Shown piece after piece: positions 1-64,000 of a DNA stretch of 64,000 bases. Location: assembly GCF_001613935.1 (NCBI RefSeq), contig NZ_LQCI01000002.1, positions 186,001 to 250,000 on the forward strand, written 5' to 3'. The translations under genes and the position numbers were made by a program. The notes beneath the pieces were generated by a model, which saw only the letters and a program-made list of their open reading frames with translations, ran no database searches and was not told where the DNA came from. Within the stretch, counting starts at the first letter, position 1, and every line of letters begins with the position of its first letter. Origin of the DNA: Amycolatopsis regifaucium. GTDB lineage: Bacteria; Actinomycetota; Actinomycetes; Mycobacteriales; Pseudonocardiaceae.

Positions 1-1
1 G

Positions 2-823
2 TTCGACGGCTGCGCGGCCGCGATCAGCGAGTCGGGCGCCTACACCTACCACGTCCCCGCCGCCGACGGCCGGACCGTGCGGCTCTATCCGGTGGCCACG
101 GCCGAACGCGGCACCGCGCACCTACGGCTGACCGCCAAGGGCCGCGCGGGACACGGATCGCGCCCCAACGACGAGAACGCGGTCACCCGCCTGATCACCG
201 CGCTCGGCAAGATCGCCGCACACCGCTGGCCGGTCCAGCTGACCCCGACGGTGCGAGCGTTCCTGGAACGCACCGGGGAAGCGCTCGGCGTCCCGGTCGA
301 TCTGTCCGATGTGGACGCAACGATCTCCCGGCTCGGCCCCGCCGGGGCACTGGTGGTGCCGACCGTCCGCAACAGCACGACCCCGACCATGCTCGACGCC
401 GGCTACAAGGTGAACGTGATCCCGAGTTCGGCCGAGGCACAGGTGGACGTCCGCGTGCTGCCCGGCGCCGAACCCGCCCTGTTCGCCGAGCTGGACGCGA
501 TGCTCGGCGAGGGCGTCACCCGCGAGTTCGTCGCGCACCAGCCACCGGTGCAGGCCCCGGTGGATTCGCCGTGGTTCGACGCCATGGCGGCCGCACTGCG
601 GTCGGAGGACTCCGAAGCGGTCGTCGTCCCCTACTGCATGGGCGGCGGAACAGACGCGAAGGCGTTCAGTCCACTCGGAATCGACTGCTACGGCTTCGCG
701 CCCTTGTGGCTGCCGGAAGGTTTTCCGTACCGCGCCATGGCGCACGGCGTCGATGAGCGTGTCCCGGTCGAGGGGTTGCGATTCGGCACGCGAGTGCTGC
801 GGCACTTCCTGGAGAACTGCTGA
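2..823 (+). CDS. M20/M25/M40-family metallopeptidase, C-terminal part (5' end outside window)
   Basis: The frame is open from the first complete codon and ends at a TGA, giving 273 visible residues. M20 enzymes are two-metal amidohydrolases that cleave dipeptides or N-acyl amino acids in the cytosol. The visible part holds the lid/dimerisation domain, opening with the family's His-containing motif GHGSRPNDENA near residue 53, and the return to the catalytic domain at GGGTDAKAFSPLGI, which supplies late active-site residues. Length and order fit the last 60% of a roughly 435-residue M20 dipeptidase. The N-terminal metal ligands lie outside the window, so substrate class cannot be assigned. A HNH gene follows on the same strand after about 300 nt, so the two are probably not co-transcribed. 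Confidence 0.85.
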   Translation, partial: FDGCAAAISESGAYTYHVPAADGRTVRLYPVATAERGTAHLRLTAKGRAGHGSRPNDENAVTRLITALGKIAAHRWPVQLTPTVRAFLERTGEALGVPVDLSDVDATISRLGPAGALVVPTVRNSTTPTMLDAGYKVNVIPSSAEAQVDVRVLPGAEPALFAELDAMLGEGVTREFVAHQPPVQAPVDSPWFDAMAAALRSEDSEAVVVPYCMGGGTDAKAFSPLGIDCYGFAPLWLPEGFPYRAMAHGVDERVPVEGLRFGTRVLRHFLENC

Positions 824-1126
824 CGCTACGGGGTCGGGCGTCGCCCGGGTGGTCGTGAGGAGCGAATCCTGGTCGGGCCAGACGCACGAGCCAAGCCATC
901 TTGCGCACCCTCTCAATAGCTCGATTCGCCACCCGCGACTCCGTCGGCGCACCCAGACGAAATGTTTTATAGCGACGGCGCCTTCGCGCTCTACGCGTCT
1001 TTTAAGTTTGTTGCTCTGCGCAGTTTCTTTGCCGCAGTTTGACCTCTATCGGGTGGAATGCTTCTCGCTCGGCCGCTACGGAGATCGGGCTAGCACACGT
1101 GTTCGAGCACCAGTATTCTTGAGGGC
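824..1126. other. 303-nt gene-free stretch before the HNH gene
   Basis: No open frame here has a plausible start or family match. Around 955-1055 the sequence is clearly more AT-rich than the rest of the window, with runs such as TTTTATAG and TTTTAAGTTTG. This suggests either a promoter-rich region or foreign flank brought in with the HNH/DUF222 gene (inference). The last 40 nt hold the LexA-like box and -10 element listed separately. Confidence 0.6.
1091..1119 (+). promoter_or_regulatory. LexA/SOS-box-like operator and leaderless -10 for the HNH gene
   Basis: The 16-mer TAGCACACGTGTTCGA at 1091-1106 has a perfect right half (GTTCGA) and a 4/6 left half of the actinobacterial SOS box TCGAAC-N4-GTTCGA. 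Just downstream, TATTCT (1114-1119) lies 7 nt before the GTG start, the spacing of leaderless actinobacterial promoters. LexA bound here would cover the -35 region. In M. tuberculosis, 13E12-family genes are known to carry LexA sites. Regulation of this copy is inferred. Confidence 0.5.
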
Positions 1127-2383
1127 GTGGCCAGCGAAAACAGACCTCAGGCGGTGCGCTCCGAGTGGTGGCGTGCCGATACCGCGACGCTGCATGCCCG
1201 CAAGCAGGAAATCGAAATCTTGAAGCGTCAATTGGACGCGGAACAGAATGCGATCCTCGCGGAAATCAACAACCGGGGTGTGCGTGGCTGTTCCGGTCAT
1301 TCGACACTGGCGGCGCTGATTTTCGAAGACTTCCACGTCACGGACAAGGAAGCCGGTCGTCGTGCCGACCGGGTCCTGGCGCTGCATCCCGCGGTGGTGG
1401 TGGGCGGCGAGGTCGTACCGCCTCTGGCGCCCTTGACCGCCGAGGCCGCCTCCGAAGGCGCGATCGGCGGCGGGCAGATCGACGCGATCATCCGCACCCT
1501 CGCCCGGATCCCCTCCACCGTCCCGGAAGAAGACATGCGAAGCGGAGAGAAAATCCTCGTCGACCTCGCCCGGCACGCCGGACCCCGGCAGATCGCCCGC
1601 GCCGGACGACGACTCCTCGACAAACTCGATCCCGACGGGAAAGAACCCCGCAACGAGGACCCCAAAGACGTGCGGCCCGAGTTGCGGTTCGTCAAACACC
1701 GTGACGGCACCCTTGGCCTCAAAGCCACCCTCGACCTGGAGACCTACGCTCGGTTGAAGTCCGACCTCGACCCGATGGCGAAACCACACAAAGCCATCGA
1801 CGGAGTCCGGGACTCCCGCACGCAAGACGAACGCTACGGGGATGCCTTCACTGACTACGTGCGGCTGAAGACCACAAGCCGGAATCTGCCCGGCCAAGCA
1901 GGGGAAGCCACCCACATCCTCATCACCATGTCCTACGAGGACCTGATCAACGATCTCGGTGAAGCACACCTGGATCTCGTCGGGCCGATCAGCGCCACCG
2001 ACGCCCGCATCCTCGCCTGCGACGCCCGCGTCCGACCCGGCGTCCTCGGCACCACAGGCGAACCACTCGACATCGGCCGCTCCAAACGCACCGTGTCTCT
2101 CGCCCAGAAATACGCCCTCACCATCCGCGACGGCGGGTGCGCGTTCCCCGGTTGCGACATGCCCGTACCACGCTGCACCGCCCACCACATCGTCTTCTGG
2201 CGACACCACGGCGAAACCAAAATCGACAACCTCGTCCTCCTCTGCACCAAACACCACCGCCTCATCCACCACAGCGAATGGAAAGTCGCCATCGCCCAAG
2301 ACGGACTCCCCGAATTCACCCCGCCCACCTACCTCGACCCCACCGAGACTCCGAGGCGCAACACCATGCACCTCAGGACCTAA
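1127..2383 (+). CDS. HNH endonuclease of the DUF222 / 13E12-repeat family
   Basis: This is a 418-residue protein with an N-terminal DUF222 region and a C-terminal HNH nuclease domain. The HNH core is visible near residues 338-380: GGCAFPGCDMP supplies the first zinc Cys pair, then HHIVFW, then the second Cys and LLCTKHHRLIH with the metal-binding His residues. Such proteins are abundant, often multicopy, in actinobacteria and are the M. tuberculosis 13E12 family. Their biological role is not settled. The GTG start sits 7 nt after TATTCT, so the message is probably leaderless. The middle and C-terminal parts are unusually rich in CCACC/ACC codons. No terminal inverted repeats or target duplications were seen, so it is not annotated as an insertion sequence. 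Confidence 0.9.
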   Translation: MASENRPQAVRSEWWRADTATLHARKQEIEILKRQLDAEQNAILAEINNRGVRGCSGHSTLAALIFEDFHVTDKEAGRRADRVLALHPAVVVGGEVVPPLAPLTAEAASEGAIGGGQIDAIIRTLARIPSTVPEEDMRSGEKILVDLARHAGPRQIARAGRRLLDKLDPDGKEPRNEDPKDVRPELRFVKHRDGTLGLKATLDLETYARLKSDLDPMAKPHKAIDGVRDSRTQDERYGDAFTDYVRLKTTSRNLPGQAGEATHILITMSYEDLINDLGEAHLDLVGPISATDARILACDARVRPGVLGTTGEPLDIGRSKRTVSLAQKYALTIRDGGCAFPGCDMPVPRCTAHHIVFWRHHGETKIDNLVLLCTKHHRLIHHSEWKVAIAQDGLPEFTPPTYLDPTETPRRNTMHLRT

Positions 2384-2392
2384 GCCGCCGCC

Positions 2393-2417
2393 CGCTGCTC
2401 AGGTCGTGAAAGCAGCG
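2393..2417 (+). terminator. Possible terminator after the HNH gene
   Basis: A perfect 7-bp GC-rich stem, CGCTGCT (2393-2399) with AGCAGCG (2411-2417), encloses an 11-nt loop 10 nt after the HNH stop codon. There is no T-run. The remaining 180 nt up to the next gene show nothing recognisable except that gene's -10. Confidence 0.4.
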
Positions 2418-2599
2418 CAACCACCGAGCATCCATCTCACCCACGTCGCGAAGTGGCCTCCGCAACATGCAACCCTTGCCCTGCCGATAACACGAATCGC
2501 CACTCCCGCCCCCCGCCCCCCGCGGGCGCGCTCACCGCGACCTCAAGCCTCCCCGCACGCGTCATCCGAATTTCATGAAGCCCGCTTAGCGTCGACGGC

Positions 2600-3124
2600 G
2601 TGAGATCTCTGACTTCGCACGTCTGGGTGGGCGTGCTCCTGGTCGGCCTCGGCACGGCAGGGTCGGCGTGCCGAGGCGGCCTTCCGGTACCGAGTTCCGA
2701 CGAACCGTCCGCGACATCCACGTCGTACACCGCTCCCCCGGCCGAGACCCGAACCCTGACCGTGACGCCTCCCGCGCCGACGTCGTCGTCCGCGCCGGGA
2801 CTCGAACCCGAGGCGATCGATCGGGTGTTCCAGGTCTACATGAACGGGCTGGCCGACCACGACATGACCGCGTTGCGGAACGGAACCTGCCCGCGTCTGC
2901 GCGAGACGCTGCTCGGCTTCGAATTGAATGGGCACTATGTCGAGCGCTGGGAGATGCTGCCGTACTCCGTCCCGCCCGGGTTCGAGTTCGTGACCGTGCA
3001 GGCCAAGGTCACCCAGCGGGACGCGCGGACGGGCAGGCTGGCGGGTGACGTCGTCTACTCCTGGTACGTCGAGCGGAACGAGGACACGAACTACTACGTT
3101 TGCGGATGGCTCGACGGCAAATGA
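2600..3124 (+). CDS. Predicted secreted lipoprotein, function unknown
   Basis: A 174-residue protein begins with a lipoprotein signal: a short basic start, a hydrophobic stretch and the lipobox GSAC, with the lipidated Cys at about residue 24. A Thr/Ser/Pro-rich linker follows to about residue 70. A compact domain of about 100 residues then resembles the NTF2-like or DUF4878-type extracytoplasmic domains common in actinobacterial lipoproteins. No catalytic motif is visible. The start is GTG, with TAGCGT (2587-2592) 7 nt upstream, which supports a leaderless transcript. The stop is followed within 16 nt by the isomerase-type gene, so the two probably form an operon, although their functions do not obviously connect. 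Confidence 0.7.
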   Translation: MRSLTSHVWVGVLLVGLGTAGSACRGGLPVPSSDEPSATSTSYTAPPAETRTLTVTPPAPTSSSAPGLEPEAIDRVFQVYMNGLADHDMTALRNGTCPRLRETLLGFELNGHYVERWEMLPYSVPPGFEFVTVQAKVTQRDARTGRLAGDVVYSWYVERNEDTNYYVCGWLDGK

Positions 3125-3139
3125 ATCCCGGAGGTGCAG

Positions 3140-3766
3140 GTGAAAGCGGTCGCACGACTCGCGCGGGAGGAACGGACGGATTTCGCCGCGTTCCTGCGAA
3201 CGCTGACGTCAGCGCAGTGGGACGCGCCGACGTTGTGTGCGGAATGGACGGTGCGGGAGGTGGTCACGCACGTCGTCGACTACGACCACCTGGGCTTCCG
3301 CGAGCTGCTCGGCCAGGCCCTCCGCGGCGGACTGCGGCTGAACCGGATGAACGCGCTCGGCATCGCCCAGAATTCCGAACGGACCCCCGACGAGCTGATC
3401 GCGCGGCTCGAAGAGCGGCTCGACCCGCGGGGTTTGACCGCCGCTTTCGGGGGCCGGGTGGCGTTGCTCGACGGGCTCATCCATCAGCAGGACATCCGGC
3501 GGCCGCTGGGCCTTCCCCGCGAGGTGCCGCCCGAACGGTTGCGCCACGCCTTGGCGTTCGCGCGCTTCGCCCCGCCGATCAAGGCCTTTCAGCGGGCACG
3601 TGGGCTACGGCTCGTCGCGACCGACGTCGGCTGGTCCGCCGGGTCCGGGCCGGAACTGCGCGGCCCCGGCGAGCCGCTTCTGATGGCCATCGCCGGACGG
3701 CGCCCGGCGATCGACGAACTCTCCGGGCCCGGCGCGGCGATCCTCGTCTCCAGGATGGGTGCCTGA
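3140..3766 (+). CDS. Maleylpyruvate isomerase / DinB-type mycothiol-dependent family protein
   Basis: A 208-residue protein of the MDMPI_N/DinB-like four-helix fold. The N-terminal pattern (early Arg/Glu helix, then LTSAQWDAPTLCAEWTVREVV and HVVDYDHLGF) is typical. His residues at the ends of these helices form the metal site used in mycothiol- or bacillithiol-dependent transferases. The exact reaction is not deducible. GTG at 3140 is preferred over GTG at 3134 because a perfect GGAGG (3130-3134) sits 5 nt before 3140 and overlaps the earlier codon. The gene follows the lipoprotein closely and converges on the SDR gene across 45 nt that lack a strong hairpin. Confidence 0.75.
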   Translation: MKAVARLAREERTDFAAFLRTLTSAQWDAPTLCAEWTVREVVTHVVDYDHLGFRELLGQALRGGLRLNRMNALGIAQNSERTPDELIARLEERLDPRGLTAAFGGRVALLDGLIHQQDIRRPLGLPREVPPERLRHALAFARFAPPIKAFQRARGLRLVATDVGWSAGSGPELRGPGEPLLMAIAGRRPAIDELSGPGAAILVSRMGA

Positions 3767-3811
3767 TCCACCAGGCCGGTCACTGCGGGAGAGCGACGGA
3801 AAGCGCCTCGC

Positions 3812-4651
3812 TCAGAACGCCGTGGACCGGCTCACCTCCTCCCAAGCCGCCAACTCCGCCGCCTTCGCTTCGTGCGTGGCCCGCAGCCCGTCGACAGCGT
3901 CGTCACCGAGCGCGAGTCGAAGCGGCGGGTTGTCGCTTTCGAGCACCTTCAAGATCGCGGCGGCGGCCTTCGCCGGATTTCCGGGCTGCGAGCCGTCCAT
4001 CCCCTCGACGTAATCGCGGATCGCGCCGGTCGATTCGTGGTAGGCCTCGATCACCCGCGACCGCTGCAGCCGGGCGCCGCCGAACTCGGTGCGGAAAGCG
4101 CCGGGTTCCACGATCAGGACCTTGACGCCGAACGGCGCGACCTCGGCGGCCAAGGACTCCGACATCGCCTCCAGCGCGAACTTCGCCGAGCAATAGGCAC
4201 CGAACCCGGGTGGGCTCTGCTGTCCGCCCATCGAACTCATCTGCACGATGACACCGCTGCCCTGCGCCCGCAGGTGCGGAAGCACGGCTTTCGTGACTTC
4301 GACGGCGCCGAAGAACATCACGTCCATCAGCGAGCGCAGCTCGTCCATCGTCAGTTCTTCGACCGCCCCGACGGATCCGTGCCCGGCGTTGTTCACCACG
4401 ACGTCGATCCGGCCGAACGCGGCGAGGGTGGCACTCACCGCCGCCCCGATCTGCGCGGGGTCGGTGACGTCGAGCGCGGCCGTGCGCACCCGGCCCTGTC
4501 CGAGTTCTTCCAGTTCGATCAGGGTTTCCGGGCGGCGTGCGGTGGCCATCACGCGGTCGCCCGCGTCGAGGGCGGCCAGGACGAGGTGCCTGCCGAATCC
4601 GGCCGAGCAACCGGTGATCAGCCAGACACGGCCCTCGGTTTCCTGTGTCAT
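3812..4651 (-). CDS. Short-chain dehydrogenase/reductase (SDR)
   Basis: A classical SDR of 279 residues with a Rossmann fold. The cofactor loop TGCSAGFGRH lies near residues 13-22, NNAGHGS around residue 87, the catalytic Ser in MSSMGG around residue 138, and the YCSAK Tyr-Lys pair around residue 152. The TGCSxGxGR form and ATARRP after strand 2 suggest NADP(H) use. The likely role is reduction or oxidation of a small carbonyl or hydroxyl compound, with unknown substrate. The ATG is preceded by GAAGGAAG as ribosome-binding site. The gene is divergent from a LysR regulator 121 nt away, the usual arrangement for a LysR-controlled target. Confidence 0.9.
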   Translation of the reverse strand: MTQETEGRVWLITGCSAGFGRHLVLAALDAGDRVMATARRPETLIELEELGQGRVRTAALDVTDPAQIGAAVSATLAAFGRIDVVVNNAGHGSVGAVEELTMDELRSLMDVMFFGAVEVTKAVLPHLRAQGSGVIVQMSSMGGQQSPPGFGAYCSAKFALEAMSESLAAEVAPFGVKVLIVEPGAFRTEFGGARLQRSRVIEAYHESTGAIRDYVEGMDGSQPGNPAKAAAAILKVLESDNPPLRLALGDDAVDGLRATHEAKAAELAAWEEVSRSTAF

Positions 4652-4772
4652 GCGGGTCTTCCTTCGTTTTCGTCCATGCCCGAAGGCTCAGCGGAGCTTC
4701 CGTCCCCCATGGTGCGAAGATCGCGTTCGGCCCGCCAACACCGGTTTCCTGGTGCGGCTACAGTCTGAGCCT

Positions 4773-5675
4773 GTGACCCCTGAGCTGCGGCAGTTGCGGT
4801 ACTTCGTCGCCGTCGCCGAGGAAGCGAGCTTCACCCGCGCGGCACGCCGTCTGCATATCGCCCAGCAGTCGCTTTCCCAGCAGATCACCGTCCTGGAGCG
4901 GCTCCTCGGCGCGGACCTCCTGTATCGCGACAGCCGCGGCACCCGGCTCACCGAAGTCGGATCACTGTTCCTTCCCGAGGCCCGCGCGGTGCTGGCGCGC
5001 AACGACGAAGCGCTGTCGGTCTTGAACCGCGCGGTGCGCGGTGAAATCGGCACACTCCACCTCGGTTTCCTGACCACCACGGCGAACTATCTCCTCCCGC
5101 CGGTGGTACGCGCGGTTCGCGACCGGCTCCCCGATCTGACCCTCACCACGGACGACACACAGATCGCGGCGCTCGTCGACGGGTTGACCCGGGGGCGCTA
5201 CGACCTGATCTTCACCCGGCCACCGCTGATCGACGGCTTCGAGATCCGCACGTTGATCACCGAGGAGGTTTGCGCGGTCCTGCCCGAGGGGCATCGACTG
5301 GCGGGCTCCCGCGAGTTGAAGCTCGCGGATCTGGCGGACGAGCCGTGGGTGCTCACGCCCCGCGGTTCGTGGGAGCCGTGGCATCGCCGCTATGACAGCG
5401 AATTCGCGGCGGCCGGGTTCGCCCCGCGCGTGGTGCAGCGGGCGGCGACCGTCCAGGGGCTGCTCGGTCTCGTCGCCGCGGGCGTCGGCGTGACCAGGCT
5501 GGCGCGGTCGTCGCACAGCCTGCGCCGGAGCGGGGTGGTGTTCGTGCCGCTGACGGGCGACACCGCCCGCACGGTGGTGGCCTGGGCCCCGGACAACGAC
5601 AAACCCGCGTTGCCCGGCGTGCTCGACATCGTCTCGGAGCTGGCGGCGCGGACGGATCTGACGAACGCCGGCTGA
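4773..5675 (+). CDS. LysR-family transcriptional regulator
   Basis: A 300-residue LysR regulator. The N-terminal winged helix-turn-helix (residues about 3-62) shows the family signature: LRYFVAVAEEASFTRAARRL followed by IAQQSLSQQI and a linker helix. A periplasmic-binding-protein-like effector domain follows (about 90-295). GTG at 4773 gives the normal LysR N-terminus, whereas longer upstream frames add over 170 non-LysR residues. TACAGT (4759-4764) lies 8 nt before the GTG, so the transcript is probably leaderless. It most likely controls the divergent SDR gene. The shared 121-nt region holds the imperfect dyad CACC-N8-GGTG, and the effector is unknown. Confidence 0.9.
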   Translation: MTPELRQLRYFVAVAEEASFTRAARRLHIAQQSLSQQITVLERLLGADLLYRDSRGTRLTEVGSLFLPEARAVLARNDEALSVLNRAVRGEIGTLHLGFLTTTANYLLPPVVRAVRDRLPDLTLTTDDTQIAALVDGLTRGRYDLIFTRPPLIDGFEIRTLITEEVCAVLPEGHRLAGSRELKLADLADEPWVLTPRGSWEPWHRRYDSEFAAAGFAPRVVQRAATVQGLLGLVAAGVGVTRLARSSHSLRRSGVVFVPLTGDTARTVVAWAPDNDKPALPGVLDIVSELAARTDLTNAG

Positions 5676-5745
5676 CCCGGCATAGTCATCGTCACACCCG
5701 CCTTGATCACCCGTTCGGACCGAGTATCCGTAGACTTCGGTGACG

Positions 5746-6819
5746 ATGCGACGTTTCCGGTGGTGGTGGGGCGCTCTCGCGCTCACGTTTGTGGTGGTCC
5801 TCGTCGGTTTCTTTGCTTTCTTCGGGTCGGAAAGCCGGCCGGGGCAACCGTCGGCACGCCAAAGCCCGCCGGGAACGGGGCCGTTGACGGTCGTCTCCAT
5901 CGGCGACAGCACCGTTTCCGGGGAGGGTGCGGGCGATTACACGCCCACGACCAACGGCCAGGGCGGCAACTGGTGCCACCGCTCCCCCCACGCCTTCGTC
6001 GAGCAGATCAAGATCCCCGACGTCACCGCGCGCGTGAATCTCGGCTGTTCCGGAGCGCCTTCCGAGCAGGTCGCGCTCGGTGAGGCCAAGCAGTGGACCG
6101 AACCCTCGCAGGCCCAGCAACTCGCGAACCTGCTCAAGGACCATCGGGTCGCCGCGGTGGTGATCGCGATCGGCGCGAACGACGAGCCGAAGTTCTCCGC
6201 TCAGGTCAACGAATGCTTCAAGGCGTGGTTCTCCCCGCAGAATCCGCCGTGCAGTGCGGCACTCCGTACCACCTGGAAGTCCAAAGTGGACGCCATGGTG
6301 CCGAAGGTGACCAACGCCGTCGCCGACGTCAAGAAGGTGCTGGCACAGGCCGGTTACGTCCCGGCGGACTACCAGCTGGTGCTGATGTCCTACGCGTCAC
6401 CGGTCGGCCCGCAGATCCCGGAAGCGCTCCGCAGCCTCAACGGCTGCCCGTTCCGCACCGAGGATCTGGACTGGATGCGCCGCGACGGTGTCGCCGTCCT
6501 GGCGGACGGGCTCAAGGAGGCGTCGAGGGCGACCAGCGCGCGGTTCCTCGATCTTTCCCGGGCGGGCGCCGGCCGTGAGGCGTGCAGCAGCGACCCGGCG
6601 AACGAGTGGTTCAGCAGGCTGACGCTGCAACTGCGCGACCTCGGCCAGGTGGACCGCGCGAGCCACGCGCTGCAGGAGTCGTTCCACCCCAACGCGAACG
6701 GGCACGCGCAGATCGCGAACTGCCTCAACGAGTTCCTCGCCGCGCGCGGCGGCAACGCGTCCTGCCTTTCCGGGCCTGACGGCAAACTGCACGCCGCGCC
6801 CGAAGTGATCGCCCGCTAG
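5746..6819 (+). CDS. Secreted SGNH/GDSL-type hydrolase
   Basis: A 357-residue protein with an N-terminal membrane segment (residues about 8-25), either a signal peptide or anchor, followed by an SGNH esterase/lipase fold. Block I is visible as VVSIGDSTVSGEGAG (nucleophile Ser near residue 50), block III as AIGANDEP (Asn), and the C-terminal catalytic His in SFHPNANGHAQIA. The substrate is unknown, and related secreted SGNH enzymes act on acyl or acetyl esters. ATG at 5746 is chosen because TAGACT (5731-5736) ends 9 nt before it, while GTG at 5740 would be only 3 nt from the hexamer. Its stop interlocks with that of the toxin-like gene on the other strand through the tetramer CTAG. Confidence 0.85.
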   Translation: MRRFRWWWGALALTFVVVLVGFFAFFGSESRPGQPSARQSPPGTGPLTVVSIGDSTVSGEGAGDYTPTTNGQGGNWCHRSPHAFVEQIKIPDVTARVNLGCSGAPSEQVALGEAKQWTEPSQAQQLANLLKDHRVAAVVIAIGANDEPKFSAQVNECFKAWFSPQNPPCSAALRTTWKSKVDAMVPKVTNAVADVKKVLAQAGYVPADYQLVLMSYASPVGPQIPEALRSLNGCPFRTEDLDWMRRDGVAVLADGLKEASRATSARFLDLSRAGAGREACSSDPANEWFSRLTLQLRDLGQVDRASHALQESFHPNANGHAQIANCLNEFLAARGGNASCLSGPDGKLHAAPEVIAR

Positions 6820-7115
6820 AGGTCGAGTGCGGCGCGCAACGCGATGTCGATGCGCTCCTGGACCTCTTGGTCGATCTCCGCGATCTTCTCGTCGAACCAC
6901 GGCCGGTACAGGCGCGTGAGGTTCAACGTGGAAACCCAATACCGCGCGTCGACGGCGACCCCGAGGATGTCCTGTGGATCGCGGTCCAGCAGTTCGGTGC
7001 CGAGCAGCCACGGCCGCTCGGATTCGTTCACCCCGTCCGAGGACAGCAGCACGACGGTGCGCTGCCGTGCCGGTTCGGTCGGGGGGTGGTACGTCCAGAC
7101 TTCACCCCTGCGCAC
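6816..7115 (-). CDS. Possible MazF/PemK-like toxin
   Basis: A 99-residue protein. The opening RRGEVWTYHPP resembles the GxVW/GEIWW start of MazF/PemK RNases, and a strand-rich core (TVVLLSSD, LGVAV) is followed by a helical tail. MazF toxins cleave mRNA at short sequences. The usual catalytic Arg/Thr set is not obvious, so the family call rests mainly on the N-terminus and on genomic context. A ribbon-helix-helix-type antitoxin candidate lies directly upstream and overlaps this GTG start by 14 nt, the classic arrangement for a translationally coupled type II module. The stop overlaps the SGNH stop in CTAG. It could instead be a toxin-fold relative without RNase activity. Confidence 0.5.
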   Translation of the reverse strand: MRRGEVWTYHPPTEPARQRTVVLLSSDGVNESERPWLLGTELLDRDPQDILGVAVDARYWVSTLNLTRLYRPWFDEKIAEIDQEVQERIDIALRAALDL

Positions 7116-7329
7116 GCAGATCCTTCTCCGCGGCGGTCAGCTCCGCCTCGTCCGATTCGGCGGACGGTTCGACCGGAGTGCGCTGCGGGGTGTATCCGGT
7201 GCGGACGGCTTCCCTTCGGGCCGCCTTGGACAACCACGACGAGACCGAGATCCCGTGTGCCTTGGCGGCCCGCTCGGCGAACTCGAGCGCACCACTGTCG
7301 AGTGAGAGTGTGACCTTACGTGTTGCCAT
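7102..7329 (-). CDS. Antitoxin-like ribbon-helix-helix protein
   Basis: A 75-residue protein starting MATRKVTLSLD, then an amphipathic helix and SVSSWLSKAARREA. This is a short beta strand plus two helices, as in CopG/MazE-type DNA-binding antitoxins, followed by an acidic flexible tail that could wrap a toxin. ATG at 7329 is supported by TACGAT (7337-7342), a -10 placed 7 nt upstream; the intervening AAAAGG could also bind ribosomes. The gene precedes and overlaps the toxin-like gene. By analogy with type II systems it should repress its own promoter and neutralise the partner. Function is inferred from size, fold pattern and context. Confidence 0.55.
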   Translation of the reverse strand: MATRKVTLSLDSGALEFAERAAKAHGISVSSWLSKAARREAVRTGYTPQRTPVEPSAESDEAELTAAEKDLRAQG

Positions 7330-7384
7330 ACCTTTTATCGTACCAGCGCCGCGCAAGCCCACCCGTTTGTCGGGAAGGCCGGGC

Positions 7385-7837
7385 TCAGAGAGTCGGCGAG
7401 CGCCCTTCGAACGGCGTCGAAAGCACCACCGTGGTCCGCGTCGAGACCTTGGCGGCCTCACGGATGCGGCGGAGCAGATCCTCCAGGCCGAGCGGTGAGG
7501 CCACCCGGACCAGGAGGATGTACGACTCGTCGCCGGCGACCGAGTAGCAGGACTCGATCTCCTTGATGTGTTCGAGCCGCTGCGGATAGTCGTCCGGCGC
7601 GGCGGGATCGTTCGGCGTCAGAGAGATCAGCGCGGTGAGCGGGAGGCCGATCTGCTCGCCGTCGAGGCGCGCGGTGTACCCGAGGATCACGCCGCGCTGC
7701 TCCAGCCGCCGCACCCGTTGGTGCACCGCCGACACCGACAGCCCGACCCGCTCGGCGAGATCGGTGAAACTGCGCCTTCCGTCCGCCGCCAGCTCCTGCA
7801 CGATGGCCTGGTCCAGCGGCTCCAGGGAACCGGTCAT
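7385..7837 (-). CDS. Lrp/AsnC-family transcriptional regulator
   Basis: A 150-residue Lrp/AsnC protein. The N-terminal helix-turn-helix is clear (LDQAIVQELAADGRRSFTDL followed by VGLSVSAVHQRVRRLE), and a RAM/ACT-like ligand domain follows (CYSVAGDESYILLVRV, then the final strand TTVVLS). Such proteins form octamers and sense amino acids. ATG at 7837 overlaps the stop of the upstream M24 peptidase gene in ATGA, so the two are translationally coupled. Coupling to a proline-peptidase-type gene suggests sensing of an amino acid or peptide product (inference). Confidence 0.9.
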   Translation of the reverse strand: MTGSLEPLDQAIVQELAADGRRSFTDLAERVGLSVSAVHQRVRRLEQRGVILGYTARLDGEQIGLPLTALISLTPNDPAAPDDYPQRLEHIKEIESCYSVAGDESYILLVRVASPLGLEDLLRRIREAAKVSTRTTVVLSTPFEGRSPTL

Positions 7838-8976
7838 GCGTCGAGCACGATGAGGTCGTGCGGACGCTGGTTGACCGATTCGACGCCGTCCTCGGTGACC
7901 ACGACGATGTCCTCGATGCGAGCGCCCCAGCGGCCTGGCTGGTAGATGCCGGGCTCGACACTGAAGGCCATGCCCGGCTCGAGCGGCAGCGTGTTGCCCT
8001 TGATGATGTAGGGCTCCTCGTGCACGTCGAGGCCGATGCCGTGACCGGTGCGGTGGATGAAGTACTCGCCGTACCCCGCCTGCGCGATGATGTCGCGCGC
8101 GGCGGCGTCGATCGACTCGGCGGTGACGCCGGGGCGGACGGCCTCGACCGCGGCGCGCTGGGCCCGCTGCAGGACCGCGTAGGTCTCGGCGACGTCGGCG
8201 TCGCGCGGCTCGCCGACCGCGTAGGTGCGGGTGGAGTCGGAGTTGTAGCCCTCCGCGATCGGGCCGCCGATGTCGACCACGACGACGTCGCCGCGCTCGA
8301 TGACCCGCTCGGAGACGTCGTGGTGGGGGCTGGCGCCGTTCGGGCCGGAGCCGACGATCACGAAGTCCGCGTGCGTGTGACCCTCTTCGACGATCGCGGC
8401 GGTGATGTCCGCGCCGACCTCGGCTTCGGTACGGCCCGGCCGCAGCCACTCGTGGACGCGGGCGTGGACCCGGTCGATGGCCGCGCCCGCGTCGCGCAGA
8501 GCCTGGATTTCGGTCGCGTCCTTGCGCATCCGCAGCTCGCGCACGATCGGCCCGGCCAGCGTCTGCTCGGCGGCACCGAGCGCGCCGCGGAACGCGAGCA
8601 CGTGCAAGGCCGGGGTGAAGTCGCTGACCGCGACCCGGCCCGGCTTGCCGAGCCGGTCGGCGACCAGTTCGTAGGCGTTGTCCCCGTCGACCCAGGTGAC
8701 GACCTCGATACCGAGTTCGTCGGCGGGGACGTCGGCGTAGCCGGGTGCTTCCAGCTTCGGCAGCACCAGCGCCGGGACACCATCGGCCGGGATCACCAGC
8801 GTGGTCAGCCGCTCGAACGAGCCACCCGCCTGCCCGATGAGGTAGCGCAGGTCCGAGCCGGGTGCGATCAGCAGGGCGTCGGTGTCGGCGGCGGCCGCGG
8901 CGGCGCGGGCCCGGTCGAGGCGGGCGCGGAGGGCGGCGGCGTCGGGGGCTGGGTTGTGAAGGGAACGGCGCGACAT
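7834..8976 (-). CDS. M24-family Xaa-Pro aminopeptidase-like peptidase
   Basis: A 380-residue protein with a creatinase-type N-terminal domain (to about residue 140) and a pita-bread M24 catalytic domain. The metal-site landmarks are in order: HHDVSERVIERGDVVVVDIGG with the first Asp, a second Asp in NSDSTRTYAVG, the His in RTGHGIGLDVHEEPYI, and the late Glu residues in FSVEPGIY and IEDIVVV. The expected role is cytosolic hydrolysis of Xaa-Pro dipeptides or N-terminal residues. TAGGCT (8984-8989) lies 7 nt before the ATG and overlaps the stop of the upstream MFS gene, so this gene probably has its own leaderless promoter. It is coupled to the Lrp regulator downstream. Confidence 0.9.
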   Translation of the reverse strand: MSRRSLHNPAPDAAALRARLDRARAAAAAADTDALLIAPGSDLRYLIGQAGGSFERLTTLVIPADGVPALVLPKLEAPGYADVPADELGIEVVTWVDGDNAYELVADRLGKPGRVAVSDFTPALHVLAFRGALGAAEQTLAGPIVRELRMRKDATEIQALRDAGAAIDRVHARVHEWLRPGRTEAEVGADITAAIVEEGHTHADFVIVGSGPNGASPHHDVSERVIERGDVVVVDIGGPIAEGYNSDSTRTYAVGEPRDADVAETYAVLQRAQRAAVEAVRPGVTAESIDAAARDIIAQAGYGEYFIHRTGHGIGLDVHEEPYIIKGNTLPLEPGMAFSVEPGIYQPGRWGARIEDIVVVTEDGVESVNQRPHDLIVLDA

Positions 8977-8986
8977 GGTGGCGAGC

Positions 8987-10237
8987 CTAGTCGGTCCGGG
9001 CCTCTTGGCTCACCAGCCGGTCGCGCTCGATCGGGGCGGGATCGTCCAGTCCGCGCCAGACCCGGAAGATCGCCGGGAAGGTGCCGGCGATCAGGTAGAG
9101 GCCACCGAACATGGCGAGCGTGGTGACGAGCCCGGCCCCGTCCAGCAGCACCCCGGCCGTCATCGAGCCGAGCGGCATCGCGGCCAGCACCCCGCCCACC
9201 AGGAGGCTGAACACCCGGCCGCGGACGGCTTCGGGAACGCGTTCGTAGACCACCGGCAACAGGATCGGGTTCAGCGCGCCCGCGCCCAGGCCCGCGACCA
9301 CCAGCCCGGCGAGCAACACGGCAGGCGTGGGTTCCAGCGCGAGAAGGGCGAATCTCGGCGCGCCCTCGACGCCCACGGCGACGAGCAGGGCCGAGCGGCG
9401 CGAGAACCGGTGCCCCACCCAGCCGTAGAGCGCGGATCCGAGTAGTCCTCCGGTGGCGACGGCGGTGATCATCGCGCCGATGAGCGCGGTGCTGTGCAGA
9501 ACCTGATCGCCGTAGGCCGGATACAGGACGCCGAGCAGGCCGAAGTCGAGGCTGTTGGTGAGCATCAGCATGCCGACGAGCGCGCGCAGCACCCGGTCGC
9601 GCTTGACGTACGCCAGTCCTTCGCGCAGTTCCTTGAGGTAGCCGTCCGAAGTCGCCCGGGGCGGTCCGGCGGCGGCGGGGATCAGGGCGAAGATCAGCGC
9701 GGCGGACAGCAGCAGCGCCCCGGCGTCGACGAACAGCACCGGAATGGGCCCGCTCACCGCGATGAGCGCGCCCGCGGCGGGTCCGCCCACCATTCGCCCG
9801 GTCCGCATGGCGGCCTCGACGGCGCTGGCGCCGCGGCTCGGGCGGATTTTGCCGAGTTCGACGGCCCCCGCCAGCAGCACCTGTTTCGCCGTGTCCGCGG
9901 GGCCCCGGGACACGCCCATCACGAACGACAACACGACCAGGCCGGGCAGGCCGAGCCCGGTGGTGCCGACCGCGAGCGGGATCAGCAGGACCGTGCCGGT
10001 GGTCAGCAGATCGGCCCCGACGCTGGCGCGCCGCGTGCCGACCCGGTCCACGATCGGCCCGCCGAGCAGCGCCGCGACCGTCAGGCCCAGCACCTCGGCC
10101 GCGGTGACGAGGCCGGTCTTGGTGCCGCTTCCGGTGCTCTGCAGCACGAACCAGGGAATCGCGATGAGGGTCATCATCACCCCGGCCGAGGAGATCCCCG
10201 AAGCCGCGACCAAGGCCCCCAGTGGCACTTTGCTCAT
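8987..10237 (-). CDS. MFS transporter (probable drug exporter)
   Basis: A 416-residue major facilitator with about 12 hydrophobic segments and the typical loop after helix 2 (GGPIVDRVGTRRAS), in the cytoplasmic membrane. It resembles the DHA-type efflux pumps common in actinobacteria, and the substrate is unknown. Its ATG overlaps the stop of the helix-turn-helix regulator gene (10234-10812), so the pair is one coupled unit. An equivalent MFS+HTH pair with the same overlap and regulator length lies at 59408-61221. The two MFS proteins belong to the same broad class but diverge clearly in sequence. Confidence 0.88.
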   Translation of the reverse strand: MSKVPLGALVAASGISSAGVMMTLIAIPWFVLQSTGSGTKTGLVTAAEVLGLTVAALLGGPIVDRVGTRRASVGADLLTTGTVLLIPLAVGTTGLGLPGLVVLSFVMGVSRGPADTAKQVLLAGAVELGKIRPSRGASAVEAAMRTGRMVGGPAAGALIAVSGPIPVLFVDAGALLLSAALIFALIPAAAGPPRATSDGYLKELREGLAYVKRDRVLRALVGMLMLTNSLDFGLLGVLYPAYGDQVLHSTALIGAMITAVATGGLLGSALYGWVGHRFSRRSALLVAVGVEGAPRFALLALEPTPAVLLAGLVVAGLGAGALNPILLPVVYERVPEAVRGRVFSLLVGGVLAAMPLGSMTAGVLLDGAGLVTTLAMFGGLYLIAGTFPAIFRVWRGLDDPAPIERDRLVSQEARTD

Positions 10238-10812
10238 GGCCGTTCCGGCCGCGCTCGCCTCGGGAAAGCCGCCCAGTGCACGCGGACCGGGGTGTCGCCG
10301 TCCCTTTCCGGCCGCCGATAGCGGGCGATGACTTCGAGGATTTCGTCGCTCAAGGCGACGGCCTCATCGGGCGTGAGCGACAGCGAGGAGTCGTGGAAGT
10401 TGACCTTGTCGATCCACTCGTCGGCCCAGTCCGCCAGTTCGCCGATGAACCGCGACTCGGCGGCGTAGCGCTGCTCGATCAACGTATGCGCGTAGGCACT
10501 GAACGGGCCGGCCAGCTCGGGGTCGTCGAGGAAATCCTTGCCGTGCAACTGATCCCCCTCGTGCACGGCCTTCCACCACCGGTCGCGGCGGTTGCCGCGT
10601 TCGACGTCGTCGGTGACCAGGCCGTACTCCGCCAGCTGGCGCAGATGCCAGCTCGTGGTCCCGGAACTCTCCCCGACCCGTTTCGCCAGCCCGGACGCGG
10701 TCGCCGGGCCGTCCGCCCGGAGCAGCTCCAGGATCCGCACCCGCAGAGGATGCGCCAGCGCCCGCAGGAGACGTCCGTCGATCCGCGCGAGATACCGCTC
10801 GCTCTTCCCCAT
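10234..10812 (-). CDS. ArsR-like winged-helix regulator of the adjacent MFS gene
   Basis: A 192-residue protein with an N-terminal ArsR/HTH_20-type winged helix (RLLRALAHPLRVRILELL, then TTSWHLRQLAEYGLV) and a helical C-terminal domain of about 110 residues. ATG at 10812 is preferred over an upstream TTG at 10833. The upstream candidate lies next to the operator-like repeats at 10830-10859, which would otherwise fall partly in coding sequence. The protein most likely represses its own gene and the coupled MFS gene, with release by a toxic ligand. The paralogous regulator at 60643-61221 also has 192 residues. Confidence 0.85.
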   Translation of the reverse strand: MGKSERYLARIDGRLLRALAHPLRVRILELLRADGPATASGLAKRVGESSGTTSWHLRQLAEYGLVTDDVERGNRRDRWWKAVHEGDQLHGKDFLDDPELAGPFSAYAHTLIEQRYAAESRFIGELADWADEWIDKVNFHDSSLSLTPDEAVALSDEILEVIARYRRPERDGDTPVRVHWAAFPRRARPERP

Positions 10813-10829
10813 GCGTTGACCGTACAACC

Positions 10830-10859
10830 GCAAAGAATTCTCTGCAAAGAGTTCTCTGC
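10830..10859 (-). promoter_or_regulatory. Tandem operator repeats upstream of the HTH-MFS unit
   Basis: Two 16-mers, GCAAAGAATTCTCTGC (10830-10845) and GCAAAGAGTTCTCTGC (10844-10859), overlap by 2 nt and repeat every 14 nt. Each is an imperfect palindrome. They sit 18-47 nt before the regulator start, the expected place for autorepression. Binding by the HTH protein at 10234-10812 is inferred. Confidence 0.6.
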
Positions 10860-10893
10860 GATCAGCCTCCTCGAAAACACCCTGTTCTGGAGT

Positions 10894-10924
10894 TTGACTT
10901 CAACCTAAGTTCAGGTTTTACGGT
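10894..10924 (+). promoter_or_regulatory. SoxR/MerR-type promoter of the flavin reductase gene
   Basis: A -35 TTGACT (10894-10899) and -10 TACGGT (10919-10924) are separated by 19 bp, the over-long spacer characteristic of MerR-family activated promoters. The spacer contains the dyad AACCT-N6-AGGTT (10902-10917), close to SoxR sites. The -10 ends 7 nt before the ATG, so the transcript is leaderless. SoxR of Streptomyces coelicolor is known to activate a similar flavin reductase gene. No MerR gene lies nearby. Confidence 0.55.
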
Positions 10925-10931
10925 CGACCGC

Positions 10932-11468
10932 ATGACAACGAACACGCCTTACCAGCTCGCCGTCGTGATCAGCAGCGTCCGCGAAGGCCGCTTCGGCCCC
11001 GTAGTCGCGAATTGGTTCCTCGACCGTGCGAAACAGCGCGAAGACGTCAACCTGTCCGTCATCGATTTGGCCGAAACCCCCGAAGGCCTCTCCCCCGGCG
11101 TCGCCGCCGCGGACGCCGTCGTGATGATCGTTCCCGAGTACAACCACAGCTACCCCGGCCCGCTCAAGACCGCCCTCGACGCCACCGGCCCCGAATGGCA
11201 CGGGAAGCCGGTCGCTTTCGTGTCCTACGGCGGGATCTCCGGCGGTCTGCGCGCGGTCGAGCACCTGCGCCCGGTCCTCGCCGAACTGCATGCCGCCACG
11301 ATCCGCGAGACCGTGAGCTTCCCCTACGCCTGGAACTGCTTCGGGCCCGACGGCGAACCCCACGCCGCCGAAGACGTCGACCTCGCGGCGGCCACACTGC
11401 TGAACCAGCTGGGCTGGTGGGCCAACGCCCTGCGTGACGCGCGCCGGGTGCGGCCCTACGCCGCCTGA
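10932..11468 (+). CDS. NADPH-dependent FMN reductase-type flavoprotein
   Basis: A 178-residue flavodoxin-like protein of the NADPH-dependent FMN reductase family. The FMN phosphate loop appears as ISSVREGRFGPVV (residues 14-26), and the second flavin-binding segment as PEYNHSYPGPLKTALD followed by VAFVSYGGISGGLRA. These soluble dimeric enzymes reduce quinones, azo compounds or free FMN using NADPH. ATG at 10932 is 7 nt after TACGGT. The SoxR-type promoter suggests induction by redox-cycling compounds (inference). The gene is divergent from the HTH-MFS unit and is followed by a hairpin. Confidence 0.9.
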   Translation: MTTNTPYQLAVVISSVREGRFGPVVANWFLDRAKQREDVNLSVIDLAETPEGLSPGVAAADAVVMIVPEYNHSYPGPLKTALDATGPEWHGKPVAFVSYGGISGGLRAVEHLRPVLAELHAATIRETVSFPYAWNCFGPDGEPHAAEDVDLAAATLLNQLGWWANALRDARRVRPYAA

Positions 11469-11474
11469 CCGGCT

Positions 11475-11512
11475 TCCGTGGCGGACTCGGCCGGAGCCGG
11501 GTCCTTCACGGA
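11475..11512 (+). terminator. Hairpin after the flavin reductase gene
   Basis: Arms of 17 nt (11475-11491 and 11496-11512) pair around a 4-nt loop with one mismatch and two G-U pairs, starting 7 nt after the stop codon. The outer ends read TCCGTG and CACGGA, as in the long 47-nt-core elements elsewhere in the window, but the RTG-to-CAY core is only 32 nt. It looks like a shorter relative or an ordinary terminator. Confidence 0.5.
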
Positions 11513-11543
11513 CATCCGGGCCGGAACGTGGCAGGCTGTCCGG

Positions 11544-12488
11544 GTGACCGGACCACTCGCCCTCCTCGATTCCGCGAGCCTCTACTTCCGCTCGTTCTAC
11601 GCCCTGCCCGAGTCGATGACCGCCCCGGACGGGACGCCGGTCAACGCCGTGCGCGGGTTCACCGACACCGTCGCCCGCATCCTCACCGACCGGCGTCCCG
11701 CCCGGCTGGTGGCGTGCCTGGACGCGGACTGGCGGCCGAAGTTCCGTACCGACCTGCTGCCCAGCTACAAGGCGCACCGGGTGGCCGAAGAGGTGCCCGA
11801 GGGCGGCGACGTCGAAGAAGTGCCGGACACGCTCACCCCGCAGGTGCCGATCATCCTGGAACTCCTCGAGGCCTTCGGGCTCGCGACCGCCGAGGCGGCC
11901 GGATACGAGGCCGACGACGTCATCGGCGCGCTCGCGACCCACGAGAAGAAGTCGCCGGTCGAGGTCATCACCGGTGACCGCGACCTGTTCCAGCTGGTAC
12001 GCCACGAGCCGACGCCCACGGTGGTCATCTACGTCGGCAAGGGCTGGAACAAGGCCGAGATTCTCGGCCCGGCCGAGATCGCAGAGAAGTACGGCGTCCC
12101 GGTGGAGCACGCCGGTGCCGCGTACGCGGACATGGCCGCGCTCCGGGGAGATCCGTCCGACGGGCTGCCCGGAGTGGCCGGGATCGGCGAGAAGACCGCG
12201 GCGAAGCTGATCACGCAGTTCGGTTCACTGCAGGCGCTGCTGGACGCCTCGACCGCCGGCGACTCCCGCGTGCCGCTCAAGACGCGGCTACGGCTGACCG
12301 ACGCCGCCGACTACCTCGCGGTCGCGCCGACCGTGGTCCGGATCGCGGCGGAAGCGCCCATCGAGCAGTCCCGTCCGGACCTCGTCCCGGCCGAGCCCGC
12401 CGATCCGGACAAGGTCGCGGAACTGGCGGAACGCTGGAATCTCGGCCGTTCGGTGGAGCGTCTGCTGGCCGCGCTCCCCAAGTCGTGA
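11544..12488 (+). CDS. 5'-3' exonuclease (PolI N-terminal-like, FEN family)
   Basis: A 314-residue stand-alone 5'-3' exonuclease/flap endonuclease. Metal-binding acidic residues are visible in LALLDSASLYFRSF, in LVACLDADWRPKFRTDLLPS (with the helical-arch basic residues), in GYEADDVIGAL and in ITGDRDLFQLV. The helix-3-turn-helix DNA-binding motif is LPGVAGIGEKTAAKLI. Mycobacteria have a similar protein in addition to DNA polymerase I. Its role would be RNA-primer or flap removal in replication and repair. GTG at 11544 gives the standard family N-terminus, and no good ribosome-binding site or -10 was found. Its stop overlaps the pirin start in GTGA. Confidence 0.92.
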   Translation: MTGPLALLDSASLYFRSFYALPESMTAPDGTPVNAVRGFTDTVARILTDRRPARLVACLDADWRPKFRTDLLPSYKAHRVAEEVPEGGDVEEVPDTLTPQVPIILELLEAFGLATAEAAGYEADDVIGALATHEKKSPVEVITGDRDLFQLVRHEPTPTVVIYVGKGWNKAEILGPAEIAEKYGVPVEHAGAAYADMAALRGDPSDGLPGVAGIGEKTAAKLITQFGSLQALLDASTAGDSRVPLKTRLRLTDAADYLAVAPTVVRIAAEAPIEQSRPDLVPAEPADPDKVAELAERWNLGRSVERLLAALPKS

Positions 12489-13453
12489 GCAACACCGAGA
12501 CCGACCCGGCCGAACTGCTGTGCCGGGACCGGCCCGGCGACGGCGTCACCGTGCTGACCCCGCGTGAGGTCCCGCTCGGCGGGCCACGCGCGATCCGCGT
12601 CCGCCGGACGCTTCCGCAACGGCAGCGGTCCCTGATCGGCGCCTGGTGTTTCGCCGACCACTACGGACCGCAGGACGTGTCGGAGTCCGGCGGCATGGAC
12701 GTCGCGCCGCATCCGCACACCGGACTGCAGACCGCGAGCTGGCTGTTCAGCGGCGAGATCGAGCACCGTGACAGCATCGGCACCCGTGCCATGGTCCGGC
12801 CCGGCGAGCTCAACCTGATGACCGGCGGACACGGCATCGCGCACTCCGAAGTGTCCACTCCGGACACCGCGACGCTGCACGGTGTCCAGTTGTGGATCGC
12901 GTTGCCGGACGAACATCGCGACACCGCACGGGATTTCCGGCACTACGCCCCGCCGGTGCTCCGGTTGCCCGGTGCCACCGCACGGGTCTTCCTCGGCAGC
13001 CTCGCCGAGACCACCTCACCGGTCCCGGCGTTCACTCCCCTGCTGGGCGCCGAACTCACGCTGGAGCCCGGAGCGACCTTGACCCTCGACGTCGACCAGG
13101 CTTACGAACACGGTGTCCTGCAGGACATCGGCTCGGTCACCGTCGCCGGGACGGCGCTGGGCACCGGAGAACTCGCCTACCTCGCGCCCGGCGCCGTACG
13201 GCTGGCGCTGGCCAACCCGGGCACCGAACCGGCCAGGGTGCTGCTCCTGGGCGGGACCCCGTTCACCGAGGAACTGGTCATGTGGTGGAACTTCGTGGGC
13301 CGCAGCCACGAGGAGATCGCCGAGTACCGCGAGGCTTGGCAGGCCCGGTCGGACCGGTTCGGCCGGGTAGAGGGCTACCAGGGCACCACGGCGTGGCTGC
13401 CCGCACCCACGTTGCCGCAGGTGCGGATCAAGCCCCGGCGCGACCCGGCTTAA
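12485..13453 (+). CDS. Pirin family protein
   Basis: A 322-residue two-cupin pirin. The N-terminal cupin has the conserved metal-binding stretch DVAPHPHTGLQTASW (His ligands near residues 73-75), and GELNLMTGGHGIAHSE supplies further ligands. The C-terminal cupin is degenerate, as in other pirins. Bacterial pirins act as quercetinases or as modulators of metabolic enzymes, so the function here is not certain. The gene is translationally coupled (4-nt overlap) to the 5'-3' exonuclease, an arrangement with no obvious functional logic. Its stop interlocks with the stop of the acetyltransferase on the opposite strand through TTAA. Confidence 0.9.
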   Translation: MSNTETDPAELLCRDRPGDGVTVLTPREVPLGGPRAIRVRRTLPQRQRSLIGAWCFADHYGPQDVSESGGMDVAPHPHTGLQTASWLFSGEIEHRDSIGTRAMVRPGELNLMTGGHGIAHSEVSTPDTATLHGVQLWIALPDEHRDTARDFRHYAPPVLRLPGATARVFLGSLAETTSPVPAFTPLLGAELTLEPGATLTLDVDQAYEHGVLQDIGSVTVAGTALGTGELAYLAPGAVRLALANPGTEPARVLLLGGTPFTEELVMWWNFVGRSHEEIAEYREAWQARSDRFGRVEGYQGTTAWLPAPTLPQVRIKPRRDPA

Positions 13454-14679
13454 AAGAACGTCCCGCACCACGGCGCCCGCGCGGTGTGGAACAGGGTGTC
13501 GGCGCGGGCGGCCGCCGCCTCGTCCAGCACCTCGACGCGACCGGCGAGCACCTGGTCACTGAAGAGTCCGTGGCCAAGGTACAGCGACGCCAAGGTGTCG
13601 ACGCCCAGCCGCAAGTCCGGCTCGGCGGTGGTGCGTTGCACGCCGCTCTGACCGACGACGTAGCGGCCGTTGTTGGCCGGGAGCTGCCTGTCGAGCACTT
13701 CCAGCACTTCCAGCACGACCGGTTCGGCCGGCCCGTACGTGCGCGCCTCGAGCGCGGCGAGCACGTCGATGAGCCGCACCCACAGGTCGTCGATCACCTC
13801 GGTGGTGTTCACCGCTCGCGGATCGGTGAGCAGCTCGGCGATCGGCTCGTCCATCGGCCGCCCACGGCCTTCGACGGACGACACCAGGTCGACCGACAAC
13901 AGGAAGCGCCACAGTCCCGCCCAGGCCCGTGGTGTCGCGGCGTGGAGTTCACGGATCTGCAGCAGCGCGCCACGCTCCGGCGTCTGCCGGTCGCGTACGT
14001 CGACGCTCTGGTAGACCACGAAACCGTCGTCGCCGTCGGGTCCACTGTGGACCGCGACACGATAGCCCTCGTCCCCGGTGACGAGCCGGTCGAAGAAGCC
14101 CGGCCACCACATGTCCGGACGGGCGATGAAGCCGGGCCGATCTCCTGCGAATCGCCGGTACAGCGCCGGAACGCGCTCGACGGCCTCGGCCGGGGTGACG
14201 AACCTGACCACGCCGTCGCACCCGACACCGTCACGAAGCCGGGCTCGGGGGCGTTCGACGACGACGCCTTTCCCATAGGTGGCCGCGCCGTAACCGAAGC
14301 GGCCGTAGATCACGCCTTCCGACGCGTGCAGCGCGGCCAGCGGGACGCCGCGCGCGGCGAGGTCCGCCAGCTGGGCGGCCATCATCGAGGTGAGGACGCC
14401 ACGGCGGGTCCAGTCCGCGCGGACGCCGACGCCGTCGACGGCCGCGGTGGCGAGCTTCCGTCCACCTGGGACGGTCAGCTCGGTGTCGAAGGAACTGGCG
14501 ATCCCCACCAGGGTGCCTTGGTCGTCGAAGGCGGCGAACTTCCCCGCCGCGGGCCAGCTCGCGACCATCTTGGCCCAGACTTCGTCCGAGACCGGCTTGC
14601 CGTGCAAGGCCTCTACGAGCAGTTCGAGACAGGCCCGCTGTTCACCTTCGGCCGCGGCACGTACGTGGAATTCGCTCAT
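13450..14679 (-). CDS. Eis-like GNAT N-acetyltransferase, copy 1
   Basis: A 409-residue protein with the Eis architecture: an N-terminal GNAT domain, a second GNAT-like domain and a C-terminal sterol-carrier-like domain. The acetyl-CoA loop appears as VRADWTRRGVLTSMM (about residues 87-101), HASEGVIYGRFGYG follows, and the protein ends WCGTFF with a C-terminal aromatic carboxylate as in Eis proteins. M. tuberculosis Eis acetylates aminoglycosides at several amines, and the natural substrate of homologues is mostly unknown. A paralogue sits at 15173-16372. Both copies are followed on the coding strand by nothing but short gaps and are interleaved with DUF4333 genes. Confidence 0.88.
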   Translation of the reverse strand: MSEFHVRAAAEGEQRACLELLVEALHGKPVSDEVWAKMVASWPAAGKFAAFDDQGTLVGIASSFDTELTVPGGRKLATAAVDGVGVRADWTRRGVLTSMMAAQLADLAARGVPLAALHASEGVIYGRFGYGAATYGKGVVVERPRARLRDGVGCDGVVRFVTPAEAVERVPALYRRFAGDRPGFIARPDMWWPGFFDRLVTGDEGYRVAVHSGPDGDDGFVVYQSVDVRDRQTPERGALLQIRELHAATPRAWAGLWRFLLSVDLVSSVEGRGRPMDEPIAELLTDPRAVNTTEVIDDLWVRLIDVLAALEARTYGPAEPVVLEVLEVLDRQLPANNGRYVVGQSGVQRTTAEPDLRLGVDTLASLYLGHGLFSDQVLAGRVEVLDEAAAARADTLFHTARAPWCGTFF

Positions 14680-14723
14680 GCCACCAGATCCTGCCGTCCC
14701 GCCAGGGCCGACCCAACCGGTTT

Positions 14724-15137
14724 TCAGCTGGGCGCGCCGACTTCGTAGCGGCCGTCGTCGCCGGTGACGGTGATCGTGACCGTCTTGCCCTCGCCGCCGA
14801 CCTGGGCCGTGCAGGTGAAGGTACTGCCGTCCTTGACGGTCTGGTTGGCCGGGCAGAGCACTTCGCCGACGTCACGCACTTGGTAGGTCTCGGTGAGGAT
14901 CTTCCGCACGTCCGCCTGCATGGTCCTCGGATCGAAGACCCGGCTCACGGTGGTGCTGGAGGAAGGCGAACCGCCCGAGGTGCTTCCGGTGACCGGCGTA
15001 ACCGAAGACGAACTCGTCGTCGGCGGGACCGTGACGGTCTTCGTCGCCGGCGCGGGTGCCGGAGTATCCGAACACCCCGCCAGCGTCGCGAAAGCGGCAC
15101 CGCACAGAACGACCGTCGCGACGGCTCGCCCGCTCAA
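14724..15137 (-). CDS. DUF4333 lipoprotein
   Basis: A 137-residue predicted lipoprotein: a signal peptide with lipobox LAGC (Cys near residue 22), a Thr/Ser/Pro linker, then a DUF4333 domain. The domain shows the paired cysteines typical of the family (VLCPANQTVKDGSTFTCTA) and ends GRYEVGAPS. DUF4333 domains are small extracytoplasmic actinobacterial modules of unknown function. No ATG or GTG is in frame at a sensible place. TTG at 15137 is chosen because GGAG lies 4 nt upstream and it opens directly into the signal sequence. The gene lies 35 nt after Eis copy 2 and 44 nt before Eis copy 1. Confidence 0.75.
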   Translation of the reverse strand: MSGRAVATVVLCGAAFATLAGCSDTPAPAPATKTVTVPPTTSSSSVTPVTGSTSGGSPSSSTTVSRVFDPRTMQADVRKILTETYQVRDVGEVLCPANQTVKDGSTFTCTAQVGGEGKTVTITVTGDDGRYEVGAPS

Positions 15138-15172
15138 GCTTCTCCACCCCCACCGAACGTGATCTTCCAACG

Positions 15173-16372
15173 TCAGAAGAAGGTACCGCACCAGGGGTTC
15201 ACTCGCGTACTGAACAGCAGGTCCGCCCGTTCCAGCGCGGCTTCGCCGGTGGCGCGGACACGTCCGGCGATCGCGAGATCCGACGCACGCCAGCCGCCCA
15301 GGTACAGCATCGACAGGGTGTCGGCGTGCAGTTCGAGGTCGGCCGGGTCGGTGGTGCGCTCGGCGCCGTCCTCGGAAAGGCGGTAGCGACCGGAATTGTG
15401 GTCCAGGAAGGGATCGGTGACTTCGATGACGAGTGGTCCGCCAAGGTAGGTGCGGGCGTCGAGCATCGTGGCGACGTCCACCAGGCGGAGCCAGCCTTCG
15501 TCTTGGATCTTCTGGACGGCCGCGTGCCGCGGGTCGGTGAACAGCAACTCGACCGGTTCGTCGAGCGGCCGCTTCTCGGCGGTGATGCGGTCGACCAGGT
15601 CCACGGAGAGCAGGTGCCGCCACAGACCGGCGAACGCGTCGGGGCTCGCGTGGTGGAACGACTGGATCTTCAGCAGCGCCGGAGCACCGAAATGGGCCCG
15701 TTCGACGTGATAGGTGACGTATCCGTCGACACCGTCGGGGCCACGGTGCACCGCTGTCGCCGTGGGGGTCGTCGCCCTGCGCACTTCGCGCTCGTAACCC
15801 GGCCACAGATGCGGGCTCCGGGCGATCATGCCAGGCCGTGTCCGCGGGAGCGCGTCGAACAACGACGGCCACTGTGCGATGGTGCTTTCCAGATCCAGCA
15901 GGGTGATCCGCCCGCCCGCCGGTACCTCGGGGCGGAGCCGGGCACGGTGCCTGTCGACCTCGATCGACTTGCCCCGCGCGGCGATGCCGTACCCGAACCG
16001 GCCGTAGATGGCGCCTTCGGACGCGTGCAGCATCGCCGCGGGATAGCCACGGGCGGCGAAGTCCTCGAACTGGGCACGCATCAACGCCGTCAGCACACCG
16101 CGGCGGGTGCGGTCGGCGCGGACGCCGACGAGGCTGACCGCGGCGAGCGGCGCGGTGCCGCCGCCGGGCAACGTCACTTCCGAATCGAAGGACCGGACGG
16201 TACCGATCAGTTCCGGGTCGAACGCGCCGAAACCGCGGTCCGGTTGCATCGACGCGGAGATGCCCGACCATTCCTCGTCGGTCATCTCCTTGACGTGCAA
16301 GGCCCGCCTGAATACATCCGTCGCGGCCCGGTCCTCTTCGGACCGGAGCAGCCGCACAGAGAAGTCGCTCAT
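15173..16372 (-). CDS. Eis-like GNAT N-acetyltransferase, copy 2
   Basis: A 399-residue paralogue of the 13450-14679 protein with the same layout. The acetyl-CoA loop is VRADRTRRGVLTALM, HASEGAIYGRFGYGIA follows, and the C-terminus is again WCGTFF. The two copies align end to end but are clearly diverged, so the duplication is old. ATG at 16372 is preceded by the weak -10-like CATGAT 6 nt upstream. More likely it is read from the DUF4333 gene 41 nt upstream. The substrate is unknown, and aminoglycoside or other amine acetylation is the family precedent. Confidence 0.88.
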   Translation of the reverse strand: MSDFSVRLLRSEEDRAATDVFRRALHVKEMTDEEWSGISASMQPDRGFGAFDPELIGTVRSFDSEVTLPGGGTAPLAAVSLVGVRADRTRRGVLTALMRAQFEDFAARGYPAAMLHASEGAIYGRFGYGIAARGKSIEVDRHRARLRPEVPAGGRITLLDLESTIAQWPSLFDALPRTRPGMIARSPHLWPGYEREVRRATTPTATAVHRGPDGVDGYVTYHVERAHFGAPALLKIQSFHHASPDAFAGLWRHLLSVDLVDRITAEKRPLDEPVELLFTDPRHAAVQKIQDEGWLRLVDVATMLDARTYLGGPLVIEVTDPFLDHNSGRYRLSEDGAERTTDPADLELHADTLSMLYLGGWRASDLAIAGRVRATGEAALERADLLFSTRVNPWCGTFF

Positions 16373-16413
16373 GGAACGATCATGCAGGATCGCCCACCCC
16401 GGTCGCCCGCCGT

Positions 16414-17199
16414 TTATTTGGTGACGGCGGGTGGCGAGACCTCGTAGTTGCCGGTGTCACCCTTCACGGTGATCGGCACGTCCTGCGGCTTGCCGTCGAT
16501 CGTGGCGGTGCAGGTGAACTTCTCGCCGTCCTTGACCTCCTTGCCCGAGGGGCAGGAGACCGCGCTGACGTTCGGGATCTTGTAGGTCTCGGTGAGCAGC
16601 TTCTGCACGTCGGTCTGCATCTGCGTGTTGTTGAAGACCTGGGTGTTGAACCAGCCGGGCGTGACGAACCCGAGGATGCCGACCGCGGCGATGATCACCA
16701 CGAGCGCGCCGATCCCGATGAAAAGGCCCTTCTTGGACTTCGGCTTGTCCTGCGCCTCGCCTGGGGTGCCCTGGAACTGGCCCTGGCCGTACTCGTACTG
16801 GCCCTGCTGCTGCGGCTGCCCGTACTGCGGCTGCTGCTGCGGGCCGCTCTGCGGATAGCCGGGCTGTTGCTGGGGTCCGCTCTGCGGATATCCCTGCTGC
16901 TGACCCCACTGCGGCTGCTGTTGCTGCGTCTGGGAGGGGTCGTAGCCCGGCTGCTGCTGCGGACCGCTCTGCGGATACCCCGGCTGCTGCTGGGACGGGT
17001 CGTAGGGCGCGGGCTGCTGGCCCCATTGGGGCTGTTGCTGCTGCGTCTGCGACGGGTCGTACTGCGGCTGCTGGCCCCACTGCGGTTGCTGCTGCGGGCC
17101 GCTGGGCGGTTGAGTGCCGCCCGGCTGTTGCCCGTAGCCCGGCTGCTGCCCCCACTGGGGCTGCTGCTGCGGGTCGTTGCCGCCATACGGCGTGCTCAT
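16414..17199 (-). CDS. Gln/Pro/Gly-rich membrane-anchored DUF4333 protein
   Basis: A 261-residue protein whose first 150 residues are low-complexity repeats of the type PQSGPQQQPGY and QPQWGQQ. One transmembrane helix follows (about residues 160-182, after KPKSKKGLFIG), then an extracytoplasmic DUF4333 domain with the same Cys spacing (SCPSGKEVKDGEKFTCTA) as the lipoprotein at 14724. The predicted topology is a disordered cytoplasmic tail with the DUF4333 domain outside. ATG at 17199 has a perfect GGAGG. It is the first gene of the four-gene strand run DUF4333 - Eis - DUF4333 - Eis. The low-complexity tail closely resembles that of the protein at 43598. Confidence 0.8.
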   Translation of the reverse strand: MSTPYGGNDPQQQPQWGQQPGYGQQPGGTQPPSGPQQQPQWGQQPQYDPSQTQQQQPQWGQQPAPYDPSQQQPGYPQSGPQQQPGYDPSQTQQQQPQWGQQQGYPQSGPQQQPGYPQSGPQQQPQYGQPQQQGQYEYGQGQFQGTPGEAQDKPKSKKGLFIGIGALVVIIAAVGILGFVTPGWFNTQVFNNTQMQTDVQKLLTETYKIPNVSAVSCPSGKEVKDGEKFTCTATIDGKPQDVPITVKGDTGNYEVSPPAVTK

Positions 17200-17385
17200 C
17201 GTTTCGCCTCCGCCTGTTCCGCATTGTCCACGACCGAGATACAAGGCCGTCGTGGGCGATCCAACCACAGGTCGGCGCCCCTGCCCACTGTTCCGGGGTG
17301 GTGTCGGGACAACTCGACGCGACCGTACCCACACCGGTGGCGGCATCGAATCCGCCGGTCAGCCCAACGCCCTCGTCGAGTCCCG

Positions 17386-20163
17386 CTACGCACCGCCTGC
17401 CGCGACGACGCCGCGTCGCAGGGCCTTCACCGCGTCCGAGGCGGCCGCCCCGACCGGGTCGGCCCGCCCGAGGACGTCCCGGATCTGGTCCAGCAGGTCG
17501 ATGACCTGCCGTGACCAGCGGACGAAGTCACCGGCGGACAGCTCCTGCCCGTTCGCCTCGGCGGCGGTGAGGACCTTCTCCAGCGATTCGCCGCGTGCCC
17601 AGCGGTAGATGGGCCAGGCGAAGCCGGCGTCCGGTTCGCGAGTGCGCTCCAGTTTGTGCCGCCGCTCGTCCTCGGTGAGCTCCATCCACAGCCGCGTGGT
17701 CGCCTGCCAGGCGTCGACCACCTTGCCGGCGGGCAGTCGCGGCTCCCCCGCGATGTCACGGCGGGCCTCGAAGACCAGTGTCGAGACGACGGCCGCGAGT
17801 TCGGCGGGCGCCAGCCCCTTCCAGACGCCGTGCCGGATGCATTCGGCGGCGAGCAGGTCGGATTCGCTGTAGAGGCGGGTGAGCCGTTTGCCGTGTTCGG
17901 TCACGCGGTCCTCGCCATCGCCCTTGGACTCGGGGCCGAGGTAGCCGCGTTCGCCGAGCAGCCGCAGGATGCGGTCGAAGGCACGCGCGAGCGAGTGCGT
18001 GGTCGCGGCGACCTTGCGTTCCAGTTGCTCGGTCTCGGCCGAGAGACGCTGGTACCGCTCGACCCAGCGCAGGTTCGCCTCGCGTTCGGCGAGACCGTGG
18101 CAAGGATGCGCGCGCAACGCACGCCGCAACGCGGCCAGCTCACCGTCCTCGTTTGCCCCGGCGCGGCGCTTTTGCCTGCCGGGCAAGGAGATTCCCGCGT
18201 TGCGGAGACTCGTAGCGATGTCACGACGGGTCTTCGGGGACCGCAGCTCGATATGCTTCGGCAGCTTGATGTTCCCCAGCGCCTCGACGGGCGACGGGAA
18301 GTCGGAGACCGAGAGCGGGCCGGACCAGCGGTCCTCGGTGACCACGACGGGACGCGGTTCACGGATCGGGTCGAGGCCCGGATCGACGACGACCGCGAGC
18401 CCCGCGCGCCTGCCCGCGGGCACGGCGATGACGTCACCCTTGCGGAGTTTCTCCAGCGACTCGGCCGTGCCCGCCCGGCGGGCGGAGGTGTTCTGCCGCG
18501 AGAGCGCCTTCTCCCTCGCCGAGATCTTCGCGCGCAGCTCGACGTATTCGAGCATGTCGTCGAAGTCCCCGGTGATGGCGGCGGTGTAGCCCCGCAGGGC
18601 CTCCTTGTTCCGCTCGATCCGCCGCGCCAGCCCGACCACCGACCGATCGGCCTGGAACTGCGCGAACGACTGTTCCAACAGGTCACGGGCCGCCTCGGCG
18701 CCTACCTGTGCGACCAGGTTCACCGCCATGTTGTAACCGGGCCGGAACGACGACCGCAGCGGGTACGTCCGGGTCGAGGCGAGACCGCCGACCTGTTTCG
18801 GGTCGATGCCCGGCTGCCAGGCGACGACGGCATGGCCTTCGACGTCGATCCCGCGCCGCCCGGCCCGCCCGGTGAGCTGCGTGTACTCCCCCGGTGTCAG
18901 GTCGACGTGGGCTTCGCCGTTGTACTTCACCAGCCGTTCGAGAACCACGGTGCGCGCGGGCATGTTGATGCCGAGCGCGAGCGTCTCCGTGGCGAACACG
19001 ACCTTCACCAGGCCCTGGACGAACAGTTCCTCGACGGTCTCCTTGAACGCCGGAAGCAGCCCGGCGTGGTGCCCGGCGATACCGCGTTCGAGCGCCTCAC
19101 GCCATTCCCAGAAGCCGAGGACGCCGAGGTCGCCTTCGGGCAGGTCCTTGGTGCGCTCGGCGACGATGCGGCGAACCTTCTCGACCTCTTCGGGGCCGTT
19201 GAGCCGCAGGCCGGACCGGACACACTGGCCGACGGCGGCGTCGCAGCCGGCGCGCGAGAAGATGAACACGATCGCGGGGAGCAGACCCGCGTTGTCCAAG
19301 CGCTCGACCGTGTCGGTGCGGGACGGCGGCCGGTACCTCGGCATGCGGGACGGCGCCCCTCGCCGCCCCCTCGGCCCGCGCAACCCGGCCGGGGCGAACC
19401 GTCCGCCGATCTCCTCGGTGCGGCGAAGCAGGCTGGGGTTGATCCGCAGTTCGGTACCGGGCGCGTGCTCCTCCTGTCCGGCGAACAGGTCGAGCAGCCG
19501 GTTGCCCACCAGCATGTGCTGCCACAGCGGCACGGGACGGTGCTCGTCGACCACGACGGCGGTGTCACCGCGGACCTCGACGAGCCATTCGCCGAACTCC
19601 TCGGCGTTGCTCACCGTGGCCGACAGGCCGACGACCCGGACGTGCTCGGGCAGATGGAGGATGACCTCTTCCCAGACCGCGCCGCGGAACCGGTCGGCGA
19701 GGTAGTGCACCTCGTCCATCACCACGTAGGCGAGTTCGCCGATGGTCGAGGATCCGGCGTAGAGCATGTTGCGCAGTACCTCGGTGGTCATGACCACGAC
19801 CTGCGCGTTGCCGTTGATCGAGGTGTCACCGGTGAGCAGGCCGACCGCGTCGGCGCCGTAGCGGCCGACGAGATCGGCGTACTTCTGGTTCGACAACGCC
19901 TTGATCGGCGTCGTGTAGAAGCACTTGCGCCCCTCGGCGAGGGCGAGGTGCACCGCGAACTCGCCGACCACGGTCTTCCCGGCGCCGGTGGGCGCGCAGA
20001 CGAGCACACCGTGTCCGGCTTCGAGCGCCTCACACCCCCGGACCTGGAAATCGTCGAACTCGAACGACGATTCCGCCGCGAAGCGGGTCAGCTGGGGGTA
20101 CTGAGCGCGGCGCTGGGAGGCTGCGTACGCCTCGGCCGGGGTCTGAGAAGGGCTGTTGACCAC
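17386..20163 (-). CDS. helY: Ski2-like DEAD/DEAH-box helicase HelY
   Basis: A 925-residue superfamily 2 helicase matching mycobacterial HelY in length and context. Motif I is APTGAGKT (about residues 57-64), the Walker B/DEVH box is in VVMDEVHYLADR, motif III is GLSATVSN, and motif VI is QLTGRAGRRGID. A long C-terminal accessory region follows. RNA or DNA unwinding is expected. GTG at 20163 is chosen over GTG at 20199. A PafBC-like promoter (20170-20192) would otherwise lie inside the coding sequence, and its -10 ends 6 nt before 20163, the geometry of a leaderless start. The protein then begins VVNSPSQTP. The gene heads the region shared with tatC, tatA and pafBC. Confidence 0.9.
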   Translation of the reverse strand: MVNSPSQTPAEAYAASQRRAQYPQLTRFAAESSFEFDDFQVRGCEALEAGHGVLVCAPTGAGKTVVGEFAVHLALAEGRKCFYTTPIKALSNQKYADLVGRYGADAVGLLTGDTSINGNAQVVVMTTEVLRNMLYAGSSTIGELAYVVMDEVHYLADRFRGAVWEEVILHLPEHVRVVGLSATVSNAEEFGEWLVEVRGDTAVVVDEHRPVPLWQHMLVGNRLLDLFAGQEEHAPGTELRINPSLLRRTEEIGGRFAPAGLRGPRGRRGAPSRMPRYRPPSRTDTVERLDNAGLLPAIVFIFSRAGCDAAVGQCVRSGLRLNGPEEVEKVRRIVAERTKDLPEGDLGVLGFWEWREALERGIAGHHAGLLPAFKETVEELFVQGLVKVVFATETLALGINMPARTVVLERLVKYNGEAHVDLTPGEYTQLTGRAGRRGIDVEGHAVVAWQPGIDPKQVGGLASTRTYPLRSSFRPGYNMAVNLVAQVGAEAARDLLEQSFAQFQADRSVVGLARRIERNKEALRGYTAAITGDFDDMLEYVELRAKISAREKALSRQNTSARRAGTAESLEKLRKGDVIAVPAGRRAGLAVVVDPGLDPIREPRPVVVTEDRWSGPLSVSDFPSPVEALGNIKLPKHIELRSPKTRRDIATSLRNAGISLPGRQKRRAGANEDGELAALRRALRAHPCHGLAEREANLRWVERYQRLSAETEQLERKVAATTHSLARAFDRILRLLGERGYLGPESKGDGEDRVTEHGKRLTRLYSESDLLAAECIRHGVWKGLAPAELAAVVSTLVFEARRDIAGEPRLPAGKVVDAWQATTRLWMELTEDERRHKLERTREPDAGFAWPIYRWARGESLEKVLTAAEANGQELSAGDFVRWSRQVIDLLDQIRDVLGRADPVGAAASDAVKALRRGVVAAGGA

Positions 20164-20169
20164 TTCGTC

Positions 20170-20192
20170 AGGGTTCCATACCCCACCGACAG
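20170..20192 (-). promoter_or_regulatory. PafBC-like (RecA-independent damage) promoter of helY
   Basis: Read on the minus strand, CTGTCGGTG is followed by 8 nt and then AACCCT. The actinobacterial RecA-NDp/PafBC motif is TTGTCnGTGn8TAnnnT, so the upstream block matches at 7 of 8 defined positions with exact spacing, and the -10 lacks its first T. The hexamer ends 6 nt before the GTG at 20163. The PafB and PafC genes lie 4-5 kb away. Confidence 0.5.
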
Positions 20193-20273
20193 TTCGCACT
20201 CGGTGTGACGATCACGGGAACGGTGGCCACCCCCGCGGCATCCAAGGGGCACTTCCTGATCGAGAGGGGCCCC

Positions 20274-20849
20274 ATGGAGCTCGCTTGCCCGCAGTGCGCA
20301 CAGGTCGACCAGGTGCAGAGCGTGCCGGCGGCGTTCCAGAGCGGGCAGACCACCTACCGGGTACAAGGATCGATGACGGCTGTCCCGGCCGGTGATGGCG
20401 TCGTCCACACCGCGACCGCGCACCGGGGTGTGTCGGTGACCGGGACCGCGGCGGCGCTCAACCCGTATCCCGTGGTCCGCGGTGGCGGCTGCTTCCTGAC
20501 GCTGGCGCTGTTCATGCTGATCCCGGCGTTCGTGTTCGTCTCGTTCGCCACGGACGTGCTCGCCGAGAACCCCGCTCCGACCGCCGGTGCCCGGGCCGGC
20601 CAGCTGATCGGGGCATGGATCTTCCCGTTCGGGGCGTTCGCGCTGGTGGCGTTGTTCGCGGTGCTGTTCGTGCTGCGGCTCCGGCGGAACGCGCGGATCC
20701 GCCGGGGCATCCCCGCCGCGCTGGCTTGCTGGCGGCAGGCGTGGTTCTGCCACCGCTGCGGCGGGGTGTTCTTCCCGCGTGGCGAGTTGATGTCGGCGGC
20801 GACGTTCCGGGGCGAGGTGTGGCGCGCGGGCGGTTACGCCGGAGCCTGA
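20274..20849 (+). CDS. Two-helix membrane protein with split zinc-ribbon cysteines, unknown function
   Basis: A 191-residue protein not assigned to a named family. It begins MELACPQCAQVDQVQS with one CxxC and carries a second CxxC near the C-terminus (CHRCGGVFFPRGE), together making a plausible zinc ribbon. Between them are two hydrophobic segments (about residues 75-98 and 115-138). The ends would face the cytoplasm and the helices form a hairpin. ATG at 20274 is preferred because it opens at the CxxC motif and GAGAGGGG precedes it. The gene is divergent from helY, and its 3' side faces the lipid kinase gene across 264 nt. Confidence 0.65.
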   Translation: MELACPQCAQVDQVQSVPAAFQSGQTTYRVQGSMTAVPAGDGVVHTATAHRGVSVTGTAAALNPYPVVRGGGCFLTLALFMLIPAFVFVSFATDVLAENPAPTAGARAGQLIGAWIFPFGAFALVALFAVLFVLRLRRNARIRRGIPAALACWRQAWFCHRCGGVFFPRGELMSAATFRGEVWRAGGYAGA

Positions 20850-20924
20850 AGGCTGAGCCCGACTCTTGACTGTCCGCAAGGGATGTTTTCCGAGACGAAG
20901 CGTCCGGTTGGGCGATTACGCGAC

Positions 20925-20966
20925 GTCGTGAGTGATTTGGGTCGTTCTAACCCCCATTGACACTCA
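20925..20966. repeat. Degenerate dyad element carrying GTCGTGAGTG
   Basis: GTCGTGAGTG (20925-20934) lies in a dyad centred between 20947 and 20948. GAGTG pairs with CACTC (20961-20965) and GTT pairs with AAC around a central CT. The same 10-mer, inverted, occurs at 30084 and 45022, the latter also beside a GTTCTAAC centre. It sits in the 264-nt gap between two convergent genes (20849/21114). A terminator role is possible. The rest of the gap shows nothing recognisable. Confidence 0.45.
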
Positions 20967-21113
20967 ACACCCCGCGCAGAACCGTATATGTGGACACTGG
21001 GGAGCCAGGGCGGCGTCCAGAATCGCGCTCCTCGTGAGGATGTGAAGGTCGAGTTTCCTCGGCGGAGCCGAGCTCACGACCCGCAGCCTCACCGGCCACT
21101 CCCGGCATCGCCC

Positions 21114-21989
21114 TCAGCCGAGAACGGTGAGCGCCCCGGGGACACACGTGATGTCGATCGGCAGCCCGCCCAGCGGCTCTCCGTCGGCGTAGACGGGCAG
21201 GTCGCTGCCGGCGAGGTGAATTTCACTGGCTTTCAGGGTCCGGACCGCCGGATGCGCGAGATGTTCGCCCTTGCGGACGCCGGGCAGCATGCGGAGCAGG
21301 TCGCGTCTGGTGGCCTTTCCGACGACCGTGACGTCGAAGAGTCCGTCTTCGGGGTCCGCTCCCGGGCAGATCGGCATTCCGCCGCCGTAGAACGGGGTGT
21401 TGCCGACGGCGACCATGGTGGCGTCGACTTCGATCGTTTCGACGTCGGTGCGGAGCACGACCGGCCAGGTGCGGAAGGCGGCCAGTCCGGCCAGGATCGC
21501 GACGTCGTAGCGGCGCGGGCCGCGAGGCCAGGTCAGCCGGTTGGCGCGTTCGGTGACCAGTGCGTCGAAGCCGGAGCACAGAACGGTCGCGAACCATTCG
21601 CCACCGGCTCGGCCGAGATCGATCCTCCGCCGCTTCCCCTCCGCGATCCGCCTGGCAACGAGATCGACGGCCGCGTGCGGATGCTCCGGAATGCCGAGCG
21701 CCCTCGCGAAGTCGTTGCCGGTGCCCGCGGGGACGAGGCCGAGTGCGACGCCGGATTCGGCGCAGAACTGGACGCCTTGGTGCGCCGCGCCGTCGCCGCC
21801 GAGGACGACGAGGACATCCAGTCCGGCCGCACGCGAATCGGTCATCAGCGCACGGGATTGCTCGACCGTGTGGGCGACGAGGACGTCGAGCCGGTCCACG
21901 GCGGGCCGCAGCCGCGCCGCGACCGACTCCAGCAGCCGTCCCGCCGCCCCGTTGCCGGAGGCGGGGTGGACGGCCAGTGCCGCGTGCAT
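21114..21989 (-). CDS. Diacylglycerol kinase-family lipid kinase
   Basis: A 291-residue DAGK_cat-type kinase, cytosolic and membrane-associated, phosphorylating a lipid (diacylglycerol, or ceramide/sphingoid-like). The nucleotide-binding motif is VVLGGDGAAHQG (about residues 59-70), and VPAGTGNDFARALG is the second signature. The double-beta C-terminal domain ends VPGALTVLG. The substrate cannot be read from sequence. ATG at 21989 lies 7 nt after the tatC stop, so it is probably co-translated with tatC. A second DAGK domain occurs in the PAP2 fusion at 32710-34188. Confidence 0.88.
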   Translation of the reverse strand: MHAALAVHPASGNGAAGRLLESVAARLRPAVDRLDVLVAHTVEQSRALMTDSRAAGLDVLVVLGGDGAAHQGVQFCAESGVALGLVPAGTGNDFARALGIPEHPHAAVDLVARRIAEGKRRRIDLGRAGGEWFATVLCSGFDALVTERANRLTWPRGPRRYDVAILAGLAAFRTWPVVLRTDVETIEVDATMVAVGNTPFYGGGMPICPGADPEDGLFDVTVVGKATRRDLLRMLPGVRKGEHLAHPAVRTLKASEIHLAGSDLPVYADGEPLGGLPIDITCVPGALTVLG

Positions 21990-21996
21990 CCCGTGA

Positions 21997-22968
21997 TCAG
22001 GTGACGTCGTCGGTGCTGGTGCGCTTGCCGTTCGTGGCGGCCGACGGCTCCTCGTCGATCGTGCTCGGCGTGTAGTCGAACGGCGCGGCCTCGTCGTCGG
22101 CGAGCTGGTCCCAGCCCTCGGTGCCGCGTTCCTTGTCGAGCTTGCGGTCGTGGAAGCGCGCGATCTGGATGGAGAACTCCAGGAGCACCACCAGCGCACC
22201 CGCCAGGGCGATCATCGAGAACGGGTCCGAGCCGGGCGTCGCGAAGGCCGCGAAGACGAACACGACCATGATCAGACCGCGGCGCCACTTCTTCAGTGTC
22301 TGATACTTCAGAACCCCGACGCGGTTCAGCATGACCACGAACAACGGGAGTTCGAAGCTGACGCCGAAGATCAGCAGCAGCGACAGGATGAACGAGATGT
22401 ACTTGTCACCGGTGAGGGCGGTGATGAACTGGTCGCCACCGAAGTTCATCAGCAGTTCGAGAGCGTGCGGGATCAGCAGGTACGCCAGCACCGCGCCGCA
22501 GGCGAAGAGGATCGAGGCGAAGAAGACGAAGGTGAGCGCGTACTTGCGCTCCTTCGAGTAGAGGCCGGGCGCGATGAACGCCCAGATCTGGTAGAGCCAC
22601 AGCGGCGCCAGCAGCACCGCGCCCGCGGCGAGACCGACCTTCAGCTGGATCATGAAGGCTTCGAACGGCACCGTCTGGAGCAGCTGACAGGGGCCATGGG
22701 GTTGTCCGCCGAGCCTGCGCTGGTACGGGATGCCGCAGTACGGGCCGGTCATGATCTCGCCCAGCGACGGGATCGGGCCCACCCTGGTCTGGAACCAGAT
22801 GAAGCCGATGATCCCGCCGGCCACGATGGCGAGCAGCGCGAAGCCCAGACGGCGCCGGAACTCGTAGATGTGCTCGATGAGCGTCATCGTGCCGTCGGGA
22901 TTGCTCCGACGGCTGCGCTTGCGCCGCTTCGTGCCGCGGCGCTCCTCACCGGAGGCGGAATCCGCCAC
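21997..22968 (-). CDS. tatC: Sec-independent protein translocase subunit TatC
   Basis: A 323-residue TatC, the receptor for twin-arginine signal peptides, with six transmembrane helices. The signature N-terminal segment MTLIEHIYEFRRRLGFALL is visible after a basic 28-residue extension. PFEAFMIQLKVGL and LYQIWAFIAPGLY contain the conserved residues of the family. The C-terminal tail is long, acidic and Thr-rich, as in other actinobacteria. The start is GTG. It lies 95 nt downstream of tatA and 7 nt before the lipid kinase, in an operon order known from mycobacteria for pafC-tatA-tatC. Confidence 0.95.
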   Translation of the reverse strand: MADSASGEERRGTKRRKRSRRSNPDGTMTLIEHIYEFRRRLGFALLAIVAGGIIGFIWFQTRVGPIPSLGEIMTGPYCGIPYQRRLGGQPHGPCQLLQTVPFEAFMIQLKVGLAAGAVLLAPLWLYQIWAFIAPGLYSKERKYALTFVFFASILFACGAVLAYLLIPHALELLMNFGGDQFITALTGDKYISFILSLLLIFGVSFELPLFVVMLNRVGVLKYQTLKKWRRGLIMVVFVFAAFATPGSDPFSMIALAGALVVLLEFSIQIARFHDRKLDKERGTEGWDQLADDEAAPFDYTPSTIDEEPSAATNGKRTSTDDVT

Positions 22969-23063
22969 TGGACAGTCCGTTCTCGTCAGGGTCCACCATG
23001 AGCGCGCCGTGCTTTCGGCGCGCTCATCCGCGAACAGGCTCCGCTTGGCTTACTGAAGACCGC

Positions 23064-23399
23064 TCAGCTGGCGTTCTTCTGCGCCTGCTCGGCCGGAGCG
23101 GGCGTGGCGGCCTGCTGCTTCTTGAGCTCGTCGAGCTGACGCTGGAGGTCGGCGACCTGCTTGTCCTGCGCGGTCGAGGCGGCGGGCGCGGGCGTGGTGG
23201 CCTGCGGCAGCTGCTTGGTCTCGACCTCTTCGGTCTCGGCGGCCTTGTCCTTGTCTCCGGCCATGTCCTTGGTCTCGGCCTTGAAGATCTTCATGGACTT
23301 GCCGATGGACCGCGCGGCGTCCGGAAGCCTCTTGGCGCCGAACAGCAGAACAACGACGAGCACCAGGATGATGATGTGCCACGGCTGCAGCGCGTTCAT
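23064..23399 (-). CDS. tatA: Twin-arginine translocase subunit TatA
   Basis: A 111-residue TatA: one transmembrane helix (about residues 6-22, [13 protein letters not shown]), the hinge FGAKRLPD and an amphipathic helix ([15 protein letters not shown]). A long charged and Ala/Pro/Gln-rich tail follows, typical of actinobacterial TatA. TatA oligomers form the translocation path with TatC. ATG at 23399 has a perfect AAGGAGG 9 nt upstream. The 37-nt gap to the upstream small membrane protein gene suggests one transcript running from pafB/pafC to tatC. Confidence 0.95.
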
Positions 23400-23436
23400 C
23401 GTTTGCGGCCTCCTTCTCGAGTCTCTGAGTGTGATG

Positions 23437-23646
23437 TTACCGGTCTTCGAGCCCACGTCGTCGCGCGATCGCCACGCGGAGTGCGGCCGACCGGGCGCGA
23501 AGAAGCCCTGTCCGTTTTCGGGTGTTCGTAGCCACCATGCTCATCGTATGGGTGAGCACGCGCAAGACTCCGCGTAATTTGATCAGCAGAACAAAGAGGG
23601 CGATCAGCCCGGCGACGGCGAGCGCGATGCTCGGCAGGTACGACAC
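23437..23646 (-). CDS. Small single-helix membrane protein between pafC and tatA
   Basis: A 69-residue protein: one strongly hydrophobic helix (about residues 6-24, [19 protein letters not shown]), then a basic Arg-rich cytoplasmic tail ([20 protein letters not shown]). No family is recognised. Its position between pafC and tatA and its similar length and codon use suggest a real gene. The GTG start has TAGGGT 6 nt upstream, overlapping the pafC stop codon, so it may have its own leaderless promoter as well as readthrough from pafC. A link to Tat function is only positional. Confidence 0.6.
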
Positions 23647-23655
23647 GGCGTCACC

Positions 23656-24633
23656 CTACTGCTCGTAGGTTGACGCAAGGTGACGTGCCCGCGCCAGCGC
23701 GTCGGCCGCCCGGCGACGAACCGCCTCTCCCAGCGTGGCCGGGCTCTCGACCTGCGCGTCTCCGCCCAGCCCGAGGATCAGCCGGACCATCCAGGACTCG
23801 TCGGCGTAGCGCATCCGGATGCGGAGCCGTCCGCCGTCGAGCTCGTCGAGTTCCTCGCACGGGTAGTACTCGGCTACCCACCGTGCGTCGGGATCGAGCA
23901 CGAGAACGGCTTCCTGCTGATCGGGACGCGGGCGGAAGACACCGTCCGAGATGTCGGTCGGCCGGGCGTGCGCGGGCGGAACGGCTGGTTCGTCGAGCAC
24001 GGTGAGCTCGTCGATGCGGTCCAGCCGGAACAGCCGGACGTCCTCGGCACGGCGGCACCACGCTTCGAGGTAGCCGACGGCCTGGACGATCAGCAGCCGC
24101 ATCGGGTCGACGGTGCGTTCGGTGATCTCGTCCTTGGACGCGGTGTAGTACCGGATCCGCAACGCGCGCTTCGCGGTGAGCGCTGCCCGGACGGCTTCGC
24201 GGGTGCGGGCGGTCTTCTTGCCCTCGCGGACTCCCCCGCCGACGACGATTCCCGACGGCTGCGCCTGTCCCGCGGCGGCTTCGATCTTCGCGATGGCGCG
24301 GCGGACGGCGTCGGCATCGAGTACGCCGGGCGTCTCGGCCAGCGCCCGCAGCGCGACGAGCATGGCCGTCGCTTCGCCACCGGTGAGCCGCAGCGGGCGG
24401 TTCATCCCGGCATCGTGGGTGACGACGATCGTGTCGCCTTCGAAGGAGAGGTCGATGAGGTCACCGGGCCCGTAGCCGGGCAGCCCGCACATCCACAGCA
24501 GTTCGAGGTCTTTGCGCAGCTGCTTGGGCGAGACGTCGAAATCGGTGGCGGCGTCGGTGATCTTGATACCGGGCCGGGCGAGCAGGTACGGCACGAGCGC
24601 CAGCAGACGCGGCATCCGTCCGGTGGCGCTCAT
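23656..24633 (-). CDS. pafC: WYL-domain transcriptional activator subunit PafC
   Basis: A 325-residue protein with an N-terminal winged helix (LLALVPYLLARPGIKITDAA and the following DVSPKQLRKDLELLW) and a central WYL domain (ALRIRYYTASKDEITERTVDP and VGYLEAWCRRAEDVRLFRLDRID). A C-terminal WCX extension follows. PafB and PafC form a heterodimer that activates RecA-independent DNA-damage genes at promoters with a TTGTCnGTG-type motif. Its ATG overlaps the pafB stop by 4 nt, fitting stoichiometric production. It does not itself pupylate proteins despite its name. Confidence 0.93.
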   Translation of the reverse strand: MSATGRMPRLLALVPYLLARPGIKITDAATDFDVSPKQLRKDLELLWMCGLPGYGPGDLIDLSFEGDTIVVTHDAGMNRPLRLTGGEATAMLVALRALAETPGVLDADAVRRAIAKIEAAAGQAQPSGIVVGGGVREGKKTARTREAVRAALTAKRALRIRYYTASKDEITERTVDPMRLLIVQAVGYLEAWCRRAEDVRLFRLDRIDELTVLDEPAVPPAHARPTDISDGVFRPRPDQQEAVLVLDPDARWVAEYYPCEELDELDGGRLRIRMRYADESWMVRLILGLGGDAQVESPATLGEAVRRRAADALARARHLASTYEQ

Positions 24634-25610
24634 CGGGCACCACCGGCGTGCGCGATGGCTTCGAGGCGGCTGAGAACCGACTTCGCGAGGACATCGGGTT
24701 CGAGGACCAGGATGTCCGGGCCGTGGGCGGTGAGCCAGTCGGCGGCGGATTCGGGGTAGTACAGCTCGATCTCCACGAGGTCGCCTTCTTCTCCTCCGGC
24801 GTCGCTGCGGCCGACGACCCGGCCGCGGCGGCGGACCCCGGCGGCCCGGCCGTCGGCGACCCAGACGCTGGCGGTGGTCGGCGCCGACGGATCCTCACCG
24901 CTGCTGGCCGACACCATCCGCAGCAGGTTGACCCCTTCCGGGCGTTCGACGACGCCGGGCCTCCCGACCGGCTCGACCTTCCCGGTGACGCGCGAAAGGC
25001 GGAAGCAGCGGGGCGCGCCGCGGTCCCTGTCGTGCCCGACGACGTACCAACGGGCACGCCACGACACGACGCCCCAGGGTTCGAGGGTGCGGATCTTGCG
25101 CTCGGCGGAACCACTGCGCCGGTACTCGAAGCGGACCGCCTGCCCGGCCTGGACGGCGGCGAGCAGGGGACCGAACGCCGGTTCGGCGCGCACGCGCGGT
25201 TCGACGACCGTCGGGGCGTTGTCGTCCACCTCGACCCCGGCGGCGCGCAGCTTCACCAACGCGCCTTGCGCCTCACCGGTCAGTTCCGGTGAATCCCACA
25301 GCCGCACGGCGAGACCGACCGCCGTCGCTTCGTCGGGCGCGAGGTCGATCTCGCCGAGTTCGTAGTCACGGCGCGCGATCCGGTAGCCGTCGATGGCGTC
25401 GAAGGCGGAGTTGCGTCCGGTCTCCAGCGGGATGCCGAGTTCGCGCAGTTCGGTCTTGTCGCGCTCGAACATGCGGAAGTAGGCCTCGTCGCTGGCCGCG
25501 TCGGCGTACCCGGGCACGATGCCCCGGATCCGCTCGGCGGTGAGGTACTGCCGGGTGGACAGGAGGGCCAGAACCAGGTTGACCAGACGTTCGGCGCGTG
25601 CGGTGGACAC
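24630..25610 (-). CDS. pafB: WYL-domain transcriptional activator subunit PafB
   Basis: A 326-residue partner of PafC with the same layout: a winged helix (LVNLVLALLSTRQYLTAERI), a WYL domain (AVRFEYRRSGSAERKIRTLE, then WYVVGHDRDRGAPRCFRLSRV) and a C-terminal WCX domain. WYL domains are thought to sense a nucleic-acid ligand produced on DNA damage. The GTG start lies 6 nt after TAGGGT (25617-25622), which overlaps the HxlR stop codon, so transcription is probably leaderless and separate from the HxlR gene. In M. tuberculosis the pair lies directly after pafA; here pafA is 5.6 kb away. Confidence 0.93.
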   Translation of the reverse strand: MSTARAERLVNLVLALLSTRQYLTAERIRGIVPGYADAASDEAYFRMFERDKTELRELGIPLETGRNSAFDAIDGYRIARRDYELGEIDLAPDEATAVGLAVRLWDSPELTGEAQGALVKLRAAGVEVDDNAPTVVEPRVRAEPAFGPLLAAVQAGQAVRFEYRRSGSAERKIRTLEPWGVVSWRARWYVVGHDRDRGAPRCFRLSRVTGKVEPVGRPGVVERPEGVNLLRMVSASSGEDPSAPTTASVWVADGRAAGVRRRGRVVGRSDAGGEEGDLVEIELYYPESAADWLTAHGPDILVLEPDVLAKSVLSRLEAIAHAGGAR

Positions 25611-25619
25611 CCGGCTACC

Positions 25620-26051
25620 CTAGCCCGCGCCGTCCGACCCGATGGTGAGAGCCGCCGATCGCGCGTCGTAACGATCCCTGGCGGACTCGACCTCGTCGAA
25701 CCGCGTCTCGGCCCAGTCCTTGATCCCGGCCAGCAGCTCACGGAGGCTGCGGCCGAGCTCGGTCAATTCGTAGTCCACCCGGACCGGTACACACGCGGTG
25801 ACGGTGCGGGTCAGCAGACCGTCCCGTTCCAAGGTGCGCAGTGTCTGCGTGAGCATTTTCTGGCTGACGCCGGCGATCCGTCGGGAAAGGTCGCTGTAGC
25901 GCTGGGGCCCGTCGCCGAGGGCGACCAGGACCAGACTGACCCATTTGCCCGAGACCTCGTCGAGCAGCTTCCGGGCCGGACAGGCCGCGAGGTAGGCGTC
26001 GTAGGCCCGTTTCTCCTCGTTCCGCCGTTCCTGTGCCGTGCGCGTGACCAC
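25620..26051 (-). CDS. HxlR-family transcriptional regulator
   Basis: A 143-residue HxlR/DUF24 winged-helix protein. The conserved Cys appears in YLAACPARKLLDEVSGKW, followed by LVLVALGDGPQRYSDLSRRI and SQKMLTQTLRTLERDGLL (recognition helix), then VDYELTELG in the wing. GTG at 26051 with GGAGG upstream is chosen rather than ATG at 26120, because the longer form would translate the operator-like dyads. It is divergent from an NADP-dependent oxidoreductase gene, the arrangement of QorR/qor2 in Corynebacterium. Such regulators sense quinones or diamide through the Cys, so a redox switch is likely (inference). Confidence 0.85.
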   Translation of the reverse strand: MVTRTAQERRNEEKRAYDAYLAACPARKLLDEVSGKWVSLVLVALGDGPQRYSDLSRRIAGVSQKMLTQTLRTLERDGLLTRTVTACVPVRVDYELTELGRSLRELLAGIKDWAETRFDEVESARDRYDARSAALTIGSDGAG

Positions 26052-26085
26052 GGTCGCCGTACCTCCGCGTGAGTTGGGCACCTCG

Positions 26086-26115
26086 AAGTGCGTACTTCCC
26101 GCTGGAGAGTAACTC
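26086..26115. promoter_or_regulatory. Operator-like dyads between hxlR-type and oxidoreductase genes
   Basis: Two short dyads lie in the divergent region: AAGT-N4-ACTT at 26086-26097 and GAGT-A-ACTC at 26107-26115, 20 nt apart centre to centre (about two helical turns). HxlR regulators bind such AGT/ACT half-sites. The site lies 40-69 nt upstream of the oxidoreductase start and would allow autoregulation. Confidence 0.5.
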
Positions 26116-26154
26116 CCCATACGTTCGCTCCGAACGAGCCCTTGGAGGAGAACG

Positions 26155-27099
26155 ATGCGCGCAGTGGTGGTCCGCCGGCTCGGCGGCCCGGAGGTCCTGG
26201 AGTTCACCGAGATCCCGGTGCCCCGGCCGGGAATCGGTCAGGTGCGGGTGAAGGTGGCCGCGGCCGGGGTCAACCCGGTCGACGCCGCGACCCGCTCGGG
26301 TTTCCTGACCGAGGCGGGGATCATCCCGCCGCGGGAAGTGCTCGGGCTCGGCTGGGACGTGGCCGGAACGGTCGACGCGGTGGGCGACGGCGTCACCGGG
26401 TTCGCCGCGGGTGACGCGGTGATCGGCCTGCGGGACCGGCCGGCGACCACGCTCGGCGCCTACGCCGGATACGTCGTGCTCGACGCGGACGCGATCGCCG
26501 CCGCGCCGCGGACGGTGTCCGCCGTGGAGGCCGCGACCCTCCCACTGAACGCTCTCACCGCGCTCCAGGCGCTCGACCTGCTCGATCTTCCGGCGGGAGC
26601 AACGGTTTTGGTGACCGGGGCGGCGGGCGCTGTCGGCGGCTACGCGGTCGCCTTGGCCAAGGCGCGCGGTTTCCGGGTGGTGGCCGTCGCCGGTTCCGCC
26701 GACGAGGCACCGGTGCGAGGCTTCGGCGCGGAGATCTTCGTGCCCCGGGGCGACTTCCTGGCTGACCGCGTGCGGTCCGAAGTCCCCGGAGGCGTCGACG
26801 CGGCCCTGGACACGGCACTACTCGGCCTCGAAGCCTTGGACGCCGTCGCGAACCGCGGGCGGTTCGTGGTGTTCGCGGCCGGAGCGGCCCCGATTCCCTT
26901 GCGCGGCATCAAGGTCGCGCACGTCTGGATCCGCGCGGACGGTGCCGCTCTCGGCGAGCTGGCGACTCTGGCCGACGACGGCGTGCTCGTTCCGCGGATC
27001 GCGGACACCTTGCCTTTGGACGAGGCGGTGAAGGCGCACGAGCGACTCGCGGCGGGCGGGCTGCGCGGACGGCTGGCGCTGACCAACCCCATAAGTTGA
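26155..27099 (+). CDS. NADP-dependent quinone oxidoreductase-type (zinc-independent MDR)
   Basis: A 314-residue medium-chain dehydrogenase/reductase of the quinone oxidoreductase subgroup. The GroES-like N-terminal domain (GIGQVRVKVAAAGVNPVDAA) is followed by a Rossmann domain with the NADP loop VTGAAGAVGGYAVALAKARG (about residues 153-172). The structural-zinc Cys cluster and catalytic Cys of alcohol dehydrogenases are absent, as expected for QOR. The likely reaction is NADPH-dependent reduction of quinones or enones. ATG at 26155 has GGAGGAG upstream. The divergent HxlR gene is the probable regulator. A decayed relative lies at 29596-29975. Confidence 0.88.
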   Translation: MRAVVVRRLGGPEVLEFTEIPVPRPGIGQVRVKVAAAGVNPVDAATRSGFLTEAGIIPPREVLGLGWDVAGTVDAVGDGVTGFAAGDAVIGLRDRPATTLGAYAGYVVLDADAIAAAPRTVSAVEAATLPLNALTALQALDLLDLPAGATVLVTGAAGAVGGYAVALAKARGFRVVAVAGSADEAPVRGFGAEIFVPRGDFLADRVRSEVPGGVDAALDTALLGLEALDAVANRGRFVVFAAGAAPIPLRGIKVAHVWIRADGAALGELATLADDGVLVPRIADTLPLDEAVKAHERLAAGGLRGRLALTNPIS

Positions 27100-27119
27100 C
27101 GCTTAATTAAGGCTACAGT
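27096..27119 (+). promoter_or_regulatory. AT-rich palindrome and possible promoter before the SRPBCC-SDR operon
   Basis: CTTAATTAAG (27102-27111) is a perfect 10-bp palindrome, striking in this GC-rich sequence. It lies between TTGACG (27096-27101) and TACAGT (27114-27119), which are too close (12 bp) for a normal promoter, so only one may be used. TACAGT ends 12 nt before the ATG. An operator role is inferred from symmetry and position. Confidence 0.4.
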
Positions 27120-27131
27120 TATCTTCACATC

Positions 27132-27584
27132 ATGGACAACGACGAAACCCGGCTCGAACTTCGGCGCGAGTATCCGGACCCGATCGAAGACGTCTGGTCG
27201 GCACTCACCGAATCCGAGCGCACGGCCCGCTGGATCGGCACGTGGACGGGCGACCCAGGAGTCGGCAACACCGTCATGCTGCGGATGACCGCGGAGGCAG
27301 GCGCCGAACCGGCGCCTGCCGTCATCCGCGAATGCGACCCGCCGAAACGACTGGCCATGGACCTGCACAACACCGACGAGCCGACCTGGCGGGTGGAGCT
27401 GACCCTCACCCCGCACGGCGAGGGAACGGTGCTCGACTTCGTGCACCGGATGCCCAAGCCTGATTGGGACACGTCGGACATCGCCAAGGGCTGGCATTTC
27501 TACCTCGACCGGCTCGGCGCTTCCCTCTCCGGCGAACCGGTGCCCGAGTGGGACACCTACACGCCACCTAGTTTGGAGGCATGA
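27132..27584 (+). CDS. SRPBCC/AHSA1-like domain protein
   Basis: A 150-residue START-like protein of the AHSA1/ATPase-activator-like group. The typical opening (LELRREYPDPIEDVWSALTESERTARWIG) is followed by GDPGVGNTVMLRM and a final helix (DIAKGWHFYLDRLGASL). These proteins bind small hydrophobic ligands or modulate partners, and no catalytic residues can be named. Its stop overlaps the start of the SDR gene by 4 nt, so the two form a coupled operon. In other actinobacteria such genes often follow an ArsR regulator, but none is adjacent here. Confidence 0.85.
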   Translation: MDNDETRLELRREYPDPIEDVWSALTESERTARWIGTWTGDPGVGNTVMLRMTAEAGAEPAPAVIRECDPPKRLAMDLHNTDEPTWRVELTLTPHGEGTVLDFVHRMPKPDWDTSDIAKGWHFYLDRLGASLSGEPVPEWDTYTPPSLEA

Positions 27585-28279
27585 ACGATCGAGTACTGCT
27601 GATCACCGGCGCCTCCCGCGGTCTCGGCGAGGCCACCGCCCGACGGGCCGCGGCCGCCGGGTTCCGGCTGGCGTTGCTCGCCCGCGACCGCGAGGCGCTG
27701 CTCCCCCTCGTCGCCGGGTTCGGCGAGGATCGCGCCCTCGCGCTCTCGGTGGACGTCACCGATTGGCACTCGCTGGCCGCCGCGGTCGAGACGGTGAAGA
27801 ACACCTTCGGCGCACTGGACGCGGTGTTCGCCAACGCGGGGCAAAGCGTCGTGGTGTCGTTCTTCGGCGACGGCGGCGCGGACCCCGAACAGTGGCGTGA
27901 CATGGTGCTGACCAACGTCTACGGCACCGCCCTCACCGCGAGGGCGACCCTGCCGTCACTGGCGGAGTCGAAGGGACATCTCGTACTCACCGGTTCGGTC
28001 GCCGGGCGCTATCACCGGCCGGGCAACCTCTACTCGGCGACGAAGTGGGCGGTGACCGGACTCGCCGGATCCATCCGCGAGGAGGCCGTCGGTACCGGCG
28101 TCCGGGTCACCGTGGTGCAACCGGGGCTGGTCGACACCTCGATGATCCCGGAGGACTCGAAGTCCAAGCCGAAGCTGGTACCCGACGACATCGCGAGGGC
28201 GGTGCTCTACGCACTGGAACAGCCGCCCTCGGTCGACGTCAACGAGATCGTGGTCCGGCCGACCGGACAGGTCCGCTAG
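27581..28279 (+). CDS. Short-chain dehydrogenase/reductase (SDR)
   Basis: A 232-residue classical SDR: cofactor loop TGASRGLGEATA (residues 8-19), the NAG motif in FANAGQSV, the catalytic Ser in LTGSVAGRY and the YSATK Tyr-Lys motif. The Arg after strand 2 (ALLARDREA) suggests NADP(H). The substrate is unknown. It is translationally coupled to the SRPBCC gene upstream. Its stop interlocks with that of the LLM oxidoreductase on the opposite strand through CTAG at 28276-28279. Confidence 0.9.
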   Translation: MNDRVLLITGASRGLGEATARRAAAAGFRLALLARDREALLPLVAGFGEDRALALSVDVTDWHSLAAAVETVKNTFGALDAVFANAGQSVVVSFFGDGGADPEQWRDMVLTNVYGTALTARATLPSLAESKGHLVLTGSVAGRYHRPGNLYSATKWAVTGLAGSIREEAVGTGVRVTVVQPGLVDTSMIPEDSKSKPKLVPDDIARAVLYALEQPPSVDVNEIVVRPTGQVR

Positions 28280-29154
28280 CGCGCGGCGGCCGACCGCGGC
28301 AGCAGGGCATCGGCCAGCCGCCGCCAGTGCGGCATGGCCGATTCACCGGGTTCGACACCGATGACCTGAACCCCGACGTGGTCGGCGCCGGCGTCGAGGT
28401 GGGCGTGCAGTTTCGCGACGACGGTGTCGAGGTCGCCCCAGAACACGAGGTCGTCGACAAGCCGGTCGCTGCCGCGGCCTCCGTCGAGGTCGGATTCGGC
28501 GTAGCCGAGGCGGAGGTACTTGGCGACGTTGTACTCCGACGTCAGGTACACCCGCAGGTGTTCGCGGGCGATCTCCCGCGCCCTGCCCGGATCCGTTTCG
28601 AACAGCACGGCGTGCTCGACGCCAAGGAAAGCCTTGTCCCCCAGCACTTCCCTCGCCTGGGCGGTATGCGAGACGGGCACGTGATAGGTGTGCGCCCCCG
28701 CGGAACGGTCCCGGGCCAGCTCGAGCATTTTCGGCCCATAGGCGGCCAGCAACCGTCGTATCGGCGCGGCGGGCAGCGGGTTGGCGCTGGTGACCGTGTC
28801 GAGTTCGTCGAGGTAGTCGTTCATCGCCTCCAGCGGCTTGACGCCGGGCTGCGCGCCACCGAAGCCGAGCCCCAAGACGTGACGGCCCGGATAAGCGTCG
28901 GCCAGCAAGAGCGCCGCGCCATGGGCCCAGCGCGGCCCGCGGGAGCCGATCCGCGCGATCCCGTTGACCACGGAGATCCGTTCGGTGGACGCCAGCAGGA
29001 AGCCGGCGTGGGTCAGCGCCTCGCGGCCGTCCCGTTCCGGGATCCAGATCGCGGGCCAGCCGAGTTCTTCCAGTTCCCGCACCGAATCCCGCAGCATGGC
29101 GGCGGGCTGGTCTTCGAAGTCGAACGTCCAGATCCCGAAACGCCCCAGTTCCAT
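28276..29154 (-). CDS. LLM-class (F420-dependent type) oxidoreductase
   Basis: A 292-residue luciferase-like monooxygenase-fold protein of the actinobacterial F420-type group. It begins MELGRFGIWTFDFEDQPAAM and contains WPAIWIPERDGREALTHAGF and the cofactor-binding stretch HVLGLGFGGAQPGVKPLEAM. F420 or FMN use cannot be distinguished by sequence alone. ATG at 29154 has a GAGGAGAG ribosome-binding site. An ArsR regulator gene lies upstream on the same strand, and a perfect 10-bp inverted repeat lies between them, so this gene is the likely regulated target. Confidence 0.85.
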   Translation of the reverse strand: MELGRFGIWTFDFEDQPAAMLRDSVRELEELGWPAIWIPERDGREALTHAGFLLASTERISVVNGIARIGSRGPRWAHGAALLLADAYPGRHVLGLGFGGAQPGVKPLEAMNDYLDELDTVTSANPLPAAPIRRLLAAYGPKMLELARDRSAGAHTYHVPVSHTAQAREVLGDKAFLGVEHAVLFETDPGRAREIAREHLRVYLTSEYNVAKYLRLGYAESDLDGGRGSDRLVDDLVFWGDLDTVVAKLHAHLDAGADHVGVQVIGVEPGESAMPHWRRLADALLPRSAAAR

Positions 29155-29179
29155 CTGTCTCTCCTCAGGTCGGATCCTA

Positions 29180-29209
29180 CATATCGAAGTATCGCAGATC
29201 TTCGATATG
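29180..29209 (-). promoter_or_regulatory. ArsR-type operator upstream of the LLM oxidoreductase
   Basis: CATATCGAAG (29180-29189) and CTTCGATATG (29200-29209) form a perfect 10-bp inverted repeat with a 10-nt spacer, 26-55 nt before the LLM start. The ArsR-family gene ends 16 nt upstream of it on the same strand. Size and symmetry fit a winged-helix dimer site. Confidence 0.65.
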
Positions 29210-29225
29210 TTATTCCCGAGGAGGC

Positions 29226-29567
29226 TCAGATGGCGCGTCCCAGCAGGTCGACGAGTTGCGCGATCCGCTGTTCGTCACGCCGGTAGTGGGTCCACTTTCC
29301 CACCCGGGTGGACCGGACGAGCCCGGCACGCTGCAGCAAGGCCATGTACGCCGACACGGTGGACTGCGCGAGCCCCAGCTTCTCCTGGAGATGACTCACG
29401 CAGACCCCGACCTCGTTCTGATCGGCGATCGCCCGCTCGGGCGGGAAATGCCGGTCGGGTTCGCGCAGCCAGCCGAGCACCTGGAGCCGGACCGGGTTGG
29501 CGAGCGCCTTGAACACCTCCACCAGGTGCTCGGTGGCGTCCGAGCCGGGATCTGCGTGTGCGGTCAT
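29226..29567 (-). CDS. ArsR-family transcriptional regulator
   Basis: A 113-residue ArsR protein with a winged helix: VFKALANPVRLQVLGWL (helices 1-2), VSHLQEKLGLAQSTVSAYMA (helix-turn-helix) and VGKWTHYRRDEQ (wing). The region between helix 2 and the HTH contains one Cys (EVGVCVSHLQ), at the place where the CVC metal site of ArsR proteins lies, but a second metal Cys is missing, so metal sensing is unlikely. ATG has GGAGG upstream. It probably represses the downstream LLM oxidoreductase through the dyad at 29180-29209. Confidence 0.88.
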   Translation of the reverse strand: MTAHADPGSDATEHLVEVFKALANPVRLQVLGWLREPDRHFPPERAIADQNEVGVCVSHLQEKLGLAQSTVSAYMALLQRAGLVRSTRVGKWTHYRRDEQRIAQLVDLLGRAI

Positions 29568-29595
29568 GATCCTCCGAGCTTAGGCCCTTTCCTCC

Positions 29596-29975
29596 TCAGA
29601 CGAGGATGACCCGGCGCCCGCGCGTGTGACCCGCCTGGCTGTCGATCTGCGCCTGTGCGGCCTCGGCGAGCGCGTCCGGCACGCTCCCGGCCACGCCGGA
29701 GAACCGGACGCCGAGGTCCGGCGCGCCGAGATCGGCGATGGAGACGACCTTCCGCGGATCCCCGGTCAACTCGACGAGTTCACGGATCACCCCGGAGCCC
29801 GCAAGATCGAGGGCCGCGTCGACCGGACCCAGCTCGCGGACCCGCTCGACCCAGCCCTCGCCGTACGTCGTGGCGAGAGCGCCCAAGCCGCGCAGATAGT
29901 CCTGATTCGCCGCTCCCGCGATACCGATCACCTTGATGTCGCGGTCCCGCGCGATCTGGAGCACCGCCGAGGCTA
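29596..29975 (-). pseudogene. Remnant of a zinc-binding dehydrogenase / quinone oxidoreductase gene
   Basis: About 126 residues align with the C-terminal half of MDR-family oxidoreductases: the helix after the NADP loop (SAVLQIARDRDIKVIGIAG), then YGEGWVERVRELGPVDAALD, and the family's typical end HTRGRRVILV with a normal stop. The GroES domain and the Gly-rich NADP loop are missing. The reading frame continues upstream only as unrelated sequence into an inverted repeat, so the gene was cut at about 29975. It cannot bind cofactor as a complete enzyme. Residual coding-type composition suggests recent loss. Confidence 0.7.
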
Positions 29976-30000
29976 GTGGCCTGCGGCTTTGCTGGCCTGA

Positions 30001-30057
30001 AGTACATGATGGCCCCCTTCCTTGCGCTAGACGCAAGGAAGGGGGCCATCATGTACT
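30001..30057. terminator. Long inverted repeat a (47-nt core family)
   Basis: A perfect 26-bp stem (30001-30026 with 30032-30057) has a 5-nt loop. The core from ATG (30006) to CAT (ending 30052) is 47 nt. It lies 3' of the BNR-repeat gene and directly beside the broken end of the oxidoreductase remnant. Its arm is almost identical to element b at 58477. No T-run follows, so it would be an actinobacterial I-shaped terminator if it terminates. Confidence 0.7.
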
Positions 30058-30083
30058 GGGGGGGTAGGTGTGACCGGTGGTGC

Positions 30084-30093
30084 CACTCACGAC
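30084..30093. repeat. CACTCACGAC word at a gene end
   Basis: The 10-mer CACTCACGAC overlaps the stop codon of the BNR-repeat gene. The same word occurs at 45022-45031 and inverted at 20925-20934, each time close to a 3' end. Confidence 0.35.
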
Positions 30094-31124
30094 AGCCGGG
30101 CCGCCCGGCCTTTCGCACCGCTCGCCCAGCACGCACCGCGAGCGCAATCGACCGAGTCGAGCGAGCCCGTGTCGAACGACTGCCAGTGCCGTCCGCCGTC
30201 CGGGCTCAGGTCGCTTCCGCCGGGCCCGACGGCGATGACCGTGTTCCCCAGCCAGGCCAGACCCGAGCGGTAGCCGACGGGAGCCTCCGACGGCGTCCGC
30301 CAGGCGCGGCCCTTGTCCGCGCTCAACGCCACAGCGGGACCGGGCGCGTTCGGGGCCGCGTAGTCGCCGCCGATGGCGACACCGTGCCGCGGGTCCCGGA
30401 ACGTCACGGAGAAGACCCCGGCGGAGGCGCCGCTGGGCAGTGGCGTGTCGGCCGCTTCCCAGGTCAGCCCACCGTCGCCGGAGTGCAGGACCCGGGCACG
30501 GGCACCGCCTCCGGTGGCGATCCAGGCGTCGCGCGGGCCCGAGGTGGTGAGGCACTGGCCGCTGGCGGCGAAGCCGAACTCGCCGTCCAGCGCGGGGACC
30601 ATGCCTGCGGCGGGTACCTGCTGCCAGGTGCGGCCGCCGTCCGAAGTGGACTGCAGGCGGAACTTCCCGTCTACCGGGTCGCTCATCGCGAGGCCGCGGC
30701 GGTGGTCGAAGAAGGCGAGGCAGTCGTAGAAGGCGGCCGGTTCGGGGTTCTGGAACGACAGTCGCCAGGTCTTGCCGCCGTCGTCGGTGCGGTAGATCCG
30801 GGACGCCTCACCGGGCCCGATGGACAACGCGACGGCGTGATCGGCGTCGAAGGCCTCGATGTCCCGGAAATCGAGCGCCGCGGCGCCGGCGGGGGCGACG
30901 GGCTGCCAGGTCCGGCCGCGATCGGTGGTACGCAGAATGGTGCCCCTGCTGCCGCTGACCCACGCCGTCCGGGAATCCACCGCGGAGAGACCGCGCAACT
31001 GGGCGTCCGTGCCCGTCGGGGTCTCCGTCCAGGCGGGATCGGGACAGTCCGGCGCGGCCTGCGCGGCGCCGGTGAACGCCAGCGGAACGACCGCTCCCAG
31101 CAGGACCAGCAACGCACGGCGCAT
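30087..31124 (-). CDS. Secreted BNR/YCF48-type repeat protein
   Basis: A 345-residue exported protein with a clear signal peptide (MRRALLVLLGAVVPLAF, cleavage near AAQA-AP). A beta-propeller built of BNR-like repeats follows, with repeated S/T-x-D-x-G-x-x-W motifs: TTDRGRTWQ, TDDGGKTWR, TSDGGRTWQ, HSGDGGLTWE, SADKGRAWR and SPDGGRHWQ. Six such units imply a six- or seven-bladed propeller. Such proteins are annotated as sialidase-like or oxidoreductase-like without proven activity. Catalytic residues of sialidases are not evident. ATG at 31124 has GGAGAGG upstream. It follows pafA on the same strand but is separated from it by a long hairpin. Confidence 0.8.
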   Translation of the reverse strand: MRRALLVLLGAVVPLAFTGAAQAAPDCPDPAWTETPTGTDAQLRGLSAVDSRTAWVSGSRGTILRTTDRGRTWQPVAPAGAAALDFRDIEAFDADHAVALSIGPGEASRIYRTDDGGKTWRLSFQNPEPAAFYDCLAFFDHRRGLAMSDPVDGKFRLQSTSDGGRTWQQVPAAGMVPALDGEFGFAASGQCLTTSGPRDAWIATGGGARARVLHSGDGGLTWEAADTPLPSGASAGVFSVTFRDPRHGVAIGGDYAAPNAPGPAVALSADKGRAWRTPSEAPVGYRSGLAWLGNTVIAVGPGGSDLSPDGGRHWQSFDTGSLDSVDCARGACWASGAKGRAARLS

Positions 31125-31146
31125 CGGCGCACCTCTCCCTCGAAGA

Positions 31147-31199
31147 TCCGTGAAGGCCACCTTAAGGGACTCTGATTCCCTCAAAGTGGCCTTCACGGA
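31147..31199. terminator. Long inverted repeat c (47-nt core family), after pafA
   Basis: Arms of 23 nt (31147-31169 and 31177-31199) pair with two mismatches around a 7-nt loop. The core from GTG (31150) to CAC (ending 31196) is 47 nt. It begins 5 nt after the pafA stop, so it would end the pafA transcript before the BNR gene. Confidence 0.7.
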
Positions 31200-31203
31200 C
31201 CAA

Positions 31204-32562
31204 TCAGAGTGAGCTGATCAGCCGCTCGACCCGCTCGTCCACCGAGCGGAACGGGTCCTTGCACAGCACGGTCCGCTGCGCCTGGTCGTTCAGCTTGAGG
31301 TGCACCCAGTCCACGGTGAAGTCCCGTCCGGCGGCCTGCGCCGCGGCGATGAAGTCACCGCGCAGCTTCGCCCGCGTGGTCTGCGGCGGGGTGTCCTTGG
31401 CCAATTCGATCTCGCCGTCGTCGGTGACCCGCCGGACCAGACCCTTGCGCTGCAGCAGGTCGAAGATGCCGCGGCCGCGCCGGATGTCGTGATAGGCCAG
31501 GTCGAGCTGCGCGATCCGCGGGCTCGACAGGTCGAGGTCGTGCTTGTTGCGGTAGCGCTCGACCAGCCGGTGCTTGATCGCCCAGTCGATCTCGGTGTCG
31601 ATCTTGCTGAAGTCCTGCTGCTCGACCGCCTCCAGTGCCCGGCCCCACAGCTCGACGACCCGCTCGGACTGCGGCGAGGAACCGGTCTCCTTGACGTGCT
31701 GGACGGCGCGGGCGTGGTACTCACGCTGGATATCCAGCGCGGACGCCTCCCGGCCGCCGGCGAGCCGCACCTGGCGGCGGCCGGTGAGGTCGTGGCTGAT
31801 CTCGCGGATGGCCCTTATCGGGTTGTCGAGGGTGAAGTCACGGAACTGGACGCCCGCCTCGATCATCTCCAGCACCAGGTTGGCCGACCCGACCTTCAGC
31901 ATCGTGGTCGGTTCGGCCATGTTCGAGTCGCCGACGATCACGTGCAGGCGCCGGTAACGCTCGGCGTCGGCGTGCGGCTCGTCGCGGGTGTTGATGATCG
32001 GCCGGGAACGCGTGGTCGCGCTGGACACGCCTTCCCAGATGTGTTCCGCTCGCTGGGACAGGCAGTACACCGCGCCGCGCGGGGTCTGCAGGACCTTGCC
32101 CGCGCCGCAGATCAGCTGCCGGGTCACCAGGAACGGCAGCAGCACGTCCGCGATCCGGGAGAACTCGCCGGCACGGGTCACCAGGTAGTTCTCGTGACAG
32201 CCGTAGGAGTTGCCCGCCGAGTCGGTGTTGTTCTTGAACAGGAAGATGTCGCCGCCGATGCCCTCGTCCGCCAGCCGTCGCTCGGCGTCGACCAGGAGGT
32301 CCTCGAGGATCCGCTCCCCCGCCTTGTCGTGCGTGACGAGCTGCACGAGGTCGTCACATTCGGCCGTGGCGTATTCCGGGTGGGAACCCACGTCGAGATA
32401 GAGCCGGGAGCCGTTCGACAGGAAGACGTTCGACGAACGTCCCCAGGACACGACCCGCCGAAACAGGTAACGCGCCACTTCATCCGGGGAGAGCCTGCGT
32501 TGACCGTGAAAGGTGCACGTGACCCCGAATTCGGTCTCGATGCCAAAGATCCGCCGCTGCAT
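31204..32562 (-). CDS. pafA: Pup-protein ligase PafA
   Basis: A 452-residue ligase, the same length as M. tuberculosis PafA, that joins the Pup C-terminal Glu to substrate lysines using ATP. It belongs to the glutamine-synthetase-like carboxylate-amine fold. [12 protein letters not shown] opens the nucleotide-binding sheet, [13 protein letters not shown] carries the active-site loop, and [20 protein letters not shown] and [20 protein letters not shown] are strongly conserved in PafA/Dop. ATG at 32562 lies 6 nt after TACTCT (32569-32574), supporting a leaderless message. Unlike in mycobacteria, pafBC is not adjacent and a lipid-metabolism gene separates pafA from the proteasome genes. Confidence 0.96.
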
Positions 32563-32709
32563 CCCACCAGAGTAGGCGGTGAGGACCCGCTGAAGGTGCG
32601 CCGTTCGGGCGGCGACACGCGGTCGGTACGTTGCATTCGGTGAAAGGTGTGCGGGAAGTCCCGATCGGGTATCACGCACATGTCGACCTGACCCGGAAGC
32701 GGTGAAACC

Positions 32710-34188
32710 GTGTTAAAGCAGCTCAAACGCCCTTTCCGCAAGGTCGGCCGGACCGACCGGCGCCTGATGGCCCGGAGTGCGGCACTACCGAGGACCAGGG
32801 CCGACGACGTCATCACGGCCCTTTCCAAAAGTGCGGACAAATCCAAACTCTGGTGGTGTGTCGCCGTCCTGCTCGCGGCGAAGAAGGGGCCTACCCGCCG
32901 CGGCGCCCTGCGCGGCGTGGCCGCCATCGCGGGCGCCAGCGCCGCGGCGAACCTGGTCGGCAAGCCCCTGTTCCCCCGCCGCCGTCCCGCGGCCGAGGAG
33001 GTGCCGCTCAACCGGCGCCTCGTCCGGCGCCCGACCTCGTCGTCCTTTCCGTCCGGGCACTCGGCGTCCGCGGCCGCCTTCGTCACGGCCGTCGCGATGG
33101 AATCCCCCAAAACCGGCGCGGCCCTGGTCCCGCTGGCCGCCGCCGTGGCCTACTCCCGGGTCCACACCGGCGTCCACTGGCCCAGTGACGTCGGCGTGGG
33201 GATCGGCATCGGCATCGGCGCGGGCCTGCTCACCCGGCACTGGTGGCCGCTGAATCCCGACGTCCCCGGGCGCACCGCGCACACCGCCGAAGCCCCCGAA
33301 ATGCGCGACGGCGAGGACATGCTGGTCCTGGTCAACCCGCTCTCCGGGATCGACGGCCGCGACCCGACCGAAGACGTCCGCTACGCCTGGCCCAAGGCCA
33401 CGGTGCTGTACCCGGACCCGAAGCAGGACCTGCGCGAACAGCTCTGCGAAGAGATCGCCGCCCGCGACAACACCGTGCGGGCGCTCGGCGTCGCCGGCGG
33501 GGACGGGACGGTCGCCGCGGTGGCCGCCGTCGCGGCCGATCACGACCTGCCGCTCGCCCTCATCCCGGCGGGCACCCTCAACCACTTCGCGCGCGACGTC
33601 GGCATGCGTTCGATGCCCGACGCCGACGCCGCCACCGAGGCGGGCAACGCCGTCGGCGTCGACCTCGGCGAGGTCGAAATCAACGACCAGGACGACCACC
33701 GCTACTTCGTCAACACCGCGAGTCTCGGCGGTTACCCGGAGATGGTCCGGCTACGGGAAAAGCTCCAGAAACGGCATCCCAAGTGGCCGTCCGCGGCGAT
33801 CGCGCTCGCCCGCACGCTCCGGCGCGCGAAGCCGCTGGAAGTGACCCTCAACGGCAAGCACGCCAGCATCTGGCTGCTGTTCGTCGGCAACGGCACCTAC
33901 GCGCCGAAGGGGCTCGCGCCCTCGCACCGCCCGGCACTCGACACCGGCCTGCTCGACGTCCGCTACCTGCGCGCCGACCTGCCGTACTCGCGGGCGCGGT
34001 TCATCCTGGCCATGATCACGAACAGCCTCAACGCCAGCCACGTGTACCAGGAACTCGACCTGCCGGAACTGCACGTCCGGCTCCTCGACGGCAACCGCCG
34101 CGTCGCCACCGACGGGGAGGTCGGACCGCTCGGCAAGGACTTCCGCTTCCGTTCACGGCCCAGCGCGCTGACCATCTACCGGCTCTGA
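32710..34188 (+). CDS. Bifunctional PAP2 phosphatase / diacylglycerol kinase-like protein
   Basis: A 492-residue fusion. The N-terminal half is a membrane PAP2 phosphatase with the acid-phosphatase signature in [15 protein letters not shown] (about residues 112-126) and [16 protein letters not shown] (about 151-166). The C-terminal half is a DAGK_cat lipid kinase with [15 protein letters not shown] and [15 protein letters not shown]. Together they could dephosphorylate and phosphorylate lipid intermediates. This fusion is known in actinobacteria, so it is not an assembly artefact. The start is a GTG without a strong ribosome-binding site. It is divergent from pafA and convergent with prcA across a long hairpin, and is inserted within the otherwise proteasomal region. 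Confidence 0.88.
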
Positions 34189-34202
34189 GGAGCGGTAAGC
34201 CG

Positions 34203-34265
34203 GAAAGTCCGTGAAGGCCTCCTTCCCTACCTTGAGCGTAGGAAAGGAGGCCTTCACGGACTTTC
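34203..34265. terminator. Long inverted repeat d (47-nt core family)
   Basis: Arms of 28 nt (34203-34230 and 34238-34265) have one mismatch and a 7-nt loop. The core from GTG (34211) to CAC (ending 34257) is 47 nt. It fills most of the gap between convergent genes (PAP2-DAGK and prcA) and would work in both directions. The arm resembles element f. Confidence 0.75.
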
Positions 34266-34279
34266 GGTGGGGCGCAGTC

Positions 34280-35035
34280 CTACTTGGACTCACCTTCAGG
34301 CTTGTCGCCCTCGGCCTTGTCCGTCTCCGGTTCCTCCGGCTCGACGGGGAGCAGCGCGTCCAGCGCCGCCCCGGCGACCCTCCGGAACTTGCGGCCGCGC
34401 CGCTCCCGCTCCAGGACGGCGACCTCGAGCTTCACCGGGTCCGAGTCGCCGTTCGTGGGTGCCGGGGTGTTGGCGCGCAACGCCTTCACCGCGACGCCGA
34501 GCGCGTCGGCCAGCTCCATGTCCGGCTCGAAGCTCTCCTTGAGCTTCGTGGTGAGCGTATCGGCCTGACCGCCCATCACGACGAACTTCGGCTCGTCGTA
34601 GATCGAACCGTCGTAGGTCAACCGGTACAGCTGGTCTTCGGCCGCGGTCGCGCCGACCTCGGCGACACAGACCTCCACCTCGAACGGCTTCAGCTGTTCG
34701 GTGAAGATGCTGCCCAGCGTCGCGGCGTACGCGTTCGCCAGGGCACGCGCGCTGACGTCCCGGCGGTCGTACTGGTAGCCCTTCAGGTCCGCGTGCCGGA
34801 TACCGGCGACCCGCAGGTTCTCGAATTCGCTGTACCGGCCCACGGCCGCGAAACCGATCCGGTCGTAGATCTCCGACACCTTGTGCAACGTCGCCGAGGG
34901 GTTCTCGGCCACGAACAGCACGCCACCGCGGTACTTGAGCACGACCACGCTCCGGCCGCGCGCGATGCCCTTGCGCGCGATCTCGGAACGCTCCCGCATC
35001 AGCTGCTCGGGAGAGGCGTACAACGGCATCGTCAC
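34280..35035 (-). CDS. prcA: 20S proteasome alpha subunit
   Basis: A 251-residue alpha subunit forming the outer rings and gate of the 20S core. The N-terminal [20 protein letters not shown] helix is the alpha signature, followed by [18 protein letters not shown] and [19 protein letters not shown]. The C-terminal tail is acidic and Glu/Pro-rich, as in M. tuberculosis PrcA. GTG at 35035 is chosen (GGAG 7 nt upstream). ATG at 35029 would remove only two residues. It lies 64 nt after prcB on the same strand, the usual prcB-prcA order. Confidence 0.96.
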
Positions 35036-35099
35036 TGTGGTGCTCCGCTCTTTCTGGCTCTCATCGGAAAGGGAACAGGGAGGAAGGCCTCAAAACCGC

Positions 35100-35936
35100 C
35101 TAGCGCCCGCGCTCGGCTCGCGCGGCCACGACGGCCTCGGCCACCGCGGTCGTCTGCTCCACCGGCACGGCGACGGCACCCTGTTCCGCGGTGACCGTGA
35201 CGACCGTCGGGAAGATCCGGCGCACCAGATCCGGCCCGCCGGTCGCGCTGTCGTCGTCCGCCGCGTCGTACAGCGCCTCGACCGCCACGCGGATCGCGCC
35301 TTCGGCGTCCGCGTCGGGGTCGTAGAGCTTCTTCAGCGCGCCCTTCGCGAACAGCGAACCCGAACCGATGGCGTGATACCCGGCGCGCTCCTCGTAGCGC
35401 CCGCCCGTGGGGTCGTACGACACGATCCTGCCCGCGTGCTTGGCGTCCTCCGCCTCGAGGTCGTAGCCGACGAACAGCGGCAGCACGGCCAGGCCTGCCA
35501 TCGCCATCTCCAGGTTGGACTTCACCAGCCCGGCCAGCTTGTTCGTCTTACCGTCGAGCGAGAGCGAGACACCCTCGATCTTCTCGTAGTGCGCCAGTTC
35601 GACCGCGTACAACCGCACCATCTCGATCGCCAGCCCGGCCGAACCCGCGATCCCCACCGCCGAATACTCGTCGGTGACGTGCACCTTCTCCATGTCGCGC
35701 GAAGCGATCAGGTTGCCCGACGTCGCCCGCCGGTCACCGGCGATCAGCACCCCGCCCGCGAACTTGACCGCGACGATCGTCGTACCGTGCGGCGCGGCGA
35801 GCCCCGCCGCCCCCGCCGCGGCCCGCCGCTCGGGCAGCAGCTCGGGCGCCTGCGCCCGAAGGAAATCCGAGAACGACGAGGTCGCAGACGAGAAGTACGC
35901 GGCGGGCAGCGCCGACTTACCCGAGGTGTGTTCCAT
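35100..35936 (-). CDS. prcB: 20S proteasome beta subunit
   Basis: A 278-residue beta subunit with the proteolytic sites of the 20S core. A 51-residue propeptide ends APHG and is followed by the catalytic N-terminal Thr ([20 protein letters not shown], Thr52), with the conserved Asp and Lys nearby. [17 protein letters not shown] and [20 protein letters not shown] are typical of bacterial beta subunits. Autocleavage after Gly51 should expose Thr52. It lies 73 nt downstream of pup and upstream of prcA, as in most actinobacteria. Confidence 0.97.
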
Positions 35937-36009
35937 ACGTGCTCAAAGTTCCAATCTGTGTGATCCGCCGGCTCCGCACCGGCGGCCGCGGGGGCCGCCG
36001 GAAGACGAG

Positions 36010-36204
36010 CTACTCGCCGCCCTTTTGCACGTACGCGCGAACGAAGTCCTCGGCGTTCTCCTCGAGTACGTCGTCGATCTCGTCGAGGATCGTGTCGACG
36101 TCCTCACCGAGCTTCTCGCGTCGCTCCTGGCCGGCCGGACCGCCGCCCTCGAACTCTTCGTCCGAGTCGCCGCCGCCGTGCTTTTCGATCTTTTCCTGAG
36201 CCAT
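36010..36204 (-). CDS. pup: Prokaryotic ubiquitin-like protein Pup
   Basis: A 64-residue intrinsically disordered protein modifier. It is highly acidic, with the helical central region KLGEDVDTILDEIDDVLEEN that binds the Arc/Mpa coiled coil, and it ends FVRAYVQKGGE. The last codon before TAG is GAG, so Pup is made with a C-terminal Glu and needs no deamidation before ligation. M. tuberculosis Pup ends in Gln. ATG has GGGAGG upstream, and TAGGCT some 30 nt upstream could be its -10. The gene precedes prcB and follows dop by 97 nt. Confidence 0.97.
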   Translation of the reverse strand: MAQEKIEKHGGGDSDEEFEGGGPAGQERREKLGEDVDTILDEIDDVLEENAEDFVRAYVQKGGE

Positions 36205-36301
36205 CTCGCCTCCCGGTGTGGCCGATGTTTCCTAGCCTACCCAGCGGTCCCGACATTCCGCGGGATCCGTGATCGCTTAACACTGAGGAAAGGAAAACCC
36301 G

Positions 36302-37804
36302 CTAGTCCGAACCGGTGAGCGCCTCCACCAGCTCCTCGGCGGTCGCCGAGTCGTCCAGCAACTTCCCCACGTGCGCCTTCGTGCCCCGCAGCGGCTCCAA
36401 CGTCGGGATCCGCACCAGCGATTCCCTGCCGACGTCGAAGATGACCGAATCCCACGACGCCGCGGCGATGGAGTTGGCGTACTTCTCCAGCGTGCGGCCC
36501 CGGAAATAGGCCCTGGTGTCCGAAGGCGGCGTCGTGACCGCCTCCAGCACCTCCTCCTCGGTCACCAGGCGCTTCATCGAGCCCCTGGTGACGAGCCTGT
36601 TGTACAGGCCCTTGTCCAGCCGGACATCCGAGTACTGCAGGTCGACCAGCCGCAATCGCGGCGCGCCCCAGCCCAGCTGGTCCCGCGCGCGGTAGCCCTC
36701 GAGCAACCGCAGCTTGGCGGGCCAGTCCAGCCTGTCCGCGCATTCCTGGGGATCCCGCGCCAGCGCGTCCAGGATCTCGCCCCAGACCCGCAGGACCTCC
36801 TTGGCTGCCTCGTCCGCGCCGGTGCGCTCCAGATTCGCCGACGCGATCTCGTGATAGGCGAACTGCAGGTCCAGCCCGGTGTACTTCCGTCCGTTGGCCA
36901 GCGACACCTTCGCCTTCAGCGTCGGGTCGTGGCTGATCTGGTGCACCGCGCGCACCGGCTCGTCCAGCTTGAGGTCGTCGAACCGGATGCCCGCCTCGAT
37001 CAGGTCCAGCACCAGCGCCGTCGTCCCCACCTTGAGATAGGTCGAGTACTCGGCCAGGTTCGCGTCCCCGATGATGACGTGCAGCCTGCGGTACTTGTCC
37101 GCGTCGGCGTGCGGCTCGTCGCGGGTGTTGATGATCCCGCGTTTGAGCGTGGTCTCCAGGCCGACCTCGACCTCGATGTAGTCGGAGCGCTGCGAGAGCT
37201 GGAAACCGGCTTCCTCGCTCTGCTGGCCGATACCGACCCGGCCCGAACCGGTCACCACCTGTCGGGAGGCGAAGAACGGCGTCAGCCCGGCGATCACCGC
37301 GGTGAACGGGGTCGACCGCTGCATCAGGTAGTTCTCGTGCGTGCCGTAGCTCGCGCCCTTGCCGTCGACGTTGTTCTTGTACAGCTGCAACCGGGGCTGG
37401 CCGGGGACGGTGGCCGCCTTGCGCGCCGCCTCCTCCATGACCCGTTCGCCCGCCTTGTCCCAGATGACCGCGTCGCGCGCGTTCGTCACCTCGGGCGCCG
37501 AGTACTCCGGGTGAGCGTGGTCGACGTACAGCCGGGCGCCGTTGGTCAAGATCACGTTGGCCGCGCCGAGGTCCTCGACGTCCGGGTCGTGCCCGGGGCC
37601 GCTCGGCCCGGTCAGGTCGAACCCGCGGGCGTCACGCAAGGGCGATTCGACCTCGTAGTCCCATCGCGCCCGCCTCGCCCGCGGGATGTCGGCCGCGGCC
37701 GCGTAGGCCAGTACGACTTGGGTCGAGGTGAGTACCGGGTTCGCCGTCGCGTCGCCCGGCACCGCGATGCCGTACTCGACTTCGGTTCCCATGATCCGCC
37801 GCAT
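36302..37804 (-). CDS. dop: Depupylase / Pup deamidase Dop
   Basis: A 500-residue PafA paralogue that hydrolyses the Pup-lysine isopeptide bond (and Pup Gln to Glu where needed). [18 protein letters not shown] opens the nucleotide-binding fold, followed by the Dop-type insertion region around [20 protein letters not shown], then [20 protein letters not shown] and [20 protein letters not shown]. The C-terminus SWDSVIF and [16 protein letters not shown] is Dop-specific. ATG at 37804 lies 7 nt after TAGGGT, so it is probably leaderless. Because Pup here ends in Glu, depupylation is the expected main activity. It is divergent from a Nudix gene 43 nt away. Confidence 0.96.
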
Positions 37805-37847
37805 ACCCACCACCCTACGGGGTCGGGGCCGTGCGACGATGCCCCCC

Positions 37848-38366
37848 ATGTCAGGCAGTGACGAACTCGTTGCGCTCTATGACCTCGGCGGAACCGCCGT
37901 GGGGGAAGCCGCCCGCTCCCGGGTGCGTGCCGAGAACCTGTGGCACGCCGCCGGCGTCGTCTTGGTCCGTTCGAGTGACGGAAACTCCGTCTACGTGCAC
38001 CTGCGCACGCCGACGAAGGACGTCTATCCCTCCACTTGGGACTGCTGGGCGGGCGGCATCGTCGCGGCGGGCGAGACCCCGGAGGACTGCGCGCGCCGCG
38101 AACTGGCTGAAGAACTCGGTGTTCACGGAGTGGAACTACAGCCGCTCTTCGTCCACATCACCGACGACGGCACGATCCGCTGCCACAACTTCGCCTTCGA
38201 GGCCCGCTGGGACGGCCTCTTCGTGCATCAGCCGTCCGAAGTCGTCGAAGGACGATGGCTGACGCTGGACGAGTTGCGTTCGTGGCTCGAGGATCCGGAG
38301 AGCCGGTTCGTCCCGGACGGACGGCTCGGCGCGCTGGAGTGGTTCCGGCGGGAAGCCGCCCGCTAG
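37848..38366 (+). CDS. Nudix hydrolase
   Basis: A 172-residue Nudix protein. The Nudix box is intact: [20 protein letters not shown] followed by ELGV, with the metal-binding REL and EEL glutamates, at about residues 73-96. The sequence before it ([15 protein letters not shown], then STWDCWAGG) resembles the IPP-isomerase-like/YfcD subgroup, which hydrolyses nucleoside-diphosphate-linked compounds. The substrate is not assignable. ATG at 37848 is preceded by GACGAT 7 nt upstream, a weak leaderless -10. Divergent from dop, and its stop interlocks with the stop of the lipoprotein gene through CTAG. Confidence 0.88.
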
Positions 38367-38965
38367 GCCGAACGGAGGCGCCGCACCACGATCGGCAGCA
38401 ACCGACGCGCCGCGTCGGTCGCCCGCGCCTCGGTCCCGGCGGTCACGCTGAGCGCGGAAACGAGCTTCCCCTTGGCGAGCAACACCGTGCACGTCGTGCC
38501 TTCGCACCAGGCGCGCTGCGCTTCGACGCCGGGCTGCCTCGTCAGCGTGAGTTTCTTGCCCTCACAGACCGCCTGGGTGACGACGTCGGAGGCGTCTCGG
38601 TCGGTGTACTCGGTGACCTGATGCTCCAGCATCGAGCCACTCGGGTACGACCACGCCGTCGAGCGGCTCGTGCCGCGGGTGAGGCCGGTCAGACAGCCGG
38701 ACACCTTGCTCTCGCCGGGGACGACCTCTTCCTCGGCGACGTCCTCGTCGGTCAGCAACGCGGCGGAAACCGCCGCGGGGACCGGGGCCGCGGTCGACGG
38801 CGGCACCGGCGCGGCCTGCGGCTTGACCGAAGGCCGCGTGGGCTCGACCGTGGGCGTCGGCGCCGGGTCGTCGTAATAGGTGTCGAGGTCGTTGGGACGG
38901 TCGGCGCAGCCCGACAAGCCGAACAACGCGACCGTCGCCACCGCGAGCACCTGCCGATGACGCAC
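38363..38965 (-). CDS. Predicted lipoprotein, function unknown
   Basis: A 200-residue lipoprotein with a basic start, a hydrophobic segment and the lipobox LSGC (Cys about residue 20). A disordered Pro/Thr/Ala linker to about residue 70 is followed by a compact domain with four Cys (VSGCLTGL, AVCEGKK, AWCEGTTCTV) that may form disulfides outside the cell. No family is recognised. GTG at 38965 is chosen over a TTG two codons upstream, because GGGGAGG lies 7 nt before the GTG and would overlap the TTG region. It is convergent with the Nudix gene. Confidence 0.7.
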   Translation of the reverse strand: MRHRQVLAVATVALFGLSGCADRPNDLDTYYDDPAPTPTVEPTRPSVKPQAAPVPPSTAAPVPAAVSAALLTDEDVAEEEVVPGESKVSGCLTGLTRGTSRSTAWSYPSGSMLEHQVTEYTDRDASDVVTQAVCEGKKLTLTRQPGVEAQRAWCEGTTCTVLLAKGKLVSALSVTAGTEARATDAARRLLPIVVRRLRSA

Positions 38966-39020
38966 CCTCAAGCCTCCCCGGTGTCCCGCCAGTGGTTTGC
39001 CGCGAGACTAGACCAGCCCG

Positions 39021-39974
39021 TCAGTGCCAGCCGAGGCAGGACCTGTGCCGCCAGTAGGCGGCGGGTTCTTCGGCGAGCCCGTCCAGCTCCGCCAGCTCGT
39101 CCGCGGTCAGCTTCACCTTCGTGGCAAGGAGATTCTCCGCGAGCTGCGCCGTGCTCGACGGGCCGATGACCGCCACCGGCCGCCACTCCCGCGCCAGCAC
39201 CGCCGCGATCGCCACCGCGTCCGGGCCCGCGTCGTGCTCCCGCGCGATCCGGGCGAGTACCGGCGGCGGTTCGACCACCAGGCGTCCGTTCGCGACGGTT
39301 TCCTTGACCAGGACCCGTTTCCCGGCCGCGTGTGCCTCCGCGAGCGCCGGGCCGACCGAAGGTTCGAGCAGGTTCCACGTCGACTGCACGGCACTGAAGA
39401 CCGGCGTGCCGGCCACTGCCAGCTCGAACGCGCGGCGGACCGCGTCGGCCTGCGCGGGTCCGGACGTGGAGAATCCCACCGGGACACCGTCGGCGGCGAG
39501 TTCGGCCAGCGCGCCGATCAACCGCTCGTCGGTGAACAGCGGACTGTCCACAGTGAGCGAGTGGACCTGGTAGAGCGACACCGCTTTCCCCAGCAGGTCA
39601 ACGGTTTCCGCCCACTGTTCGGCGAACCGCGCCGCGGTGTGCTCCTTGACCTCGTGCACGTCGGCGTCGAGCTGCCACTCCCCCACGTAGCGGTAGCCCC
39701 ATTTACTCGACACGGTGACGTCGTCGTGGGCGCGATCGGCGAGCCACCCGGCGAGGAACTCCTCCGAAGAACCATACGAACGGGCGACGTCGATCCAGCG
39801 GACGCCCGCGCGGTACGCGTCGTCGAGCACGTCGTAGGTCGCCGCGCGCATCGCGTCGAACCCGCGTCCCGGCGGCAGCGCGTCGACCCGGCCGAGATTG
39901 ATGTACGCGGGCCTGCCGAGCGCGGCCAGTCCGACGGCGATCCGTTCGCCGACGGGGCTTTCCGAGTGGGTCAC
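39021..39974 (-). CDS. Aldo/keto reductase
   Basis: A 317-residue TIM-barrel aldo/keto reductase. The strand-beta1 region ALGRPAYINLGRVDAL is followed by DDAYRAGVRWIDVARSYGSS (catalytic Asp and Tyr), VSSKWGYRYVG (catalytic Lys) and SLYQVHSLT (catalytic His). NADP(H)-dependent reduction of an aldehyde or ketone is expected, with unknown substrate. GTG at 39974 overlaps the stop of the small upstream gene by 4 nt (GTGA), so the two are coupled. A longer in-frame start would add 13 residues without a ribosome-binding site. Confidence 0.9.
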   Translation of the reverse strand: MTHSESPVGERIAVGLAALGRPAYINLGRVDALPPGRGFDAMRAATYDVLDDAYRAGVRWIDVARSYGSSEEFLAGWLADRAHDDVTVSSKWGYRYVGEWQLDADVHEVKEHTAARFAEQWAETVDLLGKAVSLYQVHSLTVDSPLFTDERLIGALAELAADGVPVGFSTSGPAQADAVRRAFELAVAGTPVFSAVQSTWNLLEPSVGPALAEAHAAGKRVLVKETVANGRLVVEPPPVLARIAREHDAGPDAVAIAAVLAREWRPVAVIGPSSTAQLAENLLATKVKLTADELAELDGLAEEPAAYWRHRSCLGWH

Positions 39975-40315
39975 CGGGTTCCTTCGTTCTTGTGGCGGAG
40001 GATCGCGAGCCACTGGCTCGAGTTCTGCGCCTGCCGATGGAGCTTTTCGAGGCGGGCGGCCGGGGCCCGAACGTAACCCTTGCCGAAGACGGGCGCGATC
40101 TGGCGGAGGCTGGCGCCCTCTTCCCTGGCGGCCAGCAGTGCCCAGTCGGACGCGTCGGCGCAGGCCGCGGAGGCGCGCCGCAACTCACCCAGCAGTTCGA
40201 TGAGTTCGGGAGCGCTCACCTCCCCCGCTCCGACGGCGGCCGCCGTCGTTTCCAACCATGCCAGGACATCGGCTTCGGTGATCGGCGCGCGCGGGCGCCC
40301 GGAGGATTCGCTCAC
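39971..40315 (-). CDS. Small protein with HTH-like C-terminal region, unknown function
   Basis: A 114-residue mostly helical protein. The segment ALLAAREEGASLRQIAPVFG could be a helix-turn-helix (the pattern is like those in small XRE- or sigma-like regulators), followed by a basic helix. No family is recognised with confidence. GTG at 40315 has TATACT (40324-40329) 8 nt upstream, so it is probably leaderless. The promoter overlaps a 21-nt sequence repeated at 63612. It is coupled to the aldo/keto reductase downstream, possibly as its regulator (inference). Confidence 0.6.
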   Translation of the reverse strand: MSESSGRPRAPITEADVLAWLETTAAAVGAGEVSAPELIELLGELRRASAACADASDWALLAAREEGASLRQIAPVFGKGYVRAPAARLEKLHRQAQNSSQWLAILRHKNEGTR

Positions 40316-40323
40316 AACCCCGA

Positions 40324-40347
40324 AGTATAGGGCGTTATACGCACGTC
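40324..40347 (-). promoter_or_regulatory. Promoter containing a 21-nt sequence repeated at 63612
   Basis: On the minus strand the -10 TATACT (40324-40329) serves the 114-residue protein gene. Positions 40327-40347 are identical, over 21 nt, to 63612-63632. The shared sequence begins ATAGGGCGTTATACGC and contains the interrupted dyad GCGT-TAT-ACGC. Here it lies in a divergent promoter region. At 63612 it overlaps the stop codon of the ABC-F gene. Confidence 0.5.
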
Positions 40348-40459
40348 GGTGACCGGCGGCGCGCCGGAGAGCTCGGACACAGCGTCCGAAATCCGCTGGA
40401 GTACTTGGAGGTTTCCGGATTCACTGAGCCCGGAGCTTGAGGATTCAGGAGAAGGACAA

Positions 40460-41371
40460 TTGGGACGTTTCAGTATCGCGATCCGGTTCGCGGCACTCGC
40501 GATCGTGTGGGGTGCGAGTTTTCTGTTCATCAAGGTCGGTCTCACCGGCCTGTCGCCCGCACAGGTGGCGCTTTCCCGCGTCTGCCTCGGCGCGCTGGCG
40601 CTGATCGCCATCGCGGCCTGGCGGCGCAAGCCACTCCCCCGTGATCCGGCGCTCTGGGGTCACCTCGCGGTCCTCTCCGTGCTGCTGTGCGTCATCCCGT
40701 TCCTGTTGTTCTCCTGGGCCGAGCAGTACATCTCCTCCGGGCTCGCCAGCATCTTCAACGCCACGACCCCGCTGATCACCATGCTCATCGCCGCGGCGGC
40801 CCTGCCGTCCGAGCGGTTCACGAAGGCCCGCACGACGGGTCTGCTCCTCGGCTTCCTCGGCGTGCTCACGATCGTCGGGGTCTGGCAAGGGATCGACGTC
40901 TCCCACGAGCTGACGGCGCAGCTGGCGTGCCTGGGCGCGACCACGTGTTACGGAATCTCGTTCGTCTACGTCCGGCGGTTCATCTCCTGGCGCAACCTCG
41001 ACGCGCCGACCATCGCGCTCGGCCAGGTCTGTTGCGGCGCCGTGGTGATGCTGGCACTCGCGCCGTTCATCGCGACGTCGCCGGTGCGCCTCGACACGCC
41101 GATCGTCTTGAGCATGATCGCACTCGGCGCGCTGGGCACAGGGCTCGCCTACGCCTGGAACGCGTCGATCATCGCGGCCTGGGGCGCGTCGAACGCCTCG
41201 GCGGTGACCTACCTCACACCGGTCGTCGGTGTCCTGCTCGGTGTCCTGGTCCTCGACGAACCCTTGGCATGGAACCAGCCTGTCGGCGCGTTGCTCGTCG
41301 TCCTCGGGATCCTGGCCGCGCACGGCCGGTTGAGCCCGCGCAAGAAAACCGCGGAACCCGTAGCCGCGTAA
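40460..41371 (+). CDS. EamA/DMT-family transporter
   Basis: A 303-residue drug/metabolite transporter with ten hydrophobic segments in two EamA repeats (IRFAALAIVWGASFLFIKVG at the start of repeat 1, CYGISFVYVRRFISW opening repeat 2). It is an inner-membrane exporter of small metabolites or amino acids, substrate unknown. TTG at 40460 is chosen because AGGAGAAGG lies 4 nt upstream and it opens directly into the first helix. An upstream GTG at 40349 adds 37 hydrophilic residues unlike the family. It converges on arc across element e. Confidence 0.85.
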   Translation: MGRFSIAIRFAALAIVWGASFLFIKVGLTGLSPAQVALSRVCLGALALIAIAAWRRKPLPRDPALWGHLAVLSVLLCVIPFLLFSWAEQYISSGLASIFNATTPLITMLIAAAALPSERFTKARTTGLLLGFLGVLTIVGVWQGIDVSHELTAQLACLGATTCYGISFVYVRRFISWRNLDAPTIALGQVCCGAVVMLALAPFIATSPVRLDTPIVLSMIALGALGTGLAYAWNASIIAAWGASNASAVTYLTPVVGVLLGVLVLDEPLAWNQPVGALLVVLGILAAHGRLSPRKKTAEPVAA

Positions 41372-41376
41372 GACAC

Positions 41377-41425
41377 ACCGAAGGGGCTCTTCACCACATG
41401 GCATGCGGTGAAGAGCCCCTTCGGT
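41377..41425. terminator. Long inverted repeat e (47-nt core family, variant ends)
   Basis: Arms of 24 nt (41377-41400 and 41402-41425) have one mismatch and a 1-nt centre. The core is again 47 nt (41378-41424), but its ends read CCGAAGG rather than RTGAAGG. It lies between convergent EamA and arc genes, immediately after the EamA stop. Confidence 0.7.
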
Positions 41426-41431
41426 TTCGTA

Positions 41432-43234
41432 TTACAGGTACTGACCGGTGTTCGTGGCGGTGTCGATCGCCCGCCCGGAATCCTGGTTCTTGCCGGTGAC
41501 GAGCGTGCGGATGTAGACGATCCGCTCGCCCTTCTTACCGGAGATCCGGGCCCAGTCATCGGGGTTGGTCGTGTTCGGCAGGTCCTCGTTCTCCGCGAAC
41601 TCGTCCACGATCGCGTCCAGCAGATGCTGCACACGCAAACCGGGCTGCTGGGTTTCCAGCACCGACTTGATGGCCGACTTCTTCGCCCGGTCCACGATGT
41701 TCTGGATCATCGCGCCCGAGTTGAAGTCACGGAAATACAGGACCTCCTTGTCACCGTTGGCGTAGGTGACCTCGAGGAACCGGTTCTCGTCGGTCTCCTC
41801 GTACATCCGCTCGACCGTGTGCTGGATCATCGCGTCGAACGTCGCCCGGCGGTCGCCGCCGAATTCGGCGAGGTCGTCCGCGTGGATCGGCAGACCGTCG
41901 GACAGGTACTTGGAGAAGATGTCCTTCGCGCCTTCGGCGTCCGGACGCTCGATCTTGATCTTGACGTCGAGCCGGCCCGGCCGCAGGATCGCCGGGTCGA
42001 TCATGTCTTCACGGTTGGAGGCGCCGATGACGATGACGTTCTCCAGGCCCTCGACACCGTCGATCTCCGAGAGCAGCTGCGGGACGATCGTGGTCTCCAC
42101 GTCGGAGGACACGCCCGAACCGCGGGTGCGGAAGATCGAGTCCATCTCGTCGAAGAACACGATCACCGGGGTGCCTTCGGAGGCCTTTTCCCGAGCCCGC
42201 TGGAAGATCAGGCGGATATGCCGCTCGGTCTCCCCGACGAACTTGTTCAACAGCTCCGGACCCTTGATGTTCAGGAAGTAGGACTTCCCGTCCGCCTTGT
42301 CGCCGCGGGCTTCCGCGACCTTCTTGGCGAGCGAGTTGGCCACTGCCTTGGCGATGAGGGTCTTACCGCAGCCAGGAGGCCCGTAGAGCAGCACGCCCTT
42401 CGGCGGGCGCAACTGGTACTCCTGGTAGAGATCAGCGTGCAGGAACGGAAGCTCGACGGCGTCGCGGATCTGCTCGATCTGCCGGGTGAGGCCACCGATG
42501 TCCTCGTAACGGACGTCGGGCACCTCCTCCAGCACGAGATCCTCGACCTCCGCCTTCGGCACGCGCTCGTAGGCGTAGCCGGCCTTCGAGTCCACCAGCA
42601 GGGAATCGCCCGGCTTGAGGTGCTGTTCGGCCAGCGGATCGGAGAGCAGGACGACCCGCTCCTCGTCCGCGTGCCCGACCACGAGCGCACGGGGGCTGCC
42701 GCCCTCGACGTCCGGGGCCAGTACCTCGCGCAACGCGCAGACCTCGCCGATCTTCTCGAAGTCGCCGCCTTCCACGACGGTGAGTGCCTCGTTGAGCCGC
42801 AACGCCTGTCCGCGCTGCAGGGTCGAGACCTCGACCGCGGGTGAAACCGAAACCCGCATCTTCCGGCCCGAGGTGAAGACGTCCACCGTGTTGTCCTCGT
42901 AAGCGGTCATGAACACGCCGTAACCGCTCGGAGGCTGGGCCAGCCTGTCGACCTCCTCTCGCAACGCCAGTAACTGGCCACGCGCCTCGCGGAGCGTCTC
43001 GACCAGCTTCGTGTTGCGTTCGGTGAGTTGGCTCACGCGTTCCGACGCTTCGGCGAGTCGCTGCTCCAGCACTCGGTTCTGACGTGGCGAATCGGTGAGC
43101 TTCCGGCGCAGCAAGGCCACTTCCTCCTCGAGGAAGCGAATCTGACGTGCCTGCTCGTCGGACGTTGTTCCAGCTCCGGTCGTTTCTGAAGGGTCGGCCT
43201 CCTCGCGCCGACCTCCGGGAAGGTCATGATGCAT
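41432..43234 (-). CDS. arc: Proteasome-associated AAA ATPase Arc/Mpa
   Basis: A 600-residue hexameric unfoldase that recruits pupylated proteins and threads them into the 20S core. It has an N-terminal coiled coil that binds Pup (about residues 25-100), two OB folds (about 100-235), and an AAA module with Walker A GPPGCGKT (285-292), Walker [11 protein letters not shown] and arginine-finger-region sequence [11 protein letters not shown]. The C-terminus ends GQYL, the penultimate-Tyr motif that docks into the proteasome alpha ring. ATG at 43234 has GGAGG upstream. It lies 3.6 kb from dop with unrelated genes between. Confidence 0.97.
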
Positions 43235-43597
43235 CGGGCACCTCCTCGGAGTGCTTTTCATTCCACGGTACCGGCGATCACCGACAATAAAAGGCCTTTC
43301 CGCATCACAAGATCGGCGCGTCGCGTTCTGGGGACCTCGACTGCACGTACGTTCCCGCCGCGCAAGAGGCCATCCCGGTGCCGGGTCCGACACTCCCATG
43401 GTCACAATCCGTCCACCTGCTCTGACCTGCGCCGGAATACCCGGCTCCGTACGGGTGCAAACGGGTTTCCGGTATCAGTTCGGCCCTAATCGAGCGGCGA
43501 TCCGGGTCGATGGCTAGCATCGGGCCGACGTTCGCCGGGTCGGCGGACCGGCCTGTCGTGTTGAGCATTTTCGCAGAACAGCTAGGGGGCAACAGCC
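43235..43597. other. 363-nt divergent intergenic region, arc to the Gln/Tyr-rich protein
   Basis: The region holds the promoters of arc (leftward) and of the 43598 gene (rightward). No conserved ORF or RNA structure was found. An AT-rich patch AATAAAAGG lies at 43287-43295, and several short GC-rich dyads are unremarkable. The rightward gene has AGGGGG about 9 nt before its ATG. Confidence 0.5.
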
Positions 43598-44431
43598 ATG
43601 ACTTACCCGCCGCAGCAGCCCGGCGGCTACGGGCAGGACCCGTACGGCCAACAGGGCGGGTACCCGCAGAGCGGCCCCCAGCCGCAACAGGGATACCCCG
43701 GGGGTGGCCAGTACGGCCAGCAACCCGGTCAGTACGGGCCGGACCAGTACGGCCAGCAGGGCGGATACCCGCAGAGCGGGGCCCAGCCCCAGCCGGGATA
43801 TCCCGGCGCCACGCAGCAGTTCGGCCAGCCGGATCCCTACGGTCAGCAACAGGGCGGCTACAACGCCTACCCGCAGGAAGGCGGCTACGGTGAGCCGCCG
43901 AAGAAAAAGAAGACCGGGCTGATCGTCGGCATCGCGATCGGCGCGGTCGTCCTGGTCGGCGGCGGGGTCACCGCGCTGGTCATCGCGCTGAACTCCGACG
44001 ACGGGGACAAGACCGCCGCACCGCCCGCCAGTTCCAGCAGCGCCGCCCCGACGGGTTCCGCTTCGTCCTCGGCGCCGAAGTCGTCGTCCTCCTCGACCCG
44101 GACCAAGTCCAGCTCGCCGAGCACCCCGAAGGGATCCGGCCCGGCGCCGCTGGGCAAGGCGACGCCGCAGGAAGTGGCCGACGCCGTCATCGCCGCCTAC
44201 AACGCCGGTGACGGCAAGACCGTCGCGCAATCGGCCTGCCGCAGCGTGAACACCAAGGACGAGGTGCCGATCGGCAAGGACATCAAGATGGAGAAGACCG
44301 GGGAGATGACGATCAGCGGCGACACCGCGAAGCTCCCGGCCAAGGTCACCCAGGGCACCAAGGTCGACACGGGCAACCTGAACTTCAAGAAGGAGTCCGA
44401 CCTCTGGTGCTTCACCGGCGGCAAGAGCTGA
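43598..44431 (+). CDS. Gln/Gly/Tyr-rich membrane-anchored secreted-domain protein
   Basis: A 277-residue protein with a disordered cytoplasmic tail of about 100 residues built of QQGGYPQSG and PGYPG units. A Lys stop-transfer (PPKKKKTG) precedes one transmembrane helix (about 107-130), then a Ser/Thr/Pro linker and a small outer domain of about 85 residues ending [10 protein letters not shown]. The outer domain contains two Cys (SACRSVNTK and WCFTG), probably a disulfide, and resembles DUF4878/NTF2-like modules. No enzymatic motif is visible. The low-complexity tail is of the same kind as in the DUF4333 protein at 16414. The next gene, 10 nt on, encodes a shorter relative of the outer domain. 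Confidence 0.7.
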
Positions 44432-44441
44432 CCCGAAGCCG

Positions 44442-44891
44442 GTGTCCAGCAGGCTGATCGCCGTTCTCGCCGGCTGCGGCGCGGTCGTGGTGGGTGTCGT
44501 GGTGGGGCTGCTGCTGGTGGCCCCGTCCGGCTCCGGCCCGGCCGCGTCGAGCACGGCGCCCGCTCCTCCGGGGCCGAGCTCGTCCCGTCCGGTCCCGGTG
44601 GATCCGGACGTGGCCGCGGTCGAGGTGGTCGGCAAGGCGATCGCCGCGGCCATCGTGAACCACGACGCGACGGCGTTCGGCAAGCTCACCTGCGTCCAGC
44701 AGTCGTCGGCCTCGCTGGCCGAGCTGAAGCGGAAGTGGGAGGCCGCGGGCAAAGTGAGCGCGACCGTCCCGGATCCGCCGTCGGTCGGCGGCGACTCGGC
44801 CACCGTGACCGTCCACGTCGAAGGCGCGGGCGGTCAGAAGGACACCCCGTTCCCACTGAAGAAGCGGGACGGCAAGTGGTGCGTGCCGTGA
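44442..44891 (+). CDS. Membrane-anchored relative of the upstream protein
   Basis: A 149-residue protein with an N-terminal hydrophobic anchor (about residues 5-27), a Ser/Pro linker and an outer domain with two Cys (KLTCVQQSS and final GKWCVP). The ending KRDGKWCVP parallels the upstream protein's [10 protein letters not shown], so the two are tandem relatives with different anchoring. The GTG start lies 10 nt after the upstream stop, indicating an operon. The stop codon lies inside the left arm of element f. Function unknown. Confidence 0.7.
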   Translation: MSSRLIAVLAGCGAVVVGVVVGLLLVAPSGSGPAASSTAPAPPGPSSSRPVPVDPDVAAVEVVGKAIAAAIVNHDATAFGKLTCVQQSSASLAELKRKWEAAGKVSATVPDPPSVGGDSATVTVHVEGAGGQKDTPFPLKKRDGKWCVP

Positions 44892-44937
44892 AGGCCTCCT
44901 TCCCCACCTTCAGAGTAGGGAAGGAGGCCTTCACGGC
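44885..44937. terminator. Long inverted repeat f (47-nt core family), overlapping a stop codon
   Basis: Arms of 23 nt (44885-44907 and 44915-44937) have one mismatch and a 7-nt loop. The core from GTG (44888) to CAC (ending 44934) is 47 nt. The TGA of the preceding gene is in the left arm. The sequence is close to element d, including the loop-proximal ACCTT. Confidence 0.75.
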
Positions 44938-45001
44938 CTTGAGAAGACAATCAGGCTAGACGCAAGCGGATATTTTCCCTGAATGCGTCCTCTGTGGTAA
45001 T

Positions 45002-45031
45002 GACGGTTCTAACCGTCCTGCCACTCACGAC
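45002..45031. repeat. GTTCTAAC dyad with CACTCACGAC word
   Basis: GACGGTT and AACCGTC (45002-45017) form a perfect 7-bp dyad around CT, followed by CACTCACGAC (45022-45031), 6 nt before the trmI stop. The same word and a GTTCTAAC centre occur at 20925-20966. It lies between convergent genes together with element f, and may be trmI's own terminator. Confidence 0.45.
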
Positions 45032-45036
45032 CCGCG

Positions 45037-45921
<885 letters not shown>

Positions 45922-47073
45922 CTACGCCGGGGGTCGGCTCCGGGTCATCGCGGCGCGCAGGTCCTCGCGCCGGAGCACTCCCGCGGGCCTGCCTTCGTCG
46001 TCCACGACGAGGAACTGCCACGCGGCGGTTTCCCGGACCCGCTCGGCGATCTCCTCCCCCGACTCCGAGGAAAGCAGCACGGTGTCGGCGCGGATGGGCT
46101 CCGCGGCCATCTCCGCGGGCGCGTGCGGCGAGGTTCCGGCCAGTTGCGCGGCGGCCGTCTCGTCGAGCAGCCCGGCCGCGACGCCGTCGGCACGCACCAG
46201 GACGACCCCGCGGCCCGCCGAAGCGGCCAGCGCGTCCGAGACGGGGCTTTCCGCGGGAAGCTGGAGAACGGGCCGGACGAGTTCGCTCAGCCGTACGCCT
46301 TCGGGCCAGCCTCGACGCGCTTCGGCGGCGAGTTCGCTTCGCGCGCCGAGGATCACGAACCACGCTGTCACGACGCAGACGCCGAGCCGGAGCCAGCGGT
46401 CCTCGCTGCCCGCCGCCAGTCCCCACAACGCCCAGATGACCAGTCCCGCCGCGACGAGACCGCCACCTACGACGGCGGCGCGGGTACCCTTGTCGCGGCG
46501 TCCGGTGACGGCCCAGACGCCGGCGCGGACCAGTCGTCCGCCGTCGAGCGGCAGGCCGGGCAGGAGATTGAAGATCCCGACGGCGAAGTTCGCGACGGCG
46601 CATTCGGCGATGAGCAGCCAGGCCGCGCTTTCCGGCGGGACGGCGAACATGAGCAGCCCGCAGAAACCGCCGAGCAGCAACGAAACCACCGGTCCCGCGG
46701 CGGCGACGAGTCCTTCGTGCCGCGGCTGGCGTGGTGTCCTGGCGACCTCGGAGAGACCGCCGAGGAGGAACAGCCGCAGGCGCCGGACCGGGATGCCCAG
46801 GCGCAACGCCACCAGGCAGTGCCCGAGTTCGTGTGCCAGCACCGACAGTCCGAGCAGGACCGCGAACGCGGCCGCCAGCAGCCACGAGGTCAGCGTCGTC
46901 GCGCCGGGCAGGAGCCGTCCGACCAACGGCGTGTAGAGGACGACGATGATCAGGGAGCCGATCCACCACGAAGGCGCGAGCAGCACGGGGATGCCGGAGA
47001 CGCGGAACAGCAGGAATCCACCGTCCGGCGCCACGCCTCGTCGAGGCGGGCCCTGCTCACCCGTCACCGCCAT
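45922..47073 (-). CDS. Site-2-type M50 metalloprotease with CBS domains
   Basis: A 383-residue intramembrane zinc protease. The zinc motif HELGH is near residues 82-86, and the third ligand lies in NLLPGLPLDGGRLV (about 168-181). Six hydrophobic segments are followed by a cytoplasmic tandem CBS region (about 255-375) that would sense adenine nucleotides. This is the Rip3-like S2P group, distinct from PDZ-bearing Rip1. ATG at 47073 lies 6 nt after TACGCT, so it is probably leaderless. It is divergent from the RecB-like gene. Substrates are unknown. Confidence 0.88.
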   Translation of the reverse strand: MAVTGEQGPPRRGVAPDGGFLLFRVSGIPVLLAPSWWIGSLIIVVLYTPLVGRLLPGATTLTSWLLAAAFAVLLGLSVLAHELGHCLVALRLGIPVRRLRLFLLGGLSEVARTPRQPRHEGLVAAAGPVVSLLLGGFCGLLMFAVPPESAAWLLIAECAVANFAVGIFNLLPGLPLDGGRLVRAGVWAVTGRRDKGTRAAVVGGGLVAAGLVIWALWGLAAGSEDRWLRLGVCVVTAWFVILGARSELAAEARRGWPEGVRLSELVRPVLQLPAESPVSDALAASAGRGVVLVRADGVAAGLLDETAAAQLAGTSPHAPAEMAAEPIRADTVLLSSESGEEIAERVRETAAWQFLVVDDEGRPAGVLRREDLRAAMTRSRPPA

Positions 47074-47172
47074 GTGCAGAGCGTAGATGTCCAGGTGTGG
47101 GGTGCCGGTAACCCGCCCTGCCCGTCCGGGTGGTGTCGGTCATGCCCGCTCCGGTGCGTCGCGGCCACGGAA

Positions 47173-47195
47173 CTGTCGGTACCCGGCGCTACCCT
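47173..47195 (+). promoter_or_regulatory. PafBC-like promoter of the RecB-family nuclease gene
   Basis: CTGTCGGTA is followed by 8 nt and TACCCT, matching TTGTCnGTGn8TAnnnT except at the first T and the last G. TACCCT ends 6 nt before the ATG at 47202, implying a leaderless damage-inducible message. The geometry is the same as at helY (20170-20192). PafB and PafC are encoded in this window. Confidence 0.5.
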
Positions 47196-47201
47196 CCCAC
47201 C

Positions 47202-48095
47202 ATGCCCGACACCGACACGGTCACCGCCGATCCGCCGCCCGGCGCCGAAGTCCCGCGCCGTCGGCCGGCCCTGTCCCCGTCGCGTGCCAGCGACTTCAAG
47301 CAGTGCCCGCTGCTCTACCGGTTCCGTGCGGTGGACAGACTGCCCGAGATCCCGACGAAGGCCCAGCTGCGCGGCACGCTGGTGCATTCCGTGCTGGAGC
47401 GCCTGTTCTCCCTTCCCCAGGCCGATCGCACTCCCCCGCAGGCCAAGGAGTTGCTCGCGCCGGCGTGGCGGGAACTGTCCGCGGAACGCCCGGAATGGAT
47501 CGAGCTGTTCGATCAGGACGATCCCGAGGCGGTCACCTCGTGGCTCGCTTCGGCCGAGCAGCTCGTCGACACCTACTTCGGGCTCGAAGACCCGCGGCGG
47601 CTGGAGCCGGAGGCGTGTGAGCTGCACGTCGAGATCGAGCTGGGCTCCGGAGTGCTGCTGCGGGGTTACGTCGACAGGCTGGACGTCGCGCCGACCGGCG
47701 AGATCCGCGTCGTCGACTACAAGACCGGCGCCGCGCCCCGCGAGATCGGCGAGGCCAAGGCGATGTTCCAGATGAAGTTCTACGCCGTGGTCCTGTGGCG
47801 GCTGCGCGGTGTCGTGCCGCGCCAGCTGAAACTCATGTACCTCACCGACGGGCAGTCACTGGCCTACACCCCCGACGAGGCCGAGCTGATCCGGTTCGAG
47901 CGCACGCTCGAAGCGATCTGGCAGGCGATCCTCAAAGCGGGCAAGACCGGCGATTTCCGGCCCAATCCGAGCAAACTCTGCGCGTGGTGCGATCACCAGG
48001 CGGTCTGCCCGCAGTACGGCGGCACTCCCCCGCCCTATCCCGGCTGGCCCGAACCGGATCCCGGCGAGGAGTCCGTATTGGACCGTGCGGATTAG
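47202..48095 (+). CDS. RecB-family PD-(D/E)XK exonuclease
   Basis: A 297-residue nuclease of the RecB/Cas4-like PD-(D/E)XK group. The core appears as LRGTLVHSVLERLF (His), GYVDRLDVAPTGEIRVVDYK (Asp and the D-x-K catalytic strand) and EAKAMFQMKFYAVVLW (QxxxY). Cysteines that could bind an iron-sulfur cluster bracket the domain: KQCPLLYRF at the start and CAWCDHQAVCPQY at the end, four in all, as in AddB/Cas4. The expected activity is DNA end processing. ATG at 47202 follows a PafBC-like promoter by 6 nt. M. tuberculosis Rv2119, next to trmI, is the positional equivalent. Confidence 0.88.
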   Translation: MPDTDTVTADPPPGAEVPRRRPALSPSRASDFKQCPLLYRFRAVDRLPEIPTKAQLRGTLVHSVLERLFSLPQADRTPPQAKELLAPAWRELSAERPEWIELFDQDDPEAVTSWLASAEQLVDTYFGLEDPRRLEPEACELHVEIELGSGVLLRGYVDRLDVAPTGEIRVVDYKTGAAPREIGEAKAMFQMKFYAVVLWRLRGVVPRQLKLMYLTDGQSLAYTPDEAELIRFERTLEAIWQAILKAGKTGDFRPNPSKLCAWCDHQAVCPQYGGTPPPYPGWPEPDPGEESVLDRAD

Positions 48096-48105
48096 AGTGT
48101 CTGTT

Positions 48106-48894
48106 GTGACGGAAGCCTTCTACGTCCCCTCGGGCGACGGAAAGTTCGTGCCGACCGAGCACACCGCGGGCCCGTGGACCCCGGACGCGCAGCACTTCGG
48201 GCCGCCGTCGGCGTTGCTGGTGCGCGCGCTGGAGGAGATCGAGGCACCGCACGCGAGCCAGCTCGCGCGAGTGACGATCGAGATCCTCGGCCCGGCGCCG
48301 TTGGAGGAGCTTTCGGTGCGGGCGGCGGTGAAGCGGCCTGGCCGGTCGGTCGAGTGGCTGGAGGCCGAACTCGTCCACGGCGAACGCGCCGTCGCGCGGG
48401 CCTCCGCGTGGCGCATCGCGACCTCGGACACCACGCCGGTGGCCACTTCGGAAGGCCCGGCCCTGCCGTCGCCGGACGAGCTCCCGGCGTCGAGCTGGCC
48501 CGAAGGCTGGCACGGCGGCTATCTCGGCGCTGTCGAGTGGCGGCGTGTCCGCGGCGCGCTCGACGAACCCGGCCCCGCGACGGTCTGGGGACGACAGCGC
48601 GTCGCTCTCGTGGACGGGGAGAAGCCGAGCGCGCTGCAGCGGCTGTTCGTGCTGGCGGACTCCGGCAACGGGATCTCGAACTTCCTCGATCCCCGCGAGT
48701 GGTGGTTCATCAACTCGGAGCTGACAGTGCACCTGCGCCGTCCACCACTGGGTGACTGGATCGGCGTCGACGCGGCCACCCTGGTCGGCCCGAACGGCAT
48801 CGGCACGGCGACGACCACGCTGCACGACGCGTCCGGCCCGCTCGGCTCCGGAGCGCAGGCGTTGCTCGTGCGGCCGCGACAGGCGGGCTCATAG
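48106..48894 (+). CDS. Acyl-CoA thioesterase family protein (double hotdog)
   Basis: A 262-residue protein of the TesB-like/acyl-CoA thioesterase group with two hotdog repeats. The N-terminal repeat includes GPWTPDAQHFGPPSALLVRA and VTIEILGPAPLEEL. The C-terminal one contains LRRPPLGDWIGVDAATLV and GIGTATTTLHDASG, the usual family ending. CoA-ester hydrolysis is inferred and the acyl group is unknown. GTG at 48106 is chosen because TAGAGT (48093-48098) lies 7 nt upstream. A GTG at 48085 overlapping the RecB-like gene is possible. It follows the RecB-like gene closely. Confidence 0.85.
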   Translation: MTEAFYVPSGDGKFVPTEHTAGPWTPDAQHFGPPSALLVRALEEIEAPHASQLARVTIEILGPAPLEELSVRAAVKRPGRSVEWLEAELVHGERAVARASAWRIATSDTTPVATSEGPALPSPDELPASSWPEGWHGGYLGAVEWRRVRGALDEPGPATVWGRQRVALVDGEKPSALQRLFVLADSGNGISNFLDPREWWFINSELTVHLRRPPLGDWIGVDAATLVGPNGIGTATTTLHDASGPLGSGAQALLVRPRQAGS

Positions 48895-48958
48895 ACGCGC
48901 TTTCTCGGCGTGTTTCCAATAGCCTTCCCGGAACAACAGACGCAGGGAGCGCTTCGGC

Positions 48959-49894
48959 ATGCAGATCACCTCGGTGGTCAACCAGAAAGGCGGGGTCGGC
49001 AAGACCTCACTCAGCGTGGGCGCGTCGGCCGCACTGGCCGAACGCGGTCGCCGGGTGCTGCTGATCGACCTCGACCCACAAGGACACGCGACCACCGAAC
49101 TCCTCGGCTTGGACGAGGTGGCGCCGGACGCGCCCAGCCTGGCGAAAGCCCTGACCAAGGTGTGGAAGGGCCCGATCGAGGAACTCGCCGTCCGGCATCC
49201 GCGCAGCAACATCGGCCGCGGCGGCGCGTTCGACGTCATCCCGACGTCGCCGGGCATGTTCGACCTGATCAGACGGCTCGACCAGTTCCGGGTGCCGGGC
49301 TGGCAGCTGGCCAGGGTGATCCAGTTCGCGAACTACGACCACATCATCATCGACTGCCCGCCCGCGCTCGACGTGCTGACCAACAACGCGCTCGCCGCCT
49401 CCCACGGGATCCTGGTTCCGGTGCAGCCGGACCGCACGAGTATCCGCGCGCTGCGCCTGCTCTCGGACCAGGTGCGTTACGTCGAACAGACCGTCGGCCG
49501 TCCGCCGATCGCCTACTACGGCCTCGTTCCCGGGCTGTACCGCCGTCCGATCTCGCATTACGCGGCGGCGGCGCTCCAGGAGCTGTACACGTTCGGAATC
49601 CCGATGCTTTCGCACGTCCCGCTGGGCGTGGTGATGAACGAGGCCGCCGCGCACGGTGTGCCCGTGACGACCTACGCACCGGAAACCCTGCAGGCACTGT
49701 CGTTCCGGGAGATCGCGGAAACGCTGGACGGATATCTGCGGAACCATCCGGCGGCGGCGATCGTGCCCGCGGACGAGGAGTTCGTCTTCGAAGACTTCAT
49801 CACCGAGGTCTCGGTGGCCCGCAGCGCCAACGACAACGGCGCGCGGAAGAAGCTCTACGACCTCATGCCGAAGAAGCCGAACCGGCCCCGGTAG
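48959..49894 (+). CDS. ParA-family ATPase
   Basis: A 311-residue MinD/ParA-type ATPase with a deviant Walker A (NQKGGVGKTS, residues 8-17), Walker A' LLIDLDPQGHAT and Walker B HIIIDCPPALD. No ParB gene or parS-like sites are adjacent, so this is not the chromosomal segregation pair, which usually lies near the origin. It may be an orphan ParA that positions a cellular cargo. The C-terminal 40 residues are variable. ATG has GGGAG upstream. It is convergent with hisG across element g. Confidence 0.88.
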   Translation: MQITSVVNQKGGVGKTSLSVGASAALAERGRRVLLIDLDPQGHATTELLGLDEVAPDAPSLAKALTKVWKGPIEELAVRHPRSNIGRGGAFDVIPTSPGMFDLIRRLDQFRVPGWQLARVIQFANYDHIIIDCPPALDVLTNNALAASHGILVPVQPDRTSIRALRLLSDQVRYVEQTVGRPPIAYYGLVPGLYRRPISHYAAAALQELYTFGIPMLSHVPLGVVMNEAAAHGVPVTTYAPETLQALSFREIAETLDGYLRNHPAAAIVPADEEFVFEDFITEVSVARSANDNGARKKLYDLMPKKPNRPR

Positions 49895-49897
49895 CCA

Positions 49898-49954
49898 ACG
49901 CCATGAAAGGTCCTTTCCTTGCGAATTTCGCAAGGAAAGGACCTTTCATGGCGT
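49898..49954. terminator. Long inverted repeat g (47-nt core family), perfect 28-bp arms
   Basis: Arms of 28 nt (49898-49925 and 49927-49954) are perfectly complementary around one central nucleotide. The core from ATG (49903) to CAT (ending 49949) is 47 nt. It lies between the convergent ParA-like gene and hisG, starting 4 nt after the ParA-like stop. The loop-proximal part (TTGCG/CGCAA) is shared with elements a and b while the outer part differs. Confidence 0.78.
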
Positions 49955-49981
49955 CTGTGACCGAGTGACCCTGACCGGGGG

Positions 49982-50827
49982 TCAGAGGCGGCAGGCCCGG
50001 ATATCCGAAGCCAGGACGGCCTTCGCGCCGGTCTCGGCGAGTTCGTCCATGATCCGGTTGACCTCCTTGCGCGGGACCATCGCCCGCACGGCCACCCAGT
50101 CGTCGTGCGCAAGCGGCGCGACGGTCGGCGATTCGAGGCCCGGCGTGATCGCGATCGCCGCGTCGAGCAGCGAACGCGGGCAGTCGTAGTCCAGCATCAT
50201 GTAGTGCTGGGCGAAGACGACGCCCTGCAGCCGCGCCTTCAGCTGGTCCTTGGGCCGGGTGTGATCGGTGCCCGCGCGCTGCAGCAGCACCGCCTCCGAC
50301 ACGCAGATCGGGTCACCGAAGGCCACCAGGTTGTGCTGGCGCAGCGAACGACCGGACTCGACGACGTCGGCGATGGCGTCGGCCACGCCGAGCTGGATCG
50401 AGATCTCGACGGCGCCGTCGAGGCGGATGACCTCCGCCTCCACCCCGTGCTGCTTCAGGTTCTCCCGGACGAGCCGCGGGTACGACGTCGCGAGCCGCTT
50501 GCCCTGCAGGTCTTCGGGCTTCCAGTCCCTGCCCGCCGGCGCGGCGTACCGGAAGGTGGAACCGCCGAAGCCGAGGCCGAGGATCTCCTCGACCGGCGCG
50601 CCGGAGTCGAGCGCGAGGTCGCGGCCGGTGATGCCGAGATCCAGCTCGCCGGATCCGACGTAGATCGCGATGTCCTTCGGACGCAAGAAGAAGAACTCGA
50701 CCTCGTTGACCGTGTCCAGCACGGTCAGGTCGCGGGCCTCATGTCGCTTGCGGTAGCCGGCCTCTCCGAGCATCTCCGACGCGGCGGCGGCGAGGGCTCC
50801 CTTGTTCGGCACGGCGACACGCAGCAT
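49982..50827 (-). CDS. hisG: ATP phosphoribosyltransferase (long form)
   Basis: A 281-residue HisG catalysing the first step of histidine synthesis (ATP + PRPP to PR-ATP). It is the long form with a C-terminal ACT-like allosteric domain (about 210-281) for histidine feedback. [19 protein letters not shown] opens the protein, [14 protein letters not shown] and [13 protein letters not shown] are domain I/II landmarks, and [17 protein letters not shown] contains the PRPP-binding stretch. ATG has AAGGAG upstream. It follows hisE, the usual actinobacterial hisE-hisG pair separated from the main his operon. Confidence 0.96.
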
Positions 50828-50860
50828 TGCTTCTCCTTGGTTCTCCGGGACGCGAGCGCG

Positions 50861-51124
50861 TCACAGGTACCGGTACACGTCCTCTGTCGTCAGCCCGCGG
50901 CCGAGCATGAGCACCTGCACCCGGTACAGCAGCTGTGAAATCTCCTCCGCGAGCCTGTCGTCGGATTCGTGCTCGGCGGCGATCCACACCTCGCCCGCTT
51001 CTTCGAGCACCTTCTTGCCCTGGGCGTGCACTCCAGCGTCCAGCGCGGCGACCGTGCCGGAACCGTCGGGGCGCGTGACCGCGCGGTCGGCAAGCTCGGC
51101 GAACAGCTCATCGAAGGTCTTCAC
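50861..51124 (-). CDS. hisE: Phosphoribosyl-ATP pyrophosphatase
   Basis: An 87-residue HisE, second step of histidine synthesis, of the MazG-like all-alpha pyrophosphohydrolase fold. [20 protein letters not shown] and [17 protein letters not shown] carry the conserved Glu/Asp metal ligands. GTG at 51124 (protein starting MKTFDELF) is favoured by GGAAGGA 9 nt upstream. ATG at 51142 or GTG at 51148 would add 6-8 residues without a ribosome-binding site. It lies 33 nt before hisG. Confidence 0.94.
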
Positions 51125-51214
51125 GGTCCGAGATCCTTCCATCCGCACCGCGACCGCGCTGCCCCGGCCCAGGGTGGTGACACCGGCGTCACACCTCCGT
51201 GTCCGTGAACGCGC

Positions 51215-51706
51215 TCAGAACAGCGTGGCGCCTCCCCGTTCGAAGTCGAGCAGCTGCCGCTTGAGGTCGATTCCGCCGCCGTAGCCGGTGAGGTCGCCGT
51301 TCGAGCCGATGACGCGGTGGCAGGGCACGATGATCCCGATCGGGTTCTTGCCGTTCGCGAGGCCGACCGCCCGCGCGGCGGTGGGCCGTCCGAGCCGGTT
51401 CGCGAGTGCGCCGTAAGAGACCGTCTCGCCATACGGGATTTCGCACAGGCTTTCCCAGACCATCCGCTGGAACGGGGTACCGGCGAAACTCAGCGGGAGG
51501 TCGAAGTCCCTCCGCTGGCCGGCGAAGTACTCCTTCAGCTGCTTCTCGGTCTCCACGAAGATCGGCGCTCCGGGATCCGGCTCGCCGAAGGTCTCCTCCG
51601 CCGGACGATGGCGTTGCCCGACCATGTAGAGCCCACAGAGGCTTTCGCCCTCCGCGACCAAGGTCTCCGGGCCGTACGGGGTGGCGATGACGGTATGCGT
51701 GCGCAT
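51215..51706 (-). CDS. ogt: Methylated-DNA-protein-cysteine methyltransferase
   Basis: A 163-residue suicide repair protein transferring methyl from O6-methylguanine to its Cys. The active site is IIVPCHRVIGSNGDLTGYGG with the conserved PCHRV, and the recognition helix is NRLGRPTAARAVGLANGKNP. It lies 16 nt downstream of the Ada-AlkA gene, and AAGGAG precedes the ATG, so the two repair genes are probably one operon. Between it and hisE, a GTGAC/GTCAC dyad at 51177-51192 may be a weak terminator. Confidence 0.96.
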   Translation of the reverse strand: MRTHTVIATPYGPETLVAEGESLCGLYMVGQRHRPAEETFGEPDPGAPIFVETEKQLKEYFAGQRRDFDLPLSFAGTPFQRMVWESLCEIPYGETVSYGALANRLGRPTAARAVGLANGKNPIGIIVPCHRVIGSNGDLTGYGGGIDLKRQLLDFERGGATLF

Positions 51707-51722
51707 GGCGCTCCTTGCGAAC

Positions 51723-53207
51723 TCAGGCGGCGGGCAGCCGGTTGATCGGGTGATCCCCGGTCGCCCAGAGGTGTTGGACGGCGTAGGCGCGCCAGGGCCG
51801 CCAGCGCTCGCCGTGCGCGACGAGGGCGGCCGGGGTCAGCCCGTACTCCTTCGCGGCGACCTTGACGCCGAGGTCGGTCGGCAGGAAGGCGTCCGGGTCG
51901 CCGAGCGAGCGCATCGCGATGCTCTCGACGGTCCACGGCCCGAAGCCGGGCAACGCGCGCAGCCGTTCCCGGGCGCGCTGCCAGTCGCTGCCCGCTCCGA
52001 GGTCGAGGTCACCGCCGGTCAGCTCGGCGACGAGACCGAGCAGCGTCCGCTTGCGGCTCTGTGGCATGGCGAGGCTTTCCGGGTCGATCTCCGCGAGCGC
52101 GGCGGGATCCGGGAAGACGTGGGTGAGGCCGCCGTCCGGGTCGTCGATCGGCCGGCCGTGCGCGAGCACCAGCCGGGCGGCGTGCGTCCGCGCGGCGGCG
52201 GTCGACACCTGCTGCCCCAGCACGGCGCGGACGGCGAACTCGTCGCCGTCGACGGTCCGGGGCACCCGCCTGCCCGGCGCGGCGGCCACGAGCGGCGCGA
52301 GCAGCGGATCCGCGGCCAGGAGGTCGTCGATGGCGAGCGGGTCGGCGTCGAGGTCGAGCAGGCGGCGGCAGCGGCTGATCGCGGTCGAAAGGTCGCGCAG
52401 GTCCGACAGGGTGAGACGGCAGCCGATGTGGCCGTCTTCGGGTTTGAGCGCCACGACGGCGGGACCGTGCGGGAGCCGCAGTGTCCGGCGATAGGCGCCG
52501 TCGCGCCACTCCTCGACGCCGGGGACACCGGTCGCGACGAGATGCCCGAACAGGTTGTCCGGGAACAACGGCTTCCGATAAGGCAGGCGCAGGTTCAGCG
52601 TCCCGGGCGCGACCGCAGGCGCGGTGCGCACTCGCGCCCGCAACTCCGTCGGGGACAACGCGAAGACCTCGCGGACGGTGTCGTTGAAAGTCCGGACGCT
52701 GCCGAATCCGGCGGCGAGCGCGACGTCGATCATCGGCAGGCTCGTGGTCTCGATCAGCAGCCGCGCCGTCTGCGCGCGCTGCGCCCTGGCCAGGCTGAGC
52801 GGGCCCGCGCCGAGTTCGGCGCGCACGTGCCGCTCGACCTGCCGGACGCTGTAGCCCAGCCGGGTGGCCAACCCGCTCACTCCGTCGGTGTCGACGACGC
52901 CGTCGGCGATCAGCCGCATCGCCCTGGCCACCAGATCCGCCCGCTCGTTCCATTGCGGCGAACCGGGACTGGCGTCCGGGCGGCAGCGTTTGCAGGCGCG
53001 GAACCCGGCCTCCTGCGCGGCCGCCGCACTCGGGTAGAACCTCATGTTCTCCGGTTTGGGCGGGACCACCGGGCAGCTCGCCCGGCAGTAGATCCGCGTC
53101 GTCAGGACGGCGGTGAAGAACCAGCCGTCGAAACGGTCGTCCTTCGCCTGTACCGCCCGGACGCAACGCTCGAAGTCCTCATGCACCCAGCCAGCATCAC
53201 CGACCAC
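51723..53207 (-). CDS. Ada-AlkA fusion: adaptive-response regulator and 3-methyladenine glycosylase
   Basis: A 494-residue fusion. The Ada N-terminal domain has the four-Cys zinc site (YCRASCP, then FRACKRC), where methylphosphotriester methyl is accepted. An AraC-type DNA-binding domain follows (about 85-190), then AlkA domains with the helix-hairpin-helix LRALPGFGPWTVESIAMRSL and the catalytic Asp in FLPTDLGVK. It can sense alkylation and excise 3-methyladenine. GTG at 53207 is chosen because TAGACC (53216-53221) lies 8 nt upstream. GTG at 53186, giving a more Ada-like start MHEDFERC, is the alternative. It is followed by ogt, making a compact alkylation-repair operon. Confidence 0.93.
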   Translation of the reverse strand: MVGDAGWVHEDFERCVRAVQAKDDRFDGWFFTAVLTTRIYCRASCPVVPPKPENMRFYPSAAAAQEAGFRACKRCRPDASPGSPQWNERADLVARAMRLIADGVVDTDGVSGLATRLGYSVRQVERHVRAELGAGPLSLARAQRAQTARLLIETTSLPMIDVALAAGFGSVRTFNDTVREVFALSPTELRARVRTAPAVAPGTLNLRLPYRKPLFPDNLFGHLVATGVPGVEEWRDGAYRRTLRLPHGPAVVALKPEDGHIGCRLTLSDLRDLSTAISRCRRLLDLDADPLAIDDLLAADPLLAPLVAAAPGRRVPRTVDGDEFAVRAVLGQQVSTAAARTHAARLVLAHGRPIDDPDGGLTHVFPDPAALAEIDPESLAMPQSRKRTLLGLVAELTGGDLDLGAGSDWQRARERLRALPGFGPWTVESIAMRSLGDPDAFLPTDLGVKVAAKEYGLTPAALVAHGERWRPWRAYAVQHLWATGDHPINRLPAA

Positions 53208-53241
53208 GCGGCCGGGGTCTAGCGAAAATGCGACATCGAGG

Positions 53242-53922
53242 TCAGGGCAGGAGCGCGGTCAAACCCGGCACGTCGAGGCCGACGAGCGAGGAACGGAACA
53301 CGCGCCGCTCCCCCGGCTCGACGTCGACGTCGTTCGGGATCACCACCACCGTGCACCCCGCCGCGGCCGCGGAAGCCGCGCCCGGCGGCGAATCCTCGAT
53401 GGCGACGCACCGGGAAGCCTGGACTCCCAGCAACTCCGTCGCCAGCTGATACGGCCTGGCGTGCGGCTTGTTCAGCCCATCGACCTCGTCACCGCAGACG
53501 GTGGCCGCGAAATACCCTCGGCCGATGGTGTTGAGGGCGAGTTCGGTCAGCGACCGTTCGGTGGAGGTGACCAGCGCCATCGGCACACCGTGCGCGCGCA
53601 GCAGGTCGAGCAGTTCCCGCGCGCCGGGCCGCCACGGCAGGGGTCCGTCGAAGAGGTTGGCCGTGCGCTCGCGGATCCACTGCCCCATCTCCACGATCGA
53701 CTCGGGTGTGACGGGTTTGGCGCACACTTCGAGCAGGAACGCGGCCGTGTCGTCCATATTGGACCCGACGAGGCTCAGCCGCTGCTGCTCGGTCAAGGTG
53801 CCGCCGAGGGATTCGACCGCCTCGTAGAGCGCGACGTCCCACAGCTTCTCCGAATCGACCAGCGTGCCGTCCATATCCCACAGCACGGCGGCGAGTCCGT
53901 CCGGTGTGGACGGTGCGGTCAC
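53242..53922 (-). CDS. HAD-superfamily phosphatase (beta-phosphoglucomutase-like)
   Basis: A 226-residue HAD hydrolase of subfamily IA. Motif I is LWDMDGTLVDSE (nucleophile Asp near residue 16), motif II the Thr/Ser in ALVTSTERS, motif III the Lys in LNKPHARPYQ, and motif IV VAIEDSPPGAASA. A helical cap lies between motifs I and II. It probably dephosphorylates a small sugar phosphate, identity unknown. GTG at 53922 has GGGGGAG upstream. It lies directly downstream of metH (16 nt), in the order known from M. tuberculosis. Confidence 0.9.
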   Translation of the reverse strand: MTAPSTPDGLAAVLWDMDGTLVDSEKLWDVALYEAVESLGGTLTEQQRLSLVGSNMDDTAAFLLEVCAKPVTPESIVEMGQWIRERTANLFDGPLPWRPGARELLDLLRAHGVPMALVTSTERSLTELALNTIGRGYFAATVCGDEVDGLNKPHARPYQLATELLGVQASRCVAIEDSPPGAASAAAAGCTVVVIPNDVDVEPGERRVFRSSLVGLDVPGLTALLP

Positions 53923-53938
53923 GGCTCCCCCTTCACGG

Positions 53939-56900
53939 TCAGGTGTTGAAGTACTTCGCCTCCGGGTGGTGGCAGACGATCGCGTCGGTCGACTGTTCGG
54001 GATGCAGCTGGAACTCTTCCGACAGCTTCACGCCGATCCGCTCCGGGCGGAGCAGCTCGACGATCTTCGCCCGGTCCTCCAGGTTCGGGCAGGCGCCGTA
54101 TCCCAGGGAGAACCGAGCCCCACGGTAGCCGAGTCGGAAGAACTCCTCGACGTCGTCCGGGTCCTCCTCGGCCACCGCCGCGCCGCCCGCGAAGCGCAGT
54201 TCCTCACGCACCCGGCGGTGCCAGTACTCGGCCAGCGCCTCGGTGAGCTGCACGCCGAGGCCGTGGACCTCCAGGTAGTCCCGGTAGGAGTTCCCGGCGA
54301 ACAGCTCGTTGGCGTAGTCGGCGATCGGCTGCCCCATGGTGACGAGGGTGAACGGAATCACGTCCACCTCCCCGTTGGCGAGCGCCTGCCCGCGCGGCCG
54401 GTAGAAGTCGGCGAGGCACAGCCGCCTGTCGCGCCGCTGCCTGGGGAAGGTGAAGCGCAGCCGCTCCGGCGCGTCCGGCCATGGTTCGGTCAGGACCACG
54501 ACGTCCTCGCCGTCGGCGACGCACGGGAAGTATCCGTAGACGACGGCGGCGTGCGCGAGGACGCCGTCCGCGGTGAGCCGGTCCAGCCAGTACCGCAGCC
54601 GCGGCCGTCCCTCGGATTCGACCAGTTCCTCATACGTCGGTCCCTGGTCACCGCGGGCGCCTTTGAGCCCCCACTGGCCCATGAACGTCGCGCGTTCGTC
54701 GAGCATGGCGGCGTAGTCGGCCAGCGGGATCCCCTTCACCACCCGGGTGTCCCAGAACGGAGGAGAGGGAAGCGGGACGTCCGTGGCGACGTCGGACCGG
54801 GCCGGAAGGTCCACTTCGGACTCTTCGGCCACCTTTTTCGCCTTGCGCGCCTCGGCGATCCGCAGGGACCGCTCCCGGCGTTCCTTACGCTCCCGCCGTT
54901 TCCGCTCGGCTTCGGCGTCCACGATGGGCGATTCGCCGCGTTTGGCCGCCATGATCGCGTCCATCAGGCGCAGCCCCTCGAACGCGTCGCGGGCGTAGCG
55001 GACGTCGCCGAGATAGAGCTCCGCGAGGTCGTTCTCCACATAGGACCGGGTGAGCGCCGCCCCGCCCAGCAACACCGGCCATCGCGCCGAGACCCCGCGG
55101 GAGTTCATCTCCTCCAGGTTCTCCTTCATGATCACGGTCGACTTCACCAGCAGGCCGGACATGCCGATGGCGTCGGCCGCGTTCTCCTCGGCGGCCTCCA
55201 GGATCGTCGTGATCGGCTGCTTGATGCCGAGGTTGACCACCTCGTAGCCGTTGTTGGACAGGATGATGTCGACGAGGTTCTTGCCGATGTCGTGGACGTC
55301 GCCGCGCACGGTGGCGAGTACGATCCGGCCCTTGCCGGAGTCCTCTTCCTTGTCCATATGCGGTTCGAGCAGCGCGACGGCGGCCTTCATCACCTCGGCC
55401 GACTGGAGCACGAACGGAAGCTGCATCTGCCCGGAGCCGAACAGTTCGCCGACCGTCTTCATCCCGGCCAGCAGGGTGTCGTTGATGATCTCCAGCGCCG
55501 GACGCTGTTCGAGCGCCGCGTCGAGGTCGGCGTCGAGTCCGTTGCGCTCGCCGTCGACGATCCGCCGCTCCAGCCGCTCGAACAACGGCAGTGCGGCCAG
55601 CTCTTCGGCGCGGGACGCCTTGGACGACGCGGTGCTGACGCCTTCGAAGAGCGCCATCAGCTCCTGCAAGGGGTCGTAGCCCTCGCGGCGGCGGTCGTAG
55701 ACGAGGTCGAGGGCGACCGCCCGCTGCTCGTCCGGGATCCGGGCCATCGGCAGGATCTTGGACGCGTGCACGATCGCGGTGTCGAGCCCCGCCTGCACGC
55801 ATTCGTGCAGGAACACCGAGTTCAGCACCTGCCGGGCGGCCGGGTTGAGCCCGAACGAGATGTTCGACAGGCCCAGCGTGGTCTGGACCTCGGGATAGCG
55901 GCGTTTGATCTCGCGGATCGCCTCGATCGTCTCGATGCCGTCGCGGCGGGATTCCTCCTGTCCGGTGGCGATGGTGAAGGTCAGAGCGTCGATGATGATG
56001 TCGCTGTGCCGCAGGCCCCAGTTGCCGGAGATGTCCTCGATCAGGCGCGCGGCGATCGCCGTCTTGTGCTCGGCGGTCCGCGCTTGGCCCTCTTCGTCGA
56101 TGGTCAGCGCGACGACGGCGGCACCGAACTCGCGGGCCATCTCCATCACCCGGGTGAACCGGGAGCCGGGCCCGTCGCCGTCTTCGTAGTTCACCGAGTT
56201 GATCGCGCACCGGCCGCCGAGCCGTTCGAGCCCGGCGCGCAGCACCGGGACCTCGGTCGAGTCGAGCATGATCGGCAGTGTGGACGCCGTCGCCAGCCGT
56301 CCGGCGAGTTCCGCCATGTCCGCCGCGCCGTCGCGGCCCACGTAGTCGACGCACAGGTCCAGCATGTGCGCGCCGTCGCGGGTCTGGTCGCGGGCGATCT
56401 CGACGCAGTCTTCGAAGCGGCCTTCCAGCATCGCCTCGCGGAAGGCCTTGGAGCCGTTGGCGTTGGTCCGCTCACCGATCATCAGGACGCTGGAGTCCTG
56501 CTGGAACGGGACGGCCTGGTACAGCGACGACACGCCGGGCTCCGGCCGGGGACGCCTAGGGGCGGGCTGGAGGTCCGTGACCGCTTCGGCCAGCTGCCGG
56601 ATGTGTTCGTCGGTCGTCCCGCAGCAGCCGCCGACCAGCCCGACGCCGAACTCGCGGACGAAGCCGGTCAGCGCTTCGGCCAGTCCTTCGGGTGAGAGCG
56701 GATAGACCGCGCCGTCGGGGCCGAGTTCGGGCAGCCCGGCGTTGGGCATCACCGAAAGCGGGACGCGTGCGTGCTTGGACAGTTGCCGCAGGTGCTCGCT
56801 CATCTCGGCGGGCCCGGTGGCGCAGTTGAGGCCGATCAGGTCGATGCCCATCGGCTCCAGCGCGGCCAGCGCGGCGGTGACCTCGGTGCCGAGCAGCATC

Positions 56901-57502
56901 GTGCCGGTGGTCTCGACGGTGATCGAGGCGATCACCGGCACCCGCCTGCCCTCGGCCTTCATCGCCCGGTGCGCGGCGATGATCGAGGCCTTCGTCTGGA
57001 GGATGTCCTGCGTCGTCTCGACGATGATCGCGTCCACGCCGCCGGCCAGCAGCCCGCGGACCTCCTCGACGTAGGCGTCGCGCAGCGTGGTGAACGGCGC
57101 GTGCCCCAGCGTCGGCAGCTTCGTGCCCGGCCCGACCGACCCGAGCACGTAACGCGGCCGCTCCGGGGTGGCGTACTCGTCGGCGACCTCACGGGCGAGC
57201 CGCGCGCCGACCTCGGACAGTTCGAAAATCCGGTCCGGAATGCCGTATTCGGCCAGGTTCGCGTAGTTCGCGCCGAAGGTGTTCGTTTCGACGAGGTCGG
57301 CGCCCGCCTCGAGATAGCCGCGATGCACACTGCGGACGACGTCCGGACGGGTGACGTTGAGAATCTCGTTGCAGCCCTCCAGGCCGGCGAAATCGTCCAG
57401 GCCGAGATCGTGCGCCTGCAACGCGGTCCCCATCGCACCGTCGGCTACCAGGACTCGAGTACGCAGCGCGTCGAGCAGCGGTGACGAAAGGCGATCGGAC
57501 AT
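53939..57502 (-). CDS. metH: Cobalamin-dependent methionine synthase
   Basis: A 1187-residue MetH transferring methyl from methyltetrahydrofolate to homocysteine via B12. Domains in order: homocysteine-binding (zinc Cys in GLNCATGP and GGCCGTTDEH, near residues 226 and 292), pterin-binding (ERTNANGSKAFREAML), B12 cap and B12-binding with DVHDIGKN (about 734-741), and an AdoMet activation domain to the end. ATG at 57502 lies 7 nt after TACCCT (57510-57515), so the message is leaderless and has no room for a cobalamin or SAM riboswitch. It shares a symmetric divergent promoter with the PAC2 gene. Confidence 0.97.
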   Translation of the reverse strand: MSDRLSSPLLDALRTRVLVADGAMGTALQAHDLGLDDFAGLEGCNEILNVTRPDVVRSVHRGYLEAGADLVETNTFGANYANLAEYGIPDRIFELSEVGARLAREVADEYATPERPRYVLGSVGPGTKLPTLGHAPFTTLRDAYVEEVRGLLAGGVDAIIVETTQDILQTKASIIAAHRAMKAEGRRVPVIASITVETTGTMLLGTEVTAALAALEPMGIDLIGLNCATGPAEMSEHLRQLSKHARVPLSVMPNAGLPELGPDGAVYPLSPEGLAEALTGFVREFGVGLVGGCCGTTDEHIRQLAEAVTDLQPAPRRPRPEPGVSSLYQAVPFQQDSSVLMIGERTNANGSKAFREAMLEGRFEDCVEIARDQTRDGAHMLDLCVDYVGRDGAADMAELAGRLATASTLPIMLDSTEVPVLRAGLERLGGRCAINSVNYEDGDGPGSRFTRVMEMAREFGAAVVALTIDEEGQARTAEHKTAIAARLIEDISGNWGLRHSDIIIDALTFTIATGQEESRRDGIETIEAIREIKRRYPEVQTTLGLSNISFGLNPAARQVLNSVFLHECVQAGLDTAIVHASKILPMARIPDEQRAVALDLVYDRRREGYDPLQELMALFEGVSTASSKASRAEELAALPLFERLERRIVDGERNGLDADLDAALEQRPALEIINDTLLAGMKTVGELFGSGQMQLPFVLQSAEVMKAAVALLEPHMDKEEDSGKGRIVLATVRGDVHDIGKNLVDIILSNNGYEVVNLGIKQPITTILEAAEENAADAIGMSGLLVKSTVIMKENLEEMNSRGVSARWPVLLGGAALTRSYVENDLAELYLGDVRYARDAFEGLRLMDAIMAAKRGESPIVDAEAERKRRERKERRERSLRIAEARKAKKVAEESEVDLPARSDVATDVPLPSPPFWDTRVVKGIPLADYAAMLDERATFMGQWGLKGARGDQGPTYEELVESEGRPRLRYWLDRLTADGVLAHAAVVYGYFPCVADGEDVVVLTEPWPDAPERLRFTFPRQRRDRRLCLADFYRPRGQALANGEVDVIPFTLVTMGQPIADYANELFAGNSYRDYLEVHGLGVQLTEALAEYWHRRVREELRFAGGAAVAEEDPDDVEEFFRLGYRGARFSLGYGACPNLEDRAKIVELLRPERIGVKLSEEFQLHPEQSTDAIVCHHPEAKYFNT

Positions 57503-57509
57503 GCCCAAC

Positions 57510-57535
57510 AGGGTACGACCGCCTGGTCGTAGGCT
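57510..57535. promoter_or_regulatory. Divergent promoter with dyad, metH / PAC2
   Basis: TACGACC (57514-57520) and GGTCGTA (57525-57531) form a perfect 7-bp inverted repeat with a 4-nt spacer. The leftward -10 TACCCT (57510-57515) and rightward -10 TAGGCT (57530-57535) overlap its two ends, 7 and 6 nt from the ATG and GTG. The two promoters overlap, so binding of polymerase or a regulator to one should affect the other. Confidence 0.55.
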
Positions 57536-57541
57536 GGTCCG

Positions 57542-58441
57542 GTGAGTGAGCCCGTCGACGAGACCCAGCTACCCGGCCGCGACCACCCGGACGAGACCAA
57601 GCCGATCATGATCGTCGCCTTCGAAGGTTGGAACGACGCAGGTGACGCGGCCAGCCGGGCGGTCGAGCATCTCCAGCTCAACTGGGATGCGACACCGCTG
57701 AGCGAGCTGAGCCCGGACGAGTATTACGACTTCCAGGTGAGCAGACCGACCGTGCGCATGGTCGACGGTGTCACCCGAAGGGTCGACTGGCCGACCACCC
57801 GGCTCTCGGTGTGCCGCCCGGAAGGCTTCAGCCGGGACGTCGTGCTGGTCCAAGGTCCCGAGCCGAACATGCGCTGGCGCGCCTTCTGCGGCGAACTGCT
57901 GGAGTACATCCAGCAACTGGAGGTCGCCACCGTCGTCACCCTCGGCGCGCTGCTGGCCGACACCGCGCACACCCGGCCCGTCCCGGTGACCGGGACGGCC
58001 TACGACAAGGACACCGCCTCGCAGTTCGGCTTGGAGCTGAACAACTACCAAGGCCCGACCGGCATCGTCGGCGTTCTGCAGGACTACTGCGTGCAGGCGG
58101 GCGTACCGGCGGTGTCGATCTGGGCGGCCGTGCCGCATTACGTCTCCCACCCGCCGTCGCCGAAGGCCACACTCGCGCTGCTGCACAAACTCGAAGACGT
58201 CCTCGACGTCGAAATCCCGCTCGGCGCGCTGCCGGAGCAGGCCGAGGAGTGGCAGCGGACGGTCACCGACATGGCCGAAGAGGACGAGGAGATCAGCGAG
58301 TACGTCCGGGGACTCGAGGAGCGCGGTGACGCGGAAACCGAGTTCACGCTGGACGACGTGAGCGGGGACAAGATCGCGGCCGAGTTCGAGCGATACCTGC
58401 GGCGGCGGCGTCCCGGGCAGGACGGGCCGGGACGGGGCTAG
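57542..58441 (+). CDS. PAC2-family (proteasome assembly chaperone-like) protein
   Basis: A 299-residue PAC2-domain protein: IMIVAFEGWNDAGDAASRAV opens the domain, DVVLVQGPEPNMRWRAF and TLGALLADTAHTRPVPVTG are typical, and a C-terminal helical acidic tail follows. The fold resembles purine-nucleoside phosphorylases and eukaryotic proteasome-assembly chaperones, but bacterial members have not been shown to act on the proteasome. M. tuberculosis Rv2125, also next to metH, is the positional equivalent. GTG at 57542 lies 6 nt after TAGGCT, so it is probably leaderless. Co-occurrence with the proteasome in this window is suggestive only. Confidence 0.88.
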   Translation: MSEPVDETQLPGRDHPDETKPIMIVAFEGWNDAGDAASRAVEHLQLNWDATPLSELSPDEYYDFQVSRPTVRMVDGVTRRVDWPTTRLSVCRPEGFSRDVVLVQGPEPNMRWRAFCGELLEYIQQLEVATVVTLGALLADTAHTRPVPVTGTAYDKDTASQFGLELNNYQGPTGIVGVLQDYCVQAGVPAVSIWAAVPHYVSHPPSPKATLALLHKLEDVLDVEIPLGALPEQAEEWQRTVTDMAEEDEEISEYVRGLEERGDAETEFTLDDVSGDKIAAEFERYLRRRRPGQDGPGRG

Positions 58442-58476
58442 GTCGCGCTCCCGCCCTTGGCCCGCGGTGGCGCGTG

Positions 58477-58531
58477 GTACATGATGGCCCCCTTCCTTGC
58501 GCCTAGCGCAAGGAAGGGGGCCATCATGTAC
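58477..58531. terminator. Long inverted repeat b (47-nt core family)
   Basis: A perfect 26-bp stem (58477-58502 with 58506-58531) has a 3-nt loop. The core from ATG (58481) to CAT (ending 58527) is 47 nt. Over the arms it is nearly identical to element a, 28 kb away. It lies between the convergent PAC2 and phosphoesterase genes. Confidence 0.78.
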
Positions 58532-58567
58532 TTGAGGGTTCGCGCCGGGGCATGGCGCGGCTGGGCG

Positions 58568-59392
58568 TCAGAAGATGCGCCGCAGCGGAATCGGACCTCG
58601 TGCCCGCTTCCGCCACTCCCGCGGATAGCCGAGCGAGACCTCCTCGAACCGCACCCCGTCCGCTTCGGTGGACCGCGGGATGTGCAGGTGCCCGTAGACG
58701 GCGACCTCCGCGCGGAACCGCAGGTGCCAGTCCTCGGTCTCGGTCGTCCCGCACCACAACGCGAACTCCGGCCAGTACAGCGGCGCGGTCGGGTGACGGT
58801 GCAGCGGCCAGTGCGACATCAGGATCGTCCCGTGGTCTTCCGGGATCGCCTCCAGCCGCTCGGTGCTGATCTTCACCCGGTCGGCGCACCAGGCCTGCCT
58901 GCTGGGATACGGGTCCGGGTGCAGGAAGAACTCGTCCGTGCACAGCACACCGGCGTCGCGCGCCTGGTCGATGGCCGCCTGCATCGGCAGTCCTTCGGCC
59001 GCCGGCGCCCGCCAGCTGTAGTCGTACAGCACGAACAACGGGGCGACCGTCAGCGGTTTCTCCTGGTGTTCCCACACCGGGTACGGATCCTCAGGGGTGA
59101 GGACGTCGATCTCACGGCATCGCTCGACCAAGTGCTCGTAGCGCGCCTGGCCCCGCAGCTGGCATTCGTCCTTCTGGGTGGTCCACAGCTCATGGTTGCC
59201 GGGGACCCAGACGACCTTCGCGAAGCGTTCCCGCAAGGTCTTGAGCACCCCGATCACGGATTCGGCGCGTTCGGCGACGTCACCGGCCACGAGCAGCCAG
59301 TCGTCGGAGGTACGGGGGACGACCTCGTCGACGAGCGGGGCGTTGCCCTCATGGGTGACGTGGAGGTCGCTGGTGGCGAAGAGATGTGGCAC
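58568..59392 (-). CDS. Metallophosphoesterase
   Basis: A 274-residue calcineurin-like phosphoesterase with the metal-binding motifs in order: FATSDLHVTHE (D-x-H), LLVAGDVAE (GD), VWVPGNHELW (GNHE), LMSHWPLH (H) and VYGHLHIPR (GHxH). Substrate unknown. Similar proteins in streptomycetes often adjoin a phosphopantetheinyl transferase gene, which is not seen here. GTG at 59392 lies 6 nt after TACGGT, so it is probably leaderless. The MFS gene ends 15 nt upstream on the same strand. Confidence 0.9.
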   Translation of the reverse strand: MPHLFATSDLHVTHEGNAPLVDEVVPRTSDDWLLVAGDVAERAESVIGVLKTLRERFAKVVWVPGNHELWTTQKDECQLRGQARYEHLVERCREIDVLTPEDPYPVWEHQEKPLTVAPLFVLYDYSWRAPAAEGLPMQAAIDQARDAGVLCTDEFFLHPDPYPSRQAWCADRVKISTERLEAIPEDHGTILMSHWPLHRHPTAPLYWPEFALWCGTTETEDWHLRFRAEVAVYGHLHIPRSTEADGVRFEEVSLGYPREWRKRARGPIPLRRIF

Positions 59393-59407
59393 TCCACCAC
59401 CGTAGCT

Positions 59408-60646
59408 TCACTCGGACCGGGGAACCGCCAAGACCGCATCACGGCGTAAGCGACCCGACGCCAGCACGCCCAGCACGATCAGCGCGGAGGCGGTGTGCAG
59501 GCCCGCCTGGACGTTCAGCAGGACACCGTTGCCGAGCACGCTCACCAGCCCGCCTGCCAGCAGCGCGCCCAGCGCGGTGAAGCCCGCCATCCCGGCGAAC
59601 ATCGTACTGAGCACGCGGCCGGACCGCTCCGGCGACGCGGCCGTCTGGACCAGCGACAGCAATCCGGAACCGGCGAGTACCCCCGGCGCGCCGACGAGCC
59701 CGAAGAGGCCGATGTAGACACCCAGTGACGCCGTGAGCGCCGGGAGGTTCCAGATCAGCGCCGACAGCAGGCCGAGCGCGAGCCCGCCCCAGCCGAGCAG
59801 GGCGGCGGGCGCGACCTTGCGGGCGACGGTGGCGACGGCGAATCCGGCGACCAGCCCGCCGAGCGCCTGCACACCGCGCAGCAGGCCGACGTCGCCTTCG
59901 GTGCCGTCGAGGATGTCGAGCACGAAGACCACGAACAGCACCAGGAACATGCCCTGCGCCAACGAGGTCAGGACCACGACGAAACCGGCCACGCGCAGCC
60001 GCCCTTCCCGGCCGATCTCGCGCAGGCCGTCGAGCCACGCCTTCACCACCGGCTCGTGCGGACCGGCCGCGACGGGTGCCGCGGCCCGGCGGAAGGGACG
60101 TGCCAGCAGGGCCGACGCGATCGCCAGTACGCCGAGGTAGGCCACCACGACCCAGCCCAGGCCACCGAATCCGAGCAGCAGACCGCCCGCCCAACCACCC
60201 ACGAGGCGAGCGACGCTGCCGTTGATGCTCATGAGGCCGTTGGCACCGGTCAGCTCGTCCGGGCCGACCAGTTCCGGTACAAGCGCGTTGCGGGCGGGTT
60301 CGAACAGCGAGGCCAGCCCCGCTTGGCCCGCCATGACCGCGTAGATCACGAACACCGGACCGCCGGACGCGACGAACAGCAGCGGCAGCGCCACGAACGC
60401 CTGCCCCGCGCACACCACGCACAGCACCAGCCGCCGGTTCCAGCGATCCGCGGTCACCCCGGCGACCGGGCTGAGCAGCACCGCGGGAAGCAGTCCGAGC
60501 ACGATGCTCAACGCCGTGGTGGCCGCGGAGCCGGTGGCCCGGAAGACGAACACCGGCAACGCGATCTGCAGCATCCATTCGGCGGTCTCGGAGAAGAAGG
60601 CGGCGATCCACAGCCGCAGGAAGGCGGGCTCTTTCAACGGTTTCAT
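59408..60646 (-). CDS. MFS transporter (second MFS-HTH unit)
   Basis: A 412-residue 12-helix major facilitator of the enterobactin-exporter-like (MFS_3) type. ETAEWMLQIALPVFVFRATG is in helix 1 and AGVTADRWNRRLVL is the loop after helix 2. It is an inner-membrane exporter with unknown substrate. Its ATG overlaps the stop of the HTH gene, as in the unit at 8987-10812. The proteins are only distantly similar, so the arrangement may be a shared architecture rather than a recent duplication. Confidence 0.88.
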   Translation of the reverse strand: MKPLKEPAFLRLWIAAFFSETAEWMLQIALPVFVFRATGSAATTALSIVLGLLPAVLLSPVAGVTADRWNRRLVLCVVCAGQAFVALPLLFVASGGPVFVIYAVMAGQAGLASLFEPARNALVPELVGPDELTGANGLMSINGSVARLVGGWAGGLLLGFGGLGWVVVAYLGVLAIASALLARPFRRAAAPVAAGPHEPVVKAWLDGLREIGREGRLRVAGFVVVLTSLAQGMFLVLFVVFVLDILDGTEGDVGLLRGVQALGGLVAGFAVATVARKVAPAALLGWGGLALGLLSALIWNLPALTASLGVYIGLFGLVGAPGVLAGSGLLSLVQTAASPERSGRVLSTMFAGMAGFTALGALLAGGLVSVLGNGVLLNVQAGLHTASALIVLGVLASGRLRRDAVLAVPRSE

Positions 60647-61221
60647 CGGCTCGGCTTCCCCTCCGCGTCGAGGCGGAGGAACGCGCGCAATCCCAGGTGC
60701 ACCGGCCGGGCCTCCTCCGGCGCGTCCTCGCGGATCGCGCCGACGTAGGGCCGGACCAGCGCGTCGATCCCCTCGATCAGCTTGTCCAGTTCCGCGGCGG
60801 TCACCCGCAGCGAGTAGGTGGTGAGGCCGGAGGAGTCCTGCCACTCCTTCTCCAGCCGGTCCGCGGCTTCGAGGTAGCGCTCGGTCAGTTCCCGCTCCCG
60901 CGCGAGTGTCGTGCCGACCACGGCCAGCTGCGCCCCGCGCAATTCCGGGTCGTTCCCGAACTCGATCCCGACCTGACAGGCGCGCCAGGGCCGCTCGCGC
61001 CCGTCCTCGGCTTCGACGCGTTCGACCAGGCCGTGCTGGGCGAGCTGACGCAGATGCCAGCTGATGTTGGACGCGGTCGAACCGACGGCCGTCGCGCATT
61101 CGCTCGCGGTACGCGGCCCCACCGCCATCAGGTGGTCCACCAGCGCCGCACGCAGCGGATGCGCCAGCGCGCGCATCAGCTCCACATCCTCGATCCGCTT
61201 GCGCGGTGGCAACCCGGTCAT
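60643..61221 (-). CDS. ArsR-like winged-helix regulator (second MFS-HTH unit)
   Basis: A 192-residue regulator with the same design as that at 10234-10812. The winged helix is LMRALAHPLRAALVDHLMAV then ASNISWHLRQLAQHGLV, followed by a helical sensor domain. ATG at 61221 is chosen; an upstream in-frame extension would pass through the dyad-rich operator region. It is probably a repressor of itself and the coupled exporter. The divergent neighbour is a MarR gene, so the intergenic region serves both directions. Confidence 0.85.
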   Translation of the reverse strand: MTGLPPRKRIEDVELMRALAHPLRAALVDHLMAVGPRTASECATAVGSTASNISWHLRQLAQHGLVERVEAEDGRERPWRACQVGIEFGNDPELRGAQLAVVGTTLARERELTERYLEAADRLEKEWQDSSGLTTYSLRVTAAELDKLIEGIDALVRPYVGAIREDAPEEARPVHLGLRAFLRLDAEGKPSR

Positions 61222-61233
61222 CGCCCGATCCAA

Positions 61234-61275
61234 TCTGAAACATCTCTTTCGAAAGGTCTCTTTCAGAGTTTCAGA
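61234..61275 (-). promoter_or_regulatory. Operator cluster upstream of the second HTH-MFS unit
   Basis: The perfect palindrome CTTTCGAAAG (61246-61255) lies between TCTGAAA (61234-61240) and two direct copies of TTTCAGA (61261-61267 and 61269-61275), so the outer words form inverted repeats around it. It lies 13-54 nt upstream of the regulator start. The sequence differs from the operator of the first unit, suggesting separate specificities. Confidence 0.6.
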
Positions 61276-61372
61276 CGCTCCTCGCCGTGTCAAACGCCTT
61301 CGATACCCTTTCCCCGACAGTTGCTGCCTTGTGCAATGACTGCCTCAGTCAACTACTGCACGAGGAACACAC

Positions 61373-61852
61373 ATGCCTGAGCAGCGAGAACTCGTCACCG
61401 CGGCGGCTTTGGAGATCCCCCGGTTCGTCAGCGCCACGGTGCTCTTCCAGACGGCCATGGCGGAACGGCTCGGGATCAGCCCCACCGAGCTGCACGGACT
61501 CCAGCTGGTCATCAGCGGGGCCGCGACCGCGCCGACCCAGCTCGCCGCCGCGCTCGGCATGACGACCGGCGCGGTAACGCGGATGCTCGACCGCATGGCG
61601 AAGCAGCGTTTGGTCGAACGCGTCCCCGACCCGGCCGACCGTCGCCGTCTCCTGATCCGCCCGCTCCCCGATCGGCTGGACGACGTCGCCGACCTCTACG
61701 CCCCCATGGCCCGCTTCTTCGGCGAGCGCCTCGGAAAGCTCGATCGCCGCCAGCTCGCCGCTCTTCTCGGCGTCATGACCGACGGCCGCGCCTTCGCCGA
61801 ACGCGAGGCCGCACGCCTGCGATCGGGGTCGCCGGAAAACAGGGTTGACTAA
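61373..61852 (+). CDS. MarR-family transcriptional regulator
   Basis: A 159-residue MarR protein with the winged helix visible as GAATAPTQLAAALGMTTGAV, then TRMLDRMAKQRLVERVPDPA and the DRRRLLIR wing. N- and C-terminal helices would dimerise. MarR proteins usually repress and are released by phenolic or antibiotic ligands. ATG has GAGGA upstream. The stop codon overlaps an inverted repeat (61849-61872) embedded in the promoter of the downstream ABC-F gene, so it most likely controls that resistance-type gene. Confidence 0.9.
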   Translation: MPEQRELVTAAALEIPRFVSATVLFQTAMAERLGISPTELHGLQLVISGAATAPTQLAAALGMTTGAVTRMLDRMAKQRLVERVPDPADRRRLLIRPLPDRLDDVADLYAPMARFFGERLGKLDRRQLAALLGVMTDGRAFAEREAARLRSGSPENRVD

Positions 61853-61875
61853 CGCTACAGAGATTGCGTTAGACT
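61845..61875 (+). promoter_or_regulatory. Promoter-operator of the ABC-F gene
   Basis: CTAACGC (61849-61855) and GCGTTAG (61866-61872) form a perfect 7-bp inverted repeat with a 10-nt spacer. It lies between and over -35 TTGACT (61845-61850) and -10 TAGACT (61870-61875), spaced 19 bp. A repressor here would occlude polymerase. The predicted transcript starts around 61882, next to the tiny frame ATG-GAC-AAC-TGA at 61885, 105 nt before the ABC-F start. Confidence 0.6.
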
Positions 61876-62001
61876 GCCGGCATCATGGACAACTGACATC
61901 GCATCCCTCCCCGCTCCGAGGCGGCTTCGGTCGAGCACGGCTCCCGCAAGCGACCAGACCCGGCGGGGATCCCTCACGGATCCGAAACGCGGTGATGTCG
62001 T

Positions 62002-63615
62002 ATGTCTTCTTCCCTTTCCTTGATCGCCAAGGACCTCGTCCGCTCCTACGGCACCCGCGTCGTGCTCGACGGCGTCAACCTGACCGCTTCGGCCGGGCAA
62101 CGGCTCGGTCTCGTCGGTGAGAACGGCGTCGGGAAGTCCACCCTCCTGCGCCTGCTCGCCGGGGTCGAAGAGCCGGACGCCGGCGAGGTGCTCCGCGGTG
62201 ATGACCTGGGATTCCTGTTGCAGGAGCTGCCTTTCCCCTCGACGGCCCGGTTCTCCGAGGTCATCGACGGCGCGCTCGCCGAAATCCGGCAGGCGTCGGC
62301 GAGACTCGACGAACTGACCGCGACGCTCACGGAACGTCCCGACGACGCGGCGGTCCTCGACGAGTACGGCACCGTCCTCGACTGGGCCCAGGCGCACGAC
62401 CTCTGGGACGCCGACCGGCGGGCCGAGATCGTGTGCGCGGGCCTCGGGCTCGCCGGGATCGATCCGGCGCGGACGTTGGGCACGCTGTCGGGCGGGCAGC
62501 GGTCGCGGCTCGGCCTGGCCGCGCTGCTGATCCGGCGGCCCGGAACGCTGATCCTCGACGAGCCGACGAACCACCTCGACGACGCGGCGATGGAGTTCCT
62601 CGAACAGCATCTCGCGTCGCTGACCGGGGTCCTCGTGCTGGCGTCGCACGACCGCGTGTTCCTCGACGCGGTGTGCACCGACATCGTCGACCTCGATCCG
62701 GCACTGGGCGGGCCGACCAGGTACGGCGGCGCGTATTCCGCCTATCTGGACCAGAAACGGGCCGAACGGGCGCGCTGGGAACAGCGGTACGCCGAGGAAC
62801 AGGACGAACTGAAGGAACTGCGCGAATCGGTGGCCGTCACCGCGCGCGCCGTCGCGCACAACCGGCCTCAGCGCGACAACGCCAAGATGCTCTACAACTT
62901 CAAGACCGGGAGGGTGCAGAAGCAGATCTCACGCCGGGTCCGCAACGCCCAGTTGCGGCTGGAGGAACTGGAACGCGATCAGGTCCGGAAGCCGCCCGCT
63001 CCACTGCGGTTCCAGGCGGAGCTCACCGGCACGCCCGGCGAGGACAAGACGGCGATCTCGGTCCGGGATCTCCACGTCCCCGGACGGCTGCGGCTGGAGA
63101 CCCTCGACATCACGACCACGTCGAGGCTCCTGATCACCGGTGGGAACGGCGCGGGGAAGTCCACGCTCCTGTCCGTGCTGACCGGAGCGCTGACCCCGGC
63201 TTCCGGGACCGTCCTTCGTGGACGCGGGGTCCGGATCGGCCTGCTGGCCCAGGATGTGGAGTTCGCCGAGCCGGACCGGTCGGCGCAGCGGATCTACACC
63301 GAAACACTCGGCGAAGGTGCGCCGCCGTTGCGCGGCCTGGGTTTGCTGGCTCCACGGGACCTCGGGACCAGGGTCGGCGCGCTGTCGGTCGGGCAGCGAC
63401 GGCGGCTCGCGCTGGCGTTGCTGATCGCCGACCCGCCGGACGTCCTCCTGCTCGACGAGCCGACGAACCACCTCTCGCTCACCTTGGCCGAAGAGTTGTT
63501 CGCCGCGCTCGACTCGGCTCCGGGCGCCGTCGTCGTCGCTTCGCATGATCGATGGCTGCGCCGGGACTGGGCGGGTGACCACCTGCGGCTGGAAGCCGGC
63601 CGCGTGGCGGCATAG
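62002..63615 (+). CDS. ABC-F family ATPase (ribosome-protection/resistance type)
   Basis: A 537-residue soluble protein with two ABC domains and no membrane segment. Domain 1 has VGENGVGKSTLLRLL, LSGGQRSRLGLA and LILDEPTNHLDD. The inter-domain linker (about 250-320) is charged and helical, reaching into the ribosome. Domain 2 has TGGNGAGKSTLLSVL, LSVGQRRRLALA and LLLDEPTNHLSL. ABC-F proteins displace antibiotics from the ribosome or tune translation. With a MarR regulator upstream and a leader of about 120 nt, an antibiotic-resistance role is likely, drug class unknown. ATG at 62002 lacks a strong ribosome-binding site. Confidence 0.92.
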   Translation: MSSSLSLIAKDLVRSYGTRVVLDGVNLTASAGQRLGLVGENGVGKSTLLRLLAGVEEPDAGEVLRGDDLGFLLQELPFPSTARFSEVIDGALAEIRQASARLDELTATLTERPDDAAVLDEYGTVLDWAQAHDLWDADRRAEIVCAGLGLAGIDPARTLGTLSGGQRSRLGLAALLIRRPGTLILDEPTNHLDDAAMEFLEQHLASLTGVLVLASHDRVFLDAVCTDIVDLDPALGGPTRYGGAYSAYLDQKRAERARWEQRYAEEQDELKELRESVAVTARAVAHNRPQRDNAKMLYNFKTGRVQKQISRRVRNAQLRLEELERDQVRKPPAPLRFQAELTGTPGEDKTAISVRDLHVPGRLRLETLDITTTSRLLITGGNGAGKSTLLSVLTGALTPASGTVLRGRGVRIGLLAQDVEFAEPDRSAQRIYTETLGEGAPPLRGLGLLAPRDLGTRVGALSVGQRRRLALALLIADPPDVLLLDEPTNHLSLTLAEELFAALDSAPGAVVVASHDRWLRRDWAGDHLRLEAGRVAA

Positions 63616-63632
63616 GGCGTTATACGCACGTC
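63612..63632. repeat. Second copy of the 21-nt repeat (first at 40327)
   Basis: Identical over 21 nt to 40327-40347. The sequence starts ATAGGGCGTTATACGC; its TAG is the ABC-F stop codon, and its last base is the first of element h. No gene starts from it here. Confidence 0.6.
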
Positions 63633-63681
63633 ATGAAGGGGTCCCCATGAGACGGATTCGTCTTAGGGGGACCCCTTCATG
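63632..63681. terminator. Long inverted repeat h (variant, 48-nt core)
   Basis: A perfect 15-bp outer stem, CATGAAGGGGTCCCC (63632-63646) with 63667-63681, is followed by a mismatched zone and a short inner AGAC/GTCT pair. The core from ATG to CAT is 48 nt, one longer than in the other elements. It lies between the convergent ABC-F and mshC genes. Confidence 0.65.
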
Positions 63682-63688
63682 GCCTTCT

Positions 63689-64000
63689 TCAGAGCACGAT
63701 GCCGAGCAGCGCGTCGACCGCGTTCCGGATCAGCCCCGGCGCCGCCGGATCGGAGCCGGCGCGGTTGAGCGCCTCGGCCACCCAGGCGTCGACGGCGGCG
63801 AGTGCCTTCGGGGTGTCGAGATCGTCGGTCAGGTGGTCGCGCAGGCGGGCGATCGTGTCCTCCGCGGCCGGGCCGGTGCCGAGCGAAACGGCGTCACGCC
63901 ACCGGGCGAGCCGGCCTTCCGCGTCCGCGAGCAGCTGCGCGCTCCACGGGCGGTCTTCCCGGTAGTGACCGGCGAAGAGGGCGAGCCGGATCGCGCCGGG
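63689..64000 (-). CDS. mshC: Mycothiol cysteine ligase MshC, C-terminal part (start outside window)
   Basis: The last 103 codons of a cysteinyl-tRNA-synthetase-like protein: [20 protein letters not shown], then a helical bundle with [19 protein letters not shown], and the end [14 protein letters not shown]. The helical C-terminal domain is that of MshC, which joins Cys to GlcN-inositol in mycothiol synthesis. CysS proteins share it but usually have a longer tail. The position after metH/PAC2 matches M. tuberculosis mshC (Rv2130c). The catalytic domain lies beyond the window end. Confidence 0.82.

Follow-up and report, generated by a model that had tools for sequence, protein, structure and literature searches.

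Long Hairpins at Gene Ends

The window analyzed here is a stretch of 64,000 nucleotides from the genome of Amycolatopsis regifaucium, a member of the orientalis clade. It contains eight long dyads (a–h), all at the positions reported in a first-pass annotation, which had also read the core lengths correctly (47 nt in seven cases, 48 nt in one). Element a (30001–30057) is a perfect hairpin of 57 nt with its 47-nt core at 30006–30052, located 29 nt past the stop of the minus-strand gene 30087–31124. Only 4 nt separate element b (31147–31199; 53-nt hairpin, 47-nt core at 31150–31196) from the pafA stop. Element c (34203–34265; 63-nt hairpin, 47-nt core at 34211–34257) lies 14 nt from both stops in the gap that the proteasome alpha gene shares with the convergent gene 32710–34188; element e (41377–41425; 49-nt hairpin, 47-nt core at 41378–41424) lies between the proteasomal ATPase gene and the convergent gene 40460–41371, which is transporter-like with scores under the NCBIfam cut-offs. 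The stop codon of gene 44442–44891 falls within element d (44886–44936; 51-nt hairpin, 47-nt core at 44888–44934). Element f, of family D (49898–49954; 57-nt hairpin, 47-nt core at 49903–49949), is flanked by a convergent ParA-like gene and hisG; element g (58477–58531; 55-nt hairpin, 47-nt core at 58481–58527) by the convergent genes 57542–58441 and 58568–59392; and element h (63632–63681; 50-nt hairpin, 48-nt core at 63633–63680) by the convergent gene 62020–63615 and the gene that begins at 63689.

The predicted plus-strand RNA folds of the eight elements range from -35.5 to -57.7 kcal/mol (z of -7 to -12.8), and for each of them 0 of 200 shuffles folded equally well. An Rfam search of the window gave no matches above the gathering score.

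Copy Number and Core Length

Dyads of the form RTGAAGG..CCTTCAY with a length of 29–54 nt number 258 in the window's own genome, 226 of them exactly 47 nt long, compared to 2 and 0, respectively, for a reversed-pattern control. The RTGAAGG type named in the first-pass annotation is abundant. Its motif proved looser than described: among the window copies are two with ATGATGG, one with ATGAAAGG, and one with CCGAAGG. The sharp 47-nt peak that the annotation had anticipated is present throughout the genus, with 7432 of 9162 dyads at this length across 80 genomes and 7241 of 8476 in the 40 genomes that have at least 60 dyads; the broad spread of lengths that would have refuted the annotation was not seen. 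Among the genomes sampled here from the genus, the highest number of exact-47 copies is 514. Three of the 40 high-copy genomes are exceptions, with less than 70% of dyads at 47 nt (118/174, 33/93, and 21/63), and the counterpart of element e in A. coloradensis has a 46-nt core.

Outside the genus, 1169 of 1257 dyads are 47 nt long in the 16 sampled genomes with at least 25 dyads. Single genomes of other genera reach 187/191, 157/160, and 116/123 with differing arms; one exception (G303) has 10 of 42. Dispersed 47-nt hairpins near gene ends are a feature of Amycolatopsis and some related soil bacteria, amplified patchily to as many as several hundred copies.

The usual context of the 47-nt core is a hairpin of 53–57 nt; the linker and 3–5 flanking bases are also paired in the window's genome, and unrelated sites can share near-identical sequences of 53–57 nt. 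Other long-hairpin families of about 39, 44, 45, 55, and 64 nt coexist with them. In 850 kb of this genome we found 81 hairpins with a score of at least 16; a single Markov shuffle of a 450-kb part gave one, with a score of 13.

Two 17-bp Boxes at a Fixed Distance

Within each arm lies a 17-bp palindrome centered exactly 15 bp from the hairpin center, so that a core consists of two inverted boxes 30 bp apart (30006–30022 and 30036–30052 in element a, with the 13-nt linker between them). The core length is constant because 17 + 13 + 17 = 47, a reason that is absent from the first-pass annotation. A motif-free scan of 3.09 Mb yielded 229 long hairpins. In 79 of them a sub-palindrome with at least 6 of its 8 pairs formed is centered exactly 15.0 bp out; each of 49 other offsets has 0–3 such cases. 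For the 69 arms that are less than 70% alike, the 15-bp offset gave 9 sub-palindromes vs. 0–2 at other offsets, or 13 vs. 0–7 when relaxed to at least 5 of 8 pairs. The two-box geometry is limited to these 79 of 229 hairpins, and some fully paired families are without clear box palindromes.

Boxes mostly start with RTGA, others with CCGA, GCGA, CCCA, or ACAA, and their sequences diverge widely (GTGAAGG.., CCCAATG.., ACAAGGG.., GCGAAAG..). In a genome of another genus (G190), boxes follow one another every 30 bp in series of 2 to 9, with one interval of 31; the boxes of this genome are symmetric and its 47-nt stem less so. A run of family E is likewise a regular series of palindromic units, and spacing in these series is strictly 30 bp (or 42 bp). 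B-DNA has 10.5 bp per turn, so 30 bp is 2.9 turns; for this reason we make no claim for helical phasing as the cause of the spacing.

Such boxes, set at gene ends, could be the duplex targets of a protein that binds DNA as a dimer, such as a nucleoid or insulator protein, with the long palindrome as a by-product. The fixed 30-bp spacing, the runs in G190, and the greater symmetry of the boxes than of the stem in that genome would all agree with paired operators. We nevertheless consider this improbable: box sequences are too varied for the site of one protein, pairing in the window's genome extends to the linker and flanking bases, and paired stem changes occur at orthologous sites (see below).

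Placement at Gene Ends

The location at 3' ends proposed by the first-pass annotation is borne out. Hairpins occupy 45 of 135 convergent gaps, 26 of 479 tandem gaps, and 3 of 136 divergent gaps, at a median of 15 nt past the stop codon (127 gene-to-hairpin approaches); thus, in the tenth of the genome examined, long hairpins of all families fill a third of convergent gaps. Genes with a score of 15 or less are excluded from these counts, and some of the 135 convergent gaps are overlaps with no room for a hairpin. Gene calls came from a home-made codon-usage caller that may be wrong for small genes; 5 of the 81 hairpins fall inside calls. A U-tract mostly does not follow the hairpin: at least four T in the first 8 nt were found in 8 of 91 cases (8.8%), vs. 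4.7% of background windows. Together with the fixed length and copy number, this agrees with the annotation's view of a defined element that is no plain U-tract terminator.

Conservation and Turnover at Orthologous Sites

We compared orthologous sites among six genomes as ordered, and hence non-independent, pairs. The 153 comparisons comprise 47 with the same hairpin, 17 with a related one, 64 with a different family, and 25 with none, although at least 6 of the latter contain a weaker hairpin under the score threshold. A further 142 pairs were set aside: 71 whose unaligned flanks or distances were long, 55 for want of a matching flank, 11 for lying on the wrong strand, and 5 others (four that came from a single chance hairpin within a coding region and one from a misordered match). 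Five empty gaps are no longer than 18 nt, and their flanks have diverged.

Of the eight sites, at least two (the pafA and ATPase ends) hold an orthologous position in several species, with paired substitutions. These comparisons were drawn from 80 loci, either those with neighboring genes found or a chosen subset. Among nine named orientalis-clade loci at the pafA end (element b), six have an orthologous hairpin and one (A. azurea) another sequence; the other two are paralogous dop matches and uninformative. Element e, at the ATPase end, is orthologous and co-varying within the clade. Because several species share these two hairpins, recent insertion is not the origin of all copies. Stem co-variation was assessed in two alignments. 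Four pairs changed on both sides in the first (seven distinct sequences) and six in the second (9 of 10 window-plus-named sequences, with A. coloradensis excluded because its segment had been misplaced), each matched in 0 of 500 shuffles. In the second alignment, a measure of pair-type co-variation was unexceptional (288 of 500 shuffles).

Other sites have turned over. The gap orthologous to that of element d is without a hairpin in several species. Next to the tRNA methyltransferase gene, one close relative has a gap of 9 nt and nine other species have a 4-nt gene overlap. The ParA|hisG gap (element f) has a long hairpin in each of the 15 closest species listed, with differing families (30 loci listed per site, two of them without one gene). 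Five relatives compared at the element g site have five different hairpins, one of which (in G020) resembles that of the window. One genome (G049) has its own consensus at three loci.

These results bear on whether the hairpins are resident bidirectional terminators that evolved in place under selection for pairing, their similarity between sites reflecting convergence or gene conversion. The 3'-end and convergent bias, the orthologous hairpins with co-varying stems past the pafA and ATPase genes, and the ParA|hisG gap, occupied in all 15 species listed despite the change of family, are as such terminators would predict. This account leaves the near-identical sequences at unrelated sites unaccounted for, however, and gives no reason for a fixed 47-nt core across genera or an exact 15-bp offset; U-tracts are scarce, and orthologous gaps are empty in some species. 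We therefore judge it unlikely. Still harder to sustain is an immobile RNA-level element whose 23–28-bp stem is processed by RNase III or a double-strand-binding protein. An A-form helix has 11 bp per turn, so the stem would span about two turns, and the gene-end position and stable predicted plus-strand folds would suit such a role, but the 17-bp sub-palindromes and copied families are left unexplained; we rate this as very unlikely.

Search for a Mobilizer and Marks of Insertion

The RAYT family (Y1 transposase, PF01797) is absent from all of the 80 Amycolatopsis genomes searched, and for this genus we reject a RAYT/IS200 transposase as mobilizer. In the family sample PF01797 was found in 2 of 20 genomes with at least 60 dyads vs. 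50 of 249 overall, and G190 gave no Y1 transposase match. Target-site duplications (any length of 3–9, offset 0–5) accompany at most 3 of 81 hairpins, and neither this test nor the ortholog comparisons revealed a cleanly inserted copy that had defined ends and a duplication. A search of 850 kb for unpaired arms, which an autonomous element with matching ends would show, turned up only a handful of the RTGAAGG type, all short and degenerate. An apparent split copy (C3:354424–354574) was dropped, as it spans an assembly gap of N. Element c, the one element tried by blastn against plasmid and phage collections, had no match.

MITEs are short, dispersed inverted-repeat elements, a description that also fits the hairpins. 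The inverted repeats at the ends of scattered copies, together with the empty and family-swapped sites, might suggest a MITE served by a conventional DDE transposase; the near-lack of target duplications and unpaired arms, and of any internal sequence except the 13-nt linker, makes this the least probable reading.

Discussion

The closest known counterpart is the REPIN, described by Bertels and Rainey (2011; PMC3116915) as a REP doublet that forms a hairpin. Like REPINs as characterized there, the Amycolatopsis element has two short inverted palindromic units at fixed spacing, one hairpin, and compensatory changes. It also has hundreds of mostly extragenic copies, and single units are rare in A. 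regifaucium. It differs in being shorter (47 nt), in the lack of RAYT across the genus, and in varying widely in sequence with constant geometry. Its foot is RTGA, whereas the REP foot consensus is given as GT[AG]G in PMC6006769, which also names REP classes without that foot. Copies concentrate at convergent gene ends, in contrast to REP doublets, for which the account in PMC3116915 gives a random distribution in extragenic space.

The series of units in G190 and family E recall BIME-type REP mosaics, as far as these are outlined in the sources consulted, but are set apart by their strict spacing and, in G190, by the missing Y1 transposase. Intrinsic terminators, including those without a U-tract, share the strong GC-rich hairpin a few nucleotides past the stop and common to convergent genes; they differ from the element in its paucity of U-tracts, fixed length, copied families, and internal box palindromes. 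Among the matches listed in our search of the open-access literature (subscription journals were outside its scope), no title concerned palindromic repeats of Amycolatopsis or Pseudonocardiaceae.

With moderate confidence, we favor a dispersed, REPIN-like but RAYT-independent palindrome that is copied as a unit and kept as a transcript-end hairpin. The element consists of two inverted, near-palindromic 17-bp boxes, 30 bp from center to center, with a mostly palindromic 13-bp linker, and would be copied by a trans-acting enzyme other than a Y1 transposase (RAYT/IS200). Copies would survive where they are least harmful or useful, just past stops and mainly between convergent genes. At convergent ends both strands would yield the same U-tract-free hairpin of 23–28 bp, whose most likely role is to mark or protect the 3' ends of transcripts and to reduce read-through. 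The first-pass annotation had suggested an element that is either of mobile origin or bound by a protein or RNase; judged from the sequences compared, the empty gaps, swapped families, and species-specific consensus are consistent with spread by copying.

Some observations run against a copied palindrome. Orthology of the ATPase-end and pafA-end hairpins across species is what resident terminators would show, a mobilizing gene was not found, and just 79 of the 229 long hairpins have the two-box geometry.

More tentatively, and with a good deal of doubt, the hairpins may represent a class of RAYT-independent mobile palindromes set by geometry (17-13-17, nested in a 47-bp palindrome) rather than by sequence, and amplified separately in several actinobacterial genera via an undescribed copying mechanism. 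Its substrate might be the hairpins at transcript ends, as DNA or as RNA; by replacing entire arms in one step, the mechanism might exchange the sequence family at a gene end without loss of the hairpin there.

Copies of exactly 47 nt can exceed 500 per genome in this genus, which nonetheless lacks the enzyme that accounts for REPINs. Either small hairpins are copied here in a new way, or gene-end hairpins obey a length rule unstated in the literature we found; both alternatives can be tested in these antibiotic producers, which grow in culture. The copies matter, too, for mapping transcript ends and choosing terminators in Amycolatopsis, as well as for typing or assembly that makes use of repeats.

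Hairpins at Gene Ends

The proteasome beta subunit encoded in the window shares 98% identity with that of A. orientalis KCTC 9412, and on this sequence identity the source is an Amycolatopsis of the orientalis clade. The region is a proteasome-pupylation locus encoding PafA, Dop, the proteasome alpha and beta subunits and the proteasomal ATPase, along with hisG, a TrmI-like methyltransferase and a ParA-like ATPase. We recovered in place all eight long inverted repeats (elements a to h, 30001-63681) reported in the first-pass annotation, with the core lengths it had claimed, 47 nt in seven and 48 nt in one (63633-63680). Each folds strongly, at between -35.5 and -57.7 kcal/mol, and for no element did any of 200 shuffles reach its value.

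The window's first 30 kb contain no hairpin with a score of at least 16. There are seven convergent gene gaps measuring 50 bp or more, and all but the one at 20849-21114 hold one of the eight elements; no element lies in the seven shorter (<50 bp) or overlapping convergent gaps. The two elements outside convergent gaps lie 4 nt past the pafA stop and 29 nt past a tandem gene. As called, the convergent pairs at 28276-28279, 38363-38366, 13450-13453 and 6816-6819 overlap by 4 nt at their stop codons and are hairpin-free. Positions 44937-45036, which separate element d from the tRNA methyltransferase gene, contain fragments resembling, by eye, hairpin families E and G, which are perhaps the remains of earlier elements.

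Across 850 kb, 81 hairpins of all families score at least 16: 48 are convergent, 25 tandem, 3 divergent, and 5 lie within called genes. Expressed by gap, a hairpin is present in 45 of 135 convergent, 26 of 479 tandem, and 3 of 136 divergent gaps, at a median of 15 nt from the stop codon. This position suggests a role at transcript ends. The T frequency of intergenic DNA is 0.18; 3' of the hairpins it starts at 0.32, lies at 0.20-0.24 over positions two to four, and is mostly lower thereafter. At least four T in the 8 nt after the hairpin were found in 8 of 91 cases vs. 4.7% of intergenic windows. U-tracts in mycobacterial termination are the subject of Czyz et al. 2014, according to its title as cited in PMC8355165 and PMC10937400. 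Flanking direct repeats were sought, and no single kind was present at more than 3 of the 81 hairpins.

Copy Number and Fixed Length

The window's own genome contains 258 RTGAAGG..CCTTCAY dyads of 29-54 nt, compared with 2 for a reversed-pattern control. The 47-nt length proposed from the eight elements predominates genome-wide: 226 of the 258 are exactly 47 nt (control, 0). A looser match over 850 kb yielded 47 cores, of which 40 have the 47-nt length, three are 39 nt, two 48 nt and two 45 nt, and pairing extends about 5 bp beyond these cores before reaching background level.

All 80 genomes searched that are assigned to the window's own genus ("genus" in our counts) have at least one dyad (range 1-564, the low counts including chance matches), and 7432 of 9162 dyads are exactly 47 nt. 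The share is 7241/8476 for the 40 genomes with at least 60 dyads, three of which fall below 70% (118/174, 33/93 and 21/63), and 191/686 for the remaining 40. In a family sample of 249 genomes, 16 outside the genus have at least 25 dyads, and 1169 of these 1257 dyads are 47 nt (for example 187/191, 157/160, 116/123 and 64/64; one low genome has 10/42). Counts can differ sharply within a genus (116 vs. 0 between genomes of genus g19), and amplification is therefore patchy. A class-wide sample of 296 genomes gave 0-4 dyads in all except four, namely the own genome, G331 (18), G353 (8) and G598 (8). G331 and G353, with 18 and 8 dyads of exactly 47 nt, are both members of a single family that lies outside the window's own but in its class; many of their listed dyads are, judged by eye, boxes around a 13-nt linker.

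A 17-13-17 Architecture

We used a motif-free search for a smaller palindrome within the arms of 229 long hairpins (score at least 17), taken from 3.09 Mb of the own genome and its relatives. A sub-palindrome of at least six of eight pairs is centered exactly 15.0 bp from the hairpin center in 79 of them, and each of 49 other offsets has 0-3. For a reduced set of 69 arms less than 70% alike, the values are 9 vs. 0-2, or 13 vs. 0-7 with a looser cut-off of at least five pairs. The 47 nt are therefore 17 + 13 + 17, two inverted near-palindromic boxes 30 bp apart. The linker, too, is largely palindromic: where a hairpin has at least five box pairs, 81% of the six linker pairs are complementary. 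The commonest box is RTGAAGGNNNCCTTCNY; boxes beginning CCCAATG, ACAAGGG and GCGAAAG have identical geometry. In G190, from another genus, the fetched stretches (L201-L208) contain ten runs of 2 to 9 palindromic 17-bp boxes at intervals of 30 bp, save one of 31. Seven of the ten are accompanied by another palindrome (like GTGAAAGGCGCTTTCAG), 33 bp past one end, and longer flanks are common to several. Either the copying enzyme or a DNA-binding protein, or the two together, may impose the constant geometry of the elements.

Family E of the own genome (CGCATTTCGTCCTCTGAATGCG boxes) is built in an equivalent way, from 22-bp boxes spaced 42 bp apart (spacing counted by hand). It occurs as inverted pairs, as a direct run (C3:205785-205935, L031) and as single boxes, with about a dozen further copies in C2 and C3. 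A separate hairpin family of about 44 nt (GTGAGTGGTAATGACGGTT...; e.g., C2:306675, C3:13589, C3:62478) also lies at gene ends and is found across the genus, including the ParA/hisG gap of many congeners. A 55-nt family (CTTGATCAACGGAAGATC...) occurs at C2:290832, C3:115225, C3:153019, C3:177095 and C3:362057 with partly conserved asymmetric flanks; its C3:177095 copy adjoins a family-A copy, forming a mosaic composite. A family-B copy seemingly split by about 100 bp (C3:354424-354574, L038) was set aside: it has an assembly gap (NN) inside, so the split may be a scaffolding artefact.

Turnover and Co-variation at Orthologous Sites

At the ParA/hisG gap, an inverted repeat is visible by eye in all 30 loci shown. 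It is long in all of the 15 closest (at least 90% identical over the query), and its family varies: eight have D, five a 47-48-nt GTGAAG..CTTCAC type, and two a GTGAGTGG type. The tRNA methyltransferase-side gap is 9 nt and hairpin-free in the close relative G035, is replaced by a 4-nt gene overlap in nine more distant species, and mostly holds different hairpin families in the remaining loci. A six-genome ortholog test (score threshold 15; 153 ordered comparisons) gave 47 same, 17 related, 64 different and 25 none; five of the last are gaps of at most 18 nt, and at least six hold a weaker, sub-threshold hairpin, including element d. One genome, G049, carries its own version of family D at three separate loci. 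Taken together, the families, empty sites and local consensus suggest that the elements spread by copying.

The ATPase-end and pafA-end hairpins are orthologous and kept in most of the orientalis clade; one is 46 nt (L043). As aligned, stems at orthologous sites co-vary. The ParA/hisG alignment (seven distinct sequences, 99.3% of cells paired) has four pairs altered on both sides (0/500 shuffles; further pair types, 4/500), and the ATPase-end alignment (nine sequences, 95.6% paired) has six (0/500; further pair types, 288/500), with shuffles that ignore relatedness in both. Two stem pairs changed jointly in G052, and these are also mirror images of one another within the box. Family D includes paired transversions, which would also fit template switching between arms.

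Relationship to REPINs

PF01797, the Y1 transposase of REPINs (the RAYT) and of IS200/IS605, had no match in the 80 genus genomes; control genomes were positive in 5 of 14. It was found in 50 of 249 genomes of the family sample, including only 2 of the 20 with at least 60 dyads, where one match has an in-frame stop and the other is a fragment.

Bertels and Rainey (PMC3116915) describe REPINs as pairs of inverted REPs that keep a preferred spacing, fold into hairpins, show compensatory changes and lie near RAYTs; PMC6006769 gives a GT[AG]G foot as a REP feature. The architecture of the 47-nt elements matches, but the correspondence does not extend to RAYT or the GT[AG]G foot, and we therefore regard them as working like a REPIN and do not class them as one. 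A word search of PMC3733652 gave no hit for actinobact-, Amycolatopsis, Streptomyces, Saccharo-, Frankia or Gram-positive. The best-supported reading is a REPIN-like unit that would be copied by an enzyme other than a RAYT, its copies being retained at gene ends, where an RNA hairpin would serve or at least be harmless.
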